NCBI RefSeq assembly: GCF_028736925.1
Contig: NZ_JAQZAT010000003.1
Coordinates: 186,001 to 250,000, forward strand
Origin: Flavivirga sp. 57AJ16
Lineage (GTDB): Bacteria > Bacteroidota > Bacteroidia > Flavobacteriales > Flavobacteriaceae
Reading direction: 5' to 3'
Length of the DNA stretch: 64,000 bases
Shown: piece by piece, positions 1-64,000 of the stretch
Layout: the number at the start of each line of letters is the position of its first letter
Position numbering within the stretch: position 1 is the stretch's first letter
Translations under genes and position numbers: made by a program
Notes under the pieces: generated by a model
The model's database searches: none
Seen by the model: the letters and a program-made list of their open reading frames with translations, nothing else
What the model was told of the DNA's origin: nothing

Positions 1-62
1 TCTAACGGACTGCAAATGTATAGATTTATTTTTTTAATCAAAACATTTTTTGATAAATTTTA

Positions 63-365
63 CTATAAATGTGACCTTAATTTTTCTTTTCTCTTTTTTA
101 ATTGCCTTTCTAAAGATGATACTGCGACATCTGCGCCTTCTTCAAAACTTTTACATTGTTTCTTCACCACAAAACTATCGCCAGGAACACTTACTCTTGC
201 TTCAAAAATCTTGTTTTCCTTTTCACTTGTATTTTCTACTTTTAAATAGACATCCGATTTTATAACTTTATCATAAAACATATCTAATTTATCCATGCGC
301 TTTTGAATAAAATCTATTAACTTTTGGTCAGCATTAAAATTAACTGATTGGGTGTTTACTTTCAT
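63..365 (-). CDS. hpf: Ribosome hibernation-promoting factor, short form (HPF/RaiA family)
   Basis: A 100-residue protein that fits the single-domain HPF/YfiA fold: a beta-alpha-beta start (VNTQSVNFNADQKLIDFIQKR), a long basic helix after residue 75 and a Lys/Arg-rich tail. The family binds the 30S decoding site and promotes inactive 70S or 100S ribosomes in stationary phase. At 100 residues it lacks the C-terminal dimerisation domain of long HPFs. It lies 34 bp downstream of the Xer recombinase gene and beyond rpsU, all on the same strand, an order common in Flavobacteriia. The family call is secure; whether it acts as HPF or as RaiA cannot be told from sequence. Confidence 0.93.
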   Translation of the reverse strand: MKVNTQSVNFNADQKLIDFIQKRMDKLDMFYDKVIKSDVYLKVENTSEKENKIFEARVSVPGDSFVVKKQCKSFEEGADVAVSSLERQLKKRKEKLRSHL

Positions 366-399
366 CCTTCTATTTTTTGGTTAATAATCTTTTACTATA

Positions 400-1290
400 C
401 TATTTTTTACTCCTAGGATGTGCTTGTATGTGCACTTTTTTTAATTCAGCTATACTATTGTGTGTATAAACTTGAGTGGCAGCTAAACTCGAATGCCCTA
501 AAAGCTCCTTAACGGCATTTAAATCTGCTCCTTGGTTTAACAAATGTGTTGCAAAAGAATGACGCAAAATATGCGGACTCTTTTTCACCTTTGTAGAGGC
601 CTCACTAAAATACTCATTTATTATTCTGTAAACAAGCGTTTCATAAATTTTAAATCCTTTTTTTGTTAAAAACAAACTATTGACATCTGTGATACCTTCT
701 AATTTATTTCTTGAAATTAAATACTTATTTATTGTTCTTACTACAGAATCCAATAACGGAACGACACGCTCTTTATTTCTCTTTCCTAATACCTTTAACA
801 TTTTATTATCAATATCTACACTCGCCAAAGATAGCTCCACTAACTCTATTCTTCTAATGCCTGTCGAATAGAAAATCTCTATAATTAACTTATTACGAAT
901 GCTTTCGAAATCATCATCAAAATTTAAGTCATCCAAAACTGTTGTTATTTCTGATTCTGAAAATGGTACCTGAACTTTTTTACTCGTTTTTAAGGCTTTA
1001 TGCTTTGATAAAGGGTTATGATTTATATCCCTGGTTTTTAAAAGAAACTTATAGTATGTATTTAATGCCGATACTTTTCTATTGATGCTTCTATTTGATA
1101 ATCCTTTTTCTACCATATGGACTATCCAACTTCTAATCTGTGAATAATTTACATCCTTTATAATCTTTGTATCATACACTGTTTTAATAAATTCTGAAAA
1201 TGCTTCTAAGTCTTTTTGATATGCGTTGACTGTTAATGCAGAATAGTTCTTTTCAAGTAATAAATAATCTATGAATGGTTTTAGAGGCAT
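400..1290 (-). CDS. xerC: Tyrosine recombinase, XerC/XerD type
   Basis: A 296-residue tyrosine recombinase of normal Xer length. An N-terminal SAM-like DNA-binding domain occupies about residues 1-90 and the catalytic domain about 105-290. The catalytic set is complete: R146 in STGIRR, K170, H240 and R243 in HILRHSFATH, H266 in LLGHSSL and nucleophile Y275 in TQVYTH. The family resolves chromosome dimers at dif during division. It sits between rpsU and hpf on the same strand, as in other Flavobacteriia, so this is the chromosomal housekeeping enzyme and not a phage integrase. Assignment to XerC rather than XerD is by convention. Confidence 0.9.
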   Translation of the reverse strand: MPLKPFIDYLLLEKNYSALTVNAYQKDLEAFSEFIKTVYDTKIIKDVNYSQIRSWIVHMVEKGLSNRSINRKVSALNTYYKFLLKTRDINHNPLSKHKALKTSKKVQVPFSESEITTVLDDLNFDDDFESIRNKLIIEIFYSTGIRRIELVELSLASVDIDNKMLKVLGKRNKERVVPLLDSVVRTINKYLISRNKLEGITDVNSLFLTKKGFKIYETLVYRIINEYFSEASTKVKKSPHILRHSFATHLLNQGADLNAVKELLGHSSLAATQVYTHNSIAELKKVHIQAHPRSKK

Positions 1291-1354
1291 TTTAATGTTA
1301 CTTGTGTCAAGTTAAAAGTACGAAGTTTTTATTGAATTTATTTAAGTTGAGCAC

Positions 1355-1380
1355 AAAAAAAACCCCACTAAAAGTGGGAT
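1355..1380 (-). terminator. Rho-independent terminator of rpsU
   Basis: Read on the minus strand, the stem ATCCCACT / AGTGGGGT with a short A/T loop is followed by a run of eight T. It lies 33 bp after the rpsU stop codon and separates rpsU from the recombinase gene. Confidence 0.85.
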
Positions 1381-1412
1381 TTTAATATGGTATGTACAGA
1401 TTAAATTTATCT

Positions 1413-1607
1413 TTAAACATCTTCTGCATCTCTTAATCCTTGTATGTACTGAGCTTTTTGAATCTGCGCCCTACGTAATACAGAAGGCTTGTTAAACTGT
1501 TTACGTGTTTGTAATTGTCTTTTAGTTCCAGTTTTATCAAACTTTCTCTTAAAGCGTTTTAACGCTCTATCTATATTTTCTCCTTCTTTAATCGGTATTA
1601 TTAACAT
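1413..1607 (-). CDS. rpsU: 30S ribosomal protein bS21
   Basis: A 64-residue, very basic protein with the bS21 signature (EGENIDRALKRFKRKFDKTG). bS21 is a late-assembling 30S protein close to the 3' end of 16S rRNA. In Flavobacterium it is known to help sequester the anti-Shine-Dalgarno sequence, which is why most genes in this phylum lack a Shine-Dalgarno site. This gene is the exception in the window: AGGAGG lies ten bases before its ATG, which suggests autoregulation through bS21-deficient ribosomes. A -7 box and a terminator frame it as a single-gene transcript. Confidence 0.97.
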   Translation of the reverse strand: MLIIPIKEGENIDRALKRFKRKFDKTGTKRQLQTRKQFNKPSVLRRAQIQKAQYIQGLRDAEDV

Positions 1608-1617
1608 AGTGTCTTAA

Positions 1618-1623
1618 CCTCCT
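1618..1623 (-). promoter_or_regulatory. Full Shine-Dalgarno sequence before rpsU
   Basis: The minus strand reads GAGAGGAGG, then ten bases, then ATG. AGGAGG is a six-base match to the anti-Shine-Dalgarno core CCUCCU. I saw no comparable site at the other gene starts I inspected. It fits the rpsU feedback known from Flavobacterium. Confidence 0.85.
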
Positions 1624-1645
1624 CTCTTTTAAAATTTTCAGGATG

Positions 1646-1653
1646 CAAATATA
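1646..1653 (-). promoter_or_regulatory. Bacteroidota -7 box for rpsU
   Basis: The minus strand reads TATATTTG, matching the TAnnTTTG -7 element, 38 bp before the rpsU start codon. No clear -33 TTG element is visible. Confidence 0.55.
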
Positions 1654-1664
1654 TAATACAATTG

Positions 1665-1692
1665 TTAATTATCAATTATTAATTATCAATTA
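1665..1692. repeat. Two tandem 14-bp units
   Basis: The unit TTAATTATCAATTA occurs twice, perfectly and adjacently, in the gap between rpsU and the acyl-CoA dehydrogenase gene. Confidence 0.8.
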
Positions 1693-1701
1693 TTTTATGT
1701 T

Positions 1702-1832
1702 GCAGGCTTATACTCTTTTTTGTCTATTACTATTTTGGCGATAATCCTTTTGTCATTTTCGCCAAAATACCAATACGCTAATTCGTAGCAGGCTTATACT
1801 CTTTTTTGTCTATTACTATTTTGGCGATAATC
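1702..1832. repeat. 45-bp perfect direct repeat from the acyl-CoA dehydrogenase 3' end
   Basis: Bases 1702-1746 repeat 1788-1832 exactly, with a spacing of 86 bp. The second copy is the end of the acyl-CoA dehydrogenase gene (coding for KIVIDKKEYKPA). The first copy lies just outside the gene and still reads as the same peptide tail followed by a stop. This looks like a partial tandem duplication of the gene end. Confidence 0.92.
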
Positions 1833-2947
1833 TCACGAAGGATTTCAGAAGTGCCCCCTCCTATTGGCCCTAGTCTGCTATCTCTTAAAAGCCTTGCCAT
1901 TGGATAATCTTCCATATAGCCATAGCCGCCTAAAAATTGAAGGCATTGATAAATAACTTCATCGGCCATTTTTGTTGACCTTAACTTAGACATAGAGGCC
2001 TCTTTAACTATATAATCACCTTTATTTAATCTATAGGCAACTGAATAATTAAATTCTTTACAGATTTCCATATCGGTATATAAGTCTGAAACATTATGTC
2101 TCAACGCTTGAAACGAATCAATTGATTTACCAAACGCTTGACGTTCTGACATATACTGTAAAGCATACTCCAATGCATACTCTGCACGTGCGTGGGCATT
2201 GATTCCCATAATTAAACGCTCTAAAGAAAAATGCTGCACTATGTAAGCAAACCCTTTATTTTCTTCTCCCATTAAATTAGTTACCGGTATCTTAACATTA
2301 TCAAAGGCTATTTCTCCAGTGTCTGATGCCCTCCAACCCAATTTATCCAATTTGGTTGCCGAGACTCCCTTAGTGTCTCTATCTACTACAAATATACTAA
2401 TACCCTTATTGCCTAACTCTGGATTTGTTTTTGCTGCTATTACTAAATAATCGCTATATACACCATTGGTAATAAATGTTTTGGATCCGTTAATAACGTA
2501 ATGATCTCCTTCTTTTACAGCGGTTGTTCGCATACCTGCGACGTCACTACCTCCAAAAGGTTCTGTAACACATAGGCATCCTATTTTATCTCCAGAAATG
2601 CTTGGCGCTAAATAGTTCTGCTTAATAAATTCATCTCCCTCTGCATTTAAATGTGTCATTGCCAAATAAGCATGTGCCCAAATGGCTGCTGCAAAACCGC
2701 CTGAATTTATTTTTTGAAGTTCTTCAAGAAGTATAACTGTATAGAATAAATCTAAATTCATTCCTCCATAAGCTTCAGGGTAGTTTATACCAAAAAAGCC
2801 CATATCTCCAAACTTTTTCCAAATAAACCGGTCTATAGTTCCTGTTTTTTCCCATTTTTCAATATTAGGAACTACTTCCTTCTTTAAAAAATCCTGAAGA
2901 CTTTTTCTAAAAAGATGATGCTCTTCTGTGAAGTACATGCTATTCAT
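1778..2947 (-). CDS. Acyl-CoA dehydrogenase
   Basis: A 389-residue flavoprotein of normal length for the family, which oxidises acyl-CoA to 2-enoyl-CoA with FAD and passes electrons to ETF. The N-terminal helical domain is followed by the signatures CLCVTEPFGGSDVAGM (about 150) and ERQAFGKSI (about 280), then GPIGGGTSEILREII near the C-terminus. The usual catalytic Glu of the YEGTSE motif is Gly here, as in long-chain and isovaleryl types, whose base lies on an earlier helix; E in ARAEYALEYAL is a candidate. The last codons have been partly duplicated downstream (1702-1746). Substrate chain length is unknown. Confidence 0.9.
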   Translation of the reverse strand: MNSMYFTEEHHLFRKSLQDFLKKEVVPNIEKWEKTGTIDRFIWKKFGDMGFFGINYPEAYGGMNLDLFYTVILLEELQKINSGGFAAAIWAHAYLAMTHLNAEGDEFIKQNYLAPSISGDKIGCLCVTEPFGGSDVAGMRTTAVKEGDHYVINGSKTFITNGVYSDYLVIAAKTNPELGNKGISIFVVDRDTKGVSATKLDKLGWRASDTGEIAFDNVKIPVTNLMGEENKGFAYIVQHFSLERLIMGINAHARAEYALEYALQYMSERQAFGKSIDSFQALRHNVSDLYTDMEICKEFNYSVAYRLNKGDYIVKEASMSKLRSTKMADEVIYQCLQFLGGYGYMEDYPMARLLRDSRLGPIGGGTSEILREIIAKIVIDKKEYKPATN

Positions 2948-2978
2948 TTATTAAAATTTATTGTTCTTTATCCATTAG

Positions 2979-3247
2979 ACCTGTCTGCCGACAGGCAGGT
3001 GCCATTCGTAATTAACTTTTTCCCTTATTAACGTGAGTTTCTATGTAAGCATAAAATTATTGAACTGACTATCAATAATTTAACCCTGCTCTCAGGTTGA
3101 GTACTCCGGTAAACTCAGCACAGGCTCTGTCGAAACCTATTTTAATAACTGGTTTTAATGACCTTTCGACTGCGCTCAAGGCAACAAATTGCTTTATTAG
3201 TGAATTTATTGTTAAAAACTCCCTTGCCTGCCTGGTCGGCAGACAGG
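2979..3247. repeat. Intergenic cluster of palindromic repeat units
   Basis: This 370-bp gap (2948-3317) holds no credible gene. It contains the palindrome ACCTGTCTGCCGACAGGCAG at 2979-3000 and a second, imperfect copy in the opposite orientation at 3227-3247 (CCTGCCTGGTCGGCAGACAGG less one base). Between them lie TTCGAC-containing segments (about 3095-3140 and 3160-3183) of the kind scattered through flavobacterial intergenic DNA. Together they could form a long stem-loop. Confidence 0.7.
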
Positions 3248-3317
3248 TTTTAAATCGAACTCTCGTTTATTAAGTTTATTTTCAAGTTAATACTTATTTC
3301 ACAAATGCAGCTATTTT

Positions 3318-4226
3318 TTAATCGAGGCACAAATATAATTTAATTATATCGATTTTATTTACTGGAAAGTCTTTAACTTTTTTTAATTCATCTAGAGATT
3401 TATATCCTTCTTTTAATTTACGTTGTTCAATTATATGATGTGCCAAATCATAATCTATATGTTGAACGGTAACCAAGTTATCTATGGTTGCTGTATGTAT
3501 GTTTATCTTCTGAACTTTTCTTGGGGTCTTTACCGTAAAATCGTTTGCTATTCTTTCTATGACTTGTGGGGTTAATCCGTATACATCTTGAAGCTGCACA
3601 TCATCAATAAAGCCTCCAATAAATTTATTTCTAAACCTTATAATACGTTCTGACAAAACCACTCCTATACCATTTATTGCTTGCAGTTGTTGCGCTGTTG
3701 CTTTGTTTAGGTCTTTCTTTTTAGCAAATGCTGTTGGTTTATTGCTAAAATTGCCACCTCGCCATCTGGCCTGTTCACCAAAATCATTCACTGGATAACT
3801 TTTAGATACTCTATTCTGTTTAGTCACCCATTCCGGAAATTTAAAATATGGGGATATCTGACCTAAAAGTGAGTCTGACACTTTAGTGACTTCCTGAAAT
3901 TGTTTTGTTGAATTAATCCAATTATTCTGTTTTCTAAAAGCTAATAGCCTGTCAATTTCCTTATTAGACATTCCCAATGAAGCCCCTTTATAATCTGTTA
4001 TATAATTTGGATTGAAAGGATATATTCTTGGTTTCCTTTTTTCAAGCTGCACTAATTTAAGGGAATCAATTTCTTTGTTAAACTTAGCAAGTGCTACTTT
4101 GTTAACTATAATATCTTCGGAAGAAAAATCCACAAAAAAGCAAACGCACTGTAGCCCTACTACAAGTATTATTAATAAAAAAATCCCATTTCGCTGTTCT
4201 TTTGAAAACTTAAAATGGGATGTCAT
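3318..4226 (-). CDS. Membrane-anchored helix-hairpin-helix protein (ComEA-like domains)
   Basis: A 302-residue protein with one N-terminal membrane segment (about 13-32, GIFLLIILVVGLQCVCFF) followed by a soluble part. Helix-hairpin-helix units are visible around residues 75-130 (SNKEIDRLLAFRKQNNW), 170-230 (DLNKATAQQLQAINGIGVVL) and 240-300 (INIHTATIDNLVTVQHIDY). The domain resembles ComEA, which binds incoming DNA in competent bacteria. In Bacteroidota this longer three-unit version is widespread and its function is not established. It is 20 bp downstream of the symporter gene and may be cotranscribed. Confidence 0.8.
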   Translation of the reverse strand: MTSHFKFSKEQRNGIFLLIILVVGLQCVCFFVDFSSEDIIVNKVALAKFNKEIDSLKLVQLEKRKPRIYPFNPNYITDYKGASLGMSNKEIDRLLAFRKQNNWINSTKQFQEVTKVSDSLLGQISPYFKFPEWVTKQNRVSKSYPVNDFGEQARWRGGNFSNKPTAFAKKKDLNKATAQQLQAINGIGVVLSERIIRFRNKFIGGFIDDVQLQDVYGLTPQVIERIANDFTVKTPRKVQKINIHTATIDNLVTVQHIDYDLAHHIIEQRKLKEGYKSLDELKKVKDFPVNKIDIIKLYLCLD

Positions 4227-4246
4227 ATAAGTATTTTTATTTACTA

Positions 4247-5941
4247 CTATTCTTCTAATGCATCACTTTTTAACTTAATAGCATCGAGATAGCGCTTTAA
4301 TTGTTTTTTAACCACTGGGAAAAGGAAATAAAGCCCTATCATATTTGGAAAAACCATAGCAAAAATCATAGCATCAGAGAATGCCCATATAGATCCCATA
4401 CTTGCAGCGGCTCCAATTATTACAAATGTTAAAAACAAAAATTTATATGTTAAATCTGCCGCCTTCCCACGGCCAAATAAAAATTTCCAGGATTGTAAAC
4501 CGTAGTAAGACCAAGAAATCATTGTCGAAACAGCAAACAGCACCACTGCAATGGTTAAGAATACATTAGAATAAGGAATATATTCGGCAAATGCCTTGGC
4601 TGTAATACCTGCACCTTCGTAAGATTCGCCGTCTATTATTGCAACACCCTGACCTGTAATATCCCCATATTCAAAAAAGCCTCCAAAGTTAAAAATGATT
4701 ATTACCAATGCGGTCATAGTACATATAACAACCGTATCAATAAACGGTTCTAGAAGTGCTACCAAACCTTCACTTGCAGAATATTTAGTTCGAACCGCAG
4801 AATGCGCAATGGATGCAGATCCAGCCCCTGCTTCATTAGAAAAAGCGGCTCTTTTAAAACCTACCAAAAGAACTCCAATAAATCCTCCTACTCCAATAGC
4901 TGTAGGTGTGAAAGCTTCTTTAAATATTAATGCAATAGCATCATCAAGAAAAGAAAAATTACTGAATATGATATAAAGACAGCACAATATATAAAGCAAA
5001 GCCATAAAGGGCACTACTTTCTCTGTAACGGAAGCAATTCGTTTAATACCTCCTATAATAATAATTCCTACCAAAATAGCTAATATTACTCCAATCCAAA
5101 AACCAGCACCAGTACTTTGTAATCCCAAAAGATCTTTTAAAACAATGGTTGCTTGGTTTGACTGCGCTGCATTACCGCCCCCAAACGAACCGCCAATACA
5201 AAAAATCGCAAAAAATACGGCTGCAATTTTGCCCAATATTTTAAATCCTTTTTCACTAAGCCCTTTTTTGAGATAATACATGGGACCACCATACACAGTA
5301 CCATCTTCCCCCACATCTCTATATTGAACTCCTAAAGTACACTCTACAAATTTTGTAGACATCCCTAACAAACCACAAATAATCATCCAAAAAGTGGCCC
5401 CTGGCCCTCCAAGAGCAATAGCCAACGCGACCCCTGCAATGTTTCCATTACCCACCGTACCGGAAACTGCTGTTGCTAATGCCTGAAAATGGCTCACCTC
5501 TCCATCGGAACTTTCATCTCTAATGGTATCTACAATATCTCCATCTATGGCCAATTCGTTTTCTACACTTACTAGGTGATCCTCTATATCATCAACCTGT
5601 GCCAAATCAACACCTTGTGCAACACCTCCTTCTCCATAGAGCTCCTTAGCACCATGTTTTTCAATATCTTCATATTTTCCTCTAACTGTACTAATTGCTT
5701 TCCAAAAATATCTTACGTTAGGGAAACCAAAGTAAATAGTAAAAAATGCTGCACTGGCTACCAACAATATTAAAACAAAAGGTGTACCCAGTATTTCAAA
5801 AAATATAACGTTACTAAAAAAGTCTGAAATTGGCTTGAAACCTTCATCGATTCGTTGATCCAGTCCTTTTTCGGCAGTCTCTTGAGCACTAGTTAAAAAT
5901 GGTAATATTAAAGTAAATAATGAAAGAAGATATTTCTTCAT
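4247..5941 (-). CDS. Alanine/glycine:cation symporter family protein
   Basis: A 564-residue inner-membrane transporter of the AGCS family, which imports alanine or glycine with Na+ or H+. Family blocks visible are HFQALATAVSGTVGNGNIAG, GGPGATFWMIICGLLGMS, AAFSNEAGAGSASIAHSA and SWSYYGLQSWKFLFG. The N-terminus looks like a cleavable signal peptide (MKKYLLSLFTLILPFLTSAQ). An acidic stretch of about 50 residues (about 95-145, rich in E and D) sits between the first membrane segment and the conserved core and is absent from classical family members; it may be a lineage-specific loop. The substrate is not determinable. Confidence 0.9.
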   Translation of the reverse strand: MKKYLLSLFTLILPFLTSAQETAEKGLDQRIDEGFKPISDFFSNVIFFEILGTPFVLILLVASAAFFTIYFGFPNVRYFWKAISTVRGKYEDIEKHGAKELYGEGGVAQGVDLAQVDDIEDHLVSVENELAIDGDIVDTIRDESSDGEVSHFQALATAVSGTVGNGNIAGVALAIALGGPGATFWMIICGLLGMSTKFVECTLGVQYRDVGEDGTVYGGPMYYLKKGLSEKGFKILGKIAAVFFAIFCIGGSFGGGNAAQSNQATIVLKDLLGLQSTGAGFWIGVILAILVGIIIIGGIKRIASVTEKVVPFMALLYILCCLYIIFSNFSFLDDAIALIFKEAFTPTAIGVGGFIGVLLVGFKRAAFSNEAGAGSASIAHSAVRTKYSASEGLVALLEPFIDTVVICTMTALVIIIFNFGGFFEYGDITGQGVAIIDGESYEGAGITAKAFAEYIPYSNVFLTIAVVLFAVSTMISWSYYGLQSWKFLFGRGKAADLTYKFLFLTFVIIGAAASMGSIWAFSDAMIFAMVFPNMIGLYFLFPVVKKQLKRYLDAIKLKSDALEE

Positions 5942-6049
5942 AAGAAAGTCGTATTAGTTTAATTTTATTGAAAAATTCGCATTAAAAATCGGCAAGATGC
6001 TAAAAAAAAATGGTTTTTTAAAAGAATGATTGTTAAAATCAAGTATTCG

Positions 6050-7069
6050 TTAATTTATATTGTATTCAGAATTGAGTGCATCTATCTGTTCTGGCCTACC
6101 TAGAACAATGATCTTAGAATTTGGTGCTAATTCCATTTCTGCTTCTGGGTTCACCAAATATTCGCCATTTTCATTTTTATAACCTATAACCGTACAGCCT
6201 GTTTTTTTACGAAGGTCCAGATCTTTTATTGTCCTGGCTTCTCTAGTGTTGTGAAGCTTTTCTACAGCAACCTCTTCTATATTAATATTCGATTTACCTA
6301 CAATTGATAAATTATCAATAAATTCCATCAAACCCGGAATGACCACCAAAGATGCCATATGGTCACCACCTATTTTATCGGGTAAAATAACATTATTTGC
6401 TCCTGCTAGTTTTAATTTTTCATAGGATGTTTCTAACGAAGCTCGGCTTATAATATTTATAGATTTATTTAATTGCCTGGTTGAGAGCACAACAAATAAG
6501 TTATCGGCATCATTGGGCAGGGCAGATATTAAACACGAAGCTTTACCTATCCCTGCTTGAACAAGTGTTTCATCTTCATTGGCATTGCCTATAACATAAG
6601 AAACATCGTCCATTTGTAAACGCTCTTCCATTTCCTTATCTTTTTCTATAACTACAAATTCCTTTTTATATGCCAAAAGTTTTCTAGCTGCCTGCTTCCC
6701 ATTTCTGCCATAACCACAGATAACGATATGGTTCTTAAAACTATCTATCTTTTTTTGCATCTTTTTATGTATTAATTCTTCAACATCATTTTTGCTTAAA
6801 ATATACTCCGTAATTATTGAGAGTGCATACCCCACAATAACCACACTTGCCAATATTAAAAATATAGTGAAAATTTTCGATTGGTCATCTAGTGGAACCA
6901 CTTCACCAAAACCAACAGTTGTCATCGTAATAACGGTCATGTAAAACGCATTAATCCATGAATAACCAGATATCATTTTATACCCCGTCACGCCCATTAA
7001 CATGAGAACAACAAGCAAAAATACAGCCGTATATATTTTAGTTCTAAAAAACCTTATAAGTGGATTCAT
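6050..7069 (-). CDS. Potassium channel with RCK (TrkA-N/TrkA-C) domains
   Basis: A 339-residue channel subunit of MthK/Kch architecture. Two membrane helices (about 12-32 and 65-88) flank a pore loop with the selectivity filter TMTTVGFGE. A cytoplasmic RCK domain follows with the nucleotide-binding GxGxxG (IVICGYGRNGKQAA, about 115), then a C-terminal RCK/TrkA-C domain (about 255-339). It should form a gated K+ channel. Its start overlaps the stop of the PspC-like gene by four bases, so the two are probably translated together. Confidence 0.9.
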   Translation of the reverse strand: MNPLIRFFRTKIYTAVFLLVVLMLMGVTGYKMISGYSWINAFYMTVITMTTVGFGEVVPLDDQSKIFTIFLILASVVIVGYALSIITEYILSKNDVEELIHKKMQKKIDSFKNHIVICGYGRNGKQAARKLLAYKKEFVVIEKDKEMEERLQMDDVSYVIGNANEDETLVQAGIGKASCLISALPNDADNLFVVLSTRQLNKSINIISRASLETSYEKLKLAGANNVILPDKIGGDHMASLVVIPGLMEFIDNLSIVGKSNINIEEVAVEKLHNTREARTIKDLDLRKKTGCTVIGYKNENGEYLVNPEAEMELAPNSKIIVLGRPEQIDALNSEYNIN

Positions 7070-7293
7070 AAATCGAATACAGATGAACGTTTGGTATAAA
7101 CCAAATCTTTAATTCTTATCCAAAAAGCCAGAAACAAATATAGCGCAAAGCCAAAACCAAGGGTTACAAATGTTAGGTACATGAAGGATGTTCTTACCAC
7201 CTTAGCTCTAATCCCTAATCTGTCTGCTATACGCTGACAAACATAATAGCCATGTTTTTGAAAAAACAATAATGGTTTGTAAATAGTGTTCAT
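7066..7293 (-). CDS. Small PspC-like membrane protein
   Basis: A 75-residue protein with a PspC-type N-terminal part (YYVCQRIADRLGIRAKVVRTSF) and one long membrane segment (about 36-57). PspC domains act in envelope-stress responses elsewhere. Its four-base overlap with the channel gene suggests a functional pair, perhaps an accessory subunit, which is inference. A TAATTTTG -7 box lies 26 bp upstream. Confidence 0.72.
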   Translation of the reverse strand: MNTIYKPLLFFQKHGYYVCQRIADRLGIRAKVVRTSFMYLTFVTLGFGFALYLFLAFWIRIKDLVYTKRSSVFDL

Positions 7294-7318
7294 ACCGCAA
7301 TTTAAATATAAAATTTTA

Positions 7319-7326
7319 CAAAATTA
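7319..7326 (-). promoter_or_regulatory. Bacteroidota -7 box for the PspC/channel pair
   Basis: The minus strand reads TAATTTTG, fitting TAnnTTTG, 26 bp before the start codon and just inside the neighbouring 161-bp element. No -33 match is clear. Confidence 0.45.
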
Positions 7327-7364
7327 TATATTTTAGAGGCCCTCTTTCTTGAGAAGAACTAATT

Positions 7365-7525
7365 GAAGTGATTTAAACTTTTTTGATTGAAGCGAAAAAT
7401 AGTCAATTTTTATTCGTTTTGAAGTCTTTTTTGCACTTCATAGTAGCGTTATGAAGTAATAAAAAGACGAAAAAAGGATGAAAAGGAGCATTTTGCAGCC
7501 AATTGAAAAAAGTTTAAATCACTTC
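7365..7525. mobile_element. 161-bp MITE-like element, class 1, copy A
   Basis: The ends are perfect inverted repeats (GAAGTGATTTAAACTTTT and its complement). The interior holds a second palindrome (GTCTTTTT / AAAAAGAC enclosing CACTTCATA / TATGAAGT). It is flanked by a possible 3-bp target duplication, ATT. It matches 49722-49882 in reverse orientation with about seven differences in 161 bases. It has no coding capacity. The gap 7294-7570 contains nothing else that I can name. Confidence 0.9.
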
Positions 7526-7570
7526 ATTAGTTAAAACTTCGAAGAAAACTTCAAGGATGCAAATTATTAA

Positions 7571-8842
7571 TCACCTAGTGATCAAGGTATTGCCAACTGC
7601 ACATTGTAAACATTTATTTTTGTCGCAATATTCTTTTTTAAGCTGAATAAGCCCTTGTGAATCCAACGCCGATTTTGATAGCTTCTTTAAGCTATTAAAC
7701 GCCTCAATAATACTATTCTTTTCTGAAACAATTGAGGTAGCAGTTTTAATAATATCTGAATTAACCATTTCTCCTTGTTGTTTTGCATAACAGAATTTAA
7801 GAGGAAGAATGGTATTGATTAGCAATAAATCCATAAATGATTTTGTAAGTGTTTTCTTGGATGTTTTTGACTCTTTTTGAAAAGTATAGTGGGTTTCCCA
7901 AAACTTTGATGTTGATACTTTAAATAATTTATAAAAATCATCTAAATGATTCGTTTCTATGATCTTTGAAAATAAATTTTGATGTTCATGATACAAACTT
8001 GCCAATTGAGACAATCTAATAGTTGGAAAATTCGATGGCCGTAACCTAAAAAAGTGGCAGGGCAATACGTGACCATTTTCTAATTTAAACTTCTGTTTTA
8101 AAAATTGATATTCCTTAATCAAATTTAAACAGTAAACCTCTTCAATATCATGATCCAGCAAGCCAGCTTGGCCAAATAATAGTGCTTCTAAGCTCGCCCG
8201 ATTATATCGGGATTTTCTAAGTATTGAAAAATCAATAGATTTTGCCAAGCTAAAAAATGAATCGCCGTTTACTTTAAGTCCAAAATTTTTAGCTACCATT
8301 TTAAACAATACTGCTTCCCAATCATTTTTTGATGCTTTTAAAAGCTGCTCTATCACTTTAGTTTTTCGTTCTAAGCGCTCTAAATACAAACGTTCTAGCC
8401 AATTGTTTAAAACAAAATCATCAATACTTGCAAAATCATGCTCACAATTAATCCATTTGTTTTGTTTTGTAAATAGATTTTTATAATTACTTAAAACATC
8501 TTTACCAATAAAATCTTTTAACTCCAAAGTAGCTATTACAGTACGATCTTTTCTATAAACGTCTGTGTCATGTTCCCAAACTACATGTAAAATAACGTTA
8601 TCATATGCTTTATCTTTTTCGTGGTGGTGTAAAAACCAATCGGATGATTTTACATGAATCTCTACATTTCCTGCCCAAAGCTGTTCACCAACGGTGAGTT
8701 GTGCATTAAAAAAATCTGGTCCAGAGTTTAAGTTATGCTGTCCAACTGTATTAATTACAATGGCTTCCCCCGTTACTGTTTTAAGATGATCTATTTGAAA
8801 TTTTTTGTGTTTCCAGATATAATGTAAAAAATCTTCTTGCAT
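7571..8842 (-). CDS. DUF2851 family protein
   Basis: A 423-residue protein of the DUF2851 family, recognisable from its start (EDFLHYIWKHKKF), the block NSGPDFFNAQLTVG, the histidine-rich HVKSSDWFLHHHEKD and the C-terminal CLQCAVG tail with CxxxxCLQC cysteines. The family is almost confined to Bacteroidota and has no established function. No signal peptide or membrane segment is visible, so it is probably cytoplasmic. It stands alone, separated from the PspC-like gene by a mobile element. Confidence 0.88.
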   Translation of the reverse strand: MQEDFLHYIWKHKKFQIDHLKTVTGEAIVINTVGQHNLNSGPDFFNAQLTVGEQLWAGNVEIHVKSSDWFLHHHEKDKAYDNVILHVVWEHDTDVYRKDRTVIATLELKDFIGKDVLSNYKNLFTKQNKWINCEHDFASIDDFVLNNWLERLYLERLERKTKVIEQLLKASKNDWEAVLFKMVAKNFGLKVNGDSFFSLAKSIDFSILRKSRYNRASLEALLFGQAGLLDHDIEEVYCLNLIKEYQFLKQKFKLENGHVLPCHFFRLRPSNFPTIRLSQLASLYHEHQNLFSKIIETNHLDDFYKLFKVSTSKFWETHYTFQKESKTSKKTLTKSFMDLLLINTILPLKFCYAKQQGEMVNSDIIKTATSIVSEKNSIIEAFNSLKKLSKSALDSQGLIQLKKEYCDKNKCLQCAVGNTLITR

Positions 8843-8982
8843 GCAACTAAAGTAAAGTCACCGTACGTAAATTCCAAATTATATTAAGAAATTACACATA
8901 AAACCATATTGCTTGCTTTATCAAAAAACTGCTAACTTCGTCTCATATTTTATGGCGAGTTACTAAAAATCCAAATTAATTG

Positions 8983-9549
8983 ATGAATAAAATAAGGGAA
9001 CACTTTGAGCAAATCGTAAAATTAAACGACTTAGATTGACACATATTTTCTTCTAAACTAAAAAAAAGTGTCTATAGTAAAAAAGCAACTGTTCTAAAGG
9101 TTGGGGACGTAGAAAACCATCTTTCTTTTGTCGAAAAAGGAAGTCTTCGGTTCTATATCCCAAAACAAGAAAATGATGTCACATTTGGTTTTTGTTTTGA
9201 TAACGGGTTCATGAGTGCCTATGATTCCTTTTTAACAAGAAAACCTAGCACTTACCAAATCGAAACGCTTACCGGTACTACCCTTTGGAGATTAACTTAT
9301 AACGATTTACAGGACATTTATAAAGAAACTGAAGCAGGCAATGTTATTGGTCGAATAACAGCAGAGAACCTTTTTTTGATGAAAACTAAAAGAGAGCAAT
9401 CTTTTTTAAACGAAACGGCAGAAAAGAGATATTTAAATTTATTTGCTGAACGCCCTAATCTAATTAAAGAAATACCTTTAAAATATATAGCTTCATATAT
9501 TGGAATAACTCCTCAAGCATTGAGCAGAATTCGAAAACGTATTTCTTAA
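8983..9549 (+). pseudogene. Crp/Fnr-family transcriptional regulator with in-frame stop
   Basis: Starting at the ATG at 8983 the frame reads MNKIREHFEQIVKLNDLD, hits TGA at 9037-9039, then continues without a break to 9547. The rest has a cAMP-binding-like fold (KKATVLKVGDVENHLSFVEKG, then CFDNGFMSAYDSF) and a C-terminal helix-turn-helix (YIASYIGITPQALSRIRKR). The expected residue at codon 19 is most simply Trp (TGG to TGA). Only a 112-residue C-terminal piece from the ATG at 9211 could still be made, which would lack most of the sensor domain. The downstream DoxX-like gene may have been its target. Confidence 0.82.
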
Positions 9550-9586
9550 CCAATCGTGTGCACACAAATATTAAATAATAAAATTT

Positions 9587-9914
9587 AGACACGAATGACA
9601 CAAATTTACACGAATCCAATGCTATATGGTACGGATTGGATTCAATATTAAAGACAAATTCCTATTATGTAAAAACCTGAAATACATCTATTTAAAGATA
9701 AATTAACGTAAATATTGGATAAGAAAACTTGTGTCAGTTTGAATGATTTTTGCAGAAAACCGTATCGAAAACCAGTCTTCCAACAGGCAAGCAAGTAAAT
9801 TTTCTACTAAAAAACTTCTCGATACACCACGATCATGGCGTGGTACTCGAAGTGACTACTTAACTCTTAAGCAAGATTCACGTTAATTAGTGAAAATTTG
9901 TGTTATTCGTGTCT
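9587..9914. repeat. Composite inverted-repeat element with AGACACGAAT ends
   Basis: The left end AGACACGAATgACACAAATTT is matched by the complement of the right end (AGACACGAATaACACAAATTT). The interior holds a hairpin around 9820-9855 (CACCACG / CGTGGTACTCG). The gap 9550-9967 otherwise shows no gene. The terminal motif resembles repeats common in flavobacterial intergenic regions. Confidence 0.75.
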
Positions 9915-10000
9915 TTTTAAAGATATCTGTACACAGCAGATTTCTTAACCCAGGTTCATTGTTTTGAATGCCAACTTTTAAGAGGTTTGTAAAAAAAAAG

Positions 10001-10456
10001 ATGAAACCTCTTATTATTCTTATTATCGCTTCTGCAATTTCATTATTTACAATAAAAATCATTAGTGAAAAATATGATTTTGCCCTTTCTGCACGTATTG
10101 GCATGTCTGTTATGCTACTTTTTACTGCATTGGGGCATTTTTTATTTACTGAAGGGATGACTTTAATGGTTCCTGAATTAATTCCTTTTAAAAAAGAAAC
10201 GGTTTATTTTACTGCAATTGTAGAAATTCTCGGAGCCATAGGGTTGCATGCCCCTCTGCTCAGGCCGTTAACTTCTTGGCTGTTAATTTTATTCTTTATT
10301 CTCATTCTTCCAGTAAACATTAAGGCTGCAATTGATCATTTGGATTATCAAAAAGCCACTTATAGTGGAAGTGGTTTAAGGTATTTATGGTTCAGGGTTC
10401 CTTTACAGGTCTTATTTATAGTCTGGGTGTATATTAGCTCGATAAAATATCAATAA
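10001..10456 (+). CDS. DoxX-like integral membrane protein
   Basis: About 151 residues with four predicted membrane helices, ordered as in the DoxX/DoxD-like family (ARIGMSVMLLFTALGHFLFT, then FTAIVEILGAIGLHAPL, then WLLILFFILILPVNIKAAI). Such proteins are linked to redox or quinone functions, but no catalytic residue is diagnostic. I prefer the ATG at 10001 (MKPLIILIIAS). An in-frame ATG at 9968 adds eleven basic residues just after repeat DNA. It lies downstream of the broken Crp/Fnr gene on the same strand, a pairing seen in relatives. Confidence 0.75.
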   Translation: MKPLIILIIASAISLFTIKIISEKYDFALSARIGMSVMLLFTALGHFLFTEGMTLMVPELIPFKKETVYFTAIVEILGAIGLHAPLLRPLTSWLLILFFILILPVNIKAAIDHLDYQKATYSGSGLRYLWFRVPLQVLFIVWVYISSIKYQ

Positions 10457-10581
10457 TTCCAAACTTGTTATTAACAACATTTATGCTTAAATGAAAATGG
10501 TTGTTTTGCTAATAAAAAGCCTTTGATAAAGAATTTCTTGAAACGGGCCCTGCCTTGCCAGCCTCGAGGCATTCTTTTTTA

Positions 10582-12321
10582 TTAAATGGCTTTTATGTTA
10601 TAAGCCTCGCCATAAGATTTTAGTAATTTGTACAATTCTTCAGGATTAAAAGGTTTCCCCATAAACCCATTCATTTTATATTGTTCTGTTTTCTTTTTGA
10701 TATCGATCTGAGCAAAAGCTGTTAAAGCAATTATTGGGATACTTGCTTTACTTTCGTCCTCCCATTCTCTAATCATTTTGGCTGCCTGATAACCATTTAT
10801 CTTTGGCATTTGTAAGTCCATAAGTATGAGGTCGTAGTCAAATTTTTCAAATAGTTTTAATACTTGTTCTCCATTTTCTGCAACCGTGTATTTAACTCCC
10901 CATTTATTGAAGAAACGTTTAAGTATGAGCACATTCATTTTATTATCTTCGGCAACTAGCACGTTTATGTTAATAGGTTCATAGTCTGGTTGCATTTTAA
11001 TCATATCTGGTTCATAAATGTTCAGTCTGTTACTTACTTTATAAGTAATTTCAAAGAAAAATGTCGAACCTTTACCCAGTTCGCTTTCAACGACCAGATC
11101 ACTACCCTGGAGGTTTAATAATTTTTTGCTTATCGACAATCCTAGGCCAGTACCTCCATACTTTATGGAAGTTTCAGAATTTGCCTGCATGAAACTTTCG
11201 AAAATAGATTCTTGTTTGTTTTTAGAGATCCCTATACCTGTATCTATGACTTTAAAAACAAGTTTTACTTTATTTTCTTTAATGCCCAAATTTTTAACGC
11301 TAAGGTTGATACACCCATTTTCGGTAAACTTTAAGGAATTACTCAATAAATTCTTAATTATTTGAGTCAATTTTAATTTATCCCCAATAATATTATCCGG
11401 CACATCATTTTCCTTAATAACATTGAAGATTAAACCTTTTTTTTCTGTTCTTAAACTAAAATGGGACTTTACACTTTCCAAAAAATAATTTAAGCTAAAA
11501 TCCTTTTCAACAAGTTTTAATTTACCGGATTTTATTTTATCAAAATCCAACAAATCGTTTATTAGTCCCAATAAATGTTCTCCAGAATATTTTAATGCTT
11601 TTAGGTTTTCCAACTGATGTGGCAGATGATCTTCCATTAATAAAATATTAGCTAATCCTGTAACGGCATTTAAAGGTGTTCTTATTTCATGGGACATGGT
11701 AGATAAAAATTCGTCTTTTGATTTACTCGCCTTCTGTAGTTCTATTTCTGTCTCTTTTAGATTTGTTACGTCTATAATCGTTCCAATAAAACCTATTGAA
11801 ACCCCATCATGGTCTTTAATAAGTTTAGATTTCACCTCAAACCACATGACCTCACTACCTCTTTTGTTCTTAAATATGAACTTAACATGCTCTTTTTCTT
11901 TGGAAAACAGATCATCAAACCGTTTAAACCCCTCTATATTTTCTCCATGTAAAAAGATTCTAAAACTTTTTCCCAAAGCATAATTAACAGGAATTCCAGA
12001 ATATTCTGTCCATGCATTATTTAAAAAAGTAAAATTCCCATCAAGATCTGTCTTAAAAAGCACCCCTCCAATATTGTCAACAATACGTTCTAATTTTCTG
12101 TTAACATTATCTCTTTCTTTTATTAATCCCTTATTGGCCACAAACAATTCCTTAGAACTTTCTTCAAGAATATTTTCAATGTGTTTTAAATCTTTATCAA
12201 AGCTTTTATAAGCATCGTTAACCATATTAAAAAAACTGATAAAATCCGGATTCTTGGAAGTGTCCAATCCTGTTTTTTTTAGCTGACGTTTTAGTAATCT
12301 ATGGTAGTCTTTATTTAACAT
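10582..12321 (-). CDS. Hybrid sensor histidine kinase (PAS-HisKA-HATPase-REC)
   Basis: A 579-residue cytoplasmic kinase without membrane segments. In order: coiled-coil lead (about 35-80), PAS domain (about 75-190), HisKA with phospho-acceptor H211 in STMSHEIRTPLN, HATPase_c (N box KNLLSNSLKFT, G boxes DTGIGIS and YGGTGLGLSI) and a receiver domain with D502 in LILMDLQMP and K556 in GKPF. As it lacks its own input across the membrane, the signal probably comes from the FIST protein whose gene overlaps it by seven bases just upstream. No separate output regulator is encoded nearby, so the phosphorelay must continue elsewhere. Confidence 0.93.
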   Translation of the reverse strand: MLNKDYHRLLKRQLKKTGLDTSKNPDFISFFNMVNDAYKSFDKDLKHIENILEESSKELFVANKGLIKERDNVNRKLERIVDNIGGVLFKTDLDGNFTFLNNAWTEYSGIPVNYALGKSFRIFLHGENIEGFKRFDDLFSKEKEHVKFIFKNKRGSEVMWFEVKSKLIKDHDGVSIGFIGTIIDVTNLKETEIELQKASKSKDEFLSTMSHEIRTPLNAVTGLANILLMEDHLPHQLENLKALKYSGEHLLGLINDLLDFDKIKSGKLKLVEKDFSLNYFLESVKSHFSLRTEKKGLIFNVIKENDVPDNIIGDKLKLTQIIKNLLSNSLKFTENGCINLSVKNLGIKENKVKLVFKVIDTGIGISKNKQESIFESFMQANSETSIKYGGTGLGLSISKKLLNLQGSDLVVESELGKGSTFFFEITYKVSNRLNIYEPDMIKMQPDYEPININVLVAEDNKMNVLILKRFFNKWGVKYTVAENGEQVLKLFEKFDYDLILMDLQMPKINGYQAAKMIREWEDESKASIPIIALTAFAQIDIKKKTEQYKMNGFMGKPFNPEELYKLLKSYGEAYNIKAI

Positions 12322-13445
12322 TCTGAAAGTGTTGTTATAGTCATTGTTTGATTATGTAATTCGCAAGGTGAAAACTCTCCAAAAGGAGCAATTTCCCCAT
12401 AAGAATAAAACCCCGTAATACTTGGTTTATCTCCTATTATTTCTCTTACTGCTTCTACTTCTTCTTCAACCATTTGCTTTAGAACCAAACGGCGTCCCAC
12501 ACAACTGATAAGAATGGCCAATTCGGATTTTTCTTCCTGTTCCTTATTAGCATCGACCGCAGAATCAGCAGCACCATTTATTAACCTATCAATATTTGCC
12601 TTCATTAAACGTGCATAAGACCCTTCTGGAATATTACCAGCAAACGTTAAACTTTGATCTTCCTCATTTACAGCTAAAATGGTTCTAACAATTGGTAAGG
12701 AATCTTTATCTGTTCGCACACTTAAAGGGAATAATAGCCCTGAACTTGGTAAGTTATCTGCCTCTTTTCCTAAAAATGATTTATATAATTCCAACGCTGG
12801 TAATCCATCTAATTCGTAAAGAACATTTTTATCTGATTTAGTTACCAAACGATCTATACCAAAACTGTCCCACCCTCCTTTTGAACTAAAGCCCACTTTT
12901 AAATGCTCTCCATAAAAACCTAAAGCAATAATGGTTTTATCTACTATCTTATTATTATCAATAACAAATGTTTTATTAAAGTTAGAGCCATCTGCGGCTA
13001 ATCCTCCTGTTATGCTAATAGCATCGGGAATTGCCGATTTTAAACCCAATACTAAATCGGCTCCATTAACATTAAGCCCATCACTTAAAACAAGTATATG
13101 CCGTAGATCTTCATTATAAAGATCTTCTGCTAGGTACTGTCCCGATTTATAGCTACAATCCATATCAATAACTTCTATGGATGATTTTTTGGAAGTAACT
13201 TTGTCTAGTTGTATTGCTGTTAAAGATATAGTCCCATCTTTTACCGTAACATTTGATATTTCTCCTGCAGTTGAACATCCAATTATAGTGGCATCGGGAT
13301 ATTTATTATTTAAGAAATCCAACACCTCTTTTTTAGGGTTAAAATCAGGAGATACAAAAAGTAGACAGATATTGACCTCGATATTTAAAACAGAAACACC
13401 TTCTTGCCAATTATCCTGTTGTAGGGATATTTGTTGAACGTTCAT
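12315..13445 (-). CDS. FIST sensory domain protein (FIST_N plus FIST_C)
   Basis: A 376-residue soluble protein consisting of FIST_N (about 25-215, including ATIIGCSTAGEIS and HILVLSDGLNVNGADLV) and FIST_C (about 225-360, ending in SITGFYSYGEIAPFGEFSPCELHNQTM). FIST domains are thought to bind small ligands such as amino acids and usually feed signalling proteins. Here the gene overlaps the start of the hybrid kinase by seven bases, so the two are translationally coupled and form a split sensor and kinase. The ligand is unknown. Confidence 0.92.
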   Translation of the reverse strand: MNVQQISLQQDNWQEGVSVLNIEVNICLLFVSPDFNPKKEVLDFLNNKYPDATIIGCSTAGEISNVTVKDGTISLTAIQLDKVTSKKSSIEVIDMDCSYKSGQYLAEDLYNEDLRHILVLSDGLNVNGADLVLGLKSAIPDAISITGGLAADGSNFNKTFVIDNNKIVDKTIIALGFYGEHLKVGFSSKGGWDSFGIDRLVTKSDKNVLYELDGLPALELYKSFLGKEADNLPSSGLLFPLSVRTDKDSLPIVRTILAVNEEDQSLTFAGNIPEGSYARLMKANIDRLINGAADSAVDANKEQEEKSELAILISCVGRRLVLKQMVEEEVEAVREIIGDKPSITGFYSYGEIAPFGEFSPCELHNQTMTITTLSEC

Positions 13446-13694
13446 ACCTAATATTTAATTAATAATTCAGGATAGATACACTTAATCGTTAAAAAAGTGC
13501 ATTTCATCGAAATTATGACAAAATTTGGTATAAACAAAATTTTTAATAAAGTTTTTAACTACAAGGGTTTACAGAAAAAACATAAAACACAAAACAAAAA
13601 GTACGTAAAGCCTTACTAATACTGAATAAAGCGTAAAAAAATTCTAAATATTTTATTCAGAATTTTATTTTATAATCTATTTCTATAACACCAC

Positions 13695-15053
13695 TTAAAG
13701 GGCGCTGATAATATCATATTTTGTAATAATTTGATATGTATTATCATTTAACTTTACCAATACGGCATTATTATCCCTGTCTATTAATTTAGAAATAGCT
13801 TCAATAGGTGTATTTTTACTAACTATTGGAAATGGCTTATGCATAACTTCCTTAATGGGCAAATCAGAAATATCCTTGTTTTCAATATATTTTCGTAACA
13901 GATCTGCTTCATCAACAGCTCCAACAAATCCCGACGAATCTTCAACTGGTATTTGGGAAATTTTATAGGTCTTCATACGTTCAATAGCATGAGACACTAA
14001 TTCTTCTGTCTTTACCGTTATTAAAGGTTTGTCCAAATGATTATTAATAATGTCCTGGGCACAGGTTAGCTTATCTTCAATAAACCCACGATCACGCATC
14101 CACTCATCATTAAACATTTTACCAACATAACGGCTTCCATGATCGTGAAATAAGATCACCACCACGTCTTCTTTCTTAAAATGGTCTTTTAATTGAAGGA
14201 GCCCTTTTATAGCAGCGCCAGCAGAATTGCCAAGAAACATCCCTTCTTCTTTTGCTAATTTTTGAGTATAAATGGCAGCATCTTTATCTGTAACTTTGGT
14301 AAAACCATCTATAACACTGAAATCGACATTTTTGGGTAGAATGTCTTCTCCTATGCCTTCTGTTATATATGGATAGATCTCATTTTCATCAAACACTCCA
14401 GTTTCATGATATTTTTTAAAAACGGAACCATAGGTATCTATACCCCAAACTTTTACATTCGGGTTTTGCTCTTTTAAATATTTTCCAACTCCAGATATGG
14501 TACCTCCTGTTCCAACTCCTACCACAAAATGCGTTACTTTACCATCTGTTTGTTTCCAGATCTCTGGTCCCGTACTTTCGTAATGCGCTGCGGTGTTACT
14601 TAGATTATCATATTGATTTACATACCAGGAATTTGGTGTTTCTTCGGCAAGTCGTTTTGATGTTGAATAATATGATTTTGGATCTTCAGGTTCTACATTG
14701 GTCGGGCACACGACAACTTTGCTTCCTACTGCTCTCAAGATGTCCATTTTTTCCTTGCTCTGTTTATCGCTTATAACACAAATCATTTTGTAACCTTTTA
14801 CTATGGCTGCTAATGCCAATCCCATCCCTGTATTTCCGGATGTGCCTTCAATAATGGTGCCTCCTGGTTTTAGTCGTCCGTCCGCTTCTGCATCTTCAAT
14901 CATTTTTACAGCCATTCTATCTTTTACGGAATTACCAGGATTGAATGTCTCATATTTTGCTAAAACTAAGCACGGTAAACCTTCAACCAGTTTGTTTAAT
15001 TTTACCAGTGGCGTGTTTCCAATAGTGCCCAATATATTTTCAGCGTATTCCAT
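13695..15053 (-). CDS. PLP-dependent cystathionine beta-synthase/cysteine synthase with CBS domains
   Basis: A 452-residue enzyme. The PLP fold-type II domain covers about 1-320: GNTPLVKLNKL, the Schiff-base lysine K44 in NPGNSVKDRM, the substrate loop EGTSGNTGMGLA and a glycine-rich phosphate loop GVGTGGTISGVG. A pair of CBS domains follows (about 335-452). This arrangement matches cystathionine beta-synthase, which condenses serine and homocysteine, and the CBS pair may sense adenosyl ligands. No heme-binding N-terminus is present. Cysteine synthase activity cannot be excluded. The gene stands alone. Confidence 0.9.
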   Translation of the reverse strand: MEYAENILGTIGNTPLVKLNKLVEGLPCLVLAKYETFNPGNSVKDRMAVKMIEDAEADGRLKPGGTIIEGTSGNTGMGLALAAIVKGYKMICVISDKQSKEKMDILRAVGSKVVVCPTNVEPEDPKSYYSTSKRLAEETPNSWYVNQYDNLSNTAAHYESTGPEIWKQTDGKVTHFVVGVGTGGTISGVGKYLKEQNPNVKVWGIDTYGSVFKKYHETGVFDENEIYPYITEGIGEDILPKNVDFSVIDGFTKVTDKDAAIYTQKLAKEEGMFLGNSAGAAIKGLLQLKDHFKKEDVVVILFHDHGSRYVGKMFNDEWMRDRGFIEDKLTCAQDIINNHLDKPLITVKTEELVSHAIERMKTYKISQIPVEDSSGFVGAVDEADLLRKYIENKDISDLPIKEVMHKPFPIVSKNTPIEAISKLIDRDNNAVLVKLNDNTYQIITKYDIISAL

Positions 15054-15176
15054 AGTATAAATTTACTAAAAAGTTTATTATTTATTATGTTATCGATTGT
15101 AATGGTTCCCTAATTATAAAGCGTTGCTCCACGCATAAAATAGTTTCTGAAAGGGAATTTAAAATATTAGTAATTC

Positions 15177-16421
15177 TTATTCGAACCTAATAGCTTTTAC
15201 CGGAGATATTTTTGTAATAATATATGATGGTATTAAAAGCATAAGCAAACAGAGTACAAACGTACCAATATTTAACGCTAAAACATAACTAAGACTTACA
15301 TAAACAGGCGCTTCTGCAACATAATATGTTTCCTCAGGCAATGTAATAATCTTAAAATATTTTTGGGTAAAAAGAAGCCCCAACCCAATGATATTTCCCC
15401 ATAATAATCCACGAAAAATCAAGTACGTGGCATTATATAAAAATAGTTTTCGGATACTCCAATTGTTACTTCCTATAGCCTTTAATATTCCTATCATTTG
15501 AGTGCGTTCCAATATTAAAACAAGTAAGGCTGTTATCATGTTAATGCCTGCTACGAGTATCATGATACCTATAATGCCATAAATATTGGTATCAAAAATT
15601 TTAATCCAATCGAAGATCGAAGCATATTTATTGGTAATGGTTTCCGCATTAAGTACCGAGGGGATACTTTTATATATTTCTATACCTTTTTTATCAATTT
15701 CATCATAATCATCAATGAACACTTCAAAATTTCCAATTTGATCTTCCTGCCATCTATTAATACGCTGTATATGACGAATATTACCTATAATGTACTGCTT
15801 GTCCAGATCTTGAAATCCTGAATTATAAATACCGACAATATTAAAGGTTATAATATTTGGCAGTTTTTCTGGATCGTCCTTTGCAAATACCATTTGAAAA
15901 TGTTCATTCACTTTAAAATCTAACCTTTTAGCTAAATATTGAGAAATTAAAACTTCTTCGCTCCATTTCTCTGTAAAGGTCGGCACCCTACCTTCTACTA
16001 AAAACTCTTCAAAATACTTCCAATCATAATCTGCTCCAACACCTTTTAAAATAGCACCTTCAAAATCGGTTTCGGTACGTATAATACCAAATTTAGTAGC
16101 CACTGCTTGAATATGACTAATACCTTCTACTTGCTTAAATTCCGGGTAAAAATCTTGTTCCCTTGAAATGGGAAAGACACTTTCTTGCGAATTATTGCTA
16201 TCATAATTCATAATAACTACGTGTCCGTTAAATGCTACTACCTTATCACGTATCTTCTGCTGTAAGCCTATTCCCGTAGCAATCGCAATCATCATGACCA
16301 CAATGCCAATAACAATTGCAGCGATACCAATTTTTATTATTGGTGCCGATATACTACTTTTATACGCTTTACTACCAATAATGCGTTTAGCTATAAAAAA
16401 CTCGTAATTCAAATTATTCAA
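15177..16421 (-). CDS. ABC transporter permease, FtsX/LolE-like
   Basis: A 414-residue inner-membrane protein with one N-terminal helix (about 27-50, IKIGIAAIVIGIVVMMIAIA), a large periplasmic MacB_PCD-like domain (about 55-260) and three C-terminal helices in a FtsX domain, ending ISPVKAIRFE. It resembles LolC/LolE lipoprotein-release permeases. The start is unusual: no ATG is available, and the frame opens with TTG at 16421 or TTG at 16412 before NYEFFIAKRII. The first TTG touches the ATG of the divergent lipoprotein gene. Its ATPase partner is not adjacent. Confidence 0.87.
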   Translation of the reverse strand: MNNLNYEFFIAKRIIGSKAYKSSISAPIIKIGIAAIVIGIVVMMIAIATGIGLQQKIRDKVVAFNGHVVIMNYDSNNSQESVFPISREQDFYPEFKQVEGISHIQAVATKFGIIRTETDFEGAILKGVGADYDWKYFEEFLVEGRVPTFTEKWSEEVLISQYLAKRLDFKVNEHFQMVFAKDDPEKLPNIITFNIVGIYNSGFQDLDKQYIIGNIRHIQRINRWQEDQIGNFEVFIDDYDEIDKKGIEIYKSIPSVLNAETITNKYASIFDWIKIFDTNIYGIIGIMILVAGINMITALLVLILERTQMIGILKAIGSNNWSIRKLFLYNATYLIFRGLLWGNIIGLGLLFTQKYFKIITLPEETYYVAEAPVYVSLSYVLALNIGTFVLCLLMLLIPSYIITKISPVKAIRFE

Positions 16422-17719
16422 TGAGGTTTAATGTTTTCAAAAATACAGTTTTATTATTTGTTTTTGTAATGATTTCTTGTGCTTCTAAAGCAAAAAGCAA
16501 AATAATCCTTAAAGATAGGGTACATCATACTGCAAAAAATGATAGTATCATTATTGTTGGTGCCAATCAAACGGGCACTTATTTATCACTATTAAAAGGA
16601 AAACGTGTTGGCATTGTTGCGAATCAAACTTCTGTGATTTTTAAGAAAAAAAAGAGGCAAGTTATTGGTGTTGATCCAAAAACCAATGAACGATCTTTGG
16701 ACCGTATTGTCGAAAAAGATACCATAACTCATTTAGTAGATTCTTTATTATCCTTAAAAATCGACATAAAGAAAGTATTTTCTCCAGAACATGGTTTTCG
16801 AGGTCGTGTAGATGCCGGCGAATTAATTAAAGATGGTATGGATGCTAAAACCAACTTACCACTTGTATCTCTTTACGGAAAAAACAAAAAACCCACTAAG
16901 GACCAACTTGAAGGTTTAGATATTGTTGTTTTTGACATTCAGGATGTAGGTGTTCGGTTTTATACTTATATTTCTACATTGCATTATATTATGGAAGCTT
17001 GTTCTGAACAGGACATTCCCGTTTTGATATTAGATAGGCCAAACCCTAACGGCCATTATATAGATGGTCCTACTTTAGAAATTAAAAATAAAAGTTTCTT
17101 GGGAATGCATCCCATACCGTTAGTGCACGGCATGACTATTGGCGAATATGCACACATGATTAACGGAGAAAAGTGGCTGAAAGATGGCTCTCAATGCGAA
17201 ATAACCATTATCCCTATAAAAAATTACACGCACGACACTTTTTATAGTTTGCCTATTAGGCCTTCGCCAAATTTACCAAACGATCAAGCTATAAAACTGT
17301 ACCCTAGTCTTGGTCTTTTTGAGGGTACTAACATAAATGCCGGTCGCGGTACCGAATTTCAATTTCAACGATATGGCGCTCCTTTTCTAAATAAAGAGGT
17401 GCTCACTTATAGCTATACACCAATCTCTAATTTTGGCGCCAAATATCCTAAACACAAAAATGAGGTTTGCTATGGAGAAGATTTAAAAAATGAAGATATT
17501 AATGGAACAATGACTATTAAATGGATCATTAAAGCGTATCAAAACGCTACAGATAAATCCCTATTCTTCAATACAAATAATTTCACTAAGCATGCCGGAA
17601 CGGACAAGCTGCAACAGCAGATTGAAGCTGGTTTAAGCGAAGCTGAAATAAAAGCTTCATGGCAAGATGATCTGGAGGTATTTAAAAATACCCGAAGCAA
17701 ATATTTAATATACGATTAA
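16421..17719 (+). CDS. DUF1343/NamZ-family exo-beta-N-acetylmuramidase, lipoprotein
   Basis: A 432-residue protein. A lipoprotein signal ends at C20 (FVFVMISCAS). The body is DUF1343/NamZ: GKRVGIVANQTSV, the block VFSPEHGFRGRVDAGE, DIQDVGVRFYTYISTLHY, LDRPNPNGH and EGTNINAGRGTEFQFQ. NamZ enzymes release terminal MurNAc from peptidoglycan fragments, so this is probably an outer-membrane-anchored recycling enzyme. Its start codon adjoins the start of the divergent permease gene, leaving no intergenic DNA for promoters. The lipid anchor supports this start. Confidence 0.9.
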   Translation: MRFNVFKNTVLLFVFVMISCASKAKSKIILKDRVHHTAKNDSIIIVGANQTGTYLSLLKGKRVGIVANQTSVIFKKKKRQVIGVDPKTNERSLDRIVEKDTITHLVDSLLSLKIDIKKVFSPEHGFRGRVDAGELIKDGMDAKTNLPLVSLYGKNKKPTKDQLEGLDIVVFDIQDVGVRFYTYISTLHYIMEACSEQDIPVLILDRPNPNGHYIDGPTLEIKNKSFLGMHPIPLVHGMTIGEYAHMINGEKWLKDGSQCEITIIPIKNYTHDTFYSLPIRPSPNLPNDQAIKLYPSLGLFEGTNINAGRGTEFQFQRYGAPFLNKEVLTYSYTPISNFGAKYPKHKNEVCYGEDLKNEDINGTMTIKWIIKAYQNATDKSLFFNTNNFTKHAGTDKLQQQIEAGLSEAEIKASWQDDLEVFKNTRSKYLIYD

Positions 17720-17751
17720 ATCATTATATATTTTGGAGCACTCAGGAGCTT

Positions 17752-18624
17752 TTATTCTTCTATGGAAGCGGTTGGTTTTCTATATTTCTGAAACGGTTGT
17801 TTCAATAAATCCTTAATATTACTATTCTCTTTTTCGTCTGGAAAAACATCAACCCCATAAATAATTTTATCGGTATCCAGTTTCATATACGTCCCGAAAA
17901 GCCGATCCCAAACAGAAAAGATATTTCCGTAATTAGAATCTGTATAGGGCAACTTATGGTGATGGTGTACTTTATGCATATCTGGAGAGACAATAATGTA
18001 GCTCAGCAAATTGTCTACCTTCTTAGGTAACTTAATATTCGCATGATTAAATTGCGTAGCCACAACGGACAACGACTGATATAGCATAACTAGAGCAATT
18101 GGCGTACCGATAATAAATATTCCCATAAGCGTAAAAACATAACGAATTAAGCTTTCTAAGGGATGATGCCTATTGGCAGTCGTTGTATCAACATGATGAT
18201 CTGAATGGTGTACTAAATGTACCATCCACAATGGTTTCACTTTATGTTCTATTAAATGTGGTAAATACGCGCCTATACCATCTATTAAAAAGATTCCTAA
18301 AATACCGTATAGACCTATGGGCATTTCCGGAAGCCAATTAAGTATCCCAAAATTATTGGCCATTACCCAATCTGATGCTTTTAAAAATATAAAGGCTAAA
18401 GGAAGGTTTACGAGTATGGTTGTTAGTGTAAAGAATATATTAGGTATCGCATGTTGCCATTTTTTATAGCTAACCCCAAATAAAGGCACCATACCTTCAA
18501 TAATCCAAAAGACGGTCAATCCTCCAACTATAATAATACCTCTATGTAACGAAGGTATTGTCTCAAAATAATTTAAAATAGCTTCCAATAGAATATTTTT
18601 ACTAAATATACTTAATGAACTCAT
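17752..18624 (-). CDS. Sterol desaturase/fatty acid hydroxylase family membrane protein
   Basis: About 290 residues with four to five membrane helices and the eight-histidine di-iron motifs: HLIEHKVKPLW, HLVHHSDHHVD, NRHHPLE and HKVHHHH. Related bacterial enzymes hydroxylate or desaturate lipids; the substrate is unknown. An ATG at 18663 gives 13 extra residues (MQKGNFYPIIKVW), but those codons lie inside the left arm of a class 1 element. The ATG at 18624 (MSSLSIFSKN) is therefore the more likely original start. The element supplies the whole upstream region. Confidence 0.85.
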   Translation of the reverse strand: MSSLSIFSKNILLEAILNYFETIPSLHRGIIIVGGLTVFWIIEGMVPLFGVSYKKWQHAIPNIFFTLTTILVNLPLAFIFLKASDWVMANNFGILNWLPEMPIGLYGILGIFLIDGIGAYLPHLIEHKVKPLWMVHLVHHSDHHVDTTTANRHHPLESLIRYVFTLMGIFIIGTPIALVMLYQSLSVVATQFNHANIKLPKKVDNLLSYIIVSPDMHKVHHHHKLPYTDSNYGNIFSVWDRLFGTYMKLDTDKIIYGVDVFPDEKENSNIKDLLKQPFQKYRKPTASIEE

Positions 18625-18775
18625 CCAAACTTTTATAATTGGGTAAAAATTGCCCTTTTGCACCCATTTTTTGTCTTTTTTTTATTCCGTAGCGATGCTA
18701 TGCAACTCAAAAAAGTCTTCAACTGGTTACATAATGACTAATTTTTGCTTCAATCCAAAAAGTTTAAACGAGTTC
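18617..18775. mobile_element. 159-bp MITE-like element, class 1, diverged copy
   Basis: The ends GAACTCATCCAAACTTTT and AAAGTTTAAACGAGTTC are inverted repeats. The middle shows the nested palindrome (CCGTAGCGATGCTATG). Internal segments align with copies A and B (AATTGG, then GTCTTTTT). It overlaps the start of the desaturase gene on one side and ends exactly on the stop codon of the YkgJ-type gene on the other. Confidence 0.8.
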
Positions 18776-19265
18776 ATTTTATTCTTTTCTTCATATTCTC
18801 AACTATGTTAAAAGCTGCTGGACACATCGCTACATTTTTTAGTGTTAGATTTGATATTTGCTGAAACTTCTTTCTGTCTGTATGAGGGAATTCCCTACAG
18901 GCCTTTGGTCTTACCTCATAGATGGAACAATAGTTATCGGTCCCTAAAAAAGTACAGGGTACGGTTTGTAATACATGATCGTTATCTTCATCAATACGCA
19001 AATACTGACTTATAAACTGCTGTGGTTTTTGTTTAAAGTGCTTCGATATGCGTTCGATATCTTTATCTGTAAATAAGGGGCCTGTCGTTTTACAACAATT
19101 AGCACATTCTAAACAATCGGTACGCTCAAACTCATCGTCATGCAATTCCCGCATGATATAATCTAAATTCTTTGGTGGCTTCTTTTTTAGCTTTACAAAG
19201 AATTTTTTGTTCTCGTTATGCTTATCTTTGGCGAGCTTTGGAAGATTGCTAATAATGTCTTGCAT
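18774..19265 (-). CDS. YkgJ-family Cys-cluster protein (putative zinc/iron-chelating)
   Basis: A 163-residue protein with the CxxCxxCC cluster (CLECANCCKTTGPLF) and the second block CTFLGTDNYCSIYEVRPKACREFP, which define the YkgJ/UPF0153 family. The cysteines probably bind zinc or an iron-sulfur cluster. Function is unestablished. The TGA stop is formed with the last bases of a class 1 element, so the C-terminus (KRIK) may differ from the ancestral one. Confidence 0.88.
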   Translation of the reverse strand: MQDIISNLPKLAKDKHNENKKFFVKLKKKPPKNLDYIMRELHDDEFERTDCLECANCCKTTGPLFTDKDIERISKHFKQKPQQFISQYLRIDEDNDHVLQTVPCTFLGTDNYCSIYEVRPKACREFPHTDRKKFQQISNLTLKNVAMCPAAFNIVENMKKRIK

Positions 19266-19345
19266 GGTGTAAAAATAACAAACTTGTCATTCTGGAAGAA
19301 GTGAATGATATAAATTTTAAAATGCTATTGATTGTTTTCGATATG

Positions 19346-19520
19346 ATACCAAATAAACTTTAAAATGAAGCTAATAATTCATTTCTATCGCGCACATATT
19401 TCATAATAAAACCATGTGCTCTGCTTGACTGGGTATAGAACCGTAGCTTAGATTTTATTATTCATCTGTGCTCGCTATATTCTAAATTATTTTACCCTCA
19501 TTTTAAAATCCATTTGGTAT
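19346..19520. mobile_element. 175-bp inverted-repeat element, class 4
   Basis: The left end ATACCAAATAAACTTTAAAA and the complement of the right end (ATACCAAATGGATTTTAAAA) match at 17 of 20 positions. There is no coding capacity. The ATACCAA terminus resembles the class 2 elements at 20325 and 41412. Confidence 0.7.
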
Positions 19521-19529
19521 GACTAATAG

Positions 19530-19549
19530 ATTCCCGCTTTCGCGGGAAT
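19530..19549. repeat. Short palindrome ATTCCCGC-tttc-GCGGGAAT
   Basis: A perfect 8-bp stem with a 4-base loop, overlapping the first possible ATG (19548) of the methyltransferase gene. Related palindromes occur at 20255, 20826 and 47684. Confidence 0.85.
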
Positions 19550-19562
19550 GAAAAAAATTTCT

Positions 19563-20279
19563 ATGAAAGACCTTTTCGGACAAGCTTTATTAGATTATCA
19601 AAACGGCAACTATACGGAAGACATTGTTACCTCAACAAGTATTTCTGGTGAGGATATTTTACCCCTTCCCTATTTATTCCGCGATTTTAAAGACATGCCG
19701 AGCCTGGAACAAAAAGCTTTAAAACTAGCCAAAGGTCTTGTTTTGGATGTTGGTTGTGGTGCTGGTAGTCATAGTTTATATTTACAAAAAAAAGGCCTGA
19801 AGGTAAAGGCTATTGATATTTCCAAAGGGGGCATTGAGGTCGCAAAAAAACGTGGTGTTGTAGATGCTGAAGAAAAAAATATTTTAGATGAAACCAAATC
19901 CTTCGATACTATTTTACTTTTAATGAACGGTACGGGGATATTTCAAGAACTATCCCAGGTTTCAAAATATTTAACGCATTTAAAAAGTCTTTTAAATCCT
20001 GACGGACAAATTTTAATTGATTCTTCCGATATTAAATATATGTACGAAGATGAAGATGGTGGCTTTTGGGTAGATACTAATGCTGGTTATTATGGTGAAC
20101 TTGATTATTTTTTAAGTTATAAGGGTAAAAAAGAAACCCCAATGAAATGGCTCTATTTAGATTTTGAAACTTTAAAACTGGCTTGCAATGCTACTGGTTT
20201 AGAATGTGAACTTGTTATAGAAGGAGCTCATTTTGATTATTTGGCGAGGTTAAGTCCTGCGAAGGCAGGAATCTTATAA
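19563..20279 (+). CDS. Class I SAM-dependent methyltransferase
   Basis: About 238 residues with a Rossmann methyltransferase core: motif I VLDVGCGAGSHSLYLQ (about 65-80), acidic residue in VKAIDISKGG, motif IV FDTILLLMNGTG and post-motif LNPDGQILIDSSD. The substrate is unknown. An ATG at 19548 lies inside a repeat palindrome, so I prefer the ATG at 19563 (MKDLFGQALLDYQNG). The 3' end also runs into repeat DNA: the last residues SPAKAGIL are encoded by a TCCTGC-GCAGGA palindrome, which suggests the original C-terminus has been altered. Confidence 0.88.
   Translation: MKDLFGQALLDYQNGNYTEDIVTSTSISGEDILPLPYLFRDFKDMPSLEQKALKLAKGLVLDVGCGAGSHSLYLQKKGLKVKAIDISKGGIEVAKKRGVVDAEEKNILDETKSFDTILLLMNGTGIFQELSQVSKYLTHLKSLLNPDGQILIDSSDIKYMYEDEDGGFWVDTNAGYYGELDYFLSYKGKKETPMKWLYLDFETLKLACNATGLECELVIEGAHFDYLARLSPAKAGIL
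20255..20270. repeat. Short palindrome TCCTGC-gaag-GCAGGA inside a gene end
   Basis: The 6-bp stem lies in the last codons of the methyltransferase gene and belongs to the same loose family as 19530 and 47684. Confidence 0.75.
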
Positions 20280-20324
20280 TTTAAAAGCATATTATTAATA
20301 CAAACAAATTAAATTTAAAACAGT

Positions 20325-20489
20325 AATACCAATTATGAATTGAAATACGCTATTCAAACTCATTCATTAATTCGTTTTTTCTCTTTTCTCATCATTTCCA
20401 TAGCTTAGGCTATGCAAATAACTCGCAGCTGGCTAAAACAAATAAGCAATATCGTTTTCTGTAGCTCATTTTAATTTATAATTGGTATT
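20325..20489. mobile_element. 165-bp inverted-repeat element, class 2, copy A
   Basis: The ends AATACCAATTATGAATT and the complement AATACCAATTATAAATT are inverted repeats. The middle carries the hairpin CATAGC-ttag-GCTATG. It matches the element at 41412-41574 in reverse orientation. The gap 20280-20843 (564 bp) also holds a short coding remnant (20491-20580) and repeat-like sequence around 20781-20843; no intact gene is visible. Confidence 0.85.
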
Positions 20490-20490
20490 A

Positions 20491-20580
20491 AACAAAAAAG
20501 ATGTTGAACTTGAATTAAATAAATTTGAAGGAAAATTAATTGAAGATTTAGAATTCAAAAAACAGCTTGAAGACCTTTAA
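20491..20580 (+). pseudogene. Possible C-terminal gene remnant
   Basis: Immediately after the class 2 element an open frame encodes a charged helix ending KKQLEDL and a TAA stop, with no start codon. It looks like the tail of a gene cut off by the element. I cannot assign a family, and chance is possible for a stretch of 29 codons. Confidence 0.35.
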
Positions 20581-20825
20581 TGAGTAGTTTCAAACCTAGA
20601 ATGTCCGATAATTTTAAAACCAAATAAGCAATCTTCCATAACTTGACCTAAGCCAATGTTATGAACTATCAAATGTCATTTTTCATCATTCGATTTTTTA
20701 TCAATATTAATAAAGGTAAAAAATGATATGAAAAGTAATTTCTTTATAAATACAATAAAATGGTTTACTGTCATTCACTAGAACGACAAAGGATTCTGAA
20801 ACAAGTTCAAAATATCATCATGAGA

Positions 20826-20843
20826 TTCCCGCCTTCGTGGGAA
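20826..20843. repeat. Short palindrome TTCCCgccttcgtGGGAA
   Basis: It lies directly after the stop codon of the outer-membrane barrel gene (minus strand) and has no T-run. It is related to the palindromes at 19530 and 47684. Confidence 0.7.
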
Positions 20844-22577
20844 CTAAAAGTCGAATTTATAGGTAGCCCCTGCTAAAAACTGAATACTCTGCACGGGGAA
20901 ATTTTGCCAACGCTGATATGCGTTGTTTGCAATATTATTGGCTTTTGCAAATACAGATAATTGGTCGTTGACATGATATCCTAAATGTGCATTAGCATCA
21001 AAATAACTGTCTAAAATGGTGGTAGATGGTGGATCTGGGACCAAAGAGCCTTCTAATACTAACTGATCTTTTCGTTCTCCAACATAAAATAAATTAGCAC
21101 CAGCAAACCAATGTTCGTTTATCTGATAGTCTAAAAACAATGATCCTTTAACATCTGGCAAATTCCAAGCTTCTGCCTCATCATCTGTTGAGTAACTAAA
21201 GTACTCTGCTTTTAAGCCCAATTTAAAGTTTCTATTGACATCTACATTTATTTCTCCTGCAACTCCAAAAGTATCAACATCATCGTACACCATTCCAAAC
21301 GAATTTCCATAATCATAATCATGCTGTGGTGATAGGTTTCTTATAACATTGGTCTTATAGAGTGCTTTATTTCTATCGGCTAAATAATGCCCACTAATAT
21401 TATAACTCATATTACTGGACAGCTTTCCTTTCAAACCTATATAAGCATTGTATAATTGATCGGTTGGCATAATAAACAAAGTTGGAGACACAAAAGGGTT
21501 TTCGGTAGCAAAATCATAATATGAATTTTGAATTAAATCACCTTCAATCCCCCCATAGGCAATCAGTACATCATTCACCAATCTGTACGTTGCCGTCACA
21601 TTAGGGTAAACATAAAATTTATTTTCTCCAGATTCTTTGTCATTTAAATAAAAAGCAGAAAAGCCCAAATCAACTGTTAAATCATCCTGCTTCATTTGAT
21701 AAGTCGGAGAAATGCCCACTTGAAAGTTCCCATAGTTGAACTCTGTGTTTGTTGTATAGCTCCTATCAAATGTGCCTCCTAAATAATCAAATCTAATATC
21801 TGTAGAGATCTCCATATCATTAACGGGTACATCGATCTTCGCTTTAGCCGTAAATCTATTTTCTCCTGAGCCCTGATTATCCCCAAAACGTCTAAAAAAG
21901 AAACTTCCCGAATTAATATAGGTGTCTTCAAAAGTAATATCACCTCCAAAATGAGCACTAAAAAAAGAATGTTCTTCATCAATACCATTTGTACTTGCTG
22001 CTACAATTTGAGATTCTGGTACGCCATACCAATTATAGGTTTGGTGTTTAAAGCCACCTTCTACATTCCATGCCAAATATCTTAATCGACTCGAATAATT
22101 CACATTGATTTTAGAATTGGAAAAATTATCGTCGAAAAATAAATCTTCAATGCCTCCTTGGGACGAGTGATGACTTATATAACCTCCTACACTTTCTGTT
22201 CTACTAATGGCATGATTTAAATATACTTCTCCTAAAATAGTCGTATAAGTGCCGACCCCTAAAGTGGCATAATTATCGAATAGCCTGGTTGGTTTTCTTT
22301 TTTCAACAACTGCAGCTTTTCCTTTTGCTGGTGTAAATGTTGATGCCACTGGAAATGAAAAAATATTGTACTTAATTTCCTTTTTGGTTTCGGTAGTCTC
22401 ATCTTCTAAAGACGGCACCTCTTTTACCTTAAATGCATCAGATATTGTTGGTGTATATGGTTTTACGACATCTATAACCCCCGTATTGATGGTATCGTTT
22501 ATTTTATCTTGTGAAAATGAAACTGTGGTACTTAAAAATATTACCGCAATTAATATATTTTTTATGTGCTTTCGCAT
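20844..22577 (-). CDS. Outer-membrane beta-barrel protein, TonB-dependent-receptor-like
   Basis: A 577-residue protein with a signal peptide (MRKHIKNILIAVIFLSTTVSFSQ) and a long series of alternating beta strands ending in an aromatic residue (QFLAGATYKFDF), typical of outer-membrane barrels. It resembles the barrel of TonB-dependent receptors, but I see no plug domain. The start IDVVKPYTPTISDAFKVKEVP is characteristic of a Bacteroidota group encoded next to a large TPR protein, as here. The partner gene begins 110 bp upstream. The substrate or role is unknown. Confidence 0.78.
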   Translation of the reverse strand: MRKHIKNILIAVIFLSTTVSFSQDKINDTINTGVIDVVKPYTPTISDAFKVKEVPSLEDETTETKKEIKYNIFSFPVASTFTPAKGKAAVVEKRKPTRLFDNYATLGVGTYTTILGEVYLNHAISRTESVGGYISHHSSQGGIEDLFFDDNFSNSKINVNYSSRLRYLAWNVEGGFKHQTYNWYGVPESQIVAASTNGIDEEHSFFSAHFGGDITFEDTYINSGSFFFRRFGDNQGSGENRFTAKAKIDVPVNDMEISTDIRFDYLGGTFDRSYTTNTEFNYGNFQVGISPTYQMKQDDLTVDLGFSAFYLNDKESGENKFYVYPNVTATYRLVNDVLIAYGGIEGDLIQNSYYDFATENPFVSPTLFIMPTDQLYNAYIGLKGKLSSNMSYNISGHYLADRNKALYKTNVIRNLSPQHDYDYGNSFGMVYDDVDTFGVAGEINVDVNRNFKLGLKAEYFSYSTDDEAEAWNLPDVKGSLFLDYQINEHWFAGANLFYVGERKDQLVLEGSLVPDPPSTTILDSYFDANAHLGYHVNDQLSVFAKANNIANNAYQRWQNFPVQSIQFLAGATYKFDF

Positions 22578-22686
22578 ACTAATTGAATTTACGATTTACG
22601 ATTGATGATTTACGATTTTTTTATTAATATTTAATGAGTTTCAATAGAAACAAAACTGAACACTGTCACTGATTACTGCAAACTTT

Positions 22687-25600
22687 TCAATCCTCTTCTG
22701 GTTGAACAGATGAATTGGTTTTGGCTTCTTCTATTTTTATTTTTCTTAACTCATCTTTTGCTTTGGAAACCACATCGTCAAACTCGGCAAAGTTTTTAAT
22801 AACGCTTTCCAGAATATACGTCGCTTGAAACGCATCGTTTAAAGCATAAAAGTTCTTGGCCATCAGCACCAAACCTTTAGCACTATAATATTTATAGCCT
22901 GAAAAATCCTTTGCTAATTTTTGAACTGATTTGTTAGATGATTCATAATGGCCTTCTTTGTTCTTGAAATAAGCATTATAGTATAAAGCCTCTGCAGCTG
23001 TTTCCCCTGTAGCTACTTTTTCTACTTTGGCATAAGCCGTTTTAGCTTTATCTTCTTCCCCAGTTTTTATAGCTGAACGTGCTATAATAATATGAGCGTC
23101 ACTTTTTATTTTATTATCAATTTTTGAGCTTCCCAATACTTTTTCTGCATAAGAAACGGCTTTGTCGTAATTTTCCAATTGATAATTTGCTTTCATCAAA
23201 TTAGACTGGGCAAATATGACGTTTTGTGGAAAATCTGCTTCTCCTTCAAGTCTTAACAATAATGGTATGGCTTTATTCCAGTTTTTAGCTTCTAAAAAGT
23301 GCTGGGACAAACGGGATAGTGCTTCTTCTGTATATTCGTTTCGGGAAGCTTCCACGATATATTTATAATGGGGTGCAGCATTTTCTGTTAAATCCTTTTT
23401 GTAATATAATTGTGCTATATAAAAATGCGCCTGTAATGCATGTAGCCCGTTAGGAAACTCGTTTAAATAGCCATTAAACTGCTTAATCGCCTTGTCCGTA
23501 TTATTATCCAAATATTGTTTTTCGGCTGCTTCGTATGTGGCATTATCCAAGTCTGTATCCGTGACCTCCACATAATCCAAAGTTCGGACCCAAGTGGCAT
23601 AATCATCAACACGCCCTAAATCTATATAAATTAATTTGGCAGTTGCAACACCTTGCACTGCCTCGGGGGTCCCAGGATAATCACCTGCTACCTTTTTAAA
23701 TTTAGTTAAAGCACGTTCATTTTCACTTCCGTTATAATAAACCAGCCCTTGGCGAAGCAAAGACTTTGGGACAAACGAACTCATTTTATATTCTGAATTT
23801 AAACGGTTGTAAATTGCCATGGCTTTATCCGTTTCATTCACTTTCACATATGAGTTACCGAGTTCGTACATAGCATCATCTCGCAATTTTGATTTGGGGT
23901 ATTCTAAAATAAACTGTTCTAGTTCTTTTATTTTTTTTGAAGTTTGCCCACTATAACCAGTACTTATTGCTTTTTGAAAAAACGGATAATCAGATTCGAT
24001 TTCATTTATCTTAATAGCATTATTATAGGCATTAATGGCACTTTTATATTCACTAGACACGAAATGCCCATCTCCCAATCGTAAGTAAGCATCGTTCAAT
24101 CTTACCTTGTCCTCTTTTTTATTGGAAATAAATTGATTAAAATGCAGAGTCGATTGGTCATAATTTTTCAACTTAAAATAGGTATAGGCCAAATTATAAT
24201 CTATATTTTCAATTTCTGGGGTTGATGAAGATGATGGCTCTTGCTGAAATTGTTTAAAGCCAATCAAGGCATCATCGTAATTAGTTAAATTATAGTCGGT
24301 TTCTGCTTTCCAAAATGTTGCTCGAGCGGTATATTTAGGGTCTCTTGGTTCTTTTAAAGATTGATCAAAAAGCGATTCTGCCTCTAAATAATTATTATCA
24401 TTATAAAGCTCTAAACCTCTATAAAATGCTACTTTTTGGTAGGCTACTTTATTTTCGAAACTCTTTTTCCCTTCTAATAATTTAAGGGCTTCTTTATAAT
24501 TTTTTGATGTGATATAGGAGTCTATTAAGAGTGTCTCTATTTCTTCCTTATAACTTGTATCTGGATATTTATCTAAATAACCCGCTAAAACCTGAGGGGC
24601 TGGTTGATAAGGGTTTCCTATTTCGTAACTAATCTTAGCATAATTTAACCAGGCATCTTCCTGAATTTTTAAATCAAAATCCATTTGGGAAGCATATCTA
24701 AAGGCATTCAACGCTTCTTGTTTTTTATCTAGGTTGATATAACTTTCCCCTAAATGATAATAAGCATTCTGAGCAATGGAGTTGTTTCCACCAATTATTT
24801 TATTAAACTCCGAAATGGCATTTTCATAATCTTTTTGTTTATAATATGCATAGCCTAATTGGTAAAAGTCCGTATTGTTCCATTTACCTCTTTTCCCCTT
24901 ATATTCGGTTAAATAAGGAATGGCTTCTGCATACTTCTCTAAATTAAAATAGCTTTCTCCTATTATTTTTGATAATTCCGATACTTCATCTGCATCACTA
25001 TCATCTAACCTATTTTTGGCCAATTCAATAGCTTTTTCAAAATTTCCTAATTTAAAATTCAAATCTGCCTGATAATAAGATAGCTTTTCTTTGTAACGCT
25101 CTTGGTCACTTACTTGATCAAAATACTCGTTGGCTCTATCATAGTCATCACCTTCATAAGCCATAAAGCCTATATAATACTTCGCTTGTGATCCAAATTC
25201 CTGAGAATTTTCTACGCGTGTTAAATATTTTTTTGCTTCTTTATATTGTTTGGCATTAAACGCTGAATAACCATTATTGAAATTGTATTTCTCCTTCTCT
25301 TTTCTACTTAAAGCATTTTCATCAACCTTATCATACCATTTCCTTGCATGTGCATATTTAGAATTCTCAAAGTAATAATCGGCTACATCTACATAAGCCG
25401 TATTTCGTTTGGTACTCGTTGGGTAATCTTCTACAAAATCCTCTACCAACTGGTCGGCGTTTTGCTGATTTAGACGTACGGCGCAATTAGCGATATAGTA
25501 TGTACAGTCAGACTGTAAAATTTCTTCTTTAGCTGTTTTTTTTACATTTCCAAATAAAGATTGAGCTGCAAGGTACTGCTGATTGTTATAAAGGGATAAG

Positions 25601-25710
25601 GCTTTTTGATAATCAACTAAATTGCTGGTATATGTGGCAGATTGCTGTGCTATAATATGTAAACTAAAACTAATAGCCACCAAGAGGGAAACAAAGTTTT
25701 TTTTAGTCAT
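22687..25710 (-). CDS. Large periplasmic tetratricopeptide-repeat protein
   Basis: A 1007-residue exported protein (signal peptide about 1-22, ending HIIAQQ) made almost entirely of TPR units, with many copies of the A/G-Y-x-x-A/F-x-x-Y pattern (YYQLGYAYYKQKDYENAISEF, one residue shorter here, is typical). Such arrays are scaffolds for protein contacts. It precedes the outer-membrane barrel gene on the same strand, so the pair probably forms an envelope assembly or trafficking complex, which is inference. A TATCTTTG -7 box lies about 27 bp upstream. Confidence 0.85.
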   Translation of the reverse strand: MTKKNFVSLLVAISFSLHIIAQQSATYTSNLVDYQKALSLYNNQQYLAAQSLFGNVKKTAKEEILQSDCTYYIANCAVRLNQQNADQLVEDFVEDYPTSTKRNTAYVDVADYYFENSKYAHARKWYDKVDENALSRKEKEKYNFNNGYSAFNAKQYKEAKKYLTRVENSQEFGSQAKYYIGFMAYEGDDYDRANEYFDQVSDQERYKEKLSYYQADLNFKLGNFEKAIELAKNRLDDSDADEVSELSKIIGESYFNLEKYAEAIPYLTEYKGKRGKWNNTDFYQLGYAYYKQKDYENAISEFNKIIGGNNSIAQNAYYHLGESYINLDKKQEALNAFRYASQMDFDLKIQEDAWLNYAKISYEIGNPYQPAPQVLAGYLDKYPDTSYKEEIETLLIDSYITSKNYKEALKLLEGKKSFENKVAYQKVAFYRGLELYNDNNYLEAESLFDQSLKEPRDPKYTARATFWKAETDYNLTNYDDALIGFKQFQQEPSSSSTPEIENIDYNLAYTYFKLKNYDQSTLHFNQFISNKKEDKVRLNDAYLRLGDGHFVSSEYKSAINAYNNAIKINEIESDYPFFQKAISTGYSGQTSKKIKELEQFILEYPKSKLRDDAMYELGNSYVKVNETDKAMAIYNRLNSEYKMSSFVPKSLLRQGLVYYNGSENERALTKFKKVAGDYPGTPEAVQGVATAKLIYIDLGRVDDYATWVRTLDYVEVTDTDLDNATYEAAEKQYLDNNTDKAIKQFNGYLNEFPNGLHALQAHFYIAQLYYKKDLTENAAPHYKYIVEASRNEYTEEALSRLSQHFLEAKNWNKAIPLLLRLEGEADFPQNVIFAQSNLMKANYQLENYDKAVSYAEKVLGSSKIDNKIKSDAHIIIARSAIKTGEEDKAKTAYAKVEKVATGETAAEALYYNAYFKNKEGHYESSNKSVQKLAKDFSGYKYYSAKGLVLMAKNFYALNDAFQATYILESVIKNFAEFDDVVSKAKDELRKIKIEEAKTNSSVQPEED

Positions 25711-25736
25711 TAACGATTCGTTTTTTAATTTAAGAT

Positions 25737-25744
25737 CAAAGATA
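25737..25744 (-). promoter_or_regulatory. Bacteroidota -7 box for the TPR/barrel operon
   Basis: The minus strand reads TATCTTTG, an exact TAnnTTTG match, 26 bp before the start codon of the TPR gene. The gap 25711-25977 also contains a small palindrome, CCGTTTTAAACGG, at 25803-25815. Confidence 0.55.
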
Positions 25745-25977
25745 AATAAAGGATTTTGTTTTTAATTTAAAGATGAAAAACAAAATATTTTATTTTGGAT
25801 TCCCGTTTTAAACGGAAAAGGCAAATTCAATGGAAATCTCGATGCCATACATCAAGAAATTATTTTTTATTGAATATGAAACTTATAACGTAATAATCGT
25901 GCCATAATTATATAATGGCTTATTAAATGTTTAAACTTACTTGAAAATATGTAAAAGCTCAGCCTCCTCTCTTAGCT

Positions 25978-27096
25978 TTATGTTTCAGTATCTCCCAATC
26001 CTAAAATACTAAAGAAAAAACTAAAAAGCATTAATTGAATGCCCATCGCAATTATTATTGAAGACGGGATTGTTATTTTTAAAATATTGCTTGTTTCTTG
26101 GCAAAAATTAAAAGACAAAAACATAAAAGTTATACCGACGACAAACATAAGAAGACCAACAAACAAACCTTTTTCTAAAGTAAAATATTTAAACAATTTG
26201 TTATAATTTTTTCCTCTTGGGATTAAATTATGATTTGTTGCATAAATTTTTGTCAAGGCAAAAAACAAGACAAACTGAAAACTAATTAAAAACAAAGATG
26301 TAGCACAAGGCAACCACACAAAATAATGATTATGAGAATTTCCCATTATATATATTGTAAAAAACAAGCCTATTGCCATACATATCAAACCTGGAATTAA
26401 AAACAGCCATTTTGGGCTATATAATAGTAGAAACCTTAAGTGTCTCCAGCCATCAGGAAAAGTTCGTAAATGAGCTTTTCGTGTTCTTCCTGATGGAAAA
26501 ACTGTAGTTGGTACTTCAATAGTTTTTAAATTTAACATCGAAGCTTTTACAACAATTTCTGAGGCAAACTCCATTCCTGTAGTTTTCAATTCCATTCTAT
26601 CATAAGCTTCCTTGGTAAAACCTCTAAGTCCACAATGAAAATCTCCTACATTAGTTCTAAAAAATAAATTCCCTATAAATGTCAATACGGGATTACCTAT
26701 GTATCGATGTAAAAAAGGCATAGCATTATCCAATTTATCACCTTTAAAACGATTACCTATTACAAATTGATATCCAGAACGCAATAAATCTACAAAAGGC
26801 ATCAGATTTTCTAAATCGTGACTGTCATCTGTATCTGCAGTAATTATATATTTTCCATTGGCATTACCAATTGCTGCGCGAGTAGCACTTCCATAACCTT
26901 TTACGCTTACGTCAATAACCTCAGCCCCTAATCCCATTGCTATTTTTTGAGAACCATCCACACTACCATTATCACCTATAATAACTTCTCCCGATATATT
27001 ATTTCTTGTTAAAAAATTAAAAGCTTTTTTAATACAGCTTTCAATTGTTTCTGCCTCATTTAAACATGGCATAACGATGGACAACTCAATTGACAT
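25978..27096 (-). CDS. Family 2 glycosyltransferase, polyprenyl-phosphate sugar synthase type
   Basis: A 372-residue protein. The GT-A domain (about 1-225) carries SIVMPCLNEAETIESC, the aspartates in GDNGSVDGS and the acidic DxD-like TADTDDSHD. Four membrane helices follow (about 235-365). This layout matches dolichol- or undecaprenyl-phosphate mannose/glucose synthases, which make the lipid-linked sugar used by membrane GT-C enzymes. The upstream gene, overlapping by 11 bases, is a multi-span protein that could be that GT-C partner. Confidence 0.87.
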   Translation of the reverse strand: MSIELSIVMPCLNEAETIESCIKKAFNFLTRNNISGEVIIGDNGSVDGSQKIAMGLGAEVIDVSVKGYGSATRAAIGNANGKYIITADTDDSHDLENLMPFVDLLRSGYQFVIGNRFKGDKLDNAMPFLHRYIGNPVLTFIGNLFFRTNVGDFHCGLRGFTKEAYDRMELKTTGMEFASEIVVKASMLNLKTIEVPTTVFPSGRTRKAHLRTFPDGWRHLRFLLLYSPKWLFLIPGLICMAIGLFFTIYIMGNSHNHYFVWLPCATSLFLISFQFVLFFALTKIYATNHNLIPRGKNYNKLFKYFTLEKGLFVGLLMFVVGITFMFLSFNFCQETSNILKITIPSSIIIAMGIQLMLFSFFFSILGLGDTET

Positions 27097-28363
27097 TTAA
27101 GTATTTTTTTAAAATAGGATCTAATAATAAAACTATAGTCATACCAATTATCCAATCAAAATAAAATGTATATCTAATTATTGAATGTACCGCTATAGCC
27201 ACAATTAAACTATTTGCAAGTTTTAATATTACAGCAATCGATAAAAAAGCAAACCTGTTGTCCTTAAATACAAAAACCAAGCTAAAACATAATATCATGA
27301 AAGTTAAAAAAGCCCCTGACCTTCCTCCTAAACCTTTTTCAATGCTCTTAAGTAACATTCTAAACCATAGTTTGAAATTCGCCTTTAATAAAGGAAAAAA
27401 CATTTTGGTGGTAACTTCGTCAACTTTATATTGTTGTTCATATTCAGTCCTAAATCCATGTTTTCTATAATATTCCATATTAGATTCATGTATTGAAGCG
27501 TTACAAATTTTTGTGAAATTTTCATCAAAAAAATCATAATCATCTTTACGGTTTGAAATTGCAAAGTCTCTAGTTATTTCTTTAGATTCTAGTATTTGAA
27601 ATGTTCTAGAAAAAAACGATTTCTGCTCCTCTGTCTCAAAAATTTCAATGTCACTACTTTTAGCAATATAAAATGGTGCAGAAATGCAATGTACATAAGT
27701 CATTGCATAGTTTTTATTTTGGTCAAATACTAATTTATAATAAACTCTTTCCGAACAGCTAACTATAACTGGAACTAAAGCAAGCACTATTATTAGTAGA
27801 CCTCCTATTTTATAGTTTTTTGTTGTGTAGATCATATATACTAAAGCGAGAAGCAAAACTGGAAGAAAAGCAACAAACTGTCCTCTAGTAAACTGCAAAA
27901 TACCCAGTAATATTATTGCCCTTAACAACCAACCAAAATCATTCTTCATTAAAGAATTAAACAAACACCCAATGAAAAACAAAAGCATGGGAAATGTCAA
28001 GGATTCGGATAAAACCCTGTTTACTGATGGGTACCAATATACACCATTTGCTAAAAATATTAATTGCAAAATTAAAATTGCAACTAATGATATTCTCAAA
28101 TTTTTGTATAAAATTCTTAACAAAAACCTTATTGATAAAACCAGAAACGAATATTGGGCAAGTAATAAAGGCAGCACATAATGTGCTTTAAATGTACTCG
28201 TAAAGACTTTTAAAAAAAGAGAATATACTGGAGACCTATTAATCAGCATATCCATATGCGCATAACTATCTGGCAAATAAATAGGACCTTTTAAAGCAAC
28301 AACTAAGCCAAATAACACATAGATTGTTGAATTTATCATTAAATACCCTTTTGGGAACCTCAT
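27086..28363 (-). CDS. Multi-span membrane protein, possible GT-C glycosyltransferase
   Basis: A 425-residue protein with about ten membrane helices and a soluble loop at about 225-310. The first loop has an acidic motif (YLPDSYAHMDML), as GT-C enzymes do, and the gene overlaps the polyprenyl-phosphate sugar synthase. I infer that it transfers the lipid-linked sugar on the outer face of the inner membrane. An O-antigen polymerase is the alternative: no other polymerase candidate exists in the polysaccharide island. No specific family is recognised with confidence. Confidence 0.6.
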   Translation of the reverse strand: MRFPKGYLMINSTIYVLFGLVVALKGPIYLPDSYAHMDMLINRSPVYSLFLKVFTSTFKAHYVLPLLLAQYSFLVLSIRFLLRILYKNLRISLVAILILQLIFLANGVYWYPSVNRVLSESLTFPMLLFFIGCLFNSLMKNDFGWLLRAIILLGILQFTRGQFVAFLPVLLLALVYMIYTTKNYKIGGLLIIVLALVPVIVSCSERVYYKLVFDQNKNYAMTYVHCISAPFYIAKSSDIEIFETEEQKSFFSRTFQILESKEITRDFAISNRKDDYDFFDENFTKICNASIHESNMEYYRKHGFRTEYEQQYKVDEVTTKMFFPLLKANFKLWFRMLLKSIEKGLGGRSGAFLTFMILCFSLVFVFKDNRFAFLSIAVILKLANSLIVAIAVHSIIRYTFYFDWIIGMTIVLLLDPILKKYLNVN

Positions 28364-28483
28364 AAAATTAATGTTAACGAAAGAATGAATAAAAATACTG
28401 TTTTAATATCAAAAAAAACGAAATAATATTCATCTATAATATTTTTTCATTTTCTTTGTTCAATTCTTAAAAAATAATGCTCT

Positions 28484-29167
28484 ATGTCATTTCCTATTCT
28501 ACAATTAAAAAATGCATCCATTTACCAAGGAGACAATCTAGTACTTTCAAACGTTAATGTTGAAATTAACAAAGGAGATTTTGTATACTTAATTGGAAAA
28601 ACTGGAACGGGCAAAAGTAGTTTTATGAAAACGCTTTATGGTGACTTACCTTTAACCGAAGGAGAAGGTCATATTGTAGATTATGATCTAAAGCACCTTA
28701 AAGAAAAAGACATCCCTTTTTTAAGACGAAAATTAGGGGTTGTTTTTCAAGACTTTAAATTACTAACCGATAGAACTATTAATGACAATTTATTGTTTGT
28801 TTTAAAGGCTACGGGTTGGAAAGACAAAACAAAAATGGATACCCGGGTTGAAGAAGTTTTAGCTAAGGTAGATATGAAAACTAAGGGTTTTAAATTTCCA
28901 CATGAACTCTCTGGTGGTGAACAGCAACGTGTGGCCATAGCCAGGGCTTTGCTTAATAACCCTGAGCTTATTCTTGCCGATGAGCCTACAGGGAATTTAG
29001 ACCCACAAACCAGTGTAGAGGTTATGGAAGTACTGCAAGACATTAATAAAAATGGCAATACCATTTTAATGGCCACTCATGATTATGCTTTATTACTTAA
29101 GTATCCTAGTAAGACTTTAAAGTGTGATGAGAATGCGGTTTATGAGGTGGTGCAGCGGAAAGGGTAA
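28484..29167 (+). CDS. ftsE: FtsE-like ABC transporter ATP-binding protein
   Basis: A 227-residue ABC ATPase of FtsE size. Walker A is GKTGTGKSS (about 37-45), the Q-loop is VFQDFKLL, the signature is [15 protein letters not shown], Walker B is [12 protein letters not shown] and the switch His is in MATHDY. FtsE with FtsX controls septal peptidoglycan hydrolases. No ftsX lies nearby, which is usual in this phylum. It is oriented away from its polysaccharide-gene neighbours. The last 14 codons occur again at 30401-30445. Confidence 0.85.
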
Positions 29168-29197
29168 AACTGCCTGAAGTTAATCAAGCAGTTTTTT
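29166..29197 (+). terminator. Rho-independent terminator after ftsE
   Basis: The stem AAAACTGC / GCAGTTTT with a 14-base loop and a T-run begins at the ftsE stop codon. Confidence 0.8.
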
Positions 29198-29204
29198 AGT
29201 TACC

Positions 29205-30149
29205 TCATTTTTTAGTTTTTAATACTTCTATTTCTTTTTTAAGATCTATCACGTATAAAGTAAGTTCCTCTATTTTTTGTAATAATAGCTTATTCATTTC
29301 TCCTAATTTAACACCATTTTCTTTTACCTCTTCGGCACTTGGTATGTCTTTTAAATGGCCATTTTCCTTAATATAGCTTTCTACTTCTTTTAAAGTTGGT
29401 AAGTTGTAATTTTTTGCAAAGACAAAATCTGCCCAAGTTGTATAAACTTTAACCTCATGCGCTCTTACTTTGCCTTCAACAGATAGCCTGTATGTATCTG
29501 AACCGTCAATGAAAGAAGTTGTTCCAATTCCTATATTACTGTTTGTTAAAATATTGCCTTCTATTAGGGCACTACCTTGTTTCACTATTAATTTATGTTC
29601 TACTGGCCATACGTTTACTCCACCAATAACAAAATAACTATCTGGCTTATCTAAACTGGCAAATGTATACTGATCTCCTGGGTCATAAATTTGAAAAACA
29701 TCATTTTGTTCTTTTCCAAATATCTTAAAAGATGTTGCCCCACCTTCATATGCATGTAATCTGAATCTAGCCTTGTCGTTTCTATCTTCAATATGAAACC
29801 AAACAAAAGGCTTTGAATTGAGGTTGGATTGGGGAACATCATAAAAACCAAAAAGATCTCCTCCTGTGCTATCAACTCCAGCCCTAATTAGAGCTGTTCC
29901 CTCTCCCCAATCATTATTTGGAAACACATGTCCGTTAGGCAATGTATTTATAAACCAACCTTGCTTTCCTTTTATAGAACCATTTACTTCAAATTTAAAA
30001 GGTGAGTTGGCTGCAGGAGTAATACCAATACCTATATTGCCAGATAAATCTGTATTACCTGAACCATCTGCCATTGTACCGTTTTCATCTGTAACTTGTG
30101 AGTAAGAAAATGTAGTTATTAAAATACTTAATAAGAATAATTTTTTCAT
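29205..30149 (-). CDS. Exported tail-fibre-like protein with C-terminal coiled coil
   Basis: A 314-residue secreted protein (signal peptide MKKLFLLSILITTFSYSQ). The N-terminal part has the repeated structural motif NIGIGITPAANSPFKFEVNG and later SNIGIGTTSF, as in phage-fibre-like proteins. The C-terminal block (NYNLPTLKEVESYIKENGHL, then DIPSAEEVKENG) and the final coiled coil are a widespread flavobacterial signature. Its function is unknown; surface adhesion is a guess. It lies between two copies of the ftsE 3' end, which suggests that it entered by insertion. Confidence 0.75.
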   Translation of the reverse strand: MKKLFLLSILITTFSYSQVTDENGTMADGSGNTDLSGNIGIGITPAANSPFKFEVNGSIKGKQGWFINTLPNGHVFPNNDWGEGTALIRAGVDSTGGDLFGFYDVPQSNLNSKPFVWFHIEDRNDKARFRLHAYEGGATSFKIFGKEQNDVFQIYDPGDQYTFASLDKPDSYFVIGGVNVWPVEHKLIVKQGSALIEGNILTNSNIGIGTTSFIDGSDTYRLSVEGKVRAHEVKVYTTWADFVFAKNYNLPTLKEVESYIKENGHLKDIPSAEEVKENGVKLGEMNKLLLQKIEELTLYVIDLKKEIEVLKTKK

Positions 30150-30400
30150 GATATTTAAAGTTTAAAATTAGGAAGAATTAAACTATAAAATAATTTATTC
30201 ATACAAATAAATAAAACACCATTTTATTGGTAAATACTGTTTTTTAAAAAAATATTGCTGTGGTAAATCCGTAACCTAAATAAACGCTATTAACTTAAAT
30301 CTAAGAAAAAAAAGACCATTATTCAATTAATTCTTTATTTTTGGGAAACGTAAATAACCGTAGATTTTTAATGTTAATCACCTTTTTAACAGAAAATTAT

Positions 30401-30448
30401 GTGTGATGAAAATGCGGTTTTTGAGGTGGTGCAGCGGAAAGGTTAAAA
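30401..30448 (+). repeat. Second copy of the ftsE 3' end
   Basis: The 48 bases match 29122-29169 at 45 positions, and the reading frame is kept (CDENAVFEVVQRKG then TAA). The sequence 30150-30400 between this copy and the tail-fibre-like gene shows no gene. Confidence 0.92.
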
Positions 30449-30457
30449 AGACTAAAA

Positions 30458-30961
30458 ATGCGAATAATAACTTGGGATGACTTTATAGAGACTTATACCA
30501 AAATACATCAAAGAGGTCTTAATTTTATCATATCTAAACTAAACTTTAGCTCTATTAAAAGAACAGTAAGTGCCTTTAATGATGACAATATTAAATCTGC
30601 CAATTGATCAATCCCTATTCCCAAACATCAAATAATATATATCAATAAAACTTTAAATATTATTACTAAAGAATATAGACAACGATTTAAACTAAACTCT
30701 TTATAAAAATAAAGTTTATGGATCTGGGCTTTTAAGAATGATTATTGCAGCCCCCTCAGAATGTATTGAATCTGAAAATATTATACCTCTATTCATAAAT
30801 ATTATAAGACCGAGCATCAAGTAAATCTAGATGGCAATATACTTATGACTGCATTAAAAGGTCTTTCACATCATCTTATTGAATTAAACGAAGAAAAAGA
30901 GAGTGTTCTTAAAAAATTGTTTGAAATAGAAGGTGATTATCTAATAACTATATCCAAGTGA
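30458..30961 (+). pseudogene. Decayed gene, N-terminus resembling a polysaccharide-locus methyltransferase
   Basis: Ten bases after the ftsE copy an ATG opens 49 codons (MRIITWDDFIETYTKIHQRG and on to KSAN) before a TGA at 30605-30607. The frame then continues to a TAA, and further coding-like pieces follow in other frames (30710-30820, then 30814-30961 ending GDYLITISK). The first part resembles Bacteroidota SAM methyltransferases encoded in polysaccharide loci, a weak similarity recalled from memory. At least one nonsense and two frameshifts are needed to join the pieces. Confidence 0.55.
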
Positions 30962-31016
30962 CTATATTTTTGGTATTTATAAAAATAATATATCTCATGA
31001 TTAAAACAATAATATA

Positions 31017-31154
31017 GAAGTTATCTTGACTTTTTGAGAAAAAATTGGGATTTTATCCTTATAAGAAAAGTTTTAGAGTTTCGTAGTATCCCTATGAAGC
31101 AATAAGGTATAAAAGCGTATTTTGCAGCTAATTAATAAAAGTTTAAATCACTTC
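31017..31154. mobile_element. 138-bp degenerate class 1 element
   Basis: The left end GAAGTTATCTTGACTTTTTG resembles the 49466 copy, and the right end AAAGTTTAAATCACTTC resembles copies A and B. The middle palindrome (TTTCGTAGTATCCCTATGAA) is kept, and about 23 bases are missing. It lies just upstream of the capsule gene at 31186. Confidence 0.7.
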
Positions 31155-31185
31155 ATTAAAATAATCTCTATATCATATACACCAC

Positions 31186-32505
31186 ATGAAAATTATATGT
31201 ATTAGCGCCTTAGACAAATTTTCTCGCTTTTTTTTAAAATTAGGTGAAGTATTAAATTCTAATAGTCCAACAAAACTTTATATTTATAGTCTTCACTTTA
31301 GTGGATTTCTATATCCCTTTATTCGATTAAAATTCAGTTCCTGGATTTCTATAAAATCTTGGTTTTTTGCTATTAAAAATAAAAAAAGATATGTTCAAAT
31401 CATAAAGAATGAAACAACTTATAAAGGTATAAACTTCAAAAAGATTATTAAATATCATTCAAATTTAAACAAGTCCACATCAGTACAAAATTTATTACTA
31501 CAGGCTTTAGCTTATATTGATATTTTTGAATTAACAATTCTAAAAAAATCTCCAGATATAATTATTTTAACAGGTGATTCTAAGCTTAGTATAGAAGCTT
31601 GCACAGCCTTGGCAAAAAAGCATCATATAAAAACTTATTTTATTGAACAAGGCCCTTTTAATACCACTATTTTTGATTCAGAAGGTGTTAATGCCAATTG
31701 TTCTATTAGAAAGTTTAAATTAAAAAATGGTATAACTCTTACTAAACGACAAAAAAACGATGTTTATAATTTTATTGACAGACCCATACCTCTAAAATAT
31801 AAAAGGTCTCCTATTTACAGAGGCTTAGACTTTACCTTGCATGTATTATTAAATAAAAGTTACCTATACCCACCTGATTTAAAATTTATTGATACATTTC
31901 CTTCATTCAATTTTTCAAAAACTTCAAAAACTAATTTTATGATAAAAACCGATAAAAATATTAAAATATGTTTATTAATTTTACAAGTACCAATGGATGT
32001 TAATATGATATATCATAGCCCTTATTTTAAAAGCCATCTTAGCATTGTTAAAACAATTCACAAAAACCTTCCTGAAAACTCAAGACTTATTTTACGAGAG
32101 CATCCAGTTTATAAAGGTAAATATGAAGAGGAATTATATGAATATAGTAAAAACCATAATATCTCCTTTGATACAATTACCTCTTTGAAAAACAGTTTAA
32201 AACTTGCAGATATTATTATTGTAAATAATTCTACAGTAGGTATTGAAGCCATCGCAATGAAAAAGTCAGTTGTAGTTTTAGGGAATTCTTATTATGACAA
32301 CCCTAAAATATGTACCAAATACAATCAACAAGGTAACTTAAAACAAATACTTAGTAATGCTTTAGATTTTATACCTAAGAATAAAAATATTGATGCTTTT
32401 CTATACGAATTTATTTTTAATCACTTAATACCTGGCTTTATTTCTGACAAAGAATTAATAGCTGCTAAAATTATTTCTGAAAAAATTTCAAATAAAATTA
32501 ACTAA
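31186..32505 (+). CDS. Capsule polysaccharide synthesis protein, KpsC/KpsS-like
   Basis: A 439-residue cytoplasmic protein without membrane segments. The middle part (IILTGDSKLSIEACTALA, then TYFIEQGPF) and the C-terminal nucleotide-binding fold (RLILREHPVYKGK, then NNSTVGIEAIAMKKSVVVLG) match the Capsule_synth/KpsS-LipB type of GT-B-fold enzymes, which add Kdo or similar sugars to lipid carriers. Acceptor and donor are unknown. Codon usage is very A/T-rich. It leads a two-gene plus-strand unit with the next glycosyltransferase. Confidence 0.68.
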   Translation: MKIICISALDKFSRFFLKLGEVLNSNSPTKLYIYSLHFSGFLYPFIRLKFSSWISIKSWFFAIKNKKRYVQIIKNETTYKGINFKKIIKYHSNLNKSTSVQNLLLQALAYIDIFELTILKKSPDIIILTGDSKLSIEACTALAKKHHIKTYFIEQGPFNTTIFDSEGVNANCSIRKFKLKNGITLTKRQKNDVYNFIDRPIPLKYKRSPIYRGLDFTLHVLLNKSYLYPPDLKFIDTFPSFNFSKTSKTNFMIKTDKNIKICLLILQVPMDVNMIYHSPYFKSHLSIVKTIHKNLPENSRLILREHPVYKGKYEEELYEYSKNHNISFDTITSLKNSLKLADIIIVNNSTVGIEAIAMKKSVVVLGNSYYDNPKICTKYNQQGNLKQILSNALDFIPKNKNIDAFLYEFIFNHLIPGFISDKELIAAKIISEKISNKIN

Positions 32506-32555
32506 CCTCTTTATACATACCCAATAGATATTATTAAATAAAAACCGAACACTTT

Positions 32556-33491
32556 ATGCCTTTTTTCTCAGTCATTATACCTCTATATAATAAAGAAAAA
32601 TTTATTGGGAACACTTTAAACAGTGTTTTAAATCAAAGTTTCGAGAATTTTGAAGTTATAATCATCGATGATGGCTCAACGGATAAAAGCCTAGAGAAAG
32701 TTAAACAAATTTCTGATAGGAGAATTACCATCTATACTCAAAATAACTTAGGTGTTTCCAGAGCAAGAAATCTAGGAATAGAAAAAGCAAAAAGCAAATA
32801 TATCTCATTATTGGATGCTGATGATATTTGGAAGCCAAACCATTTACAGGAACATTTTAACAATATTAAAAAATTTCCTTTTGGAAGTTTATTTTGCAAT
32901 GCTTATGAACTTAAATTATCTAAAACATGTATTATAAAAGCTATTTACAATACTGAAAAAAAAGATACTCCACATGTTATTAATAATTATTTTGAAGCAA
33001 GCACTATTCATCCAATAGGATGGACTTCTGCAATTGTCTTTAACAAAAATGATTTTTATGATATCGGAGTATTTAACCCAGAATTTACTTCAGGTCAAGA
33101 CCTTGACTTATTAATTAGGTTTGGACTGAAAAAGATGATTATTTTCAATCCAACTATCACTTCCTGTTATGATAAAACTGTGATGTGGAGTTTATCTAAA
33201 GAAAATCACCAAGAAAGCAAACGAGCTTTGTTTAACAGTTTTAAAACAGAAGAAAACACCAATAAATCTTTAAAAAAGTATTTAAATCTTAATCGCTATT
33301 CTCTTGCTATTCAATGTAAGCTTGTTAAAAATAAAAGAACCTTTAAAAAATTATATCCAGAAATTGATAAATCACTTCTTAATTTAAAACAAAAATTGCT
33401 TTTAATCACCCCTTATCAATTAGTGATTTTAATAAAAAAAGTTCATTTAGCATTAATTAAAAACCATATTTATATTTCATCTTACAAATAA
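32556..33491 (+). CDS. Family 2 glycosyltransferase
   Basis: A 311-residue soluble enzyme with a GT-A domain: FFSVIIPLYNKEKFIGNTL, the nucleotide-binding IIDDGSTDKSLE, the DxD SLLDADDIWKP (about 90) and an acceptor-side FTSGQDLDLLIRFGLKK. It probably adds one sugar to the growing surface glycan at the inner membrane. It is 50 bp after the KpsS-like gene, and its end overlaps that of the convergent cupin gene by 15 bases. Confidence 0.87.
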   Translation: MPFFSVIIPLYNKEKFIGNTLNSVLNQSFENFEVIIIDDGSTDKSLEKVKQISDRRITIYTQNNLGVSRARNLGIEKAKSKYISLLDADDIWKPNHLQEHFNNIKKFPFGSLFCNAYELKLSKTCIIKAIYNTEKKDTPHVINNYFEASTIHPIGWTSAIVFNKNDFYDIGVFNPEFTSGQDLDLLIRFGLKKMIIFNPTITSCYDKTVMWSLSKENHQESKRALFNSFKTEENTNKSLKKYLNLNRYSLAIQCKLVKNKRTFKKLYPEIDKSLLNLKQKLLLITPYQLVILIKKVHLALIKNHIYISSYK

Positions 33492-33890
33492 TAGAAAATC
33501 TTCGTAATCTCTAATATAATCTTCTTCTTTAAAAGTATCCGATGCAAATACTAAACAGATGGCTCCAGAAGAAAAATTTTCTAATTCTCTCCAAACTCTT
33601 GTTTTAATTAACAATCCTCTATCTGGCTTGTTAAGTGTTATCTTTTTCTTTGTCTTTCCATTATCTACAATAACGTCAAAACTTCCACTCAACGCTATCA
33701 AGAATTCTTGTTGCTCTTTATGAGCATGACCTCCTCTATAAGATGTACTTGGAACATCATATAAATAATATACCCGATTAAATTTGAAAGGCAAGAATTG
33801 TTTTTCTATTACAGACAAATTCCCACGTCCTTTTTTATCTATAATTTTTGGGATATCAATTATGTAAAAATTATTGACTTCTTTATTCAT
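33477..33890 (-). CDS. FdtA/QdtA-like sugar 3,4-ketoisomerase (cupin)
   Basis: A 137-residue single-domain cupin. The signature YRGGHAHKEQQEFLIALSG contains the paired histidines of the FdtA/QdtA/WxcM family, which converts dTDP-4-keto-6-deoxyglucose to the 3-keto isomer. An FdtB-like aminotransferase (37840) is encoded in the same island, so the likely product is dTDP-3-amino-3,6-dideoxyhexose. The rmlA and rmlB genes needed for the precursor are not in this window. The gene is 9 bp from the upstream glycosyltransferase. Confidence 0.85.
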   Translation of the reverse strand: MNKEVNNFYIIDIPKIIDKKGRGNLSVIEKQFLPFKFNRVYYLYDVPSTSYRGGHAHKEQQEFLIALSGSFDVIVDNGKTKKKITLNKPDRGLLIKTRVWRELENFSSGAICLVFASDTFKEEDYIRDYEDFLLFVR

Positions 33891-33899
33891 AGGTTTATT

Positions 33900-34739
33900 T
33901 TAACGTTTTTCCGAGCCTAATTTCACTAACCTTTTATATTCTTTTATTCCTTTTAAGCCAACACGATATTTAGGTATTATCTCTCTAAAAGCAATCCGTT
34001 TTCTTTTACAAATAAAAAGTAAATGTTTCAGTAGTCTTGGGTAGGCTAAAACACCTGAGTATTTATAAAATATAGCGCTTAAAGCGTATATAACCCTATC
34101 ACTTCCAACAGCCTTTCCCGAACTATATAAGTTATGGGACAAAATTACTTTTGGTTCGAAATACACATTCAAATTAGCTTTAAGAGCATTTCTTAAAAAA
34201 ACATATTCATCTGCATTCTGAAATATAGCTCCTAATCCAAAATGTTGATTAAACCCTACCTTATGAAATTTTAAACGCTCTGTTCTAAATGTTAAAGTAA
34301 CAGAATTAACCGTTTTAATTGTCTTTTTATTATGTATGGTTATATTAGGATAAGCTTTAAATAACTTACCTGCATCATCAATCATTTGAAATGTAACAAC
34401 ATCGGCTTCACTTCTCTTTGTATAGGTATCTAAAATTATTTCTTTAAAATTCTTTTGATATTTGACATCATCATCTGCTATTAAGCAAACTTCTCCTATA
34501 GCATTTTTAATAGCCAAATTCCTACTTTTTGATAACCCCTTTTCGAAAGAATTTATAATTCTTATATTAGTGTATCCAGATTTTAAGAGCTTATCATTAG
34601 AGGTTTGATTTACTATAAGAATATTGTAATTTAAAAAATTATCTTCTGGAAACATTTCAGCCAAAAAAGACAATGACGTTCTATACATTGTGGATAGTAA
34701 TATTTCAAAATCATATTCTTTTTTCCCTATCTTAATCAT
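33900..34739 (-). CDS. Family 2 glycosyltransferase
   Basis: A 279-residue enzyme with a slightly unusual GT-A start (EILLSTMYRTSLSFL, then NILIVNQTSND), the motif SKSRNLAIKNA and the acidic CLIADDDVKY (about 92), which replaces the usual DxD. The tail is basic with no membrane segment. It resembles glycosyltransferases found next to FdtA-like genes in flavobacterial O-antigen loci. It is cotranscribed with the cupin gene 9 bp downstream. Confidence 0.8.
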   Translation of the reverse strand: MIKIGKKEYDFEILLSTMYRTSLSFLAEMFPEDNFLNYNILIVNQTSNDKLLKSGYTNIRIINSFEKGLSKSRNLAIKNAIGEVCLIADDDVKYQKNFKEIILDTYTKRSEADVVTFQMIDDAGKLFKAYPNITIHNKKTIKTVNSVTLTFRTERLKFHKVGFNQHFGLGAIFQNADEYVFLRNALKANLNVYFEPKVILSHNLYSSGKAVGSDRVIYALSAIFYKYSGVLAYPRLLKHLLFICKRKRIAFREIIPKYRVGLKGIKEYKRLVKLGSEKR

Positions 34740-34746
34740 TAACAGC

Positions 34747-34754
34747 TATCTTTG
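34747..34754 (+). promoter_or_regulatory. Bacteroidota -7 box for the family 4 glycosyltransferase
   Basis: TATCTTTG, an exact TAnnTTTG match, ends 22 bp before the ATG at 34777. The short gap lies between divergent genes. Confidence 0.5.
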
Positions 34755-34776
34755 ATAACAAATATATATATTATTA

Positions 34777-35922
34777 ATGAAAATATTATTGATTGGTGAA
34801 TATAGTAGGTTACATAATTCATTAAAAGAAGGTTTGATAAAAAATGGCCATAAGGTTGTTTTAGTAGGATCTGGTGATGGTTTTAAAAATTACCCTGTCG
34901 ATATTAATATTGGTTCACAAATATTGAACAATAAACTTTTATTATTTATTACAAAATCCATTAATAAAATTTCAGGAATAAATTTAATACATCTAGAAAT
35001 TGCCCTTCGTTTTTATGCTATTTTACATAAACTTAAAGAGTTTGACATTGTGCAACTTATTAATGAAAATAGCATAAAAACTAACCCAACACTAGAAATA
35101 TGGCTTTTAAAAAAACTTATAAACCAAAATAAGAAACTATTTCTTCTATCTTGTGGAACTGATTACACAAGTGTTAAATACGCTTTCGATAAAAAATTAA
35201 GATATTCAATATTAACGCCACTTCACAATAATTCAACACTAAAAAAGCATTATAAACCTATTTTAAAGTATATAACGAAACCTTTTTTTAAGCTACATAC
35301 TTTTCTTTTTGAAAATATCGAAGGAGTCATTAGCTCTGATTTAGATTATCATATTCCTTTAAAAAACCATCCAAAATATTTAGGTTTAATACCTAACCCT
35401 GTTAATACTGAACAATTAAATAACACTATAATTAATAGTTTAAATAAGATTAATATTTTTCATGGCATTAATAGTATGAATTATATAAAAAAAGGAAATG
35501 TTTTTTTTGAAGACGCTCTAGCTATCATTCAAAAAAAATATCCAAATAAAATAAACATTACTAGTATTGAAAACACCCCCTATAATGATTATATAAAATC
35601 ATATAACAACGCCCATATATTTCTAGATCAGGTATATGCTTATGATCAAGGATATAATGCTCTTGAAGCTATGGCCAAAGGCAAAGTGGTTTTTACAGGT
35701 GCCGAAAAAGAATGGTTAGAGTATTATAACTTAGAGGAAAACTCCATTGCTATTAATGCTTTACCCAATGCGGATAAAATAGCCGAAAAGCTTGAATGGC
35801 TGATTTTAAATCCTGAAAAGATTATTGAAATTTCTAAAAATGCCAGAAATTTTATAGAGAAAGAACATAACCATTCCAAAATTGCAACAAAATATTTAAA
35901 TACCTGGAAAGTCGGTTTGTAA
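34777..35922 (+). CDS. GT-B fold glycosyltransferase (family 1/4 type)
   Basis: A 381-residue protein. The N-terminal half starts KILLIGEYSRLHNSLKEGL, a glycogen-synthase-like loop. The C-terminal half has a GT4-like nucleotide-sugar site (AHIFLDQVYAYDQGYNALEA, then MAKGKVVFTG), where the usual EGFG is replaced by DQGY. It probably transfers a sugar in surface-glycan assembly. It is the only plus-strand gene within a minus-strand block and ends 5 bp from the convergent acyltransferase gene. Confidence 0.8.
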   Translation: MKILLIGEYSRLHNSLKEGLIKNGHKVVLVGSGDGFKNYPVDINIGSQILNNKLLLFITKSINKISGINLIHLEIALRFYAILHKLKEFDIVQLINENSIKTNPTLEIWLLKKLINQNKKLFLLSCGTDYTSVKYAFDKKLRYSILTPLHNNSTLKKHYKPILKYITKPFFKLHTFLFENIEGVISSDLDYHIPLKNHPKYLGLIPNPVNTEQLNNTIINSLNKINIFHGINSMNYIKKGNVFFEDALAIIQKKYPNKINITSIENTPYNDYIKSYNNAHIFLDQVYAYDQGYNALEAMAKGKVVFTGAEKEWLEYYNLEENSIAINALPNADKIAEKLEWLILNPEKIIEISKNARNFIEKEHNHSKIATKYLNTWKVGL

Positions 35923-35927
35923 TAACT

Positions 35928-36491
35928 TTACAACTCTCGTATAATGTTAGCTGGTACTCCAGCAATTATGACATTTTTTGGACATGATTTAGTTACGACC
36001 GAACCACTTGCTATTACAGAGTTTTCTCCTATAGTTATTCCTTTCAAAATAGTAACATTGTTGCCTATAAAAACATTTTTTTCTATGATGACATCTTGTG
36101 GATTCAAATCAATTTCCTTTCTTTTATCAATTTGCAAATTATGAAATGCACTGTCAATTATATGACAATTAAACCCTATCAAAGTATTATCTTCAATAGT
36201 AATGCTTTTTTCTGAAATTATAGAAAAACCATTATTAATATGAATATTATTACCAAACTTAATGTATGATTTTTTTGTTCTTGCCTCAATATAAGCATAG
36301 CTATTATAAAAATAAGGAGAATTTATCACACCAATACTCACATTATCGCCAAAACTAATATTCCCACAACCTCTTAAAACCACAGGTTGATAAGACAGAT
36401 AAGTTCCACTTACAGCCATATTAGTTGTATAAAAAGAATATTTCACTTTTCTACAATACAAGAATATTTTAGCAAATAATCTCTTAACCAT
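35928..36491 (-). CDS. Hexapeptide-repeat (LbH) acyltransferase
   Basis: A 187-residue protein made of left-handed beta-helix repeats (ISFGDNVSIG, IKFGNNIHINNG, ITIEDNTLIGFNCHIID, VFIGNNVTILKGITIG) with the catalytic histidine region FNCHIIDSAFH and the typical ending VIAGVPANIIREL. It is probably an O- or N-acetyltransferase of glycan sugars. It could acetylate the amino sugar made by the FdtA/FdtB pair, a role FdtC-type enzymes of this fold play, but this one looks closer to O-acetyltransferases. Confidence 0.85.
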   Translation of the reverse strand: MVKRLFAKIFLYCRKVKYSFYTTNMAVSGTYLSYQPVVLRGCGNISFGDNVSIGVINSPYFYNSYAYIEARTKKSYIKFGNNIHINNGFSIISEKSITIEDNTLIGFNCHIIDSAFHNLQIDKRKEIDLNPQDVIIEKNVFIGNNVTILKGITIGENSVIASGSVVTKSCPKNVIIAGVPANIIREL

Positions 36492-36514
36492 TTTGTCTAT
36501 ACCAATACTTAAAT

Positions 36515-37804
36515 TTAAGAAATCTTACTTTGGTTATCAAAACTTCTGGCAACTAAAAAACAAACAATAACCAAAATAATAATACTTCTTATAAAATGTG
36601 CAATTACCACTCCTTCTGCCCCATATAAAACTATAAAGTTTTTAGATAAAAAGTAAAATAATCCTAATGATATTAATTCTGTTATTATAAAACTCTTAAC
36701 CATTTTTTTTGCTAAGAACTGATGAGCAACTACTAAAGTTGCCAAACTAATAAAGTCCCCTAATAATTGCCATTTAAATAATGGTTCTAGCCCTGCAAAA
36801 TTAGGATAAATAATTGCAATTATTTGTTCTCTTAAAGTATAAACCACCAACATTCCTATTCCAAAAAGAGGAAGCAAGGTTTTATAAATATAAAAAACTT
36901 CATATATAAAAGCATGCTTACTGTATATTCTAGCGAATTTAGGCACAACATATAGCGAAAACAGACCAGAAGAAAATGTCATATAATTTTTAGAAATAAA
37001 ACTCATAGCCGTCCAATAACCTGCTTCATTTATATGTATTTTTTTAGTTATCATTGTTCTAATATCCAATTCAATATAATTTAGCAATGCTGTTGATACA
37101 AAAGACATTAAAGCAAATGCCAATAATTCTTTTGCAAAAGGAATTTTAAATGCTAAGTCTTTAACTTTTATTAGTTTCTTGAGAGTTGATCCAAAAATAT
37201 AGAGAATAATAACTAATTGAATTATTGGTGTTATTACAATTGAAAATAGAACACCTTCTAGTTTATAAAAATAAAGGCAAACTAAAAGTATTGTAGCAGA
37301 CAAAATATAACTTAATAAATCAATTTTTGCATATTTTTTATAATCTGAAAGTCCATTTAATATACCTTGAAAAGCCCTATTAATCCCTATAACCAAAGGT
37401 AATAAAGCCAGAAGCTTTATAATATTTACAAATTCCAAACTTCCAAACAACTCGATAGTGATCCAAGAAGCATAAAAAAAAACGGTTAAAGATGTTACAA
37501 TAGACCCTATAAAAACGAATGTAAAAGTTGTCTTAAATAAATCTTTAAGGCGTTGGTTATCGTCTCGAAATTCAGAAACATATTTTATAACACCGTTAAA
37601 TATACCTAACGAAGCGGTGCTCATTAGGATTTGGATTAAATTTCTGAGTTGTCCAATTTGAGCAATTCCTATTTCACCAACAGTTGTTGACAATACTCTT
37701 TGAATAACTAAAGAAACTGTTAATCTTATAGATATTACAATAACATTTAAAGATGTTATCTTTAAAAGAAGATTACTTTGCAATATACTTTTTAAATCTT
37801 TCAA
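36515..37804 (-). CDS. Wzx-type O-antigen flippase (first of two)
   Basis: A 429-residue protein with about twelve membrane helices of the MOP exporter superfamily (polysaccharide transporter). It moves lipid-linked repeat units across the inner membrane. It is a clear paralogue of the flippase at 39974: both start with a RITSL-like or LNVIVISIRL helix and share WQLLGDFI followed by QFLAKKM in the C-terminal half. Gene order with the aminotransferase 35 bp upstream suggests one operon. Confidence 0.88.
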   Translation of the reverse strand: MKDLKSILQSNLLLKITSLNVIVISIRLTVSLVIQRVLSTTVGEIGIAQIGQLRNLIQILMSTASLGIFNGVIKYVSEFRDDNQRLKDLFKTTFTFVFIGSIVTSLTVFFYASWITIELFGSLEFVNIIKLLALLPLVIGINRAFQGILNGLSDYKKYAKIDLLSYILSATILLVCLYFYKLEGVLFSIVITPIIQLVIILYIFGSTLKKLIKVKDLAFKIPFAKELLAFALMSFVSTALLNYIELDIRTMITKKIHINEAGYWTAMSFISKNYMTFSSGLFSLYVVPKFARIYSKHAFIYEVFYIYKTLLPLFGIGMLVVYTLREQIIAIIYPNFAGLEPLFKWQLLGDFISLATLVVAHQFLAKKMVKSFIITELISLGLFYFLSKNFIVLYGAEGVVIAHFIRSIIILVIVCFLVARSFDNQSKIS

Positions 37805-37839
37805 AATCTGATCAACCTGAACTTGCGATACTCTAAATT

Positions 37840-38940
37840 TTAGTACTGATTTATAATGCTTATAATGCTTTTAACTTCTTCTTGGGTCAGTATTGGGTTA
37901 TTAGGTAAACTCAATATTTCTTTATGAATCTGTTCTGTAACAGAAAACCTACAATCTTTATATTCTTTATAAGCTGGTTGTTTATGTATAGGGATTGGAT
38001 AATGAATAAAAGTTTCAACCCCTTTTTTATGTAAATAATCTTTAAGTTGGTCTCTTTTTTTACTTCTAATAACAAAAAGATGAAAAACATGTTGATTTAT
38101 ATCTTCAAGAAATGGCAATATAACATTACTTGAATCAATATTATCAAAATAGCATTGAGCTATAGTCCTTCTTTTATTGTTGTCAGAATCTAAATACTTC
38201 AATTTTATTCTTAAAAAAGTGGCTTGCAATTCATCTAATCGGCAATTATACCCCTTCAAGTCATTTTTATAAGTAGATACTCTTCCGTAATTTCTTAATT
38301 TAAAAACAACATCTGCCAATACTTTATTATTGGTAGTTATCGCTCCCGCATCACCCAAGGCACCTAAGTTTTTAGTCGGATAAAAACTAAATGCTGCAGC
38401 ATCTGAAACATTCCCGGATTTTCGTCCATCAGAAAAAGTGGCTCCATGTGCTTGAGCAGCATCTTCTACTAACAGTAAGTTATATTTTTTAGATATTTTT
38501 TCCAATTGTTCAATATTATATAACCGCCCATATAAATGAACTCCCAAAATTGCCTTTGTTTTAGAAGTAATGGCCTTAACAACTTCCTCTGAATTAATAT
38601 TATATGTAGTCATATCAGGTTCTACCAAAACTGGTCTAAAGCCCAAATTGCTAACTGCCAAAACAGAAGCAATATATGTATTAGCTGGAACAATAATTTC
38701 GTCACCATCATTAAGAACACCAAGCATTTTATATGCCTTTAATATTAATTTAATTGCATCTAACCCATTACCAACACCAATACAGTATTTCACTCCACAA
38801 TAAGCAGCATATTCCTTTTCAAAAGCTAAAACCTGTTCATCTAAAATATATTTGCCAGAATTCAAAAAATCGTTAAACTTTTTTCTAAACACTTCATCAA
38901 ACCTCTTATTAATTGACCTTAAATCCAAAAACTTTATCAT
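37840..38940 (-). CDS. DegT/DnrJ/EryC1 sugar aminotransferase, FdtB-like
   Basis: A 366-residue PLP enzyme. The start IKFLDLRSINKRFDEVFRKK, the block VGVGNGLDAIKL-like CIGVGNGLDAIKLIL, VEDAAQAHGATF and the PLP lysine region SFYPTKNLGALGDAG define sugar 3-aminotransferases of the DegT family. With the FdtA-like cupin at 33477 it should make dTDP-3-amino-3,6-dideoxygalactose (Fuc3N) or Qui3N. Its start overlaps the end of the GNAT/FemAB-like gene by four bases, so the product is probably passed on for acylation. Confidence 0.9.
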   Translation of the reverse strand: MIKFLDLRSINKRFDEVFRKKFNDFLNSGKYILDEQVLAFEKEYAAYCGVKYCIGVGNGLDAIKLILKAYKMLGVLNDGDEIIVPANTYIASVLAVSNLGFRPVLVEPDMTTYNINSEEVVKAITSKTKAILGVHLYGRLYNIEQLEKISKKYNLLLVEDAAQAHGATFSDGRKSGNVSDAAAFSFYPTKNLGALGDAGAITTNNKVLADVVFKLRNYGRVSTYKNDLKGYNCRLDELQATFLRIKLKYLDSDNNKRRTIAQCYFDNIDSSNVILPFLEDINQHVFHLFVIRSKKRDQLKDYLHKKGVETFIHYPIPIHKQPAYKEYKDCRFSVTEQIHKEILSLPNNPILTQEEVKSIISIINQY

Positions 38941-39914
38941 AACATGATATGATTTAACTTATTATAACCATTAACGTTAATTCTGTAAAAATTTTGTGTT
39001 ATGACTTTAGCTCCAAAACCTTCTTTCCAAAACAACAATCCTTTATTAATATTTCTTCCCTGATTTTCATTAGAAGTACCAAAGTCAAAATATGCTTTAT
39101 TTTTAAATTTCTTTTTGATTAAATACTCATGCAAAAAATCTAAGCTTCCCAATGTATTTTTATAACTATTAGCTGATATATACTGAGCATGTGCAACTTT
39201 CTTCGTTTCAAAAATAGTTACACCAGCAACTATATCATCATCATGATACACATTAAATTGTCTTATATTTTCTGGAAACCTATTCTTAAGCAAAGTGATT
39301 TCTGTTAAACTATGAACTGGATCCGTTTTATATTTTGATTTTAAGTTCGGAATAAGAATATCATCCCAAAACTCTTTTAAGCTATCTACTTCTCTAATTT
39401 CTAAATTATTTTTTTTTCCTCTATTACAACCTTCAATTCTACTTTTAGTAAATTTAATTTGTTTTCCTAAATCAACAACCGATAATATATTGGTTTGAAT
39501 TAATTTTGCTTCCAATATAAACATTAAACAATTTATATCATCACTTGGTAACTCAGTATAGATATAAGGTATTACTTTTATTTCCAGAGTCAAAAAACCA
39601 TAATCATCCAAAGTTTCCAGAAGTACCTTAAAACTTTTTATAAAATCTTGAAATTTCAACTTTTTCCCAACTACAAATCCCCCATAAGTTAGACCTTGAT
39701 GTGAAAATAATCGATTGTCTAATTTATTAGCTGGTAAAACTGCTATTAGATGATCATTTTTAAAAACCATTAACGAAAAATCCTCAAATCTATCTTGATG
39801 GTATTCCATAAAATCCCTATGAAATAAAAAAGTGGCATTTTTTGCGTTCAACACAAAAGCATTCCATTCCTCATAGTACAAAGAAGAATATTTAACTACC
39901 TTATAATTTCCCAT
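38937..39914 (-). CDS. GNAT/FemAB-like acyltransferase
   Basis: A 325-residue protein of the FemAB-like double-GNAT type (ATFLFHRDFMEYHQDRFED, then a C-terminal YFDFGTSNENQGRNINKGLL). Such enzymes attach acyl or aminoacyl groups to amino sugars or peptides. The four-base overlap with the sugar aminotransferase gene suggests that it N-acylates the amino group made by that enzyme, which is inference. No membrane segment is seen. Confidence 0.75.
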   Translation of the reverse strand: MGNYKVVKYSSLYYEEWNAFVLNAKNATFLFHRDFMEYHQDRFEDFSLMVFKNDHLIAVLPANKLDNRLFSHQGLTYGGFVVGKKLKFQDFIKSFKVLLETLDDYGFLTLEIKVIPYIYTELPSDDINCLMFILEAKLIQTNILSVVDLGKQIKFTKSRIEGCNRGKKNNLEIREVDSLKEFWDDILIPNLKSKYKTDPVHSLTEITLLKNRFPENIRQFNVYHDDDIVAGVTIFETKKVAHAQYISANSYKNTLGSLDFLHEYLIKKKFKNKAYFDFGTSNENQGRNINKGLLFWKEGFGAKVITQNFYRINVNGYNKLNHIML

Positions 39915-39973
39915 TTAGGCTATGCTTTTAATTGATAAATTTATTTGAAAAGTTATAAAAAACAATTGTACAT

Positions 39974-41278
39974 CTATACGTTCTTCTCCGTATCCACTCC
40001 AAAAAGCGAACTCCCAAATATGAGCAAAATAATACCGTAGTACATAACATAACTCACAAAATGGGCAACCACTGCTCCTTTTACACCATCAAATAAGTCG
40101 ATAAAATAAATACTAGTGGTATACAAAGTTATTATTAAAAAAGCTTCTGTTAAAATATAGTGCCAAAACATTTTTTTTGCTAAAAACTGGTAGGCAATAA
40201 CAATAGATAAAATCTTAATAAAATCACCTAAAAGCTGCCATAAAAACAAGTCTTTAACAGGTTCAAACTCGCTGGAAAAAACGATAGGCACTATGATGGA
40301 TCTCAATAAATATACAATAAACAAACCAACAGCTAAAATAGGTACGACGGTTTTATAAAAACTAAAAACCTCCTTTTTAAATTCCTTGGCATCATTAATC
40401 TCTGAAAATCGAGGTAAAATATACAAGGCTATAAGAGAACTAACGAGCATTAAACAATACTTAGATATCCTTATCATAGCTTCCCAAAAACCAGCATCTT
40501 TATAACCAACATTGTCCCTAATGTACGATCTAATGGCAATAGTAACCAAAGGCATGAAAACAGCGGTAAAAAGAGCCATTAACGAGTAAGAACCCATATC
40601 TTTAAAAAACCTATAATTTATCCTATCGACTCTTATAAGCGGTGCTAAACTACGCCTATTAATAATACCCACTAAGGTAATTAAAAAGATGAGAGCCTCA
40701 GCAATAACTACCGACACTAAAGCTCCATCGAGCTTTTTTTGGTAAATTAAAAGTAAAGCAATAGAAACACTTAGTATTTGCCCGATTATATTAATGACAA
40801 TTAGTATTTTATACTTAGAAAAACCATTCATTATAGAAAATGAAAACATATTTAAAGCATAAAAAGGGAGTACTATAGCAAATATTTGAATAACATACGT
40901 ATAATCATTATAAATAGGAAAAATGAGGTCATTTATTAACTCTGCATTAAAATAACAGAAAAACGACACTAAAATAGTAGATACAAAAGCAGCGTAAAAT
41001 ATGGTTGATATGACTTTACTAAGGGCTATGACATCGTCTTTGAATTCTGAAACATATTTTACAGCGCCATTATAAAAACCAAGTATAGCAACCGTTTGGA
41101 AAGAACTAACAAAATTCTGTAAATTTCCAATTAACGCCAAACCCACAGGACCAATAAAAACAGCGATAGCCTTTGATGTTAATATACCTGCTATTATTCG
41201 TGTTAATACTGAAGCTGTTTGTAACGAAGTAATCCTAACTAAGACCTTACTATTTATATAATCAATTAATTTTTTCAA
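39974..41278 (-). CDS. Wzx-type O-antigen flippase (second of two)
   Basis: A 434-residue polytopic membrane protein of the WzxE-like flippase group, with about twelve helices and the N-terminal block GPVGLALIGNLQNFVSSFQ. It is paralogous to 36515-37804. Two flippases in one island may mean two different repeat units or a past cluster fusion. It is the first gene of the minus-strand run that ends at 35928. Confidence 0.88.
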   Translation of the reverse strand: MKKLIDYINSKVLVRITSLQTASVLTRIIAGILTSKAIAVFIGPVGLALIGNLQNFVSSFQTVAILGFYNGAVKYVSEFKDDVIALSKVISTIFYAAFVSTILVSFFCYFNAELINDLIFPIYNDYTYVIQIFAIVLPFYALNMFSFSIMNGFSKYKILIVINIIGQILSVSIALLLIYQKKLDGALVSVVIAEALIFLITLVGIINRRSLAPLIRVDRINYRFFKDMGSYSLMALFTAVFMPLVTIAIRSYIRDNVGYKDAGFWEAMIRISKYCLMLVSSLIALYILPRFSEINDAKEFKKEVFSFYKTVVPILAVGLFIVYLLRSIIVPIVFSSEFEPVKDLFLWQLLGDFIKILSIVIAYQFLAKKMFWHYILTEAFLIITLYTTSIYFIDLFDGVKGAVVAHFVSYVMYYGIILLIFGSSLFGVDTEKNV

Positions 41279-41411
41279 TTAATTAAGGTTTTTTTACTAA
41301 ATAAAAATTGCTTTAAATTGAGTACATGAGCTATAAACGCTAAAAAACACATTATTCTTATATGTTTATAGAAAGAATCAAATATACGAAATCATTTAGC
41401 TTTTCTGTCTT

Positions 41412-41574
41412 ATACCAATTATGAATTAAAATGAGCTACAGAAAACGACATTGCTTATTTGTTTTTGCCTGCTGCGTGTTATTTGCATAGCCTAAGCTAT
41501 GGAAATGAGGAGTAAAGTGATAAAACGAATTAATGAATGTGTTTGAATTGCGTATTTTAATTCATAATTGGTAT
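41412..41574. mobile_element. 163-bp inverted-repeat element, class 2, copy B
   Basis: The ends ATACCAATTATGAATTAAAA and the complementary right end are inverted repeats. The interior hairpin is CATAGC-ctaa-GCTATG. It matches 20325-20489 in the opposite orientation. The gap 41279-41615 contains no gene. Confidence 0.87.
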
Positions 41575-41615
41575 TAGTTGCTTGAAAATGTAAGAAATAG
41601 TATGTAGCTATAAAG

Positions 41616-41852
41616 CTATGTTTTTTTCTTCGTCAATAAATAATATAAATTAATACAAAATATAGCTATATTCGTTATTATAATTGGCATGGAAGTAGGA
41701 TCTAACAGTATGCCATAAAACACAAATAGTAAACATCCCAAGGAGTTTACTATTCGTAATTGATTAACAGATTTCATTAAGAATGAAATTAAAACAGTCG
41801 CCATAGCAGCATATCCCATCCATTCTACACCAGAAATTCCAAAGAATGCCAT
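41616..41852 (-). CDS. Small three-helix membrane protein
   Basis: A 78-residue protein with three membrane helices (about 10-25, 32-48 and 53-72), one followed by the motif SLGCLLFVFYG. It resembles YgjV/SWEET-like small membrane proteins that occur widely in Bacteroidota. Its stop and start geometry places it one base from the typA gene, so it is probably cotranscribed with it. Function is unknown. Confidence 0.65.
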   Translation of the reverse strand: MAFFGISGVEWMGYAAMATVLISFLMKSVNQLRIVNSLGCLLFVFYGILLDPTSMPIIITNIAIFCINLYYLLTKKKT

Positions 41853-41853
41853 C

Positions 41854-43653
41854 TTACACCATTTTATTTCGTTTACGCTCTACTTCTGTTAAATAGACTT
41901 TACGCAACCTTAAATGATTTGGTGTCACCTCAACGTATTCATCTTTTTGAATATATTCTAAGGCCTCTTCTAGCGAAAACTTAATCGCGGGTACAATTTT
42001 AGCTTTATCATCTGCTCCAGATGAACGTACATTACTAAGCTTTTTGGTTTTTGTTACGTTTACCGTCATATCATCGCCACGAGAATTTTCTCCAATAACC
42101 TGCCCTTCATAAATATCTTCACCCGGGTCTATAAAAAACTTACCTCTATCTTGTAGTTTATCAATAGAATAAGGAATAGCTTGTCCTTTTTCCATAGATA
42201 CCAAAGAACCGTTTTGACGCTCAGGGATACCTCCTTTTAACGGTTGGTATTCTTTAAAACGGTGTGCCATAATGGCTTCACCTGCGGTAGCAGTTAATAA
42301 TTGATTTCGTAAACCTATGATACCTCTGGAAGGCACTATAAATTCACAGACCATGCGATCTCCTTTTGCTTCCATGCTAAGCATTTCACCTTTTCTTAAG
42401 GTAACCATTTCAATAGCTTTTCCAGAAACCTCTTCTGGCAAATCAATAGTCATCTCTTCTACGGGTTCGCATTTTACACCATCAATCTCTTTTATAATGA
42501 CTTGTGGTTGGCCAATTTGCAATTCGTAACCTTCGCGGCGCATCGTTTCTATTAAAACGGATAAGTGCAATACACCACGACCAAATACCATAAATTTATC
42601 TGCACTATCAGTTTCTTCAACACGTAATGCCAAATTCTTTTCCAACTCTTTTGTTAAACGATCTTTTATATGACGAGAAGTAACATATTTCCCATCTTTA
42701 CCAAAGAAAGGCGAATCGTTAATAGTAAATAACATACTCATGGTAGGCTCGTCAATAGCAATGGTTTTTAAGCCCTCAGGTGCTTCCCAGTCCGCAACCG
42801 TATCACCAATCTCAAAACCTTCTAATCCAACAATAGCACAAATATCTCCCGCTTGTACTTCTTCTACCTTCTTACGTCCTAGACCTTCAAAAGTATGTAG
42901 TTCTTTTATTTTAGATTTAACAATACTTCCATCGCGCTTGACCAAAGATATATTTTGTCCAACTTTTAATTCACCACGGGTTAAACGTCCTATAGCAATT
43001 CTTCCTGTGAAAGAAGAAAAATCTAAAGATGTAATTAACATTTGAGTAGTGCCTTCTTCAATTTTAGGTTCAGGAATGTGGTTTATAACCATATCCAATA
43101 ATGGCTCTATATTTTCCGTTTCATTTTGCCAATCATCGCTCATCCAATTGTTCTTTGCAGAGCCATAAACTGTAGGAAAATCCAACTGCCACTCTTCTGC
43201 TCCCAACTCAAACATCAGGTCAAAAACTTTTTCATGTACCTCATCGGGCGTACAGTTTTCTTTATCAACTTTATTTACAACTACACAAGGTTTTAAACCT
43301 AGGTCAATCGCTTTTTGTAATACAAAACGTGTTTGTGGCATGGGCCCCTCAAAAGCATCGACTAATAGTAAAACACCATCTGCCATATTTAATACACGCT
43401 CTACTTCACCTCCAAAATCGGCGTGACCAGGTGTATCAATAATATTAATCTTTGTGTCTTTATAAATTACGGAAACGTTTTTAGAAGTAATTGTAATACC
43501 TCTTTCACGCTCCAAATCATTATTATCAAGAATTAAATCACCTGTGTTTTCGTTCTCGCGAAACAACTGACAATGATACATAATCTTATCAACCAAGGTC
43601 GTTTTACCATGATCTACGTGAGCAATAATTGCAATGTTTTTAATATTAGCCAT
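41854..43653 (-). CDS. typA: Translational GTPase TypA/BipA
   Basis: A 599-residue GTPase of full length. G1 is AHVDHGKTTLVD, G2 lies around RERGITITSKN, G3 is DTPGHADFGGEV, G4 is NKVDK and G5 is GSAKN. EF-G-like domains follow (elongation factor domains II, III and V) and the BipA-specific C-terminus. TypA acts on the ribosome in 50S assembly and stress, notably at low temperature. A TACATTTG -7 box lies 24 bp upstream. Confidence 0.97.
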   Translation of the reverse strand: MANIKNIAIIAHVDHGKTTLVDKIMYHCQLFRENENTGDLILDNNDLERERGITITSKNVSVIYKDTKINIIDTPGHADFGGEVERVLNMADGVLLLVDAFEGPMPQTRFVLQKAIDLGLKPCVVVNKVDKENCTPDEVHEKVFDLMFELGAEEWQLDFPTVYGSAKNNWMSDDWQNETENIEPLLDMVINHIPEPKIEEGTTQMLITSLDFSSFTGRIAIGRLTRGELKVGQNISLVKRDGSIVKSKIKELHTFEGLGRKKVEEVQAGDICAIVGLEGFEIGDTVADWEAPEGLKTIAIDEPTMSMLFTINDSPFFGKDGKYVTSRHIKDRLTKELEKNLALRVEETDSADKFMVFGRGVLHLSVLIETMRREGYELQIGQPQVIIKEIDGVKCEPVEEMTIDLPEEVSGKAIEMVTLRKGEMLSMEAKGDRMVCEFIVPSRGIIGLRNQLLTATAGEAIMAHRFKEYQPLKGGIPERQNGSLVSMEKGQAIPYSIDKLQDRGKFFIDPGEDIYEGQVIGENSRGDDMTVNVTKTKKLSNVRSSGADDKAKIVPAIKFSLEEALEYIQKDEYVEVTPNHLRLRKVYLTEVERKRNKMV

Positions 43654-43676
43654 AATGGTGCCTTATTTTAAGCGTG

Positions 43677-43684
43677 CAAATGTA
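43677..43684 (-). promoter_or_regulatory. Bacteroidota -7 box for typA
   Basis: The minus strand reads TACATTTG (TAnnTTTG), 23 bp before the typA start codon. No distinct -33 element is visible. Confidence 0.5.
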
Positions 43685-43891
43685 ATTATAAATAACGGAT
43701 AAATTATCTAATAATTTTTTTTTGGATGTTCCTTCTTTGTAAAATACAAAAATACAGTATGATTCACTGTATCTTTCTTATTTTTAATTTGTTAAAAACA
43801 AGAAAAAGCACTGTCTCAATTTCTAATATATACACTTAAAAATATTTTTACCTCAATTTAAAAGATGTACACATTAATTCGGCATTAATAG

Positions 43892-43899
43892 TATCTTTG
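43892..43899 (+). promoter_or_regulatory. Bacteroidota -7 box for kdsA
   Basis: TATCTTTG, an exact TAnnTTTG match, lies 29 bp before the ATG at 43929. A transcript starting about seven bases later would make the TTG at 43914 a poor start. Confidence 0.55.
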
Positions 43900-43928
43900 C
43901 ATCATATTTTTTTTTGAAACAAAGGCAT

Positions 43929-44747
43929 ATGACGCTTCTAGATATCCCTAAAATAAAACATACTAATTCAAACAATTTTTTCTTGCTTTGTGGTCCATGT
44001 GCTATCGAAGGCGAAGATATGGCACTTCGTATTGCCGAAAAAGTAATTACAATTACTAATAAGCTAGAAATCCCCTATGTTTTTAAAGGTAGCTTTAAAA
44101 AAGCCAACCGAAGCAGAATTGATAGTTTTACAGGGATAGGCGATGAAAAAGCGCTTAAAATACTTCGGAAAGTTTCCGAGACATTTAATGTCCCTACCGT
44201 TACCGATATACATGAAGTTTCAGACGCTGCCTTTGCAGCCCAATATGTTGATGTATTACAAATCCCAGCCTTTTTAGTACGCCAAACAGATTTGGTAGTG
44301 GCTGCCGCTAAAACCGGTAAAGTTGTCAACTTAAAAAAGGGACAATTTATGAGCCCGGAGGCTATGAAACATGCCGTACAAAAAGTTAAGGATGCAGGTA
44401 GCGATAAAGTGTGGATAACAGACCGAGGCACTATGTTTGGTTATCAAGATATGATCGTTGATTTTCGCGGTATTCCTACTATGCGTCAATATGCTCCAAC
44501 TGTTTTAGATGTTACACATTCTTTACAACAACCTAACCAAAATGCTGGTGTAACAGGTGGTAGACCAGACATGATTGAAACTATTGCCAGAGCTGGCATA
44601 GTTAATAATGTAGATGGTTTATTTATTGAAACCCATTTCGATCCTGCAAATGCAAAAAGTGATGGCGCCAACATGTTACACTTAGATAATTTAGAAAAAT
44701 TACTTACTAATTTAGTCGCCATTAGAAAAACCATTCAATCACTCTAA
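43929..44747 (+). CDS. kdsA: 3-deoxy-8-phosphooctulonate synthase
   Basis: About 272 residues, the normal KdsA length. It condenses PEP with arabinose 5-phosphate to Kdo-8-phosphate for lipopolysaccharide. Signatures are FLLCGPCAIEGED, VFKGSFKKANRSR, WITDRGTMFGYQD, VTHSLQQPNQNAGVTGG and FIETHFDPANAKSDGANM. I use the ATG at 43929 (MTLLDIPKIKH); an upstream TTG at 43914 would add five residues but sits only 15 bp after the -7 box. A hairpin with a T-run follows. It stands alone as a housekeeping gene outside the polysaccharide island. Confidence 0.96.
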   Translation: MTLLDIPKIKHTNSNNFFLLCGPCAIEGEDMALRIAEKVITITNKLEIPYVFKGSFKKANRSRIDSFTGIGDEKALKILRKVSETFNVPTVTDIHEVSDAAFAAQYVDVLQIPAFLVRQTDLVVAAAKTGKVVNLKKGQFMSPEAMKHAVQKVKDAGSDKVWITDRGTMFGYQDMIVDFRGIPTMRQYAPTVLDVTHSLQQPNQNAGVTGGRPDMIETIARAGIVNNVDGLFIETHFDPANAKSDGANMLHLDNLEKLLTNLVAIRKTIQSL

Positions 44748-44769
44748 TTTTTTACAATCAAAAAAAAGT

Positions 44770-44818
44770 AAAAACTTTTTAAGGAATAGACTTTTATTTC
44801 TTCAAAAGGTTTTTTTTA
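44770..44818 (+). terminator. Likely terminator after kdsA
   Basis: A stem of AAACTTTTTAAGGAA with TTTCTTCAAAAGGTTT (some G-U pairs) is followed by a T-run. It lies between kdsA and the barrel gene at 44840. Confidence 0.6.
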
Positions 44819-44839
44819 TAAATCAATTAAAAAACATTA

Positions 44840-45700
44840 ATGAAAGTTACCCCAATCAAACTTATAATATTTTTTATTTTAAGTATTCTGTCCCAAAATG
44901 GATTCGCTCAAAAAAATGATACTCAAAAATACACAGCATCTAATAAAGGTAAAATATTTATTAGTTGGGGAGGTAATAGAGAATCTTATTCAAAATCTGA
45001 TATTAGATTTAAAGGTGAAAATTACGATTTTACTATAAAGGATGTTTCTGCCAAAGACAAACCCAAAGGTTGGCATATAGATTACATCAACCCGACAAAA
45101 ATTACAATTCCTCAAACCAATATAAAGATTGGTTATTTTATCTCAGACAAATACATTATTTCTCTTGCTGTAGACCATATGAAGTATGTAATGAATGACA
45201 ATAGAAATAAAGTTCTTGATGGTTATATTAATTTACCAAATACTGAAACAGGAAGTATATATAATGGAAATTATGATAATGAAGATTTTTTTGTATCAAA
45301 AGATTTCTTAGTATTTGAACACACAAATGGTTTAAACTATGTTTACGCAGAATTTTCGAGATTTGACGACATTTCTTCAATATTTAATGTTCATAATACC
45401 GATAAGTTTCAGCTTAACATTACCGAAGGTATCGGAGCAGGTATTTTGTATCCAAAAACGAATACAACACTGCTTCAAAAAGACAGGTATGACGAGTTTC
45501 ATTTAGCCGGTTATGGTGTATCGTTCAATGCTGGCCTAAACCTTATATTTTTTAAGCACCTTTTCATGGAATTAGATTTAAGAGGTGGTTATATTGATAT
45601 GCCAGATATAAGAACGACCAGTAATACCACAGAAAGTGCATCGCAGCATTTCCTTTATTTACAGCGGGTCATTTCTATTGGCGGTATTTTTAAAATTTAA
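44840..45700 (+). CDS. Outer-membrane beta-barrel protein, unknown
   Basis: A 286-residue exported protein (signal peptide about 1-23, ending SQNGFAQ). Many amphipathic strands end in GGIFKI, with sequence such as NIKIGYFISDKYIISLAVDH and LDLRGGYID. It looks like a small outer-membrane barrel. I recognise no specific family. The neighbouring genes give no clue to function. Confidence 0.65.
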   Translation: MKVTPIKLIIFFILSILSQNGFAQKNDTQKYTASNKGKIFISWGGNRESYSKSDIRFKGENYDFTIKDVSAKDKPKGWHIDYINPTKITIPQTNIKIGYFISDKYIISLAVDHMKYVMNDNRNKVLDGYINLPNTETGSIYNGNYDNEDFFVSKDFLVFEHTNGLNYVYAEFSRFDDISSIFNVHNTDKFQLNITEGIGAGILYPKTNTTLLQKDRYDEFHLAGYGVSFNAGLNLIFFKHLFMELDLRGGYIDMPDIRTTSNTTESASQHFLYLQRVISIGGIFKI

Positions 45701-45821
45701 ATAATCTTATTGGTCGAGATAGCTAAATTTACTTATATAGCTTTTAACTCAGATTATGCGATAGAACGTCGTTATGAGCCCCGAAACCTAAATAAATACT
45801 GGCACTTTCTTAATTTTAACA

Positions 45822-45982
45822 TATAGCTAAATCTATATAAAATGGCATAGAATATTTAGAAATAAAAAATTGAAGTTCAAGGCAAAAAGCGTAGGCATAG
45901 CCTAGTTACGGTGAGTATTTTTAACGAAGAAATTCGGTTTTTTAGTCTGAAGGTCATGTTATTTTATATAGATTTAGCTATA
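45822..45982. mobile_element. 161-bp inverted-repeat element, class 3
   Basis: The perfect 22-bp terminal inverted repeat starts TATAGCTAAATCTATATAAA. The length equals that of class 1. The middle contains a small palindrome (AGGC-ata-GCCT). The gap 45701-46095 (395 bp) otherwise shows no gene; a partial TAGCTAAATTT motif at about 45719 could be a relic of another copy. Confidence 0.85.
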
Positions 45983-46095
45983 GTACATATCCTTATGGAG
46001 AAATTCAAAAATACAACGAAGCGATAGTATTTTCAGTGGTTTCTGAATATAATAGATTTTCGTTTGTATAATCTAAGTTTAACTATTTAGTTTAG

Positions 46096-46536
46096 CTAAA
46101 TAAACCAAGCCTTTTTGCTTTTGCTTAATAAGTTTGAAGCTTCATGCAATAACTCAATGAAATTTTCATGATCTAAATCTTCGAGGGTTTTCAACTGAAT
46201 AGAACGTACCTGTTTTCGTTTATTATTGTTCTTTAAAATAGGGAATTGTTTTTCCAACAACACACCTTGTACAAAAGCAACATCGACATAATCTTTACCT
46301 TTTAGGATATTTAGATAAACCATAGGTTTTTTCCCAATATTATAAAACGGAATTTTATAACTGTACCGCTCTTCTACTTCGGGAAGTGTATTTAGTATAA
46401 CACTTCTAACATAAAGCATGATAGATTGATAAGGTTCTTTTTGATTTAAAAAATACGCGTCTACAGGTTTCAATATTTTAATAGGTTTTAATCGAAAAAA
46501 ATTCCTCGAGATGCTGCCGAGGATCGTTCGTTTCAA
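46096..46536 (-). CDS. DUF1801 (YdhG-like) protein
   Basis: A 146-residue small soluble protein with the DUF1801 pattern (YRSYKIPFYNIGKKP-like region YSYKIPFYNIGKKPMVYL, then VDVAFVQGVLL). The family has a simple alpha/beta fold and no clear function. The N-terminal 20 residues before KPVDAYFLNQ are not typical of the family, so the true start could be further in, at a non-ATG codon. Confidence 0.75.
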   Translation of the reverse strand: MKRTILGSISRNFFRLKPIKILKPVDAYFLNQKEPYQSIMLYVRSVILNTLPEVEERYSYKIPFYNIGKKPMVYLNILKGKDYVDVAFVQGVLLEKQFPILKNNNKRKQVRSIQLKTLEDLDHENFIELLHEASNLLSKSKKAWFI

Positions 46537-46653
46537 GAAATTATTTTGTTGAACTCACTCAAACTTTATCAATTAGCAAAAAAGTTTAACCGAATACAAT
46601 TACAAATTCAAACTTAACAAAAATTTATGATGCCCGTTTAAAAATAATTTACT

Positions 46654-46672
46654 TACTTTGTATTTCAAAGTA
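46654..46672. promoter_or_regulatory. Palindromic operator candidate before the 203-residue membrane gene
   Basis: TACTTTG-tattt-CAAAGTA is a 7-bp perfect inverted repeat, 7 bases before the ATG. A near copy precedes creD at 47738. Both are followed by CTTTTA. Confidence 0.6.
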
Positions 46673-46679
46673 CTTTTAC

Positions 46680-47291
46680 ATGGAACCAAAAGATTATTTA
46701 AAAGACATAAGCGAGATAAAGGATTTAATGAATAAATCCTCTCGCTTTATTTCGCTTAGTGGTTTATCTGGAATATTAGCAGGTATTTATGCCCTAGTAG
46801 GCGCAGCCATAGCCTATTGGTTGGTTATGGAATATAGTAACGGCACTTTAATATTAGATGGCAAAATATTTAGATTGGTTATGCTAGACTTGTTCTTGAT
46901 CGCACTTTTAAGTGCCATTACCGGAATCATTTTAACGACAAGAAAGGCTAAAAAAAATGGGGCCAATATTTGGGACAGCTCATCGCGTCGCCTAGTAATA
47001 AACTTTTTAATTCCCTTAGTAGTTGGTGGTATTTATATATTAATTATACTAGGAAGGCAAAAATATGGGCAAACCGGTGCTTTAATGCTTTTGTTTTATG
47101 GGCTAGCTTTAGTAAATGCTTCTAAATATAGTATTGGTGATATTCGTTATTTAGGTTTTATACAAATTATTTTAGGCTTAATCTGCGCTTGGTTTCCTGG
47201 ATATGGATTTTGGCTTTGGGTTCTGGGCTTTGGGGTTATGCATATTGTTTATGGGACTTGGATGTATTTTAAGTATGATGTTAAAAAGTAA
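46680..47291 (+). CDS. Six-helix membrane protein of the HTH_34/CreD module
   Basis: A 203-residue inner-membrane protein with about six helices (e.g. SLSGLSGILAGIYALVGAAI, WFPGYGFWLWVLGFGVM) and a short charged N-terminus. I know no functional name. It regularly precedes a small winged-helix regulator and CreD in Bacteroidota, as here. It shares a TACTTTG/CAAAGTA palindrome with creD, so these genes are probably one regulon. The function may be in envelope stress. Confidence 0.72.
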   Translation: MEPKDYLKDISEIKDLMNKSSRFISLSGLSGILAGIYALVGAAIAYWLVMEYSNGTLILDGKIFRLVMLDLFLIALLSAITGIILTTRKAKKNGANIWDSSSRRLVINFLIPLVVGGIYILIILGRQKYGQTGALMLLFYGLALVNASKYSIGDIRYLGFIQIILGLICAWFPGYGFWLWVLGFGVMHIVYGTWMYFKYDVKK

Positions 47292-47390
47292 ACAGTCTAT
47301 CTGTCCCAGTTTTCAGTCACTTAGAATTTAAAAAATAATAGTTGACTTTACATTAATTTTATAAAAACACATCAACAAATAAACATTAGT

Positions 47391-47684
47391 TTGAGTATTA
47401 TTACCAACATAAATAAAGTATTTGATCACAGAATTAGATTGGGCATTATGTCTATTTTAATGGTGAATGAATATGCAGATTTTAATATGTTAAAGGAGTT
47501 ATTGGGAGCTACAGATGGCAACTTAGCAAGCCATACAAAAGCTCTTGAAAAAGCTGAATATATAAAAGTTGAAAAGCAATTTATAGGAAGGAAACCTAAC
47601 ACACGCTACAGCACCACCAAATTAGGAGAAGCAGCATTTAAAAAACATATTAACGCCCTCGAAAAATTAATTAATAAACAATGA
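47391..47684 (+). CDS. Winged-helix transcriptional regulator (HTH_34 type)
   Basis: A 97-residue one-domain DNA-binding protein: helix VFDHRIRLGIMSILM, recognition region TDGNLASHTKALEKAEYI and wing RKPNTRYSTTKLGEAA. It begins with TTG at 47391 (SIITNINKVFDHRI); no suitable ATG precedes the domain. The TGA stop overlaps a short palindrome. It probably controls the upstream membrane gene and creD through the shared CTTTG-N5-CAAAG site. Confidence 0.87.
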   Translation: MSIITNINKVFDHRIRLGIMSILMVNEYADFNMLKELLGATDGNLASHTKALEKAEYIKVEKQFIGRKPNTRYSTTKLGEAAFKKHINALEKLINKQ

Positions 47685-47703
47685 TTCCTGCGTAGGCAGG
47701 AAT
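47684..47703. repeat. Short palindrome ATTCCTGC-gtag-GCAGGAAT on a stop codon
   Basis: A perfect 8-bp stem. Its first base is the last base of the TGA stop of the winged-helix regulator. It is related to 19530 and 20255. Confidence 0.8.
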
Positions 47704-47737
47704 AACAAAAAACGACACTTAAAATTTTTTATTTACA

Positions 47738-47756
47738 AGCTTTGAAATTCAAAGTA
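47738..47756. promoter_or_regulatory. Palindromic operator candidate before creD
   Basis: The stretch containing CTTTG-aaatt-CAAAG, then TACTTTTA, lies 17 bp before the creD ATG and matches the site before 46680, including the flanking TACTTTTA. Confidence 0.6.
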
Positions 47757-47772
47757 CTTTTAAAACATCATT

Positions 47773-49149
47773 ATGGAACATACAAACAAACAGCAACAAA
47801 ACAAATTCGGACATTGGATAAAAACTTCAATTACGGCAAGAATGCTCATGGTTGGTTTTTTAACACTTGTTTTATTAATCCCCCTTTTCTTCATAGAAGA
47901 TGTCATTAGAGAACGGGCAAATAGGCAAACTGAGGTAGTAAACGAAATTAACCAACAATGGGGAAACGAAGTACTTATCTACGGCCCTATTTTAAAAATC
48001 CCTTATAAAATCTATAAAGAAAAGACGGTTACTGATAAAAAAACAAAAAAGGTTTATACAGAAACTATTGAAGAAATTCATAATGCTTACTTCTTTCCTG
48101 AAAAACTAAATATTGATTCGAATATCAATCCCGAAACAAAAAAACGAGGCATTTATACTACAGCTGTTTACAATAGCAAGATAAATATAACTGGCGCCTT
48201 TATTAAGCCCAATTTTAGTGAAATCGAAATTAATGACCAAAACATTATTTGGGACAAGGCTAAAATTATTATACAATCCTCTAATGTAAAAGGTGTGAAT
48301 GAAGCTAAATTAAAGTTGAATCAAACCAACTATGAGCTTTCATCTAGATATAATGATCGGAAAAGTCACAATTATAATGAAATAACACTTCATACGTTAG
48401 AAACTAAAAACATAAACAAAGAGCCATTATTGTTTCGAAAACCTTTAAGTTTTAACATTGATTTTAACATTAAAGGAAGTGAGCAGATCCGTTTTGTGCC
48501 TACGGGCAGGCAAACTGAGGCTCAAATAACTTCTAACTGGAAAACGGCAAACTTTTTTGGAGGTTTTTTACCTTTTAACGACAATAAGATAAACGACGAT
48601 GGTTTCCATGCACAATGGAAGATTTTAGATCTTAACAGGCCCTTCTCGCAACAACATTACAATGGTATCCCGGACTTAAAAGAATTTGCTTTTGGGGTAA
48701 ACTTTATGATCCCCATAGATGAATATCAAAAAAGTGAACGCTCGGCGAAGTATGGCTTTCTTGTTATAGGTTTAACTTTTCTTATTTTCTTTTTAATTCA
48801 AACTTTAAGCAAAATAAACATCCACCCTTTCCAATATTTAATGATTGGGTTAGCGCTTACCATGTTTTATACCCTCTTGGTTTCCATTTCCGAGCATAGT
48901 AACTTCCTAAAGGCATACTTAATAGCTGGCATTTCTGTAATAGCTTTAATAACCCTATATTCAAAATCTATATTAAAGACCCTTAAATTCCCATTATTTA
49001 TAGGCCTTTCCTTAACAGCCCTATATACATTTATCTATGTTATTATTCAATTAGAAAACTATGCCCTCTTGGTAGGTAGCCTTGGTCTTTTCTTAATATT
49101 GGCTGTAGTCATGTTTGTATCCAGAAAAATAGACTGGAATCAAGGTTAG
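47773..49149 (+). CDS. creD: CreD-family inner membrane protein
   Basis: A 458-residue protein: a first helix (about 22-42), a large periplasmic domain (about 45-325) with the CreD block FRKPLSFNIDFNIKGSEQIR-like region (shorter here in quote: LSFNIDFNIKGSEQ), FVPTGRQTEAQITSNW and ANFFGGFLP, and then five to six C-terminal helices beginning SAKYGFLVIGLTFLIFFLIQ. In Enterobacteria CreD is induced by CreBC in response to envelope or beta-lactam stress. Here it is paired with an HTH_34 regulator in place of CreBC. Confidence 0.92.
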   Translation: MEHTNKQQQNKFGHWIKTSITARMLMVGFLTLVLLIPLFFIEDVIRERANRQTEVVNEINQQWGNEVLIYGPILKIPYKIYKEKTVTDKKTKKVYTETIEEIHNAYFFPEKLNIDSNINPETKKRGIYTTAVYNSKINITGAFIKPNFSEIEINDQNIIWDKAKIIIQSSNVKGVNEAKLKLNQTNYELSSRYNDRKSHNYNEITLHTLETKNINKEPLLFRKPLSFNIDFNIKGSEQIRFVPTGRQTEAQITSNWKTANFFGGFLPFNDNKINDDGFHAQWKILDLNRPFSQQHYNGIPDLKEFAFGVNFMIPIDEYQKSERSAKYGFLVIGLTFLIFFLIQTLSKINIHPFQYLMIGLALTMFYTLLVSISEHSNFLKAYLIAGISVIALITLYSKSILKTLKFPLFIGLSLTALYTFIYVIIQLENYALLVGSLGLFLILAVVMFVSRKIDWNQG

Positions 49150-49286
49150 TCTACCATTTTATGATACTATTGAGCGTTTCCTCAAAGAAATTTGGGGACA
49201 CGCTTTCCTTAACACCTTTTTTATGTCAAGTTTATGCGAATACCTTAAAAGGCTCACATTTCAATCACTAATACAAAAAGGGTATC

Positions 49287-49721
49287 ATGCATAGTTTAAT
49301 AACAACCAGTAAATCAATAGCTCTTTTGAGTTTTGTTATTGGCACTATACTATTTGCCATTCAATTATACTTTGGGAGTACTCAATTAATTTATATTGGA
49401 GTTGTATTTGTTATTGTTGCTACTATAATTAATACTATATTATTTATTGCTCTCATAGTTACAATGAACTCATCTTGACTTTTTGTGTTTTACCGAAAAT
49501 GAGATAAAATTTGTCCAGATGAGGCACTTTTAGAAAAGCATAGCATCGCTACGGTTAAGAAAAGTAACAAAATATGGACGGATTTTAGCCATTTTTTAGG
49601 AAATAGTAAAAGTCAAGATGAGTTCAATGTTAAATAGTTCAAAAAACAAATTAGAGTTAGCTAAAACCTGCGGAATTATCATCTTAAATATTCCAATAGC
49701 CGCACTATATTTCTATGTGTT
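49287..49721 (+). pseudogene. Small membrane-protein gene split by a class 1 element
   Basis: The N-terminal part (49287-49465) encodes MHSLITTSKSIALLSFVIGT and further helices up to IALIVT. Then a 161-bp element (49466-49626) intervenes and the frame hits TGA at 49476-49478. After the element the sequence encodes MLNSSKNKLELAKTCGIIIL and on to ALYFYV. With the element and one AAT copy removed, the two parts join in one frame as IVTMLNSSKNK, giving a three-helix protein of about 91 residues. The final stop comes from the next element, which starts at 49722. A 63-residue truncated product is still possible. I do not recognise the family. Confidence 0.85.
49466..49626. mobile_element. 161-bp MITE-like element, class 1, inserted in a gene
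   Basis: The ends GAACTCATCTTGACTTTT and AAAAGTCAAGATGAGTTC are perfect inverted repeats. It is flanked by a 3-bp direct duplication, AAT. The length equals copies A and B. The middle carries the GCATAGC-atc-GCTACGG palindrome. It interrupts a membrane-protein gene. Confidence 0.92.
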
Positions 49722-49882
49722 GAAGTGATTTAAACTTTTTTCAATTGGCTGCAAAATGCTCCTTTTCATCCTTTTTTTGTCTTTTTATTACTTCGTAACG
49801 CTACTATGAAGTGCAAAAAAGGCTTCAAAACGAATAAAAACAAGCTATTTTTCGCTTCAATCAAAAAAGTTTAAATCACTTC
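49722..49882. mobile_element. 161-bp MITE-like element, class 1, copy B
   Basis: Termini are identical to copy A (7365-7525), orientation is opposite, and identity over the full length is about 96%. It is flanked by a possible 3-bp duplication, GTT. The first bases (GAAGTGA) supply the stop codon of the broken upstream gene. It ends 15 bp before the DUF2809 gene and so forms its upstream region. Confidence 0.92.
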
Positions 49883-49897
49883 GTTAATTAAAAACTT

Positions 49898-50296
49898 ATG
49901 ATACTAAAATTCAACAAAAAATATCTTATAATCACGCTAATCCTATTAGCCATCGAAATTTTAATAGCCATCTATTTAAAATATGGTTTTGTTCGCCACA
50001 CCTTTGGAGATTATTTGGTTGTTATACTTCTTTATTATTTTATTAAAAGTTTTATCAAAACAACTCCCTTTATCATTGCGATCCCTGTTTTAATATTCTC
50101 ATTCCTCATAGAATTATTACAATTAATAAACATCTTGGACATATTAAACTTGAATAACAACCACTTATTGAAACTTATTTTTGGCAGTACATTTCAAATT
50201 ACAGATTTGGTTGCTTATTCCCTGGGCATTCTTTCTGTCTTAATTATCGAATATTTTCCAACTTGGTTGGGGCTTGAAAAAACAAAAAACATATGA
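49898..50296 (+). CDS. DUF2809 membrane protein
   Basis: A 132-residue membrane protein with four helices and the DUF2809 motifs VRHTFGDYLVVILLYYFIKS and TDLVAYSLGILSVLIIEY. Function is unknown; VanZ-like topology is a distant possibility. Its stop overlaps the start of the DUF1361 gene by four bases. The immediate upstream DNA is the right arm of a mobile element, so its expression may depend on that element. Confidence 0.85.
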   Translation: MILKFNKKYLIITLILLAIEILIAIYLKYGFVRHTFGDYLVVILLYYFIKSFIKTTPFIIAIPVLIFSFLIELLQLINILDILNLNNNHLLKLIFGSTFQITDLVAYSLGILSVLIIEYFPTWLGLEKTKNI

Positions 50297-50949
50297 ACAC
50301 TATAAAAACACTCATAATCAATCGGTTTAAAATCTTTTCCCTGTTAAGTATTTCAATAGCATTAAGCATGGTATTACTTATGATAAGGATGAAATTAACA
50401 CATTCCTTTTTCTACTTATTTTTAGTTTGGAATTTGTTTTTAGCGGTGGTTCCCTTTGCCATTACAACCTATTTGGTAAGCATTCCTAGCCTTAATAAAA
50501 TAGGTTTGATAATATGGTGTAGCATATGGCTCCTTTTTTTACCTAATGCCCCTTATATTATTACAGATTTACTACATTTAAAAATAGGTTCTAATCATTT
50601 ATTATGGCTGGATGTCCTTGTTGTCACCTCTTTTGCTTTAAACGGGCTGCTAATATTTTCGTTGTCTCTACTAGATATGGAGACATTACTAAACCAATAT
50701 TTGAAAAGAAAAACAACAAATTTTGTTGTAATATTTATTCTTTTTCTTTGTGGTTTTGGTGTTTATCTAGGACGGTTTTTACGCTATAACTCCTGGGAAA
50801 TCCTTCAATACCCTTCAAATTTGTTCAGCGATATTTTCAATATTATTTTACAACCAAATCAACATTTAGAAGCTTGGTTGTTCACTTTTCTTTTTGGAGC
50901 TTTTTTAAGTATTGGGTTTTGGATGTTTAAAACATTATATAAACCGTAA
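50293..50949 (+). CDS. DUF1361 membrane protein
   Basis: A 218-residue membrane protein with six helices and the DUF1361 pattern: FFYLFLVWNLFLAVVPFAI, then LPNAPYIITDLLHL and GFGVYLGRFLRYNSWEIL. Function is not established. Overlapping DUF2809 and DUF1361 genes occur together in many Bacteroidota, which suggests a joint role in the inner membrane. Confidence 0.87.
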   Translation: MNTIKTLIINRFKIFSLLSISIALSMVLLMIRMKLTHSFFYLFLVWNLFLAVVPFAITTYLVSIPSLNKIGLIIWCSIWLLFLPNAPYIITDLLHLKIGSNHLLWLDVLVVTSFALNGLLIFSLSLLDMETLLNQYLKRKTTNFVVIFILFLCGFGVYLGRFLRYNSWEILQYPSNLFSDIFNIILQPNQHLEAWLFTFLFGAFLSIGFWMFKTLYKP

Positions 50950-50967
50950 AGATGTATAAAACGATTA

Positions 50968-51753
50968 CTACGCTCGATTCTTTTCTTGAATATTTCTAAC
51001 AATTCTTGTTACCATATTTCTTGAAATAAAACGTGGTATCGTGGATAAAAACTTGTTAAAAGCACCAGGAATGGCAACTGTTTTTCCTTTAATCATAGCA
51101 TTATAACCATACAATGCCACATCAGTTGGGCAAGCCATGTTAAAGCTAATTTTATTTTCCGAGCAATCGTTGGAAACGGTTTCCTGAAATAATGTTTTTG
51201 TGGGTCCTGGACACAAAACCGTAACGGTCACCCCCGTACCTTTTAGCTCATTGGCTATAGCTTCCGAAAAAGATAAAATATAAGATTTTGATGCGTAATA
51301 CATCGACATCAACGGTCCTGGCTGAAATGCTGCTAAAGATGAGATATTTAAAATTTTACCAGATTTTCTAGAAATCATTGCAGGCAAAATAAGTTTTGTT
51401 AAATGTGTGGTCGTTAAAACATGAAGATGAAGCATCTCAGACTCCCGCTTCCAATCTGTTTTTGCAAATGTGCCGAACAACCCAAAACCTGCATTATTTA
51501 CCAATACATCCATTCTGGGCAAGTGCTCAACTTCATTATAAATATCCTGGGCCGCATCTGGTTTACTTAAATCCTTGATCAATAAATTAACCTCGCTTTT
51601 AAACTTTTTATTAAAAAACTGCTTTACTTCTTTTAATTTAGGTGCATCAATATCAACCAAAACAAGATCATAACCATCTTTTATAAGTAAAAACGCCAAT
51701 TCATATCCTAGTCCCGAAGCAGCTCCTGTAACTAACGCTGTTTTCGTCATCAT
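50968..51753 (-). CDS. Short-chain dehydrogenase/reductase (SDR)
   Basis: A 261-residue NAD(P)-dependent SDR: cofactor motif TGAASGLGYELA (about 9-20), NNAGFGLFG, catalytic Ser in NISSLAAF and YxxxK in YYASKSY, then LCPGPTKTLF. It resembles the YqjQ/DltE-like group that acts on short-chain ketones or lipids; the substrate is unknown. It lies 20 bp after the saccharopine-dehydrogenase-like gene and may be cotranscribed. Confidence 0.88.
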   Translation of the reverse strand: MMTKTALVTGAASGLGYELAFLLIKDGYDLVLVDIDAPKLKEVKQFFNKKFKSEVNLLIKDLSKPDAAQDIYNEVEHLPRMDVLVNNAGFGLFGTFAKTDWKRESEMLHLHVLTTTHLTKLILPAMISRKSGKILNISSLAAFQPGPLMSMYYASKSYILSFSEAIANELKGTGVTVTVLCPGPTKTLFQETVSNDCSENKISFNMACPTDVALYGYNAMIKGKTVAIPGAFNKFLSTIPRFISRNMVTRIVRNIQEKNRA

Positions 51754-51773
51754 TTTATTTTAGTAATTCAAAA

Positions 51774-52979
51774 TCACTCTTTACCATCCACATAATCTTG
51801 TAAATACAAGAAACGCTCTGTTAGTTTTCCATTTTTTGTTATTCTGGCACGCTCTAAAATACCATCTGCATCGTTATTAAAAAAAGCTGGGATAACATAT
51901 TGGAGAAATTGTTCGCCAAAACCTTCGCTAGCATCTTTTGGAAGCTCGCACGGCAAATTATCCACTGCCATCACTGTAATCGCGCCTTTTGCATTAAATG
52001 CAACTTCTTTTTCAGATTGCGGGTCGTAACCATAAAATGGTTTTGCGATGGTCGATGCCCTTAATGTAGAAGCCACAGGGCCATCTACATCACAGCTAAT
52101 ATCTGCCACTAAATTTATATTGAAATTTGGTGATTTAGCATCTTCCCTCGTAAACAAATAAGGCGCTCCTGTGCCATAAAAATGTCCCGCTATAAAAAAA
52201 TCGGTTTCTTTAGCATAAGGCATAAAATTACTTTCATAACCTGTGGCATCTTTATAAAATTCTTCTGCATTGCCAACTTTGCCATCCTTGCGCTTATTAT
52301 ATTCCATGACATCTACCAAACAATAAACGGGCTCGGTAAATTTAGCCGTTAAATACAGGGCATCACTAACTTGCTTTATTTTTAAATGATCTAGAATTTC
52401 TTTTGCCCCACGCGCAACTTTCCCTGTTCCAGAAAGTAATATCTTAATATTCGGTAATTGTATTTTATCTAACGCTGCCTTAACCGCTTTTAAATCTGCA
52501 AGACTTTCTACTTTTGGTAAATCAAATAGTCCATCTCGTAATCCTAATGCTCTAAAACCATTATAAGCACCTACCAATCCTGCATAATAACCAAACCCTA
52601 TTAAACGGAACCCATGACTACCTGTTATGGTTTCATGATCATATAGTTCGATATTTTTATTTAAAATGGCCTTTAAGAGTTTTCTATTATAGGGTTGCTT
52701 TTTTATAGTGTGTGAAAAGAAAAAGTATTTTTTATTCGGTATTAAATTTTCAACTGGTACTTCCTTTACACCAAGCATCACATCACAATCATCTATATTA
52801 CTTACAGTTTCAAACCCTTCCGTCTTATATTGTTCATCAGAAAACACACGAATATCACTAGATTCTACTTTAAAAGCCGCTTCAGGAAATTCTTTTTGTA
52901 CTTCGGTTAGTTTTACTGGAGAAAATACCACGCGTCTGTCTGGTGGGTTTTTGCGCTCTTTTATAATAGCAAACTGCAT
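51774..52979 (-). CDS. Saccharopine dehydrogenase/alanine dehydrogenase-like oxidoreductase
   Basis: A 401-residue protein. The N-terminal AlaDH/PNT domain starts FAIIKERKNPPDRRVVFSP and has the FFFSHTIKKQPYN lysine/histidine region. A Rossmann-like NAD domain follows (ILLSGTGKVARGAKEILDH, about 180-200). This is the pattern of NAD-dependent, lysine-forming saccharopine dehydrogenases and their bacterial relatives. Lysine degradation or spermidine pathways are possible, but the reaction is not determinable. Confidence 0.82.
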   Translation of the reverse strand: MQFAIIKERKNPPDRRVVFSPVKLTEVQKEFPEAAFKVESSDIRVFSDEQYKTEGFETVSNIDDCDVMLGVKEVPVENLIPNKKYFFFSHTIKKQPYNRKLLKAILNKNIELYDHETITGSHGFRLIGFGYYAGLVGAYNGFRALGLRDGLFDLPKVESLADLKAVKAALDKIQLPNIKILLSGTGKVARGAKEILDHLKIKQVSDALYLTAKFTEPVYCLVDVMEYNKRKDGKVGNAEEFYKDATGYESNFMPYAKETDFFIAGHFYGTGAPYLFTREDAKSPNFNINLVADISCDVDGPVASTLRASTIAKPFYGYDPQSEKEVAFNAKGAITVMAVDNLPCELPKDASEGFGEQFLQYVIPAFFNNDADGILERARITKNGKLTERFLYLQDYVDGKE

Positions 52980-53114
52980 ATTTATTTGTTTATTTATTTG
53001 GCCATTTAACGGTTCTATAAATGCTAACAGTATCTATGGCAAACTGTTACTTGAATACTGGAACAATTTTTGCACGAAAATAAGAGGATTTGCATGGTTA
53101 TACAAACTTTTTGA

Positions 53115-53122
53115 TACCTTTG
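53115..53122 (+). promoter_or_regulatory. Candidate promoter of ssrA
   Basis: TACCTTTG fits TAnnTTTG, with a TTTG at 53089-53092 in the -33 position, 22 bases upstream. It is 56 bp before the mature tmRNA, so a processed 5' leader is implied. Confidence 0.5.
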
Positions 53123-53178
53123 CTGTCTACATTAAGAGTTATATTACAGAAAATCACTAGAAGTGATAAATTAATTAT

Positions 53179-53571
53179 GGGGTCGACTGGTTTTGACAGC
53201 GAGATTAATTGAACGGTAAGCACGTCGTGTAATGACATTGAAACACGTTAAAGGCTAGGTCAACTTTTAAACGGCGAGAATAACTACGCTTTAGCTGCAT
53301 AATCTGAATTTATAGTAAGATTTGCCTAGTCCCGCAAGGCGGGAAAGCTTTATGTCTCCGGAAAGCCTTTGTTAACGGCGTTCCATTTTGAGGCATCGTA
53401 AATGTTAACATAGATTAGGTAGCGCTTTGATGCCTTTTTGAAACTAAAAAAGATAAGTTATTAGTGGGTTGTCTTTAACCAGCTTATAATCGAAAAACCA
53501 AGAAAAGAATAAACGTGTAGAAAGCTCTTTGGTTACTTGTTTGGACGAGAGTTCGATTCTCTCCGACTCCA
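53179..53571 (+). ncRNA. ssrA: Transfer-messenger RNA (tmRNA)
   Basis: The 5' end GGGGTCGACTGGTTTTGACA pairs through seven bases with the 3' end CGACTCC plus discriminator A, as in tRNA-Ala with a G-U at the third pair. The T arm is GGACGAGAGTTCGATTCTCT and is intact. The tag frame at 53273-53302 reads GENNYALAA and TAA, which matches Bacteroidota tags. CCA is not encoded and must be added. The RNA rescues stalled ribosomes with SmpB. A strong hairpin terminator follows. Confidence 0.97.
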
Positions 53572-53595
53572 CTTTTAGAGTATCAAAACTCATCA

Positions 53596-53628
53596 AAAAC
53601 CCTGTAAATATATAATTTACAGGGTTTT
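53596..53628 (+). terminator. Terminator of ssrA
   Basis: A 14-bp perfect stem AAAACCCTGTAAAT / ATTTACAGGGTTTT with a 5-base loop lies 24 bp after the tmRNA. It could work in both directions. Confidence 0.88.
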
Positions 53629-53717
53629 ACATTTTATATGATACCATACAATATAAAACCATCTAAAAGGTGACTTGAGAGGCGCATTCAGAATTTACAA
53701 AGTTTAGAATCCGCATC

Positions 53718-53760
53718 AAAAAAAATCAAGATTTGATTGATTTTCAAGTCTTGGATTTTT
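53718..53760 (+). terminator. Possible second hairpin beside the decayed insertion sequence
   Basis: A stem of AAAAATC/AAGATTTGA with TCAAGTCTTGGATTTTT and a T-run lies between ssrA and the transposase remnant. It could instead be the end of the insertion sequence. Confidence 0.4.
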
Positions 53761-53849
53761 CTTTTTCAAGAATTTGAAGGTATAGCTGGGTTTTAAATGA
53801 GGATTGAACGCACTTATCCTATATTTTTTTTTGACAATATCAATAATTT

Positions 53850-55206
53850 TCAGGCAACTATCAGATTTTTGATGTCTTGTATTCTACGTCCAATATCCAA
53901 GGCATTGGCAGTATGTTTTCCAAAAAATATCCAGAGTTTTTCTGTGAGTTTTGTTTTGGCTTTAATCTTTTTAGGGTGATAGTGTTCTTTTTCTTTTCCA
54001 AAACTACCTTCCGATCTTGTTGCTCGTTCCTTGGTTATTAATGCTTTTAGCTTCTTTTCTTCTCGGTAATTTTTAGGAAGCTTACCTTTGCGCTTAAAGT
54101 CGGTCCTGATGTTGTTTTTTGTAACAAAATTCCAGTTCTTGTTAGTGACACAGATAGCATCGGCACCCACTATTTTTGTTTTCACTTGAGTCAATGATTG
54201 CGCTTTATAAACAGTACTTTTAAGCCTTGTGCCTTCATTAAAGACATTAAAGCTTAGATGCTCTATAAAATTGATACCACCTATTATGAAGTTTGTTTAC
54301 TTTCGCTCCGAATTCTACAGGTTTTACCTCTTTTCCCCTTACAATGGGCCTAAGGTAATCTTTAGCAATACTCACAATTCTATTTTTGGGTGATATACCT
54401 GTATCGAAGTACTCTTGCTGTTGTGTATGCTCTTTTTTAATGGTAGCCACCCGTCTGTAACAAGTTACCGTAAAGTTCAACTTGTTTGTATCACGAAGTT
54501 CTTTTTCAAAGGCTATAGGCTTTCTTAGTAAGTGCAATAAAGCTCTTGTTAGAGGTTTTCTTTTTTTGTTTGTTTTTCTGCGCATTTTACTAAATCCAAA
54601 AATAGCGTTTCTTCCATTTTAAGTACTTGGTTCGCATCATTTTTATTCCCAAAATTTTGCAGTTTATTCGTAGTTGTTTATACAATCAATCCACGGCTTC
54701 CCTCAATAATTTTTGGGGAGTGGGATAGCGTATTTCGCTCTCATAACAAGTAGCATCTACCGTAATTTCACTTTTGCTATCTATATAAGGGCTCCAGTGG
54801 TTATATAAAACGTTCTTTAATGAATCAATACTACGTTTATCTGCCAATTCACACCGAACTTGACTCACTATTTTAAAGTTGGTTAAGCGGTGCAACCCAA
54901 ATGGATGTCACAGAAAAATTGATAATCAATATTACTGTTAAGTTGTTCTATAGGCTTCTTGTCTGAACAACAAGCATAATGCTTTAATAGCATTAAGGCG
55001 ATGCGTCCTTTTGGGCTAAATAGCATTTTTGAACCCGTTGCTTTTTCTGAAATCCTCATTTTCTCAACTAAAGACTTCCAAGGAATCGCTAGATGAATTT
55101 TACCCAAATCACTCTGTAGAAAACGGGCGTAATAGGCATCAAAACTTTCTGTAGCAGATAAAAATGAAAAACTATGCTGAAACTCACTAATTCTTAGTAA
55201 TACCAA
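53850..55206 (-). pseudogene. Decayed transposase (DUF772-type, IS1182-like)
   Basis: Four minus-strand reading pieces in order make one transposase: 54883-55206 (N-terminal, FSPKGRIALMLLKHYACCSD, DIDYQFFCDIHLG-like), 54686-54895 (SEITVDATCYESEIRYPTPQ, with a catalytic Asp region), 54247-54585 (HNRWYQFYRASKL at its end) and 53850-54194 (ATRSEGSFGKEKEHY). They are separated by a frameshift near 54890, a TGA at 54686-54688 after REAVD where Trp is expected, and further frame changes near 54220 and 54600. The N-terminal start runs into a class 2 terminal motif at 55199. No mobility is expected. Confidence 0.85.
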
Positions 55207-55214
55207 TTATGAAT
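55199..55214. repeat. Half terminal repeat of class 2
   Basis: AATACCAATTATGAAT equals the left end of the class 2 elements at 20325 and 41412, without a body or second end. It joins the transposase remnant to an AraC fragment. Confidence 0.75.
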
Positions 55215-55267
55215 GTGCCTTTAAAAAACAGTTTGGAATAAGTCCAAAGCATTTTTCTAAACTTTAG
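55214..55267 (+). pseudogene. C-terminal fragment of an AraC-family regulator
   Basis: The frame reads FKKQFGISPKHFSKL then TAG, the typical end of the second helix-turn-helix of AraC proteins. No upstream part is present in this window. The nearby intact AraC gene (56063) is on the other strand and has a different C-terminus, so this is a relic of another regulator. Confidence 0.7.
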
Positions 55268-55327
55268 AAAAGAAGAGACGTGTTTAAAAAAACGATTTCT
55301 AAACTACTTAAAAACTTGTCCTTTTAT

Positions 55328-56002
55328 TTACACTAAAGAGTTTTTATTAATAAGTGAAATAAATTCATCTTCTTTGCCATCGGAAATGGTTACTGAATTA
55401 TGAGTACAGTTACCAGGCAGAATAGGGTCAAAATTATTAATGTCGATTTTTGAAGCTTTAAATTCTTTACGCTGTAGATGAGTATACATATTCAAAGCCG
55501 CTTTAGAAGTTGCATAGGCTATCATGGAATAATCTGAATAACAAAACTGATCATCTCTCATATTGTCTATACAACCAATTGAACTAGTAACATTAATGAT
55601 ATTTGGATTTTCACTATTCTCTAATAAAGGTTTAAAAAGTTGAACCAATCTTATTACTGTAAACACATTAATCTCATAAGTTTGTTTAACTTCTTTAATA
55701 TTAATATGTTCTATCTTTTGACCAAAACCATTAGCGACTTCAGCATTATTAATTAATAAATCTAATTTCCCATAATTTAATTCAAGGTATTCCTTCAATT
55801 CTATCAAACTCTTTTCTGATGTAAAATCTACTTTTACTAAATCATAATTTTGTAAATATTTTCCCTCCACCGACAAAAGCCTATAACTTTCACTACTTGC
55901 GGCAAGTATCACATCGTATTTATTATTTAATATAATATTAGCAAAGGTTTTCCCAAATCCGTTCCCAGATTCTGTAACTAAGGCTATATTTTTAGTTTTC
56001 AT
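55328..56002 (-). CDS. Short-chain dehydrogenase/reductase (SDR), slightly atypical
   Basis: A 224-residue SDR with VTESGNGFGKTFA as the cofactor loop (Glu in place of the usual Gly), INNAEVANGFGQ (Glu for Gly), TSSIG and YATSKAAL with the YxxxK pair. It is on the short side for the family. It follows the AraC gene on the same strand by 61 bp and may be part of its regulon. The substrate is unknown. Confidence 0.83.
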   Translation of the reverse strand: MKTKNIALVTESGNGFGKTFANIILNNKYDVILAASSESYRLLSVEGKYLQNYDLVKVDFTSEKSLIELKEYLELNYGKLDLLINNAEVANGFGQKIEHINIKEVKQTYEINVFTVIRLVQLFKPLLENSENPNIINVTSSIGCIDNMRDDQFCYSDYSMIAYATSKAALNMYTHLQRKEFKASKIDINNFDPILPGNCTHNSVTISDGKEDEFISLINKNSLV

Positions 56003-56062
56003 AACTATAACTATTTAATAAACACTTTATTCAATTTAAAGTATTGTCTTGATTTAACTTTT

Positions 56063-56950
56063 TTATTCTTTATGTCTAAATTTATTAGGTGTAGTACCAC
56101 TAAATTTTTTAAAAAATCTTGTAAAATGAGTTGGTTCTTGAAAATTCAATCTATAAGCAATTTCAGCGATATCTAGCCCAGAAAATCTTAATAAGCTTTT
56201 GCTTTCAACTAAAAGTCGTTCTTGAATAATATCTTTGGCACTTTTTCCAGTAAATTTTTTCACAGTTGTAGTGAGATAATTTGGAGTAATGTTCAGCTCA
56301 TTAGCATAATCTCCTACACTTTTAGTTTCTATATACATTTTATCAACTAATGTTTCAAACTTTTGCGTGATCATTTGGGCTCTTGGTAAATGATTTTCAG
56401 TTATACTTAATCTATCATAAATTGCCTTGCAATAATATAAAAATGATACCAACATGCCTTCCAACATCTTTTCTTGATAAGGATGCGGATTTTTAAAAAC
56501 AGAATGCATTCTTTCCGCATCCAATAGTAAAGTTTTATGCTCTTCTTTTGACAAAATCAACGGCTTACTTTCCGACATTTTTAGAAAAGGAAAAACTTCG
56601 ATATAATTCTGGACCACATTCATCAAAAAATCTTTTTTGAACATTATGTTGTATCCTGTCATTTTTTCATCCCTAACCCAAGAAAATACTTGTCCAGGTA
56701 CCACAAACCATAATGGGTATTCCTCTACATTAAGTAATTCTGTGTTTATATTTAACTTACTATTCCCCACAGAGCTTAATAGCCCAATATGAAAAAAACT
56801 TTGTCTATATGGCGGCATACAACGTCTTGAAGAAGGCTCCATACTCTCGATGGTAAAAATATCAAAACCTGGTATGTGGCTTCTGTGTGGAAACCCGATG
56901 ACTTTGTGGATTTCATTACTAGAATTATATATTGGTATTTCTGATTTCAT
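56063..56950 (-). CDS. AraC-family transcriptional regulator
   Basis: About 295 residues. A cupin-like sensor half (FDIFTIESMEPSSRRCMPPY) is followed by two helix-turn-helix units (SVGDYANELNITPNYLTTTV and DIAEIAYRLNFQEPTHFTRF), ending SGTTPNKFRHKE. I choose the ATG at 56950 (MKSEIPIYNSSNE); an ATG at 57001 would add 17 hydrophobic residues that the family lacks. It lies just downstream of the efflux genes on the same strand, so it is probably their regulator or a neighbour control gene. The inducer is unknown. Confidence 0.87.
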   Translation of the reverse strand: MKSEIPIYNSSNEIHKVIGFPHRSHIPGFDIFTIESMEPSSRRCMPPYRQSFFHIGLLSSVGNSKLNINTELLNVEEYPLWFVVPGQVFSWVRDEKMTGYNIMFKKDFLMNVVQNYIEVFPFLKMSESKPLILSKEEHKTLLLDAERMHSVFKNPHPYQEKMLEGMLVSFLYYCKAIYDRLSITENHLPRAQMITQKFETLVDKMYIETKSVGDYANELNITPNYLTTTVKKFTGKSAKDIIQERLLVESKSLLRFSGLDIAEIAYRLNFQEPTHFTRFFKKFSGTTPNKFRHKE

Positions 56951-57046
56951 TATCCTATAAAAATATAAAATAATGAGTGAAATATCCGTTACATCAAACA
57001 AATAAAGATTATTATTAATTCTAGAACTTGATATCTCCCTAATATT

Positions 57047-58501
57047 CTATTCAGACATACTTAATTGTTCAAATTTTGTATTAAGTTCTTCTTCTGAAAT
57101 TATTTGCCATCCGCCGCCTAGAGCTTTATATATTGCAATTAAAGATGTAGTCGCAGAAATTTCGCTTGTGGCCAATAAATTTTCCGAAAGCAACATTGTG
57201 TTTTCCGCACTCAAATAATCGATAAAATTATCTAATCCTGCATTAAACCTTTGTTTTGCAATAGCTGCCGCCCGTGAACTTGCTTTAGAAGAAGTTCTTA
57301 AAATTTCTCGCCGTTGCAATTCGTTTGAATAATTTGTCAATGCTGTTTTAATTTCTTCAAGCGCTTTTAATATGGTTTTCTCATACTGATTTAAAGCTGC
57401 CAGTGTTAACGCATCATTTTGTTTAATTTGTTGTTTTACGCGACCTAAATTGAATGCTGCCCAACTAATATTGGGCATAATACTCCAAGTAAATGACTCT
57501 TTCTTTCCGAAGTTAGAAAAGTCTACTGCCGAAAATCCTATGGCCCCTCCAAACTGAACTTTAGGGTACAATTCTGCTACAGAAATATTATACTTAGCAA
57601 TTTGCACTTGTAGCGTAGCCTCCGCTCGGCGCACATCAGGTCGACGACGCAAAAGCTCGTTTATATCTCCCAATGCCACAGAAGACGGTAAACTAGGTAA
57701 CGGTTTGTCGTTTAAAAGCGTCTCATCCAAATTACCGGGTATTTCACCAATAAGTACGCTTAAGCTATTTTTTAATGCCTCAACACGTGTTCTTAGCGGG
57801 TAAACAGTAGCTCGTGTATTTTCTAATTGTGCTAAGGCTCTAGAAACGTCTAAACTGTTGCTTGTGCCTGCTTCAGATAGTTTTACGGTTAAATCGTAAG
57901 TGTTTTGCTGCCCCTCTAAATTACGTTCTGCAATATTAAGTAGATATTGAGTACCTCTTAATTCCATGTAGTTTTTAGCTGTTTCTGCAAATATACTTAC
58001 ATACACACTTTGCACATCTGCCAATGCTAATTGGCTGTTGGCATAAGCGCCTTTTATACGGTTAGATACTCTACCAAATACATCTGCTTCCCAAAAAGCA
58101 TCAAAACTTGCACTGTAAGTATTAAAGGTAGGGTTGCTACCAGAAACAAAAACGTTTTCCCCTAGACGCGTTCTGGTATAATCACCTTTAGCCGTTACTG
58201 TGGGAAGTCTATCTAACTTTGTTCCCTTCAAAAAGGCACGTGAAGCATAAAAATTTGCGACTGCAGTATTAATATCCAAATTATGTTGTCCTACTTTTTC
58301 AATTAATGAATCCAACACAGGATCGTTAAACTCTGACCACCAATTTTGTGTTATATCTAGATTTGAATAGATGTCTTCTTCTAAGTTTTCTTCCAGAAAA
58401 CTATTTTCTACGTTAGCATTTGACTTTACTTCAAAACTTCTTTTTGTAATCCCACAAGAGATTAAGAATAAAGCTAGTGCCATAAGGGTTAGATGTTTCA
58501 T
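57047..58501 (-). CDS. Outer-membrane efflux lipoprotein, OprM/NodT type
   Basis: A 484-residue protein with a lipoprotein signal (LALFLISCGITKRS, lipidation at C16). Two TolC/OEP repeats follow (about 55-250 and 270-465) with PDVRRAEATLQVQIAKYNIS and TRATVYPLRTRVEALKNSLS. It should form the trimeric outer-membrane channel of the pump encoded just upstream. It lies 23 bp after the RND gene and ends the operon before the AraC gene. Confidence 0.93.
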   Translation of the reverse strand: MKHLTLMALALFLISCGITKRSFEVKSNANVENSFLEENLEEDIYSNLDITQNWWSEFNDPVLDSLIEKVGQHNLDINTAVANFYASRAFLKGTKLDRLPTVTAKGDYTRTRLGENVFVSGSNPTFNTYSASFDAFWEADVFGRVSNRIKGAYANSQLALADVQSVYVSIFAETAKNYMELRGTQYLLNIAERNLEGQQNTYDLTVKLSEAGTSNSLDVSRALAQLENTRATVYPLRTRVEALKNSLSVLIGEIPGNLDETLLNDKPLPSLPSSVALGDINELLRRRPDVRRAEATLQVQIAKYNISVAELYPKVQFGGAIGFSAVDFSNFGKKESFTWSIMPNISWAAFNLGRVKQQIKQNDALTLAALNQYEKTILKALEEIKTALTNYSNELQRREILRTSSKASSRAAAIAKQRFNAGLDNFIDYLSAENTMLLSENLLATSEISATTSLIAIYKALGGGWQIISEEELNTKFEQLSMSE

Positions 58502-58524
58502 TTTAATTTGTTTTTATAAGATTT

Positions 58525-61500
58525 TTAATTCGCTTGTTTTTTATTTTTAGTCAGCCATTTGCGACCTAGATAGTAAAACACAGGTGTTAAAAAGATACCG
58601 AACAAGGTAACTCCAAGCATACCACTAAATACTGCAATACCTAAAGACACGCGCAATTCTGCCCCTGCACCAGTAGCTATAGCCAGTGGAACCACACCTA
58701 GAATGAATGCCATCGCGGTCATTAAAATAGGACGTAGACGCAACTTGGACGCTTCAATTACGGCTGTTTTTAAATCTTTGCCTTGGTCTTCTAATTGTTT
58801 GGCAAACTCTACAATAAGAATAGCATTTTTACTCGCTAAACCTACCAATACAATAAGGCCTATCTGTACCATTATGTTATTGTCCAAGCCTGCTAGATCA
58901 ATACCTACAATTGCAGACAATAGTACCATGGGCACAATGAAGATTACTGCGAGCGGAAGTACAAGACTCTCAAACTGTGCAGCCAATAACAGAAATACAA
59001 ATACTACAGCCAATAAGAAGGCTATACCAGCGGTATTACCTGTTTGTTTTTCTTGGTAGGCCATTTCAGTCCACTGAAAGGAAACGCCTTGTGGTAAAAT
59101 TTCATCAGCTAATTCTTCCATTCTATCCAAGGCCTGTCCCGAACTATAGCCTGGTGCCACATCACCATTCAATGAAATAGAAGGGTATAAATTAAACCTT
59201 GGGATTCTCGCTGGTCCTGAAATATCCTGTTGTGTAGCAATTGTCCCCAATGGCACCATTTCTCCTTTGTTGTTTCTTACCTCTATACGTGTTATATCAT
59301 CCGGTGTTAACCGGTTAGGTGAGTCTGCTTGTGCAGTAACCTGAAATGTTCTGCCTAGATAGTTGAAGTCATTAACAAAGGCTGAGCCCATATAAATTTC
59401 CAATGACTGAAATATGTCACCCACATTAACTCCAAGCTGTTGTGCTTTCACACGATCAATATCCAAATACAATTGAGGTGTTTGATTGTTAAAAAAGGTA
59501 AATACATTGTTTAGTATAGGGTCGGCATTAGCTGCTCCTGCCAAGGCATAGGTAGCTTCCATTAATGTTTCTGTACCTAAGTTTGAACGGTCTTGAACCA
59601 TCATTCTGAATCCTCCCGCGTTACCAATACCACTTACTGATGGTGGTGGAACAACAAATACGATAGCATCATCCACCTGTGCTACTTTTCCTCTAAGAGT
59701 ATTTAAAAGTTCTTGATAATCAATGCCTTTTTTAGTTCTTACATCAAAATCCTCTAAGACCAAGAATATTGCAGCGGAATTTGAAGCATTGGTAAAAGAT
59801 GTTGGATCAAAGCCCGTAAATGATACCGCTGTTTCCACACCTTCTGTATCTAATGTTATATCCAATACATTTCTAACAGTCTCATCAGTTCTTGTTAATG
59901 AAGAACCTGGTGGCAATTGAATTAAAGTAACTAAGTACTGTTGGTCCATTGCAGGAACAAAACCTTTAGAGACTCTATTAAACTCAATGCCTGTTAATCC
60001 TATCAACCCACCATAAATAACGAGTACTATAATAGCTGTTCTTACCAATTTTTGGACACTTTTACCATAACTGTCTGAAAGTTTATCCATAAATCCGTTA
60101 AATGTGTTACCAATAAACACAAGTGGTTTTAAGATTAATGGTGTCTTCTTATTCTCATCTTTTTCTTCATGCTTCATTAGCAAAGCTGCCATAGCAGGAC
60201 TTAAAGTTAAAGACACAAATACTGAGATGGCAGTGGCTACCGCTATAGTCATTCCAAATTGTTTGTAAAATTGCCCTGAAAAACCTTCTAAAAAAGCGGT
60301 TGGGATAAATACGGCTATTAATACCAAACCAATAGCAACTAAAGCGCCTCCAACTTCATCCATAGTCTTAAAGGCTGCTTCTCTTGGCGACATGCCTTTA
60401 GCTAAGTAGCGCTCCATATTTTCAACTACTACAATAGCGTCATCTACCACAATACCAATAGCTAGCACTAATCCAAATAAGGTTAGGTTATTTAAAGAAA
60501 AACCTATTCCCTGCATTACAGCAAACGTACCAATGAGCGAAACTGGAATGGCTAAGATTGGTATAATAGCTGCTCGCCATGACTGTAGAAACAATAGGAT
60601 AACCAATACAACAAGGATAACAGCTTCAAAAATGGTAGTATAGACTTGATCTACGGATTTCTGAATAAACTCCGTTGAGTTATAAGCTATTTCATATTCT
60701 AAATCGACAGGGAAATTTTTTGATAACCGCTCCATGGTTTCTTTAACATCTGTTGCAGTTTGTAATGCGTTACCTCCTGGTTGTTGGAATACAGGCATAG
60801 CTATCGCTGGGTTTTTTCCTAAATACCCTTTTGTTGCATAATTTTGTGCGCCTAATTCTACGCGTCCTATATCTTTAAGCTGAACAATTCTGCCATCTTC
60901 ACCAGACTTAATAATTACATTTTCAAACTCTTCAGTTGTTACAAGCTTACCTTGTGTTTGAATATTAATTTCAAATGCTGACTGACTTCCTGATGGTAAT
61001 GTATTTAATGTGCCACTCGCTATTTGCACGTTTTGTGCCCTGAGTGCTGCAACAACTTCTCCTGCAGTCATGTCCAAATTGGATATTTTATCAGGGTCCA
61101 GCCAAATTCGCATTGCGTATTCAGCAGCTCCAAATATTTGAATGTCCCCAATACCTTTAATACGGGCCAATTCATCTTTTAACTGAAGCGTAGCATAATT
61201 TCCCATGTAAATTTGATCATAGGTTTCGTCTGGTGAGATTAGATTAACTACTAATAGAATATCTGGTGAGATTTTTTTGGTAGTTATTCCCAATCGTTTT
61301 ACAGATTCTGGCAACCTAGGTTCTGCGATGGCAACACGGTTTTGGACCTGTACCTGTGCTTTGTCTAAATCTGTCCCAAGCTCAAAAGCGACTTGTAATG
61401 TTACCCTACCATCTGCGGATGATTGAGATGTCATATAGATCATGTTTTCTACACCGTTAATTTCTTTCTCAAGAGGTGCCGCTACAGTTTCTGATAATGT

Positions 61501-61671
61501 TTTCGCATTGGCTCCTGGATACACTGCTACAACTTCTACTGTTGGTGGAGCTACATCAGGGAACTGTGATACAGGTAGGGAAAAATATGATAAGCCTCCT
61601 ACTATAAGTATCAGTACACTTAGCACGGCGGCGAAAATGGGCCTTTTTATAAAAATGTGACTAAATTTCAT
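58525..61671 (-). CDS. RND efflux pump, HAE1/AcrB type
   Basis: A 1048-residue inner-membrane pump of normal AcrB length, with twelve helices and two large periplasmic loops. Signatures are FIKRPIFAAVLSVLILIVGG, the proton-relay aspartates in GIVVDDAIVVVENMER, GFSGQFYKQFGMTIA, and the second half GLASKNAILIVEFAKQLED. It exports hydrophobic toxins or antibiotics with proton influx. Its genes are arranged as fusion protein, pump, channel, all on the minus strand and closely spaced. Confidence 0.95.
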   Translation of the reverse strand: MKFSHIFIKRPIFAAVLSVLILIVGGLSYFSLPVSQFPDVAPPTVEVVAVYPGANAKTLSETVAAPLEKEINGVENMIYMTSQSSADGRVTLQVAFELGTDLDKAQVQVQNRVAIAEPRLPESVKRLGITTKKISPDILLVVNLISPDETYDQIYMGNYATLQLKDELARIKGIGDIQIFGAAEYAMRIWLDPDKISNLDMTAGEVVAALRAQNVQIASGTLNTLPSGSQSAFEINIQTQGKLVTTEEFENVIIKSGEDGRIVQLKDIGRVELGAQNYATKGYLGKNPAIAMPVFQQPGGNALQTATDVKETMERLSKNFPVDLEYEIAYNSTEFIQKSVDQVYTTIFEAVILVVLVILLFLQSWRAAIIPILAIPVSLIGTFAVMQGIGFSLNNLTLFGLVLAIGIVVDDAIVVVENMERYLAKGMSPREAAFKTMDEVGGALVAIGLVLIAVFIPTAFLEGFSGQFYKQFGMTIAVATAISVFVSLTLSPAMAALLMKHEEKDENKKTPLILKPLVFIGNTFNGFMDKLSDSYGKSVQKLVRTAIIVLVIYGGLIGLTGIEFNRVSKGFVPAMDQQYLVTLIQLPPGSSLTRTDETVRNVLDITLDTEGVETAVSFTGFDPTSFTNASNSAAIFLVLEDFDVRTKKGIDYQELLNTLRGKVAQVDDAIVFVVPPPSVSGIGNAGGFRMMVQDRSNLGTETLMEATYALAGAANADPILNNVFTFFNNQTPQLYLDIDRVKAQQLGVNVGDIFQSLEIYMGSAFVNDFNYLGRTFQVTAQADSPNRLTPDDITRIEVRNNKGEMVPLGTIATQQDISGPARIPRFNLYPSISLNGDVAPGYSSGQALDRMEELADEILPQGVSFQWTEMAYQEKQTGNTAGIAFLLAVVFVFLLLAAQFESLVLPLAVIFIVPMVLLSAIVGIDLAGLDNNIMVQIGLIVLVGLASKNAILIVEFAKQLEDQGKDLKTAVIEASKLRLRPILMTAMAFILGVVPLAIATGAGAELRVSLGIAVFSGMLGVTLFGIFLTPVFYYLGRKWLTKNKKQAN

Positions 61672-61787
61672 AATATTATTGTTTAAATTTGAGAAATAGT
61701 ATCCCCTTATGCTCTTCCTACTTTGCCCTAAGGTGTGTAGGAAGAACAGTTAAAAGGACTGCTATAAATCAGGGTTGATAATTTTGA

Positions 61788-63011
61788 CTACTTGCCAGAA
61801 TTAGTAGCAAGCTCTTTGGTTTTATCTACCTCCAAAGAAGATTCAATGGGGGCAACTGCCAAACCAGATTGTATTTTTTGAATGTTATTGACAACAACCT
61901 TGTCGTTTTTGGACAGGCCTTCCCTAACAATTCTTAAGCCATTAGAGTGTAAAGGGCCTAATATGATATTCTTACTTGTTATAGTATTGTCGTTACCTAA
62001 TACGTATACAAAACGAATGGATTGGTTTGTACCAATGATTTCATCAGGTATCATAATAGCATCGTGCTCTGCACTACCACTAATTTTGGCCTTACCAAAC
62101 ATACCCGGTTCCAGTAAATGGTCTGTATTTGGTAAAACAGCTCTACTTTCTATAGTTCCAGTCCTGCTATCTATTTGGTTATCTACGAAATCCATTTTTG
62201 CTTCATGAAGAAAGTCATCTTCATCTTGAAGTTTAATATACACAGGAATGCCATTTGTACGTACGTCATCTCTTTCCCCTTTTCTGGCTAAACGCGCATA
62301 GCGTAAATAGTCAGATTCGCTACCTGTAAAGTAAAAGTGAATTGGGCTTGTAGCTACAATTGTTGTTAATAATGTTGAGTTAGAAGACCCTCCATCAATT
62401 AAGTTGCCTTCATTTACTTTGTCCCTACTAACCAAACCTGAAATTGGTGCTTTCACTCTGGTAAATTCTAAGTTAAGTTTAGCTTCATCTACACGGGCTT
62501 GTGATAGTTGAATGCTGGCTTTTGCAAATTCTAAAGCTTGTTTCCTGCGGTCATATTCTTCTATGGATACAGCCCCAGACTCACGTAAGTCAGCAACTCT
62601 TTCAAAATTGTCTTGGGCTGTTTTTAAATTAGCCTTAGCTTGTGCATAATTGGCGTTTGCTTGATTCAGCGCTATTTTAAAAGGTCGATTATCTATAGTG
62701 AAAAGCACATCGCCTTTATTTACCACTTGACCGTCTTTAAAGTTTACACTTTCTAAAAAGCCACTTACACGTGCTCTAACGTCTGCTTTGTTGCTTGCTT
62801 CAAAGCGTCCCGTGTATTCGTCCCATTCTGTGATTTTCTCGTAAACGGGATGAGCTACTTCAACTGGCAATGGTTGTGCTTTTGCTGTTTGTTCTGGCTC
62901 AGATGTGTCTGCTGCTGAAAATGCTGACACAATAATTGTTATTGCTAAAAGACCAATAATAATGAAGGTTGCCCTTTTATTTTTTTTAATGTTTAATTTA
63001 CCTTTTCTCAT
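61788..63011 (-). CDS. RND efflux periplasmic adaptor (membrane fusion protein)
   Basis: A 407-residue adaptor with one N-terminal helix (about 15-33), a lipoyl-like domain (DVRARVSGFLESVNFKDGQV), an alpha-hairpin (NQANANYAQAKANLKTAQDN, about 130-160), the second lipoyl half RVKAPISGLVSRDKVNEGN and a beta-barrel domain. It links the pump with the outer-membrane channel. It is the first gene of the three-gene pump operon. A TAAATTTG -7 box lies upstream. Confidence 0.93.
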   Translation of the reverse strand: MRKGKLNIKKNKRATFIIIGLLAITIIVSAFSAADTSEPEQTAKAQPLPVEVAHPVYEKITEWDEYTGRFEASNKADVRARVSGFLESVNFKDGQVVNKGDVLFTIDNRPFKIALNQANANYAQAKANLKTAQDNFERVADLRESGAVSIEEYDRRKQALEFAKASIQLSQARVDEAKLNLEFTRVKAPISGLVSRDKVNEGNLIDGGSSNSTLLTTIVATSPIHFYFTGSESDYLRYARLARKGERDDVRTNGIPVYIKLQDEDDFLHEAKMDFVDNQIDSRTGTIESRAVLPNTDHLLEPGMFGKAKISGSAEHDAIMIPDEIIGTNQSIRFVYVLGNDNTITSKNIILGPLHSNGLRIVREGLSKNDKVVVNNIQKIQSGLAVAPIESSLEVDKTKELATNSGK

Positions 63012-63052
63012 TTTGATTTGTTTTTAATATTCAATGATTTGTTTTGCTGGGA

Positions 63053-63060
63053 CAAATTTA
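63053..63060 (-). promoter_or_regulatory. Bacteroidota -7 box for the efflux operon
   Basis: The minus strand reads TAAATTTG, 41 bp before the adaptor start codon. The -33 element is not clear. Confidence 0.45.
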
Positions 63061-63144
63061 TTAGTAGATCCTTGCTTACTTATAACCATAATAATTACAT
63101 AAATGACCAAAATCTAATATTGATAAGATAGTGCCTCGACCTTT

Positions 63145-63615
63145 CTAAAAATTTGAACCGAAGGCTTTTTCTAAATCATCTAGGTAGCCATTAAAAGTTG
63201 TACTTCTAATTTTATTATACAAAATGGATAATGTAGAGATGTCAAGTCTATTTATAAATGATATTTCTTTCTTATTTAAGTAGCTTATAAATTCAGATAC
63301 GGAATCTGACTTTCTAGCGGCTATTTTAAGTTGTTTTAATATTTCGTCCTCAGACAGAGATTTATTAGAAAAAACATACACTCTTTTTGAAGCTACTGAT
63401 CTTTTTAGTGATTTTCTATAATTAAAATCTTCGTTTAATACAATTTTAGAAACCATGGTCTTATAAGGCTGTTTAGAACTTTCAGGAATTGTGTCTAACA
63501 GAATGTGGCTAGATGTTGCTCCTTTATTGTTTTGCTGAGCATTTAGGTTAATCGTAAATATGCTTAAAACAATTATTATAAACATCTGTTCGGGGTAATA
63601 ATATAGTGCTTTCAT
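63145..63615 (-). CDS. Exported protein of unknown function
   Basis: A 156-residue protein with an N-terminal signal segment (MFIIIVLSIFTINLNAQQ); the ATG at codon 11 could also be the start. The rest is charged and helical with a basic middle (YRKSLKRSVASKRVYVFSNK). I recognise no family. It sits upstream of the efflux operon on the same strand, with its own TATCTTTG -7 box 33 bp upstream. Confidence 0.6.
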   Translation of the reverse strand: MKALYYYPEQMFIIIVLSIFTINLNAQQNNKGATSSHILLDTIPESSKQPYKTMVSKIVLNEDFNYRKSLKRSVASKRVYVFSNKSLSEDEILKQLKIAARKSDSVSEFISYLNKKEISFINRLDISTLSILYNKIRSTTFNGYLDDLEKAFGSNF

Positions 63616-63648
63616 AATATGAGTTTTTGATTATACAATTTGATATTA

Positions 63649-63656
63649 CAAAGATA
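63649..63656 (-). promoter_or_regulatory. Bacteroidota -7 box for the exported protein at 63145
   Basis: The minus strand reads TATCTTTG, an exact TAnnTTTG match, 33 bp before the start codon. No clear -33 element. Confidence 0.5.
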
Positions 63657-63891
63657 TTAGCAAAAGAAAGCTTAGAATAACCCAAAAAATGTATGTAATG
63701 ACCAAAATCTAATAAATCAAAATATTTGTCTTATTAAAAAATTGGACAAGCATTCTGGAATTTACATTCCATTTTATTTGGTAAAAATAGAAGTCCTTTG
63801 TTTTACATCTTAATTGATAATACTTTTTCATAGAGCAACCCAATAGCCATATATTTTCGTCTAATTTTTAGAGTAATCGAAAAATATAAAT

Positions 63892-64000
63892 ATGAAGCCG
63901 GTCAAGATTAAAAATGCTAAAAATCATGACACTAATTATTCTTTCAATCTTAAATTTGAAGTGGTTGACTTAATAATACTAGTTTTGGGAAGTCACATTT
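63892..64000 (+). CDS. Possible gene start running off the window
   Basis: From the ATG at 63892 the frame (MKPVKIKNAKNHDTNYSFNL and on) stays open to the window end, 36 codons. No family is recognised and the stretch is short, so this is tentative. The gap 63657-63891 shows nothing else. Confidence 0.3.
   Translation, partial: MKPVKIKNAKNHDTNYSFNLKFEVVDLIILVLGSHI

What the first reader, a model, noticed from the sequence alone, without database searches (positions are those of the whole stretch)
7365..49882. A family of 161-bp nested-palindrome elements (class 1), five copies
Members at 7365-7525, 18617-18775, 31017-31154, 49466-49626 and 49722-49882 share ends GAA(G/C)T(G/C)AT and a central second palindrome with a TAGC-type core. 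Three are exactly 161 bp, and two are about 96% identical in opposite orientations. Possible 3-bp duplications (ATT, GTT, AAT) flank the three best copies. They carry no gene, so a transposase elsewhere must mobilise them. The conserved centre suggests selection for the hairpin and not only for the ends, which is unlike a plain MITE.
Basis: partly seen in the sequence, partly recalled or inferred. Interest (0 to 1): 0.85.

Follow-up and report, generated by a model that had tools for sequence, protein, structure and literature searches.

The report
Small transposons with RNA-like hairpin core
The five repeats are copies of a small jumping DNA element, shared by many related bacteria, that uses the ends of a known type of transposon but keeps, at a nearly fixed length of about 160 bases, a hairpin whose evolution looks like that of an RNA made from one strand.

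Summary
The five copies belong to a family with 92 distinct places in this draft genome, in 10 of 11 same-genus genomes and in 27 of 149 genomes sampled from the bacterial family, own genome included. Copies are mobile: 3-bp duplications flank 33 of 44 own-genome and 11 of 19 same-genus copies, against 0-3 at shifted offsets, and c4 splits a gene that is uninterrupted in relatives. The missing partner exists in a relative: a ~928-bp insertion sequence with an IS5-family transposase, the same 19-bp end and 3-bp duplications. With that transposase as query no helper was found in the own genome, and only a broken one in 1 of 11 congeners. So it is a MITE. Its interior is unusual: length near 160 bp, strong covariation (221 double-changed cells against 76 shuffled), and, in the central hairpin only, departures from Watson-Crick favour G-U over A-C 52:12 among 32 divergent representatives. 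That points to selection on a one-strand RNA (or single-stranded DNA) hairpin. Expression and role are undetermined.

The parts
7365..7525 (+). copy c1, 161 bp, GAAGTGAT ends; putative RNA strand +; duplications ATT at 7362-7364 and 7526-7528
7365..7383 (+). left 19-bp terminal repeat of c1, identical to the left end of the helper IS in G158
7405..7490 (+). central hairpin of c1 (about model columns 41-126), the part with strand-specific pairing constraint
   Evidence: borders approximate
18617..18775 (-). copy c2, 159 bp, GAACTC ends, no intact 3-bp duplication
31017..31154 (+). copy c3, 138 bp, internally shortened, no intact duplication
49466..49625 (+). copy c4, 160 bp, GAACTCATCTTGAC class; duplications AAT at 49463-49465 and 49626-49628
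49722..49882 (-). copy c5, 161 bp, GAAGTGAT class; duplications GTT at 49719-49721 and 49883-49885
49287..49901 (+). small membrane-protein gene split by c4 and cut near its end by c5; without the two elements and one copy of each duplication the frame is open, and homologues in relatives are uninterrupted
   Evidence: (c4 only)

Best explanation
These are non-autonomous transposable elements (MITEs) moved in trans by an IS5-family transposase that recognises the ~19-bp ends GAASTSATYYWRACTTTTT and makes 3-bp target duplications (ends, duplications and an IS with them are shown; mobilisation is inferred). Unlike a decayed IS, the interior is a conserved module: two ~40-bp arms that look constrained symmetrically, as double-stranded DNA (terminal repeats and what lies next to them), and a central ~80-85-nt hairpin with a conserved apex (CAUAGC-nnn-GCUACGG) selected for folding on one strand (strand bias shown; RNA rather than single-stranded DNA inferred). 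I think it most likely that the central hairpin is transcribed, from a promoter in the left arm or by read-through, and serves the element itself (stability, processing or regulation of mobility) rather than the neighbouring genes, because orientation relative to genes is at most weakly biased. Transcription and role are not shown.
For: 3-bp duplications in 33 of 44 and 11 of 19 copies, 0-3 at seven shifted offsets (no choice between overlapping candidates was involved). c4 interrupts a gene that is whole in relatives. Five IS copies in G158 with these ends, duplications in 3 of 5; transposase above the NCBIfam IS5 cut-off (119.8 vs 110 bits) and Pfam cut-offs for DUF4096 and DDE_Tnp_1; end pairs with up to three mismatches around the transposase matches in 8 of 10 genomes that have one (not in G066, one end only in G155). 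Length, judged without the model: 17 of 19 exact inward end pairs in G001, and in G158 26 of the 27 that are not the IS, are 158-162 bp. Covariation: 221 vs 76 double-changed cells, score 0.401 vs 0.155 shuffled and 0.06-0.13 slid; pairs with a double change 23 vs 19.9, 3 of 500 shuffles as high (the structure came from the same alignment). Strand asymmetry with pairs chosen by Watson-Crick fraction only: centre G-U 52 vs A-C 12 (p 5e-7, cells not independent; 16 vs 2 columns, p 0.001). With orientation set by a sequence motif, that strand folds better as RNA in 72 of 73 copies, 22 of 23 of those added after the first set. Private transitions at unpaired sites are balanced, 30 vs 29, while at pairs G-U exceeds A-C 30 vs 12, so mutation bias does not explain it.
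Against: No expression data. The base-paired mid arms (10 vs 14) and ends (18 vs 12) show no strand bias, so the RNA reading covers only the centre. No helper found in the own genome although near-identical copies imply recent movement; IS and element share only 4 genomes of 149 (p 0.08), one of them (G066) without the ends. An A-C mismatch in the apex (columns 75/87, 49 of 58 rows) would be G-U on the opposite strand. Single-stranded DNA of one strand would also prefer G-T over A-C. Young copies are too few to show selection after insertion (G-U 5 vs A-C 2 at 95% identity). The promoter signal is weak: the best -7 box begins with TA in only 3 of 32 representatives, and the copies are homologous, so the shuffles overstate it. 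No excess complementarity to the IS mRNA.
Confidence: 0.72

Rival explanations
1. Plain MITE: only the ends matter; arm symmetry is a by-product of long inverted repeats kept alike by template switching or gene conversion within the palindrome.
For: Ends and duplications plus a helper IS suffice for mobility; very short derivatives with both ends exist; ends and mid arms show no strand bias.
Against: Correction within a palindrome should be strand-symmetric, but the centre favours G-U over A-C 52:12; lengths cluster at 158-162 bp.
Confidence: 0.15
2. The one-strand hairpin works as folded single-stranded DNA during transposition or replication, as integron attC sites do (comparison recalled).
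For: The strand bias fits G-T tolerance in one DNA strand; the arms are palindromic.
Against: 3-bp duplications and an IS5-type DDE transposase suggest a double-strand reaction (the mechanism is recalled); the strand bias is confined to the centre and absent at the ends, where a recombinase would act.
Confidence: 0.13
3. The hairpins are retained by the host as mRNA elements (terminators, RNase III sites, stabilisers).
For: More than half of the copies lie within 100 bp of the neighbouring open frame on each side; the right-hand neighbour is co-directional in 55 of 86 (p 0.013, uncorrected); T-runs of five or more follow the centre in 17 of 32 representatives, against 10 of 32 on the opposite strand.
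Against: The left-hand neighbour shows no bias, 42 vs 43, and 23 of 87 copies lie antisense to both neighbours; T-runs are missing in 15 of 32.
Confidence: 0.15

Closest known systems
MITEs of IS5-family insertion sequences
   Same: Short, no gene, terminal inverted repeats and target duplications shared with an IS that encodes the transposase
   Different: Little but the ~19-bp ends is shared with the IS found; the interior is a hairpin of nearly fixed length with one-strand pairing constraint
Correia/NEMIS and ERIC elements (passages of the review PMC10969869; otherwise recalled)
   Same: Mobile palindromic repeats whose transcripts fold; Correia transcripts are cut by RNase III
   Different: No sequence comparison with them was made; here covariation among representatives of at least 12 genera shows a strand-specific centre
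QMITE1/QMITE2 of Coxiella burnetii (passages of PMC5896051)
   Same: MITEs from which small RNAs are expressed
   Different: There, by the passages seen, the RNAs arise where a copy lies behind a promoter or brings part of one; here a structure is conserved across genera, with no expression data
REP/REPIN and RAYT systems (recalled)
   Same: Abundant intergenic palindromes
   Different: 3-bp duplications and ends shared with an IS5-type IS; a Y1 transposase was not sought

Membership tests
MITE | short, multi-copy, no open frame for a transposase | tested here: met
   about 160 bp, 92 places
MITE | terminal inverted repeats with target-site duplication | tested here: met
   3-bp duplications in 33 of 44 own-genome and 11 of 19 same-genus copies
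MITE | an autonomous IS with the same ends | tested here: met
   five copies in G158, others in related genomes; not found in the own genome
IS5-family mobilised | the IS with these ends encodes an IS5-family transposase | tested here: met
   NF033580 119.8 bits, cut-off 110; PF13340 and PF01609 over cut-off
IS5-family mobilised | transposition in trans demonstrated | not testable with these tools
   needs an assay
Rfam RNA family | match at the gathering score | tested here: not met
   only tmRNA in the window; at the elements of 8 loci only plant miRNA models below their gathering scores
REP/RAYT repeat | insertion without target duplication (recalled) | tested here: not met
   3-bp duplications present
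REP/RAYT repeat | associated Y1 transposase | not tested
   no search made
Expressed small RNA gene | transcript | not testable with these tools
   no expression data held

The most novel reading that the evidence does not exclude
A mobile small-RNA gene: an IS5-type end pair that has captured a compact unit (left-arm promoter, ~80-nt structured RNA) and spread it as a fixed 160-bp cassette through a bacterial family, the RNA being needed for the element's persistence or movement.
Probability: 0.3. Interest if true: 0.8.

Novelty: new variant of a known kind. Interest (0 to 1): 0.62.

Why it matters
MITEs are usually thought of as ends with a dispensable filling (general view, recalled). Here the filling is conserved, with an RNA-like, one-strand pairing signature among representatives of at least 12 genera. 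If confirmed, it shows a transposon family carrying a structured RNA as its only cargo, and gives a natural system for asking whether RNA structure helps a non-autonomous element survive or move.

Tried and rejected
Autonomous partner in the own genome: stretches around unpaired or widely spaced zero-mismatch ends were taken and scanned (33 stretches), and transposase hits for PF01609 (8) and PF00665 (3, none over its cut-off) were checked for the ends; none was a helper. Ends with one mismatch were listed only in part, so a helper with worn ends could be missed this way. A class-B remnant holding an IS4-like gene (L103; family name by eye) and a 4.2-kb end pair in G001 (L109) looked promising and were not helpers. 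Sixteen stretches around partial matches in relatives gave remnants, short derivatives and an ordinary copy. Known RNA family: none. Removable intron: considered because c4 splits a gene, dropped because nothing here indicates splicing; not tested further. Complementarity of the RNA to the IS mRNA: none beyond shuffles. Of the first 268 G-U cells (against 28 A-C), 51 came from an arbitrary pairing choice at one column, so I rely on the recount.

Dropped rows: one search kept 63 of 118 candidate pairs; the rest failed the end criteria or had no orientation. Two of the 19 same-genus copies (L037, L045) share their flanks, so they are one insertion. One search used 73 copies: 50 of those 63 (13 fell outside 150-166 nt) plus 23 of 26 others (L146, L150, L157 had ambiguous orientation), then 32 representatives under 88% identity. 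One search scored 150 of 8620 first-look candidates and one search used stricter filters, so both counts may be low. The listing is cut; of the 130 rows outside the genus that I copied, 115 are 158-162 bp, but that list favours full-length matches, so the end-pair spacing is the fairer measure.

Literature: the listings showed me no paper on this family; only passages of PMC10969869, PMC9769881 and PMC5896051 were seen.

Full report
What is there. The five reported elements are at the stated coordinates. c1, c4 and c5 have exact 3-bp duplications (ATT, AAT, GTT); c2 and c3 do not. c1 and c5 fold far better as single strands than shuffled sequences.

The family. A covariance model built from 34 copies finds 120 matches, that is 92 distinct places, in the 4.9-Mb draft genome at E up to 1e-3 (E-values rough); 40 of the 92 are 158-162 bp long, the others shorter, longer or truncated. 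A DNA search finds relatives in 10 of 11 same-genus genomes, weakly in 2 of 25 other genomes of the family and in 0 of 23 of the rest of the order. The model finds it in 27 of 149 genomes drawn from the family, 26 of 148 genera, own genome and genus included; two of these have only matches of about 2e-5. A pattern scan of named genomes gave 10 stretches, labelled Aquimarina, Flaviramulus, Galbibacter and uncultured Flavobacteriaceae, all of them Flavobacteriaceae; 9 of the 10 hold a 160-bp end pair, 7 of those 9 with equal flanking triplets. Length, judged from exact end pairs and not from the model, is 158-162 bp in 17 of 19 inward pairs of G001 and in 26 of 32 of G158, where five of the other six are the IS described below.

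Mobility. Of 63 end-defined copies, 33 of 44 in the own genome and 11 of 19 in the genus have identical 3-bp flanks; the same comparison at seven shifted offsets gives 0-3. c4 and c5 sit in one small gene; joining the flanks of c4 gives an open frame across the junction, and uninterrupted homologues exist, for example 67% identical over residues 1-92 in G017 and 56% over 1-93 in G010, while in the own genome the match is in two pieces. Near-identical copies at separate places (relatives of c1 at 96-97%) suggest recent spread.

The helper. In the complete genome G158, five pairs of the element's ends lie 913-929 bp apart. They bound an IS with one ~277-aa transposase, broken in L180; three of five have 3-bp duplications. 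The protein passes the NCBIfam IS5 cut-off and Pfam cut-offs for DUF4096 and DDE_Tnp_1. Relatives of it at 1e-20 occur in 10 of 149 genomes, and in 8 of these both ends of the same type lie around it within three mismatches. Three of the five IS copies have GAAGTGAT at one end and GAACTCAT at the other, the two flavours seen in the elements; L177 has GAAGTGAT and GAAGTCAT, and L180 has GAAGTCAT and GAACTCAT with the CTTGAC continuation of class-B elements. The left end of the IS and of c1 share their first 19 bases; at the right end of c1 only 3 agree, because the flavours differ, and c4 shares 8 with the other IS end. So the element is not a simple deletion of this IS. With this transposase the own genome has no match at 1e-10 and one of its 11 congeners has a broken one; 4 of the 149 genomes have both IS and element, p 0.08. 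The own-genome copies may be stranded, or the helper may be unassembled or too different.

The interior. 23 of 48 consensus pairs have compensating double changes. Against shuffled partners 221 vs 76 cells change on both sides; the count of such pairs is less striking (23 vs 19.9), and sliding partners by 1-3 columns lowers every measure. Such covariation could come from DNA symmetry, so I tested strand specificity: in an RNA, G-U is a pair and A-C is not, and on the opposite strand they swap. With pairs chosen by Watson-Crick fraction only, orientation set by sequence motif, and 32 representatives less than 88% identical (from at least 12 genera), the central hairpin has 52 G-U and 12 A-C cells (p 5e-7; 16 columns against 2, p 0.001), whereas the mid arms have 10 and 14 and the terminal repeats 18 and 12. 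Folding energies agree: the motif-defined strand is the more stable RNA in 72 of 73 copies, and was so in 62 of the first 63. Private transitions at unpaired positions are balanced, 30 vs 29, while at paired positions those making G-U exceed those making A-C 30 vs 12, p 0.008, so this is not a mutation bias; among the youngest copies the numbers (5 vs 2) are too small to say whether selection acts after insertion. Against this reading, an apex pair is A-C in 49 of 58 rows.

Expression and context. On the putative RNA strand a Bacteroidetes-type promoter score (motif recalled) in the left arm exceeds all 500 shuffles, on the opposite strand 133 of 500 shuffles reach it, but the TA of the -7 box is there in only 3 of 32 and the copies share ancestry, so I count this as a hint. 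Among 87 copies examined, orientation relative to the left-hand open frame is even (42 vs 43) and to the right-hand one mildly co-directional (55 vs 31, p 0.013, uncorrected). This speaks against a role tied to one neighbouring mRNA and leaves an element-level role as my preferred, unproven reading.

Compared with what is known. By its defining features it is a MITE with the ends of an IS5-family IS. MITE transcripts that fold, RNase III cutting of such transcripts and small RNAs from MITEs are in print (passages). In the listings I saw no MITE whose interior is conserved at near-fixed length over many genera with one-strand covariation, and Rfam has no family for it.

Noticed in passing
L059, L061, L062, L065 (own genome) and L116 (G007); similar cores in L008 and L016: A different palindromic repeat (ends CAATGTCATTAAG...CTTAATGACATTG) sits in the apex of the 160-bp elements, with the apex 9-mer AGCATCGCT on both sides in L061; in L008 and L016 it lies in a similar palindrome (AGCCTAGTTACGG), as if it targets such hairpin tips. 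Most of these loci were fetched because they carry element ends.
   Followed up: partly
L011, L018-L022, L028, L031 (G003), L064, L083: A 23-bp non-palindromic insert (TACCCAGTCAAGCTGAGCACATG and variants) at the same spot of the left arm on the putative RNA strand in all ten loci, in both end classes and in two species.
   Followed up: partly
L006, L008, L009, L010, L011, L058, L078, L084: A GC-rich palindrome (CCTGCCTGCCGGCAGGCAGG and variants) inserted at about the same position of the right arm in several copies.
   Followed up: no
L058:2096, L161, L163, L164, L169, L171: Very short derivatives (34-85 bp) that keep both ends, perhaps deletions through the palindrome; the 34-bp one in L058 is flanked by TAT on both sides.
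   Followed up: no
L176 498-1425 (G158): The helper IS has an inverted repeat GGGTTGC...GCAACCC just before its transposase start, also seen in L177 and in altered form in L180 (by eye).
   Followed up: no
window 53179-53574: tmRNA gene, tag GENNYALAA.
   Followed up: yes
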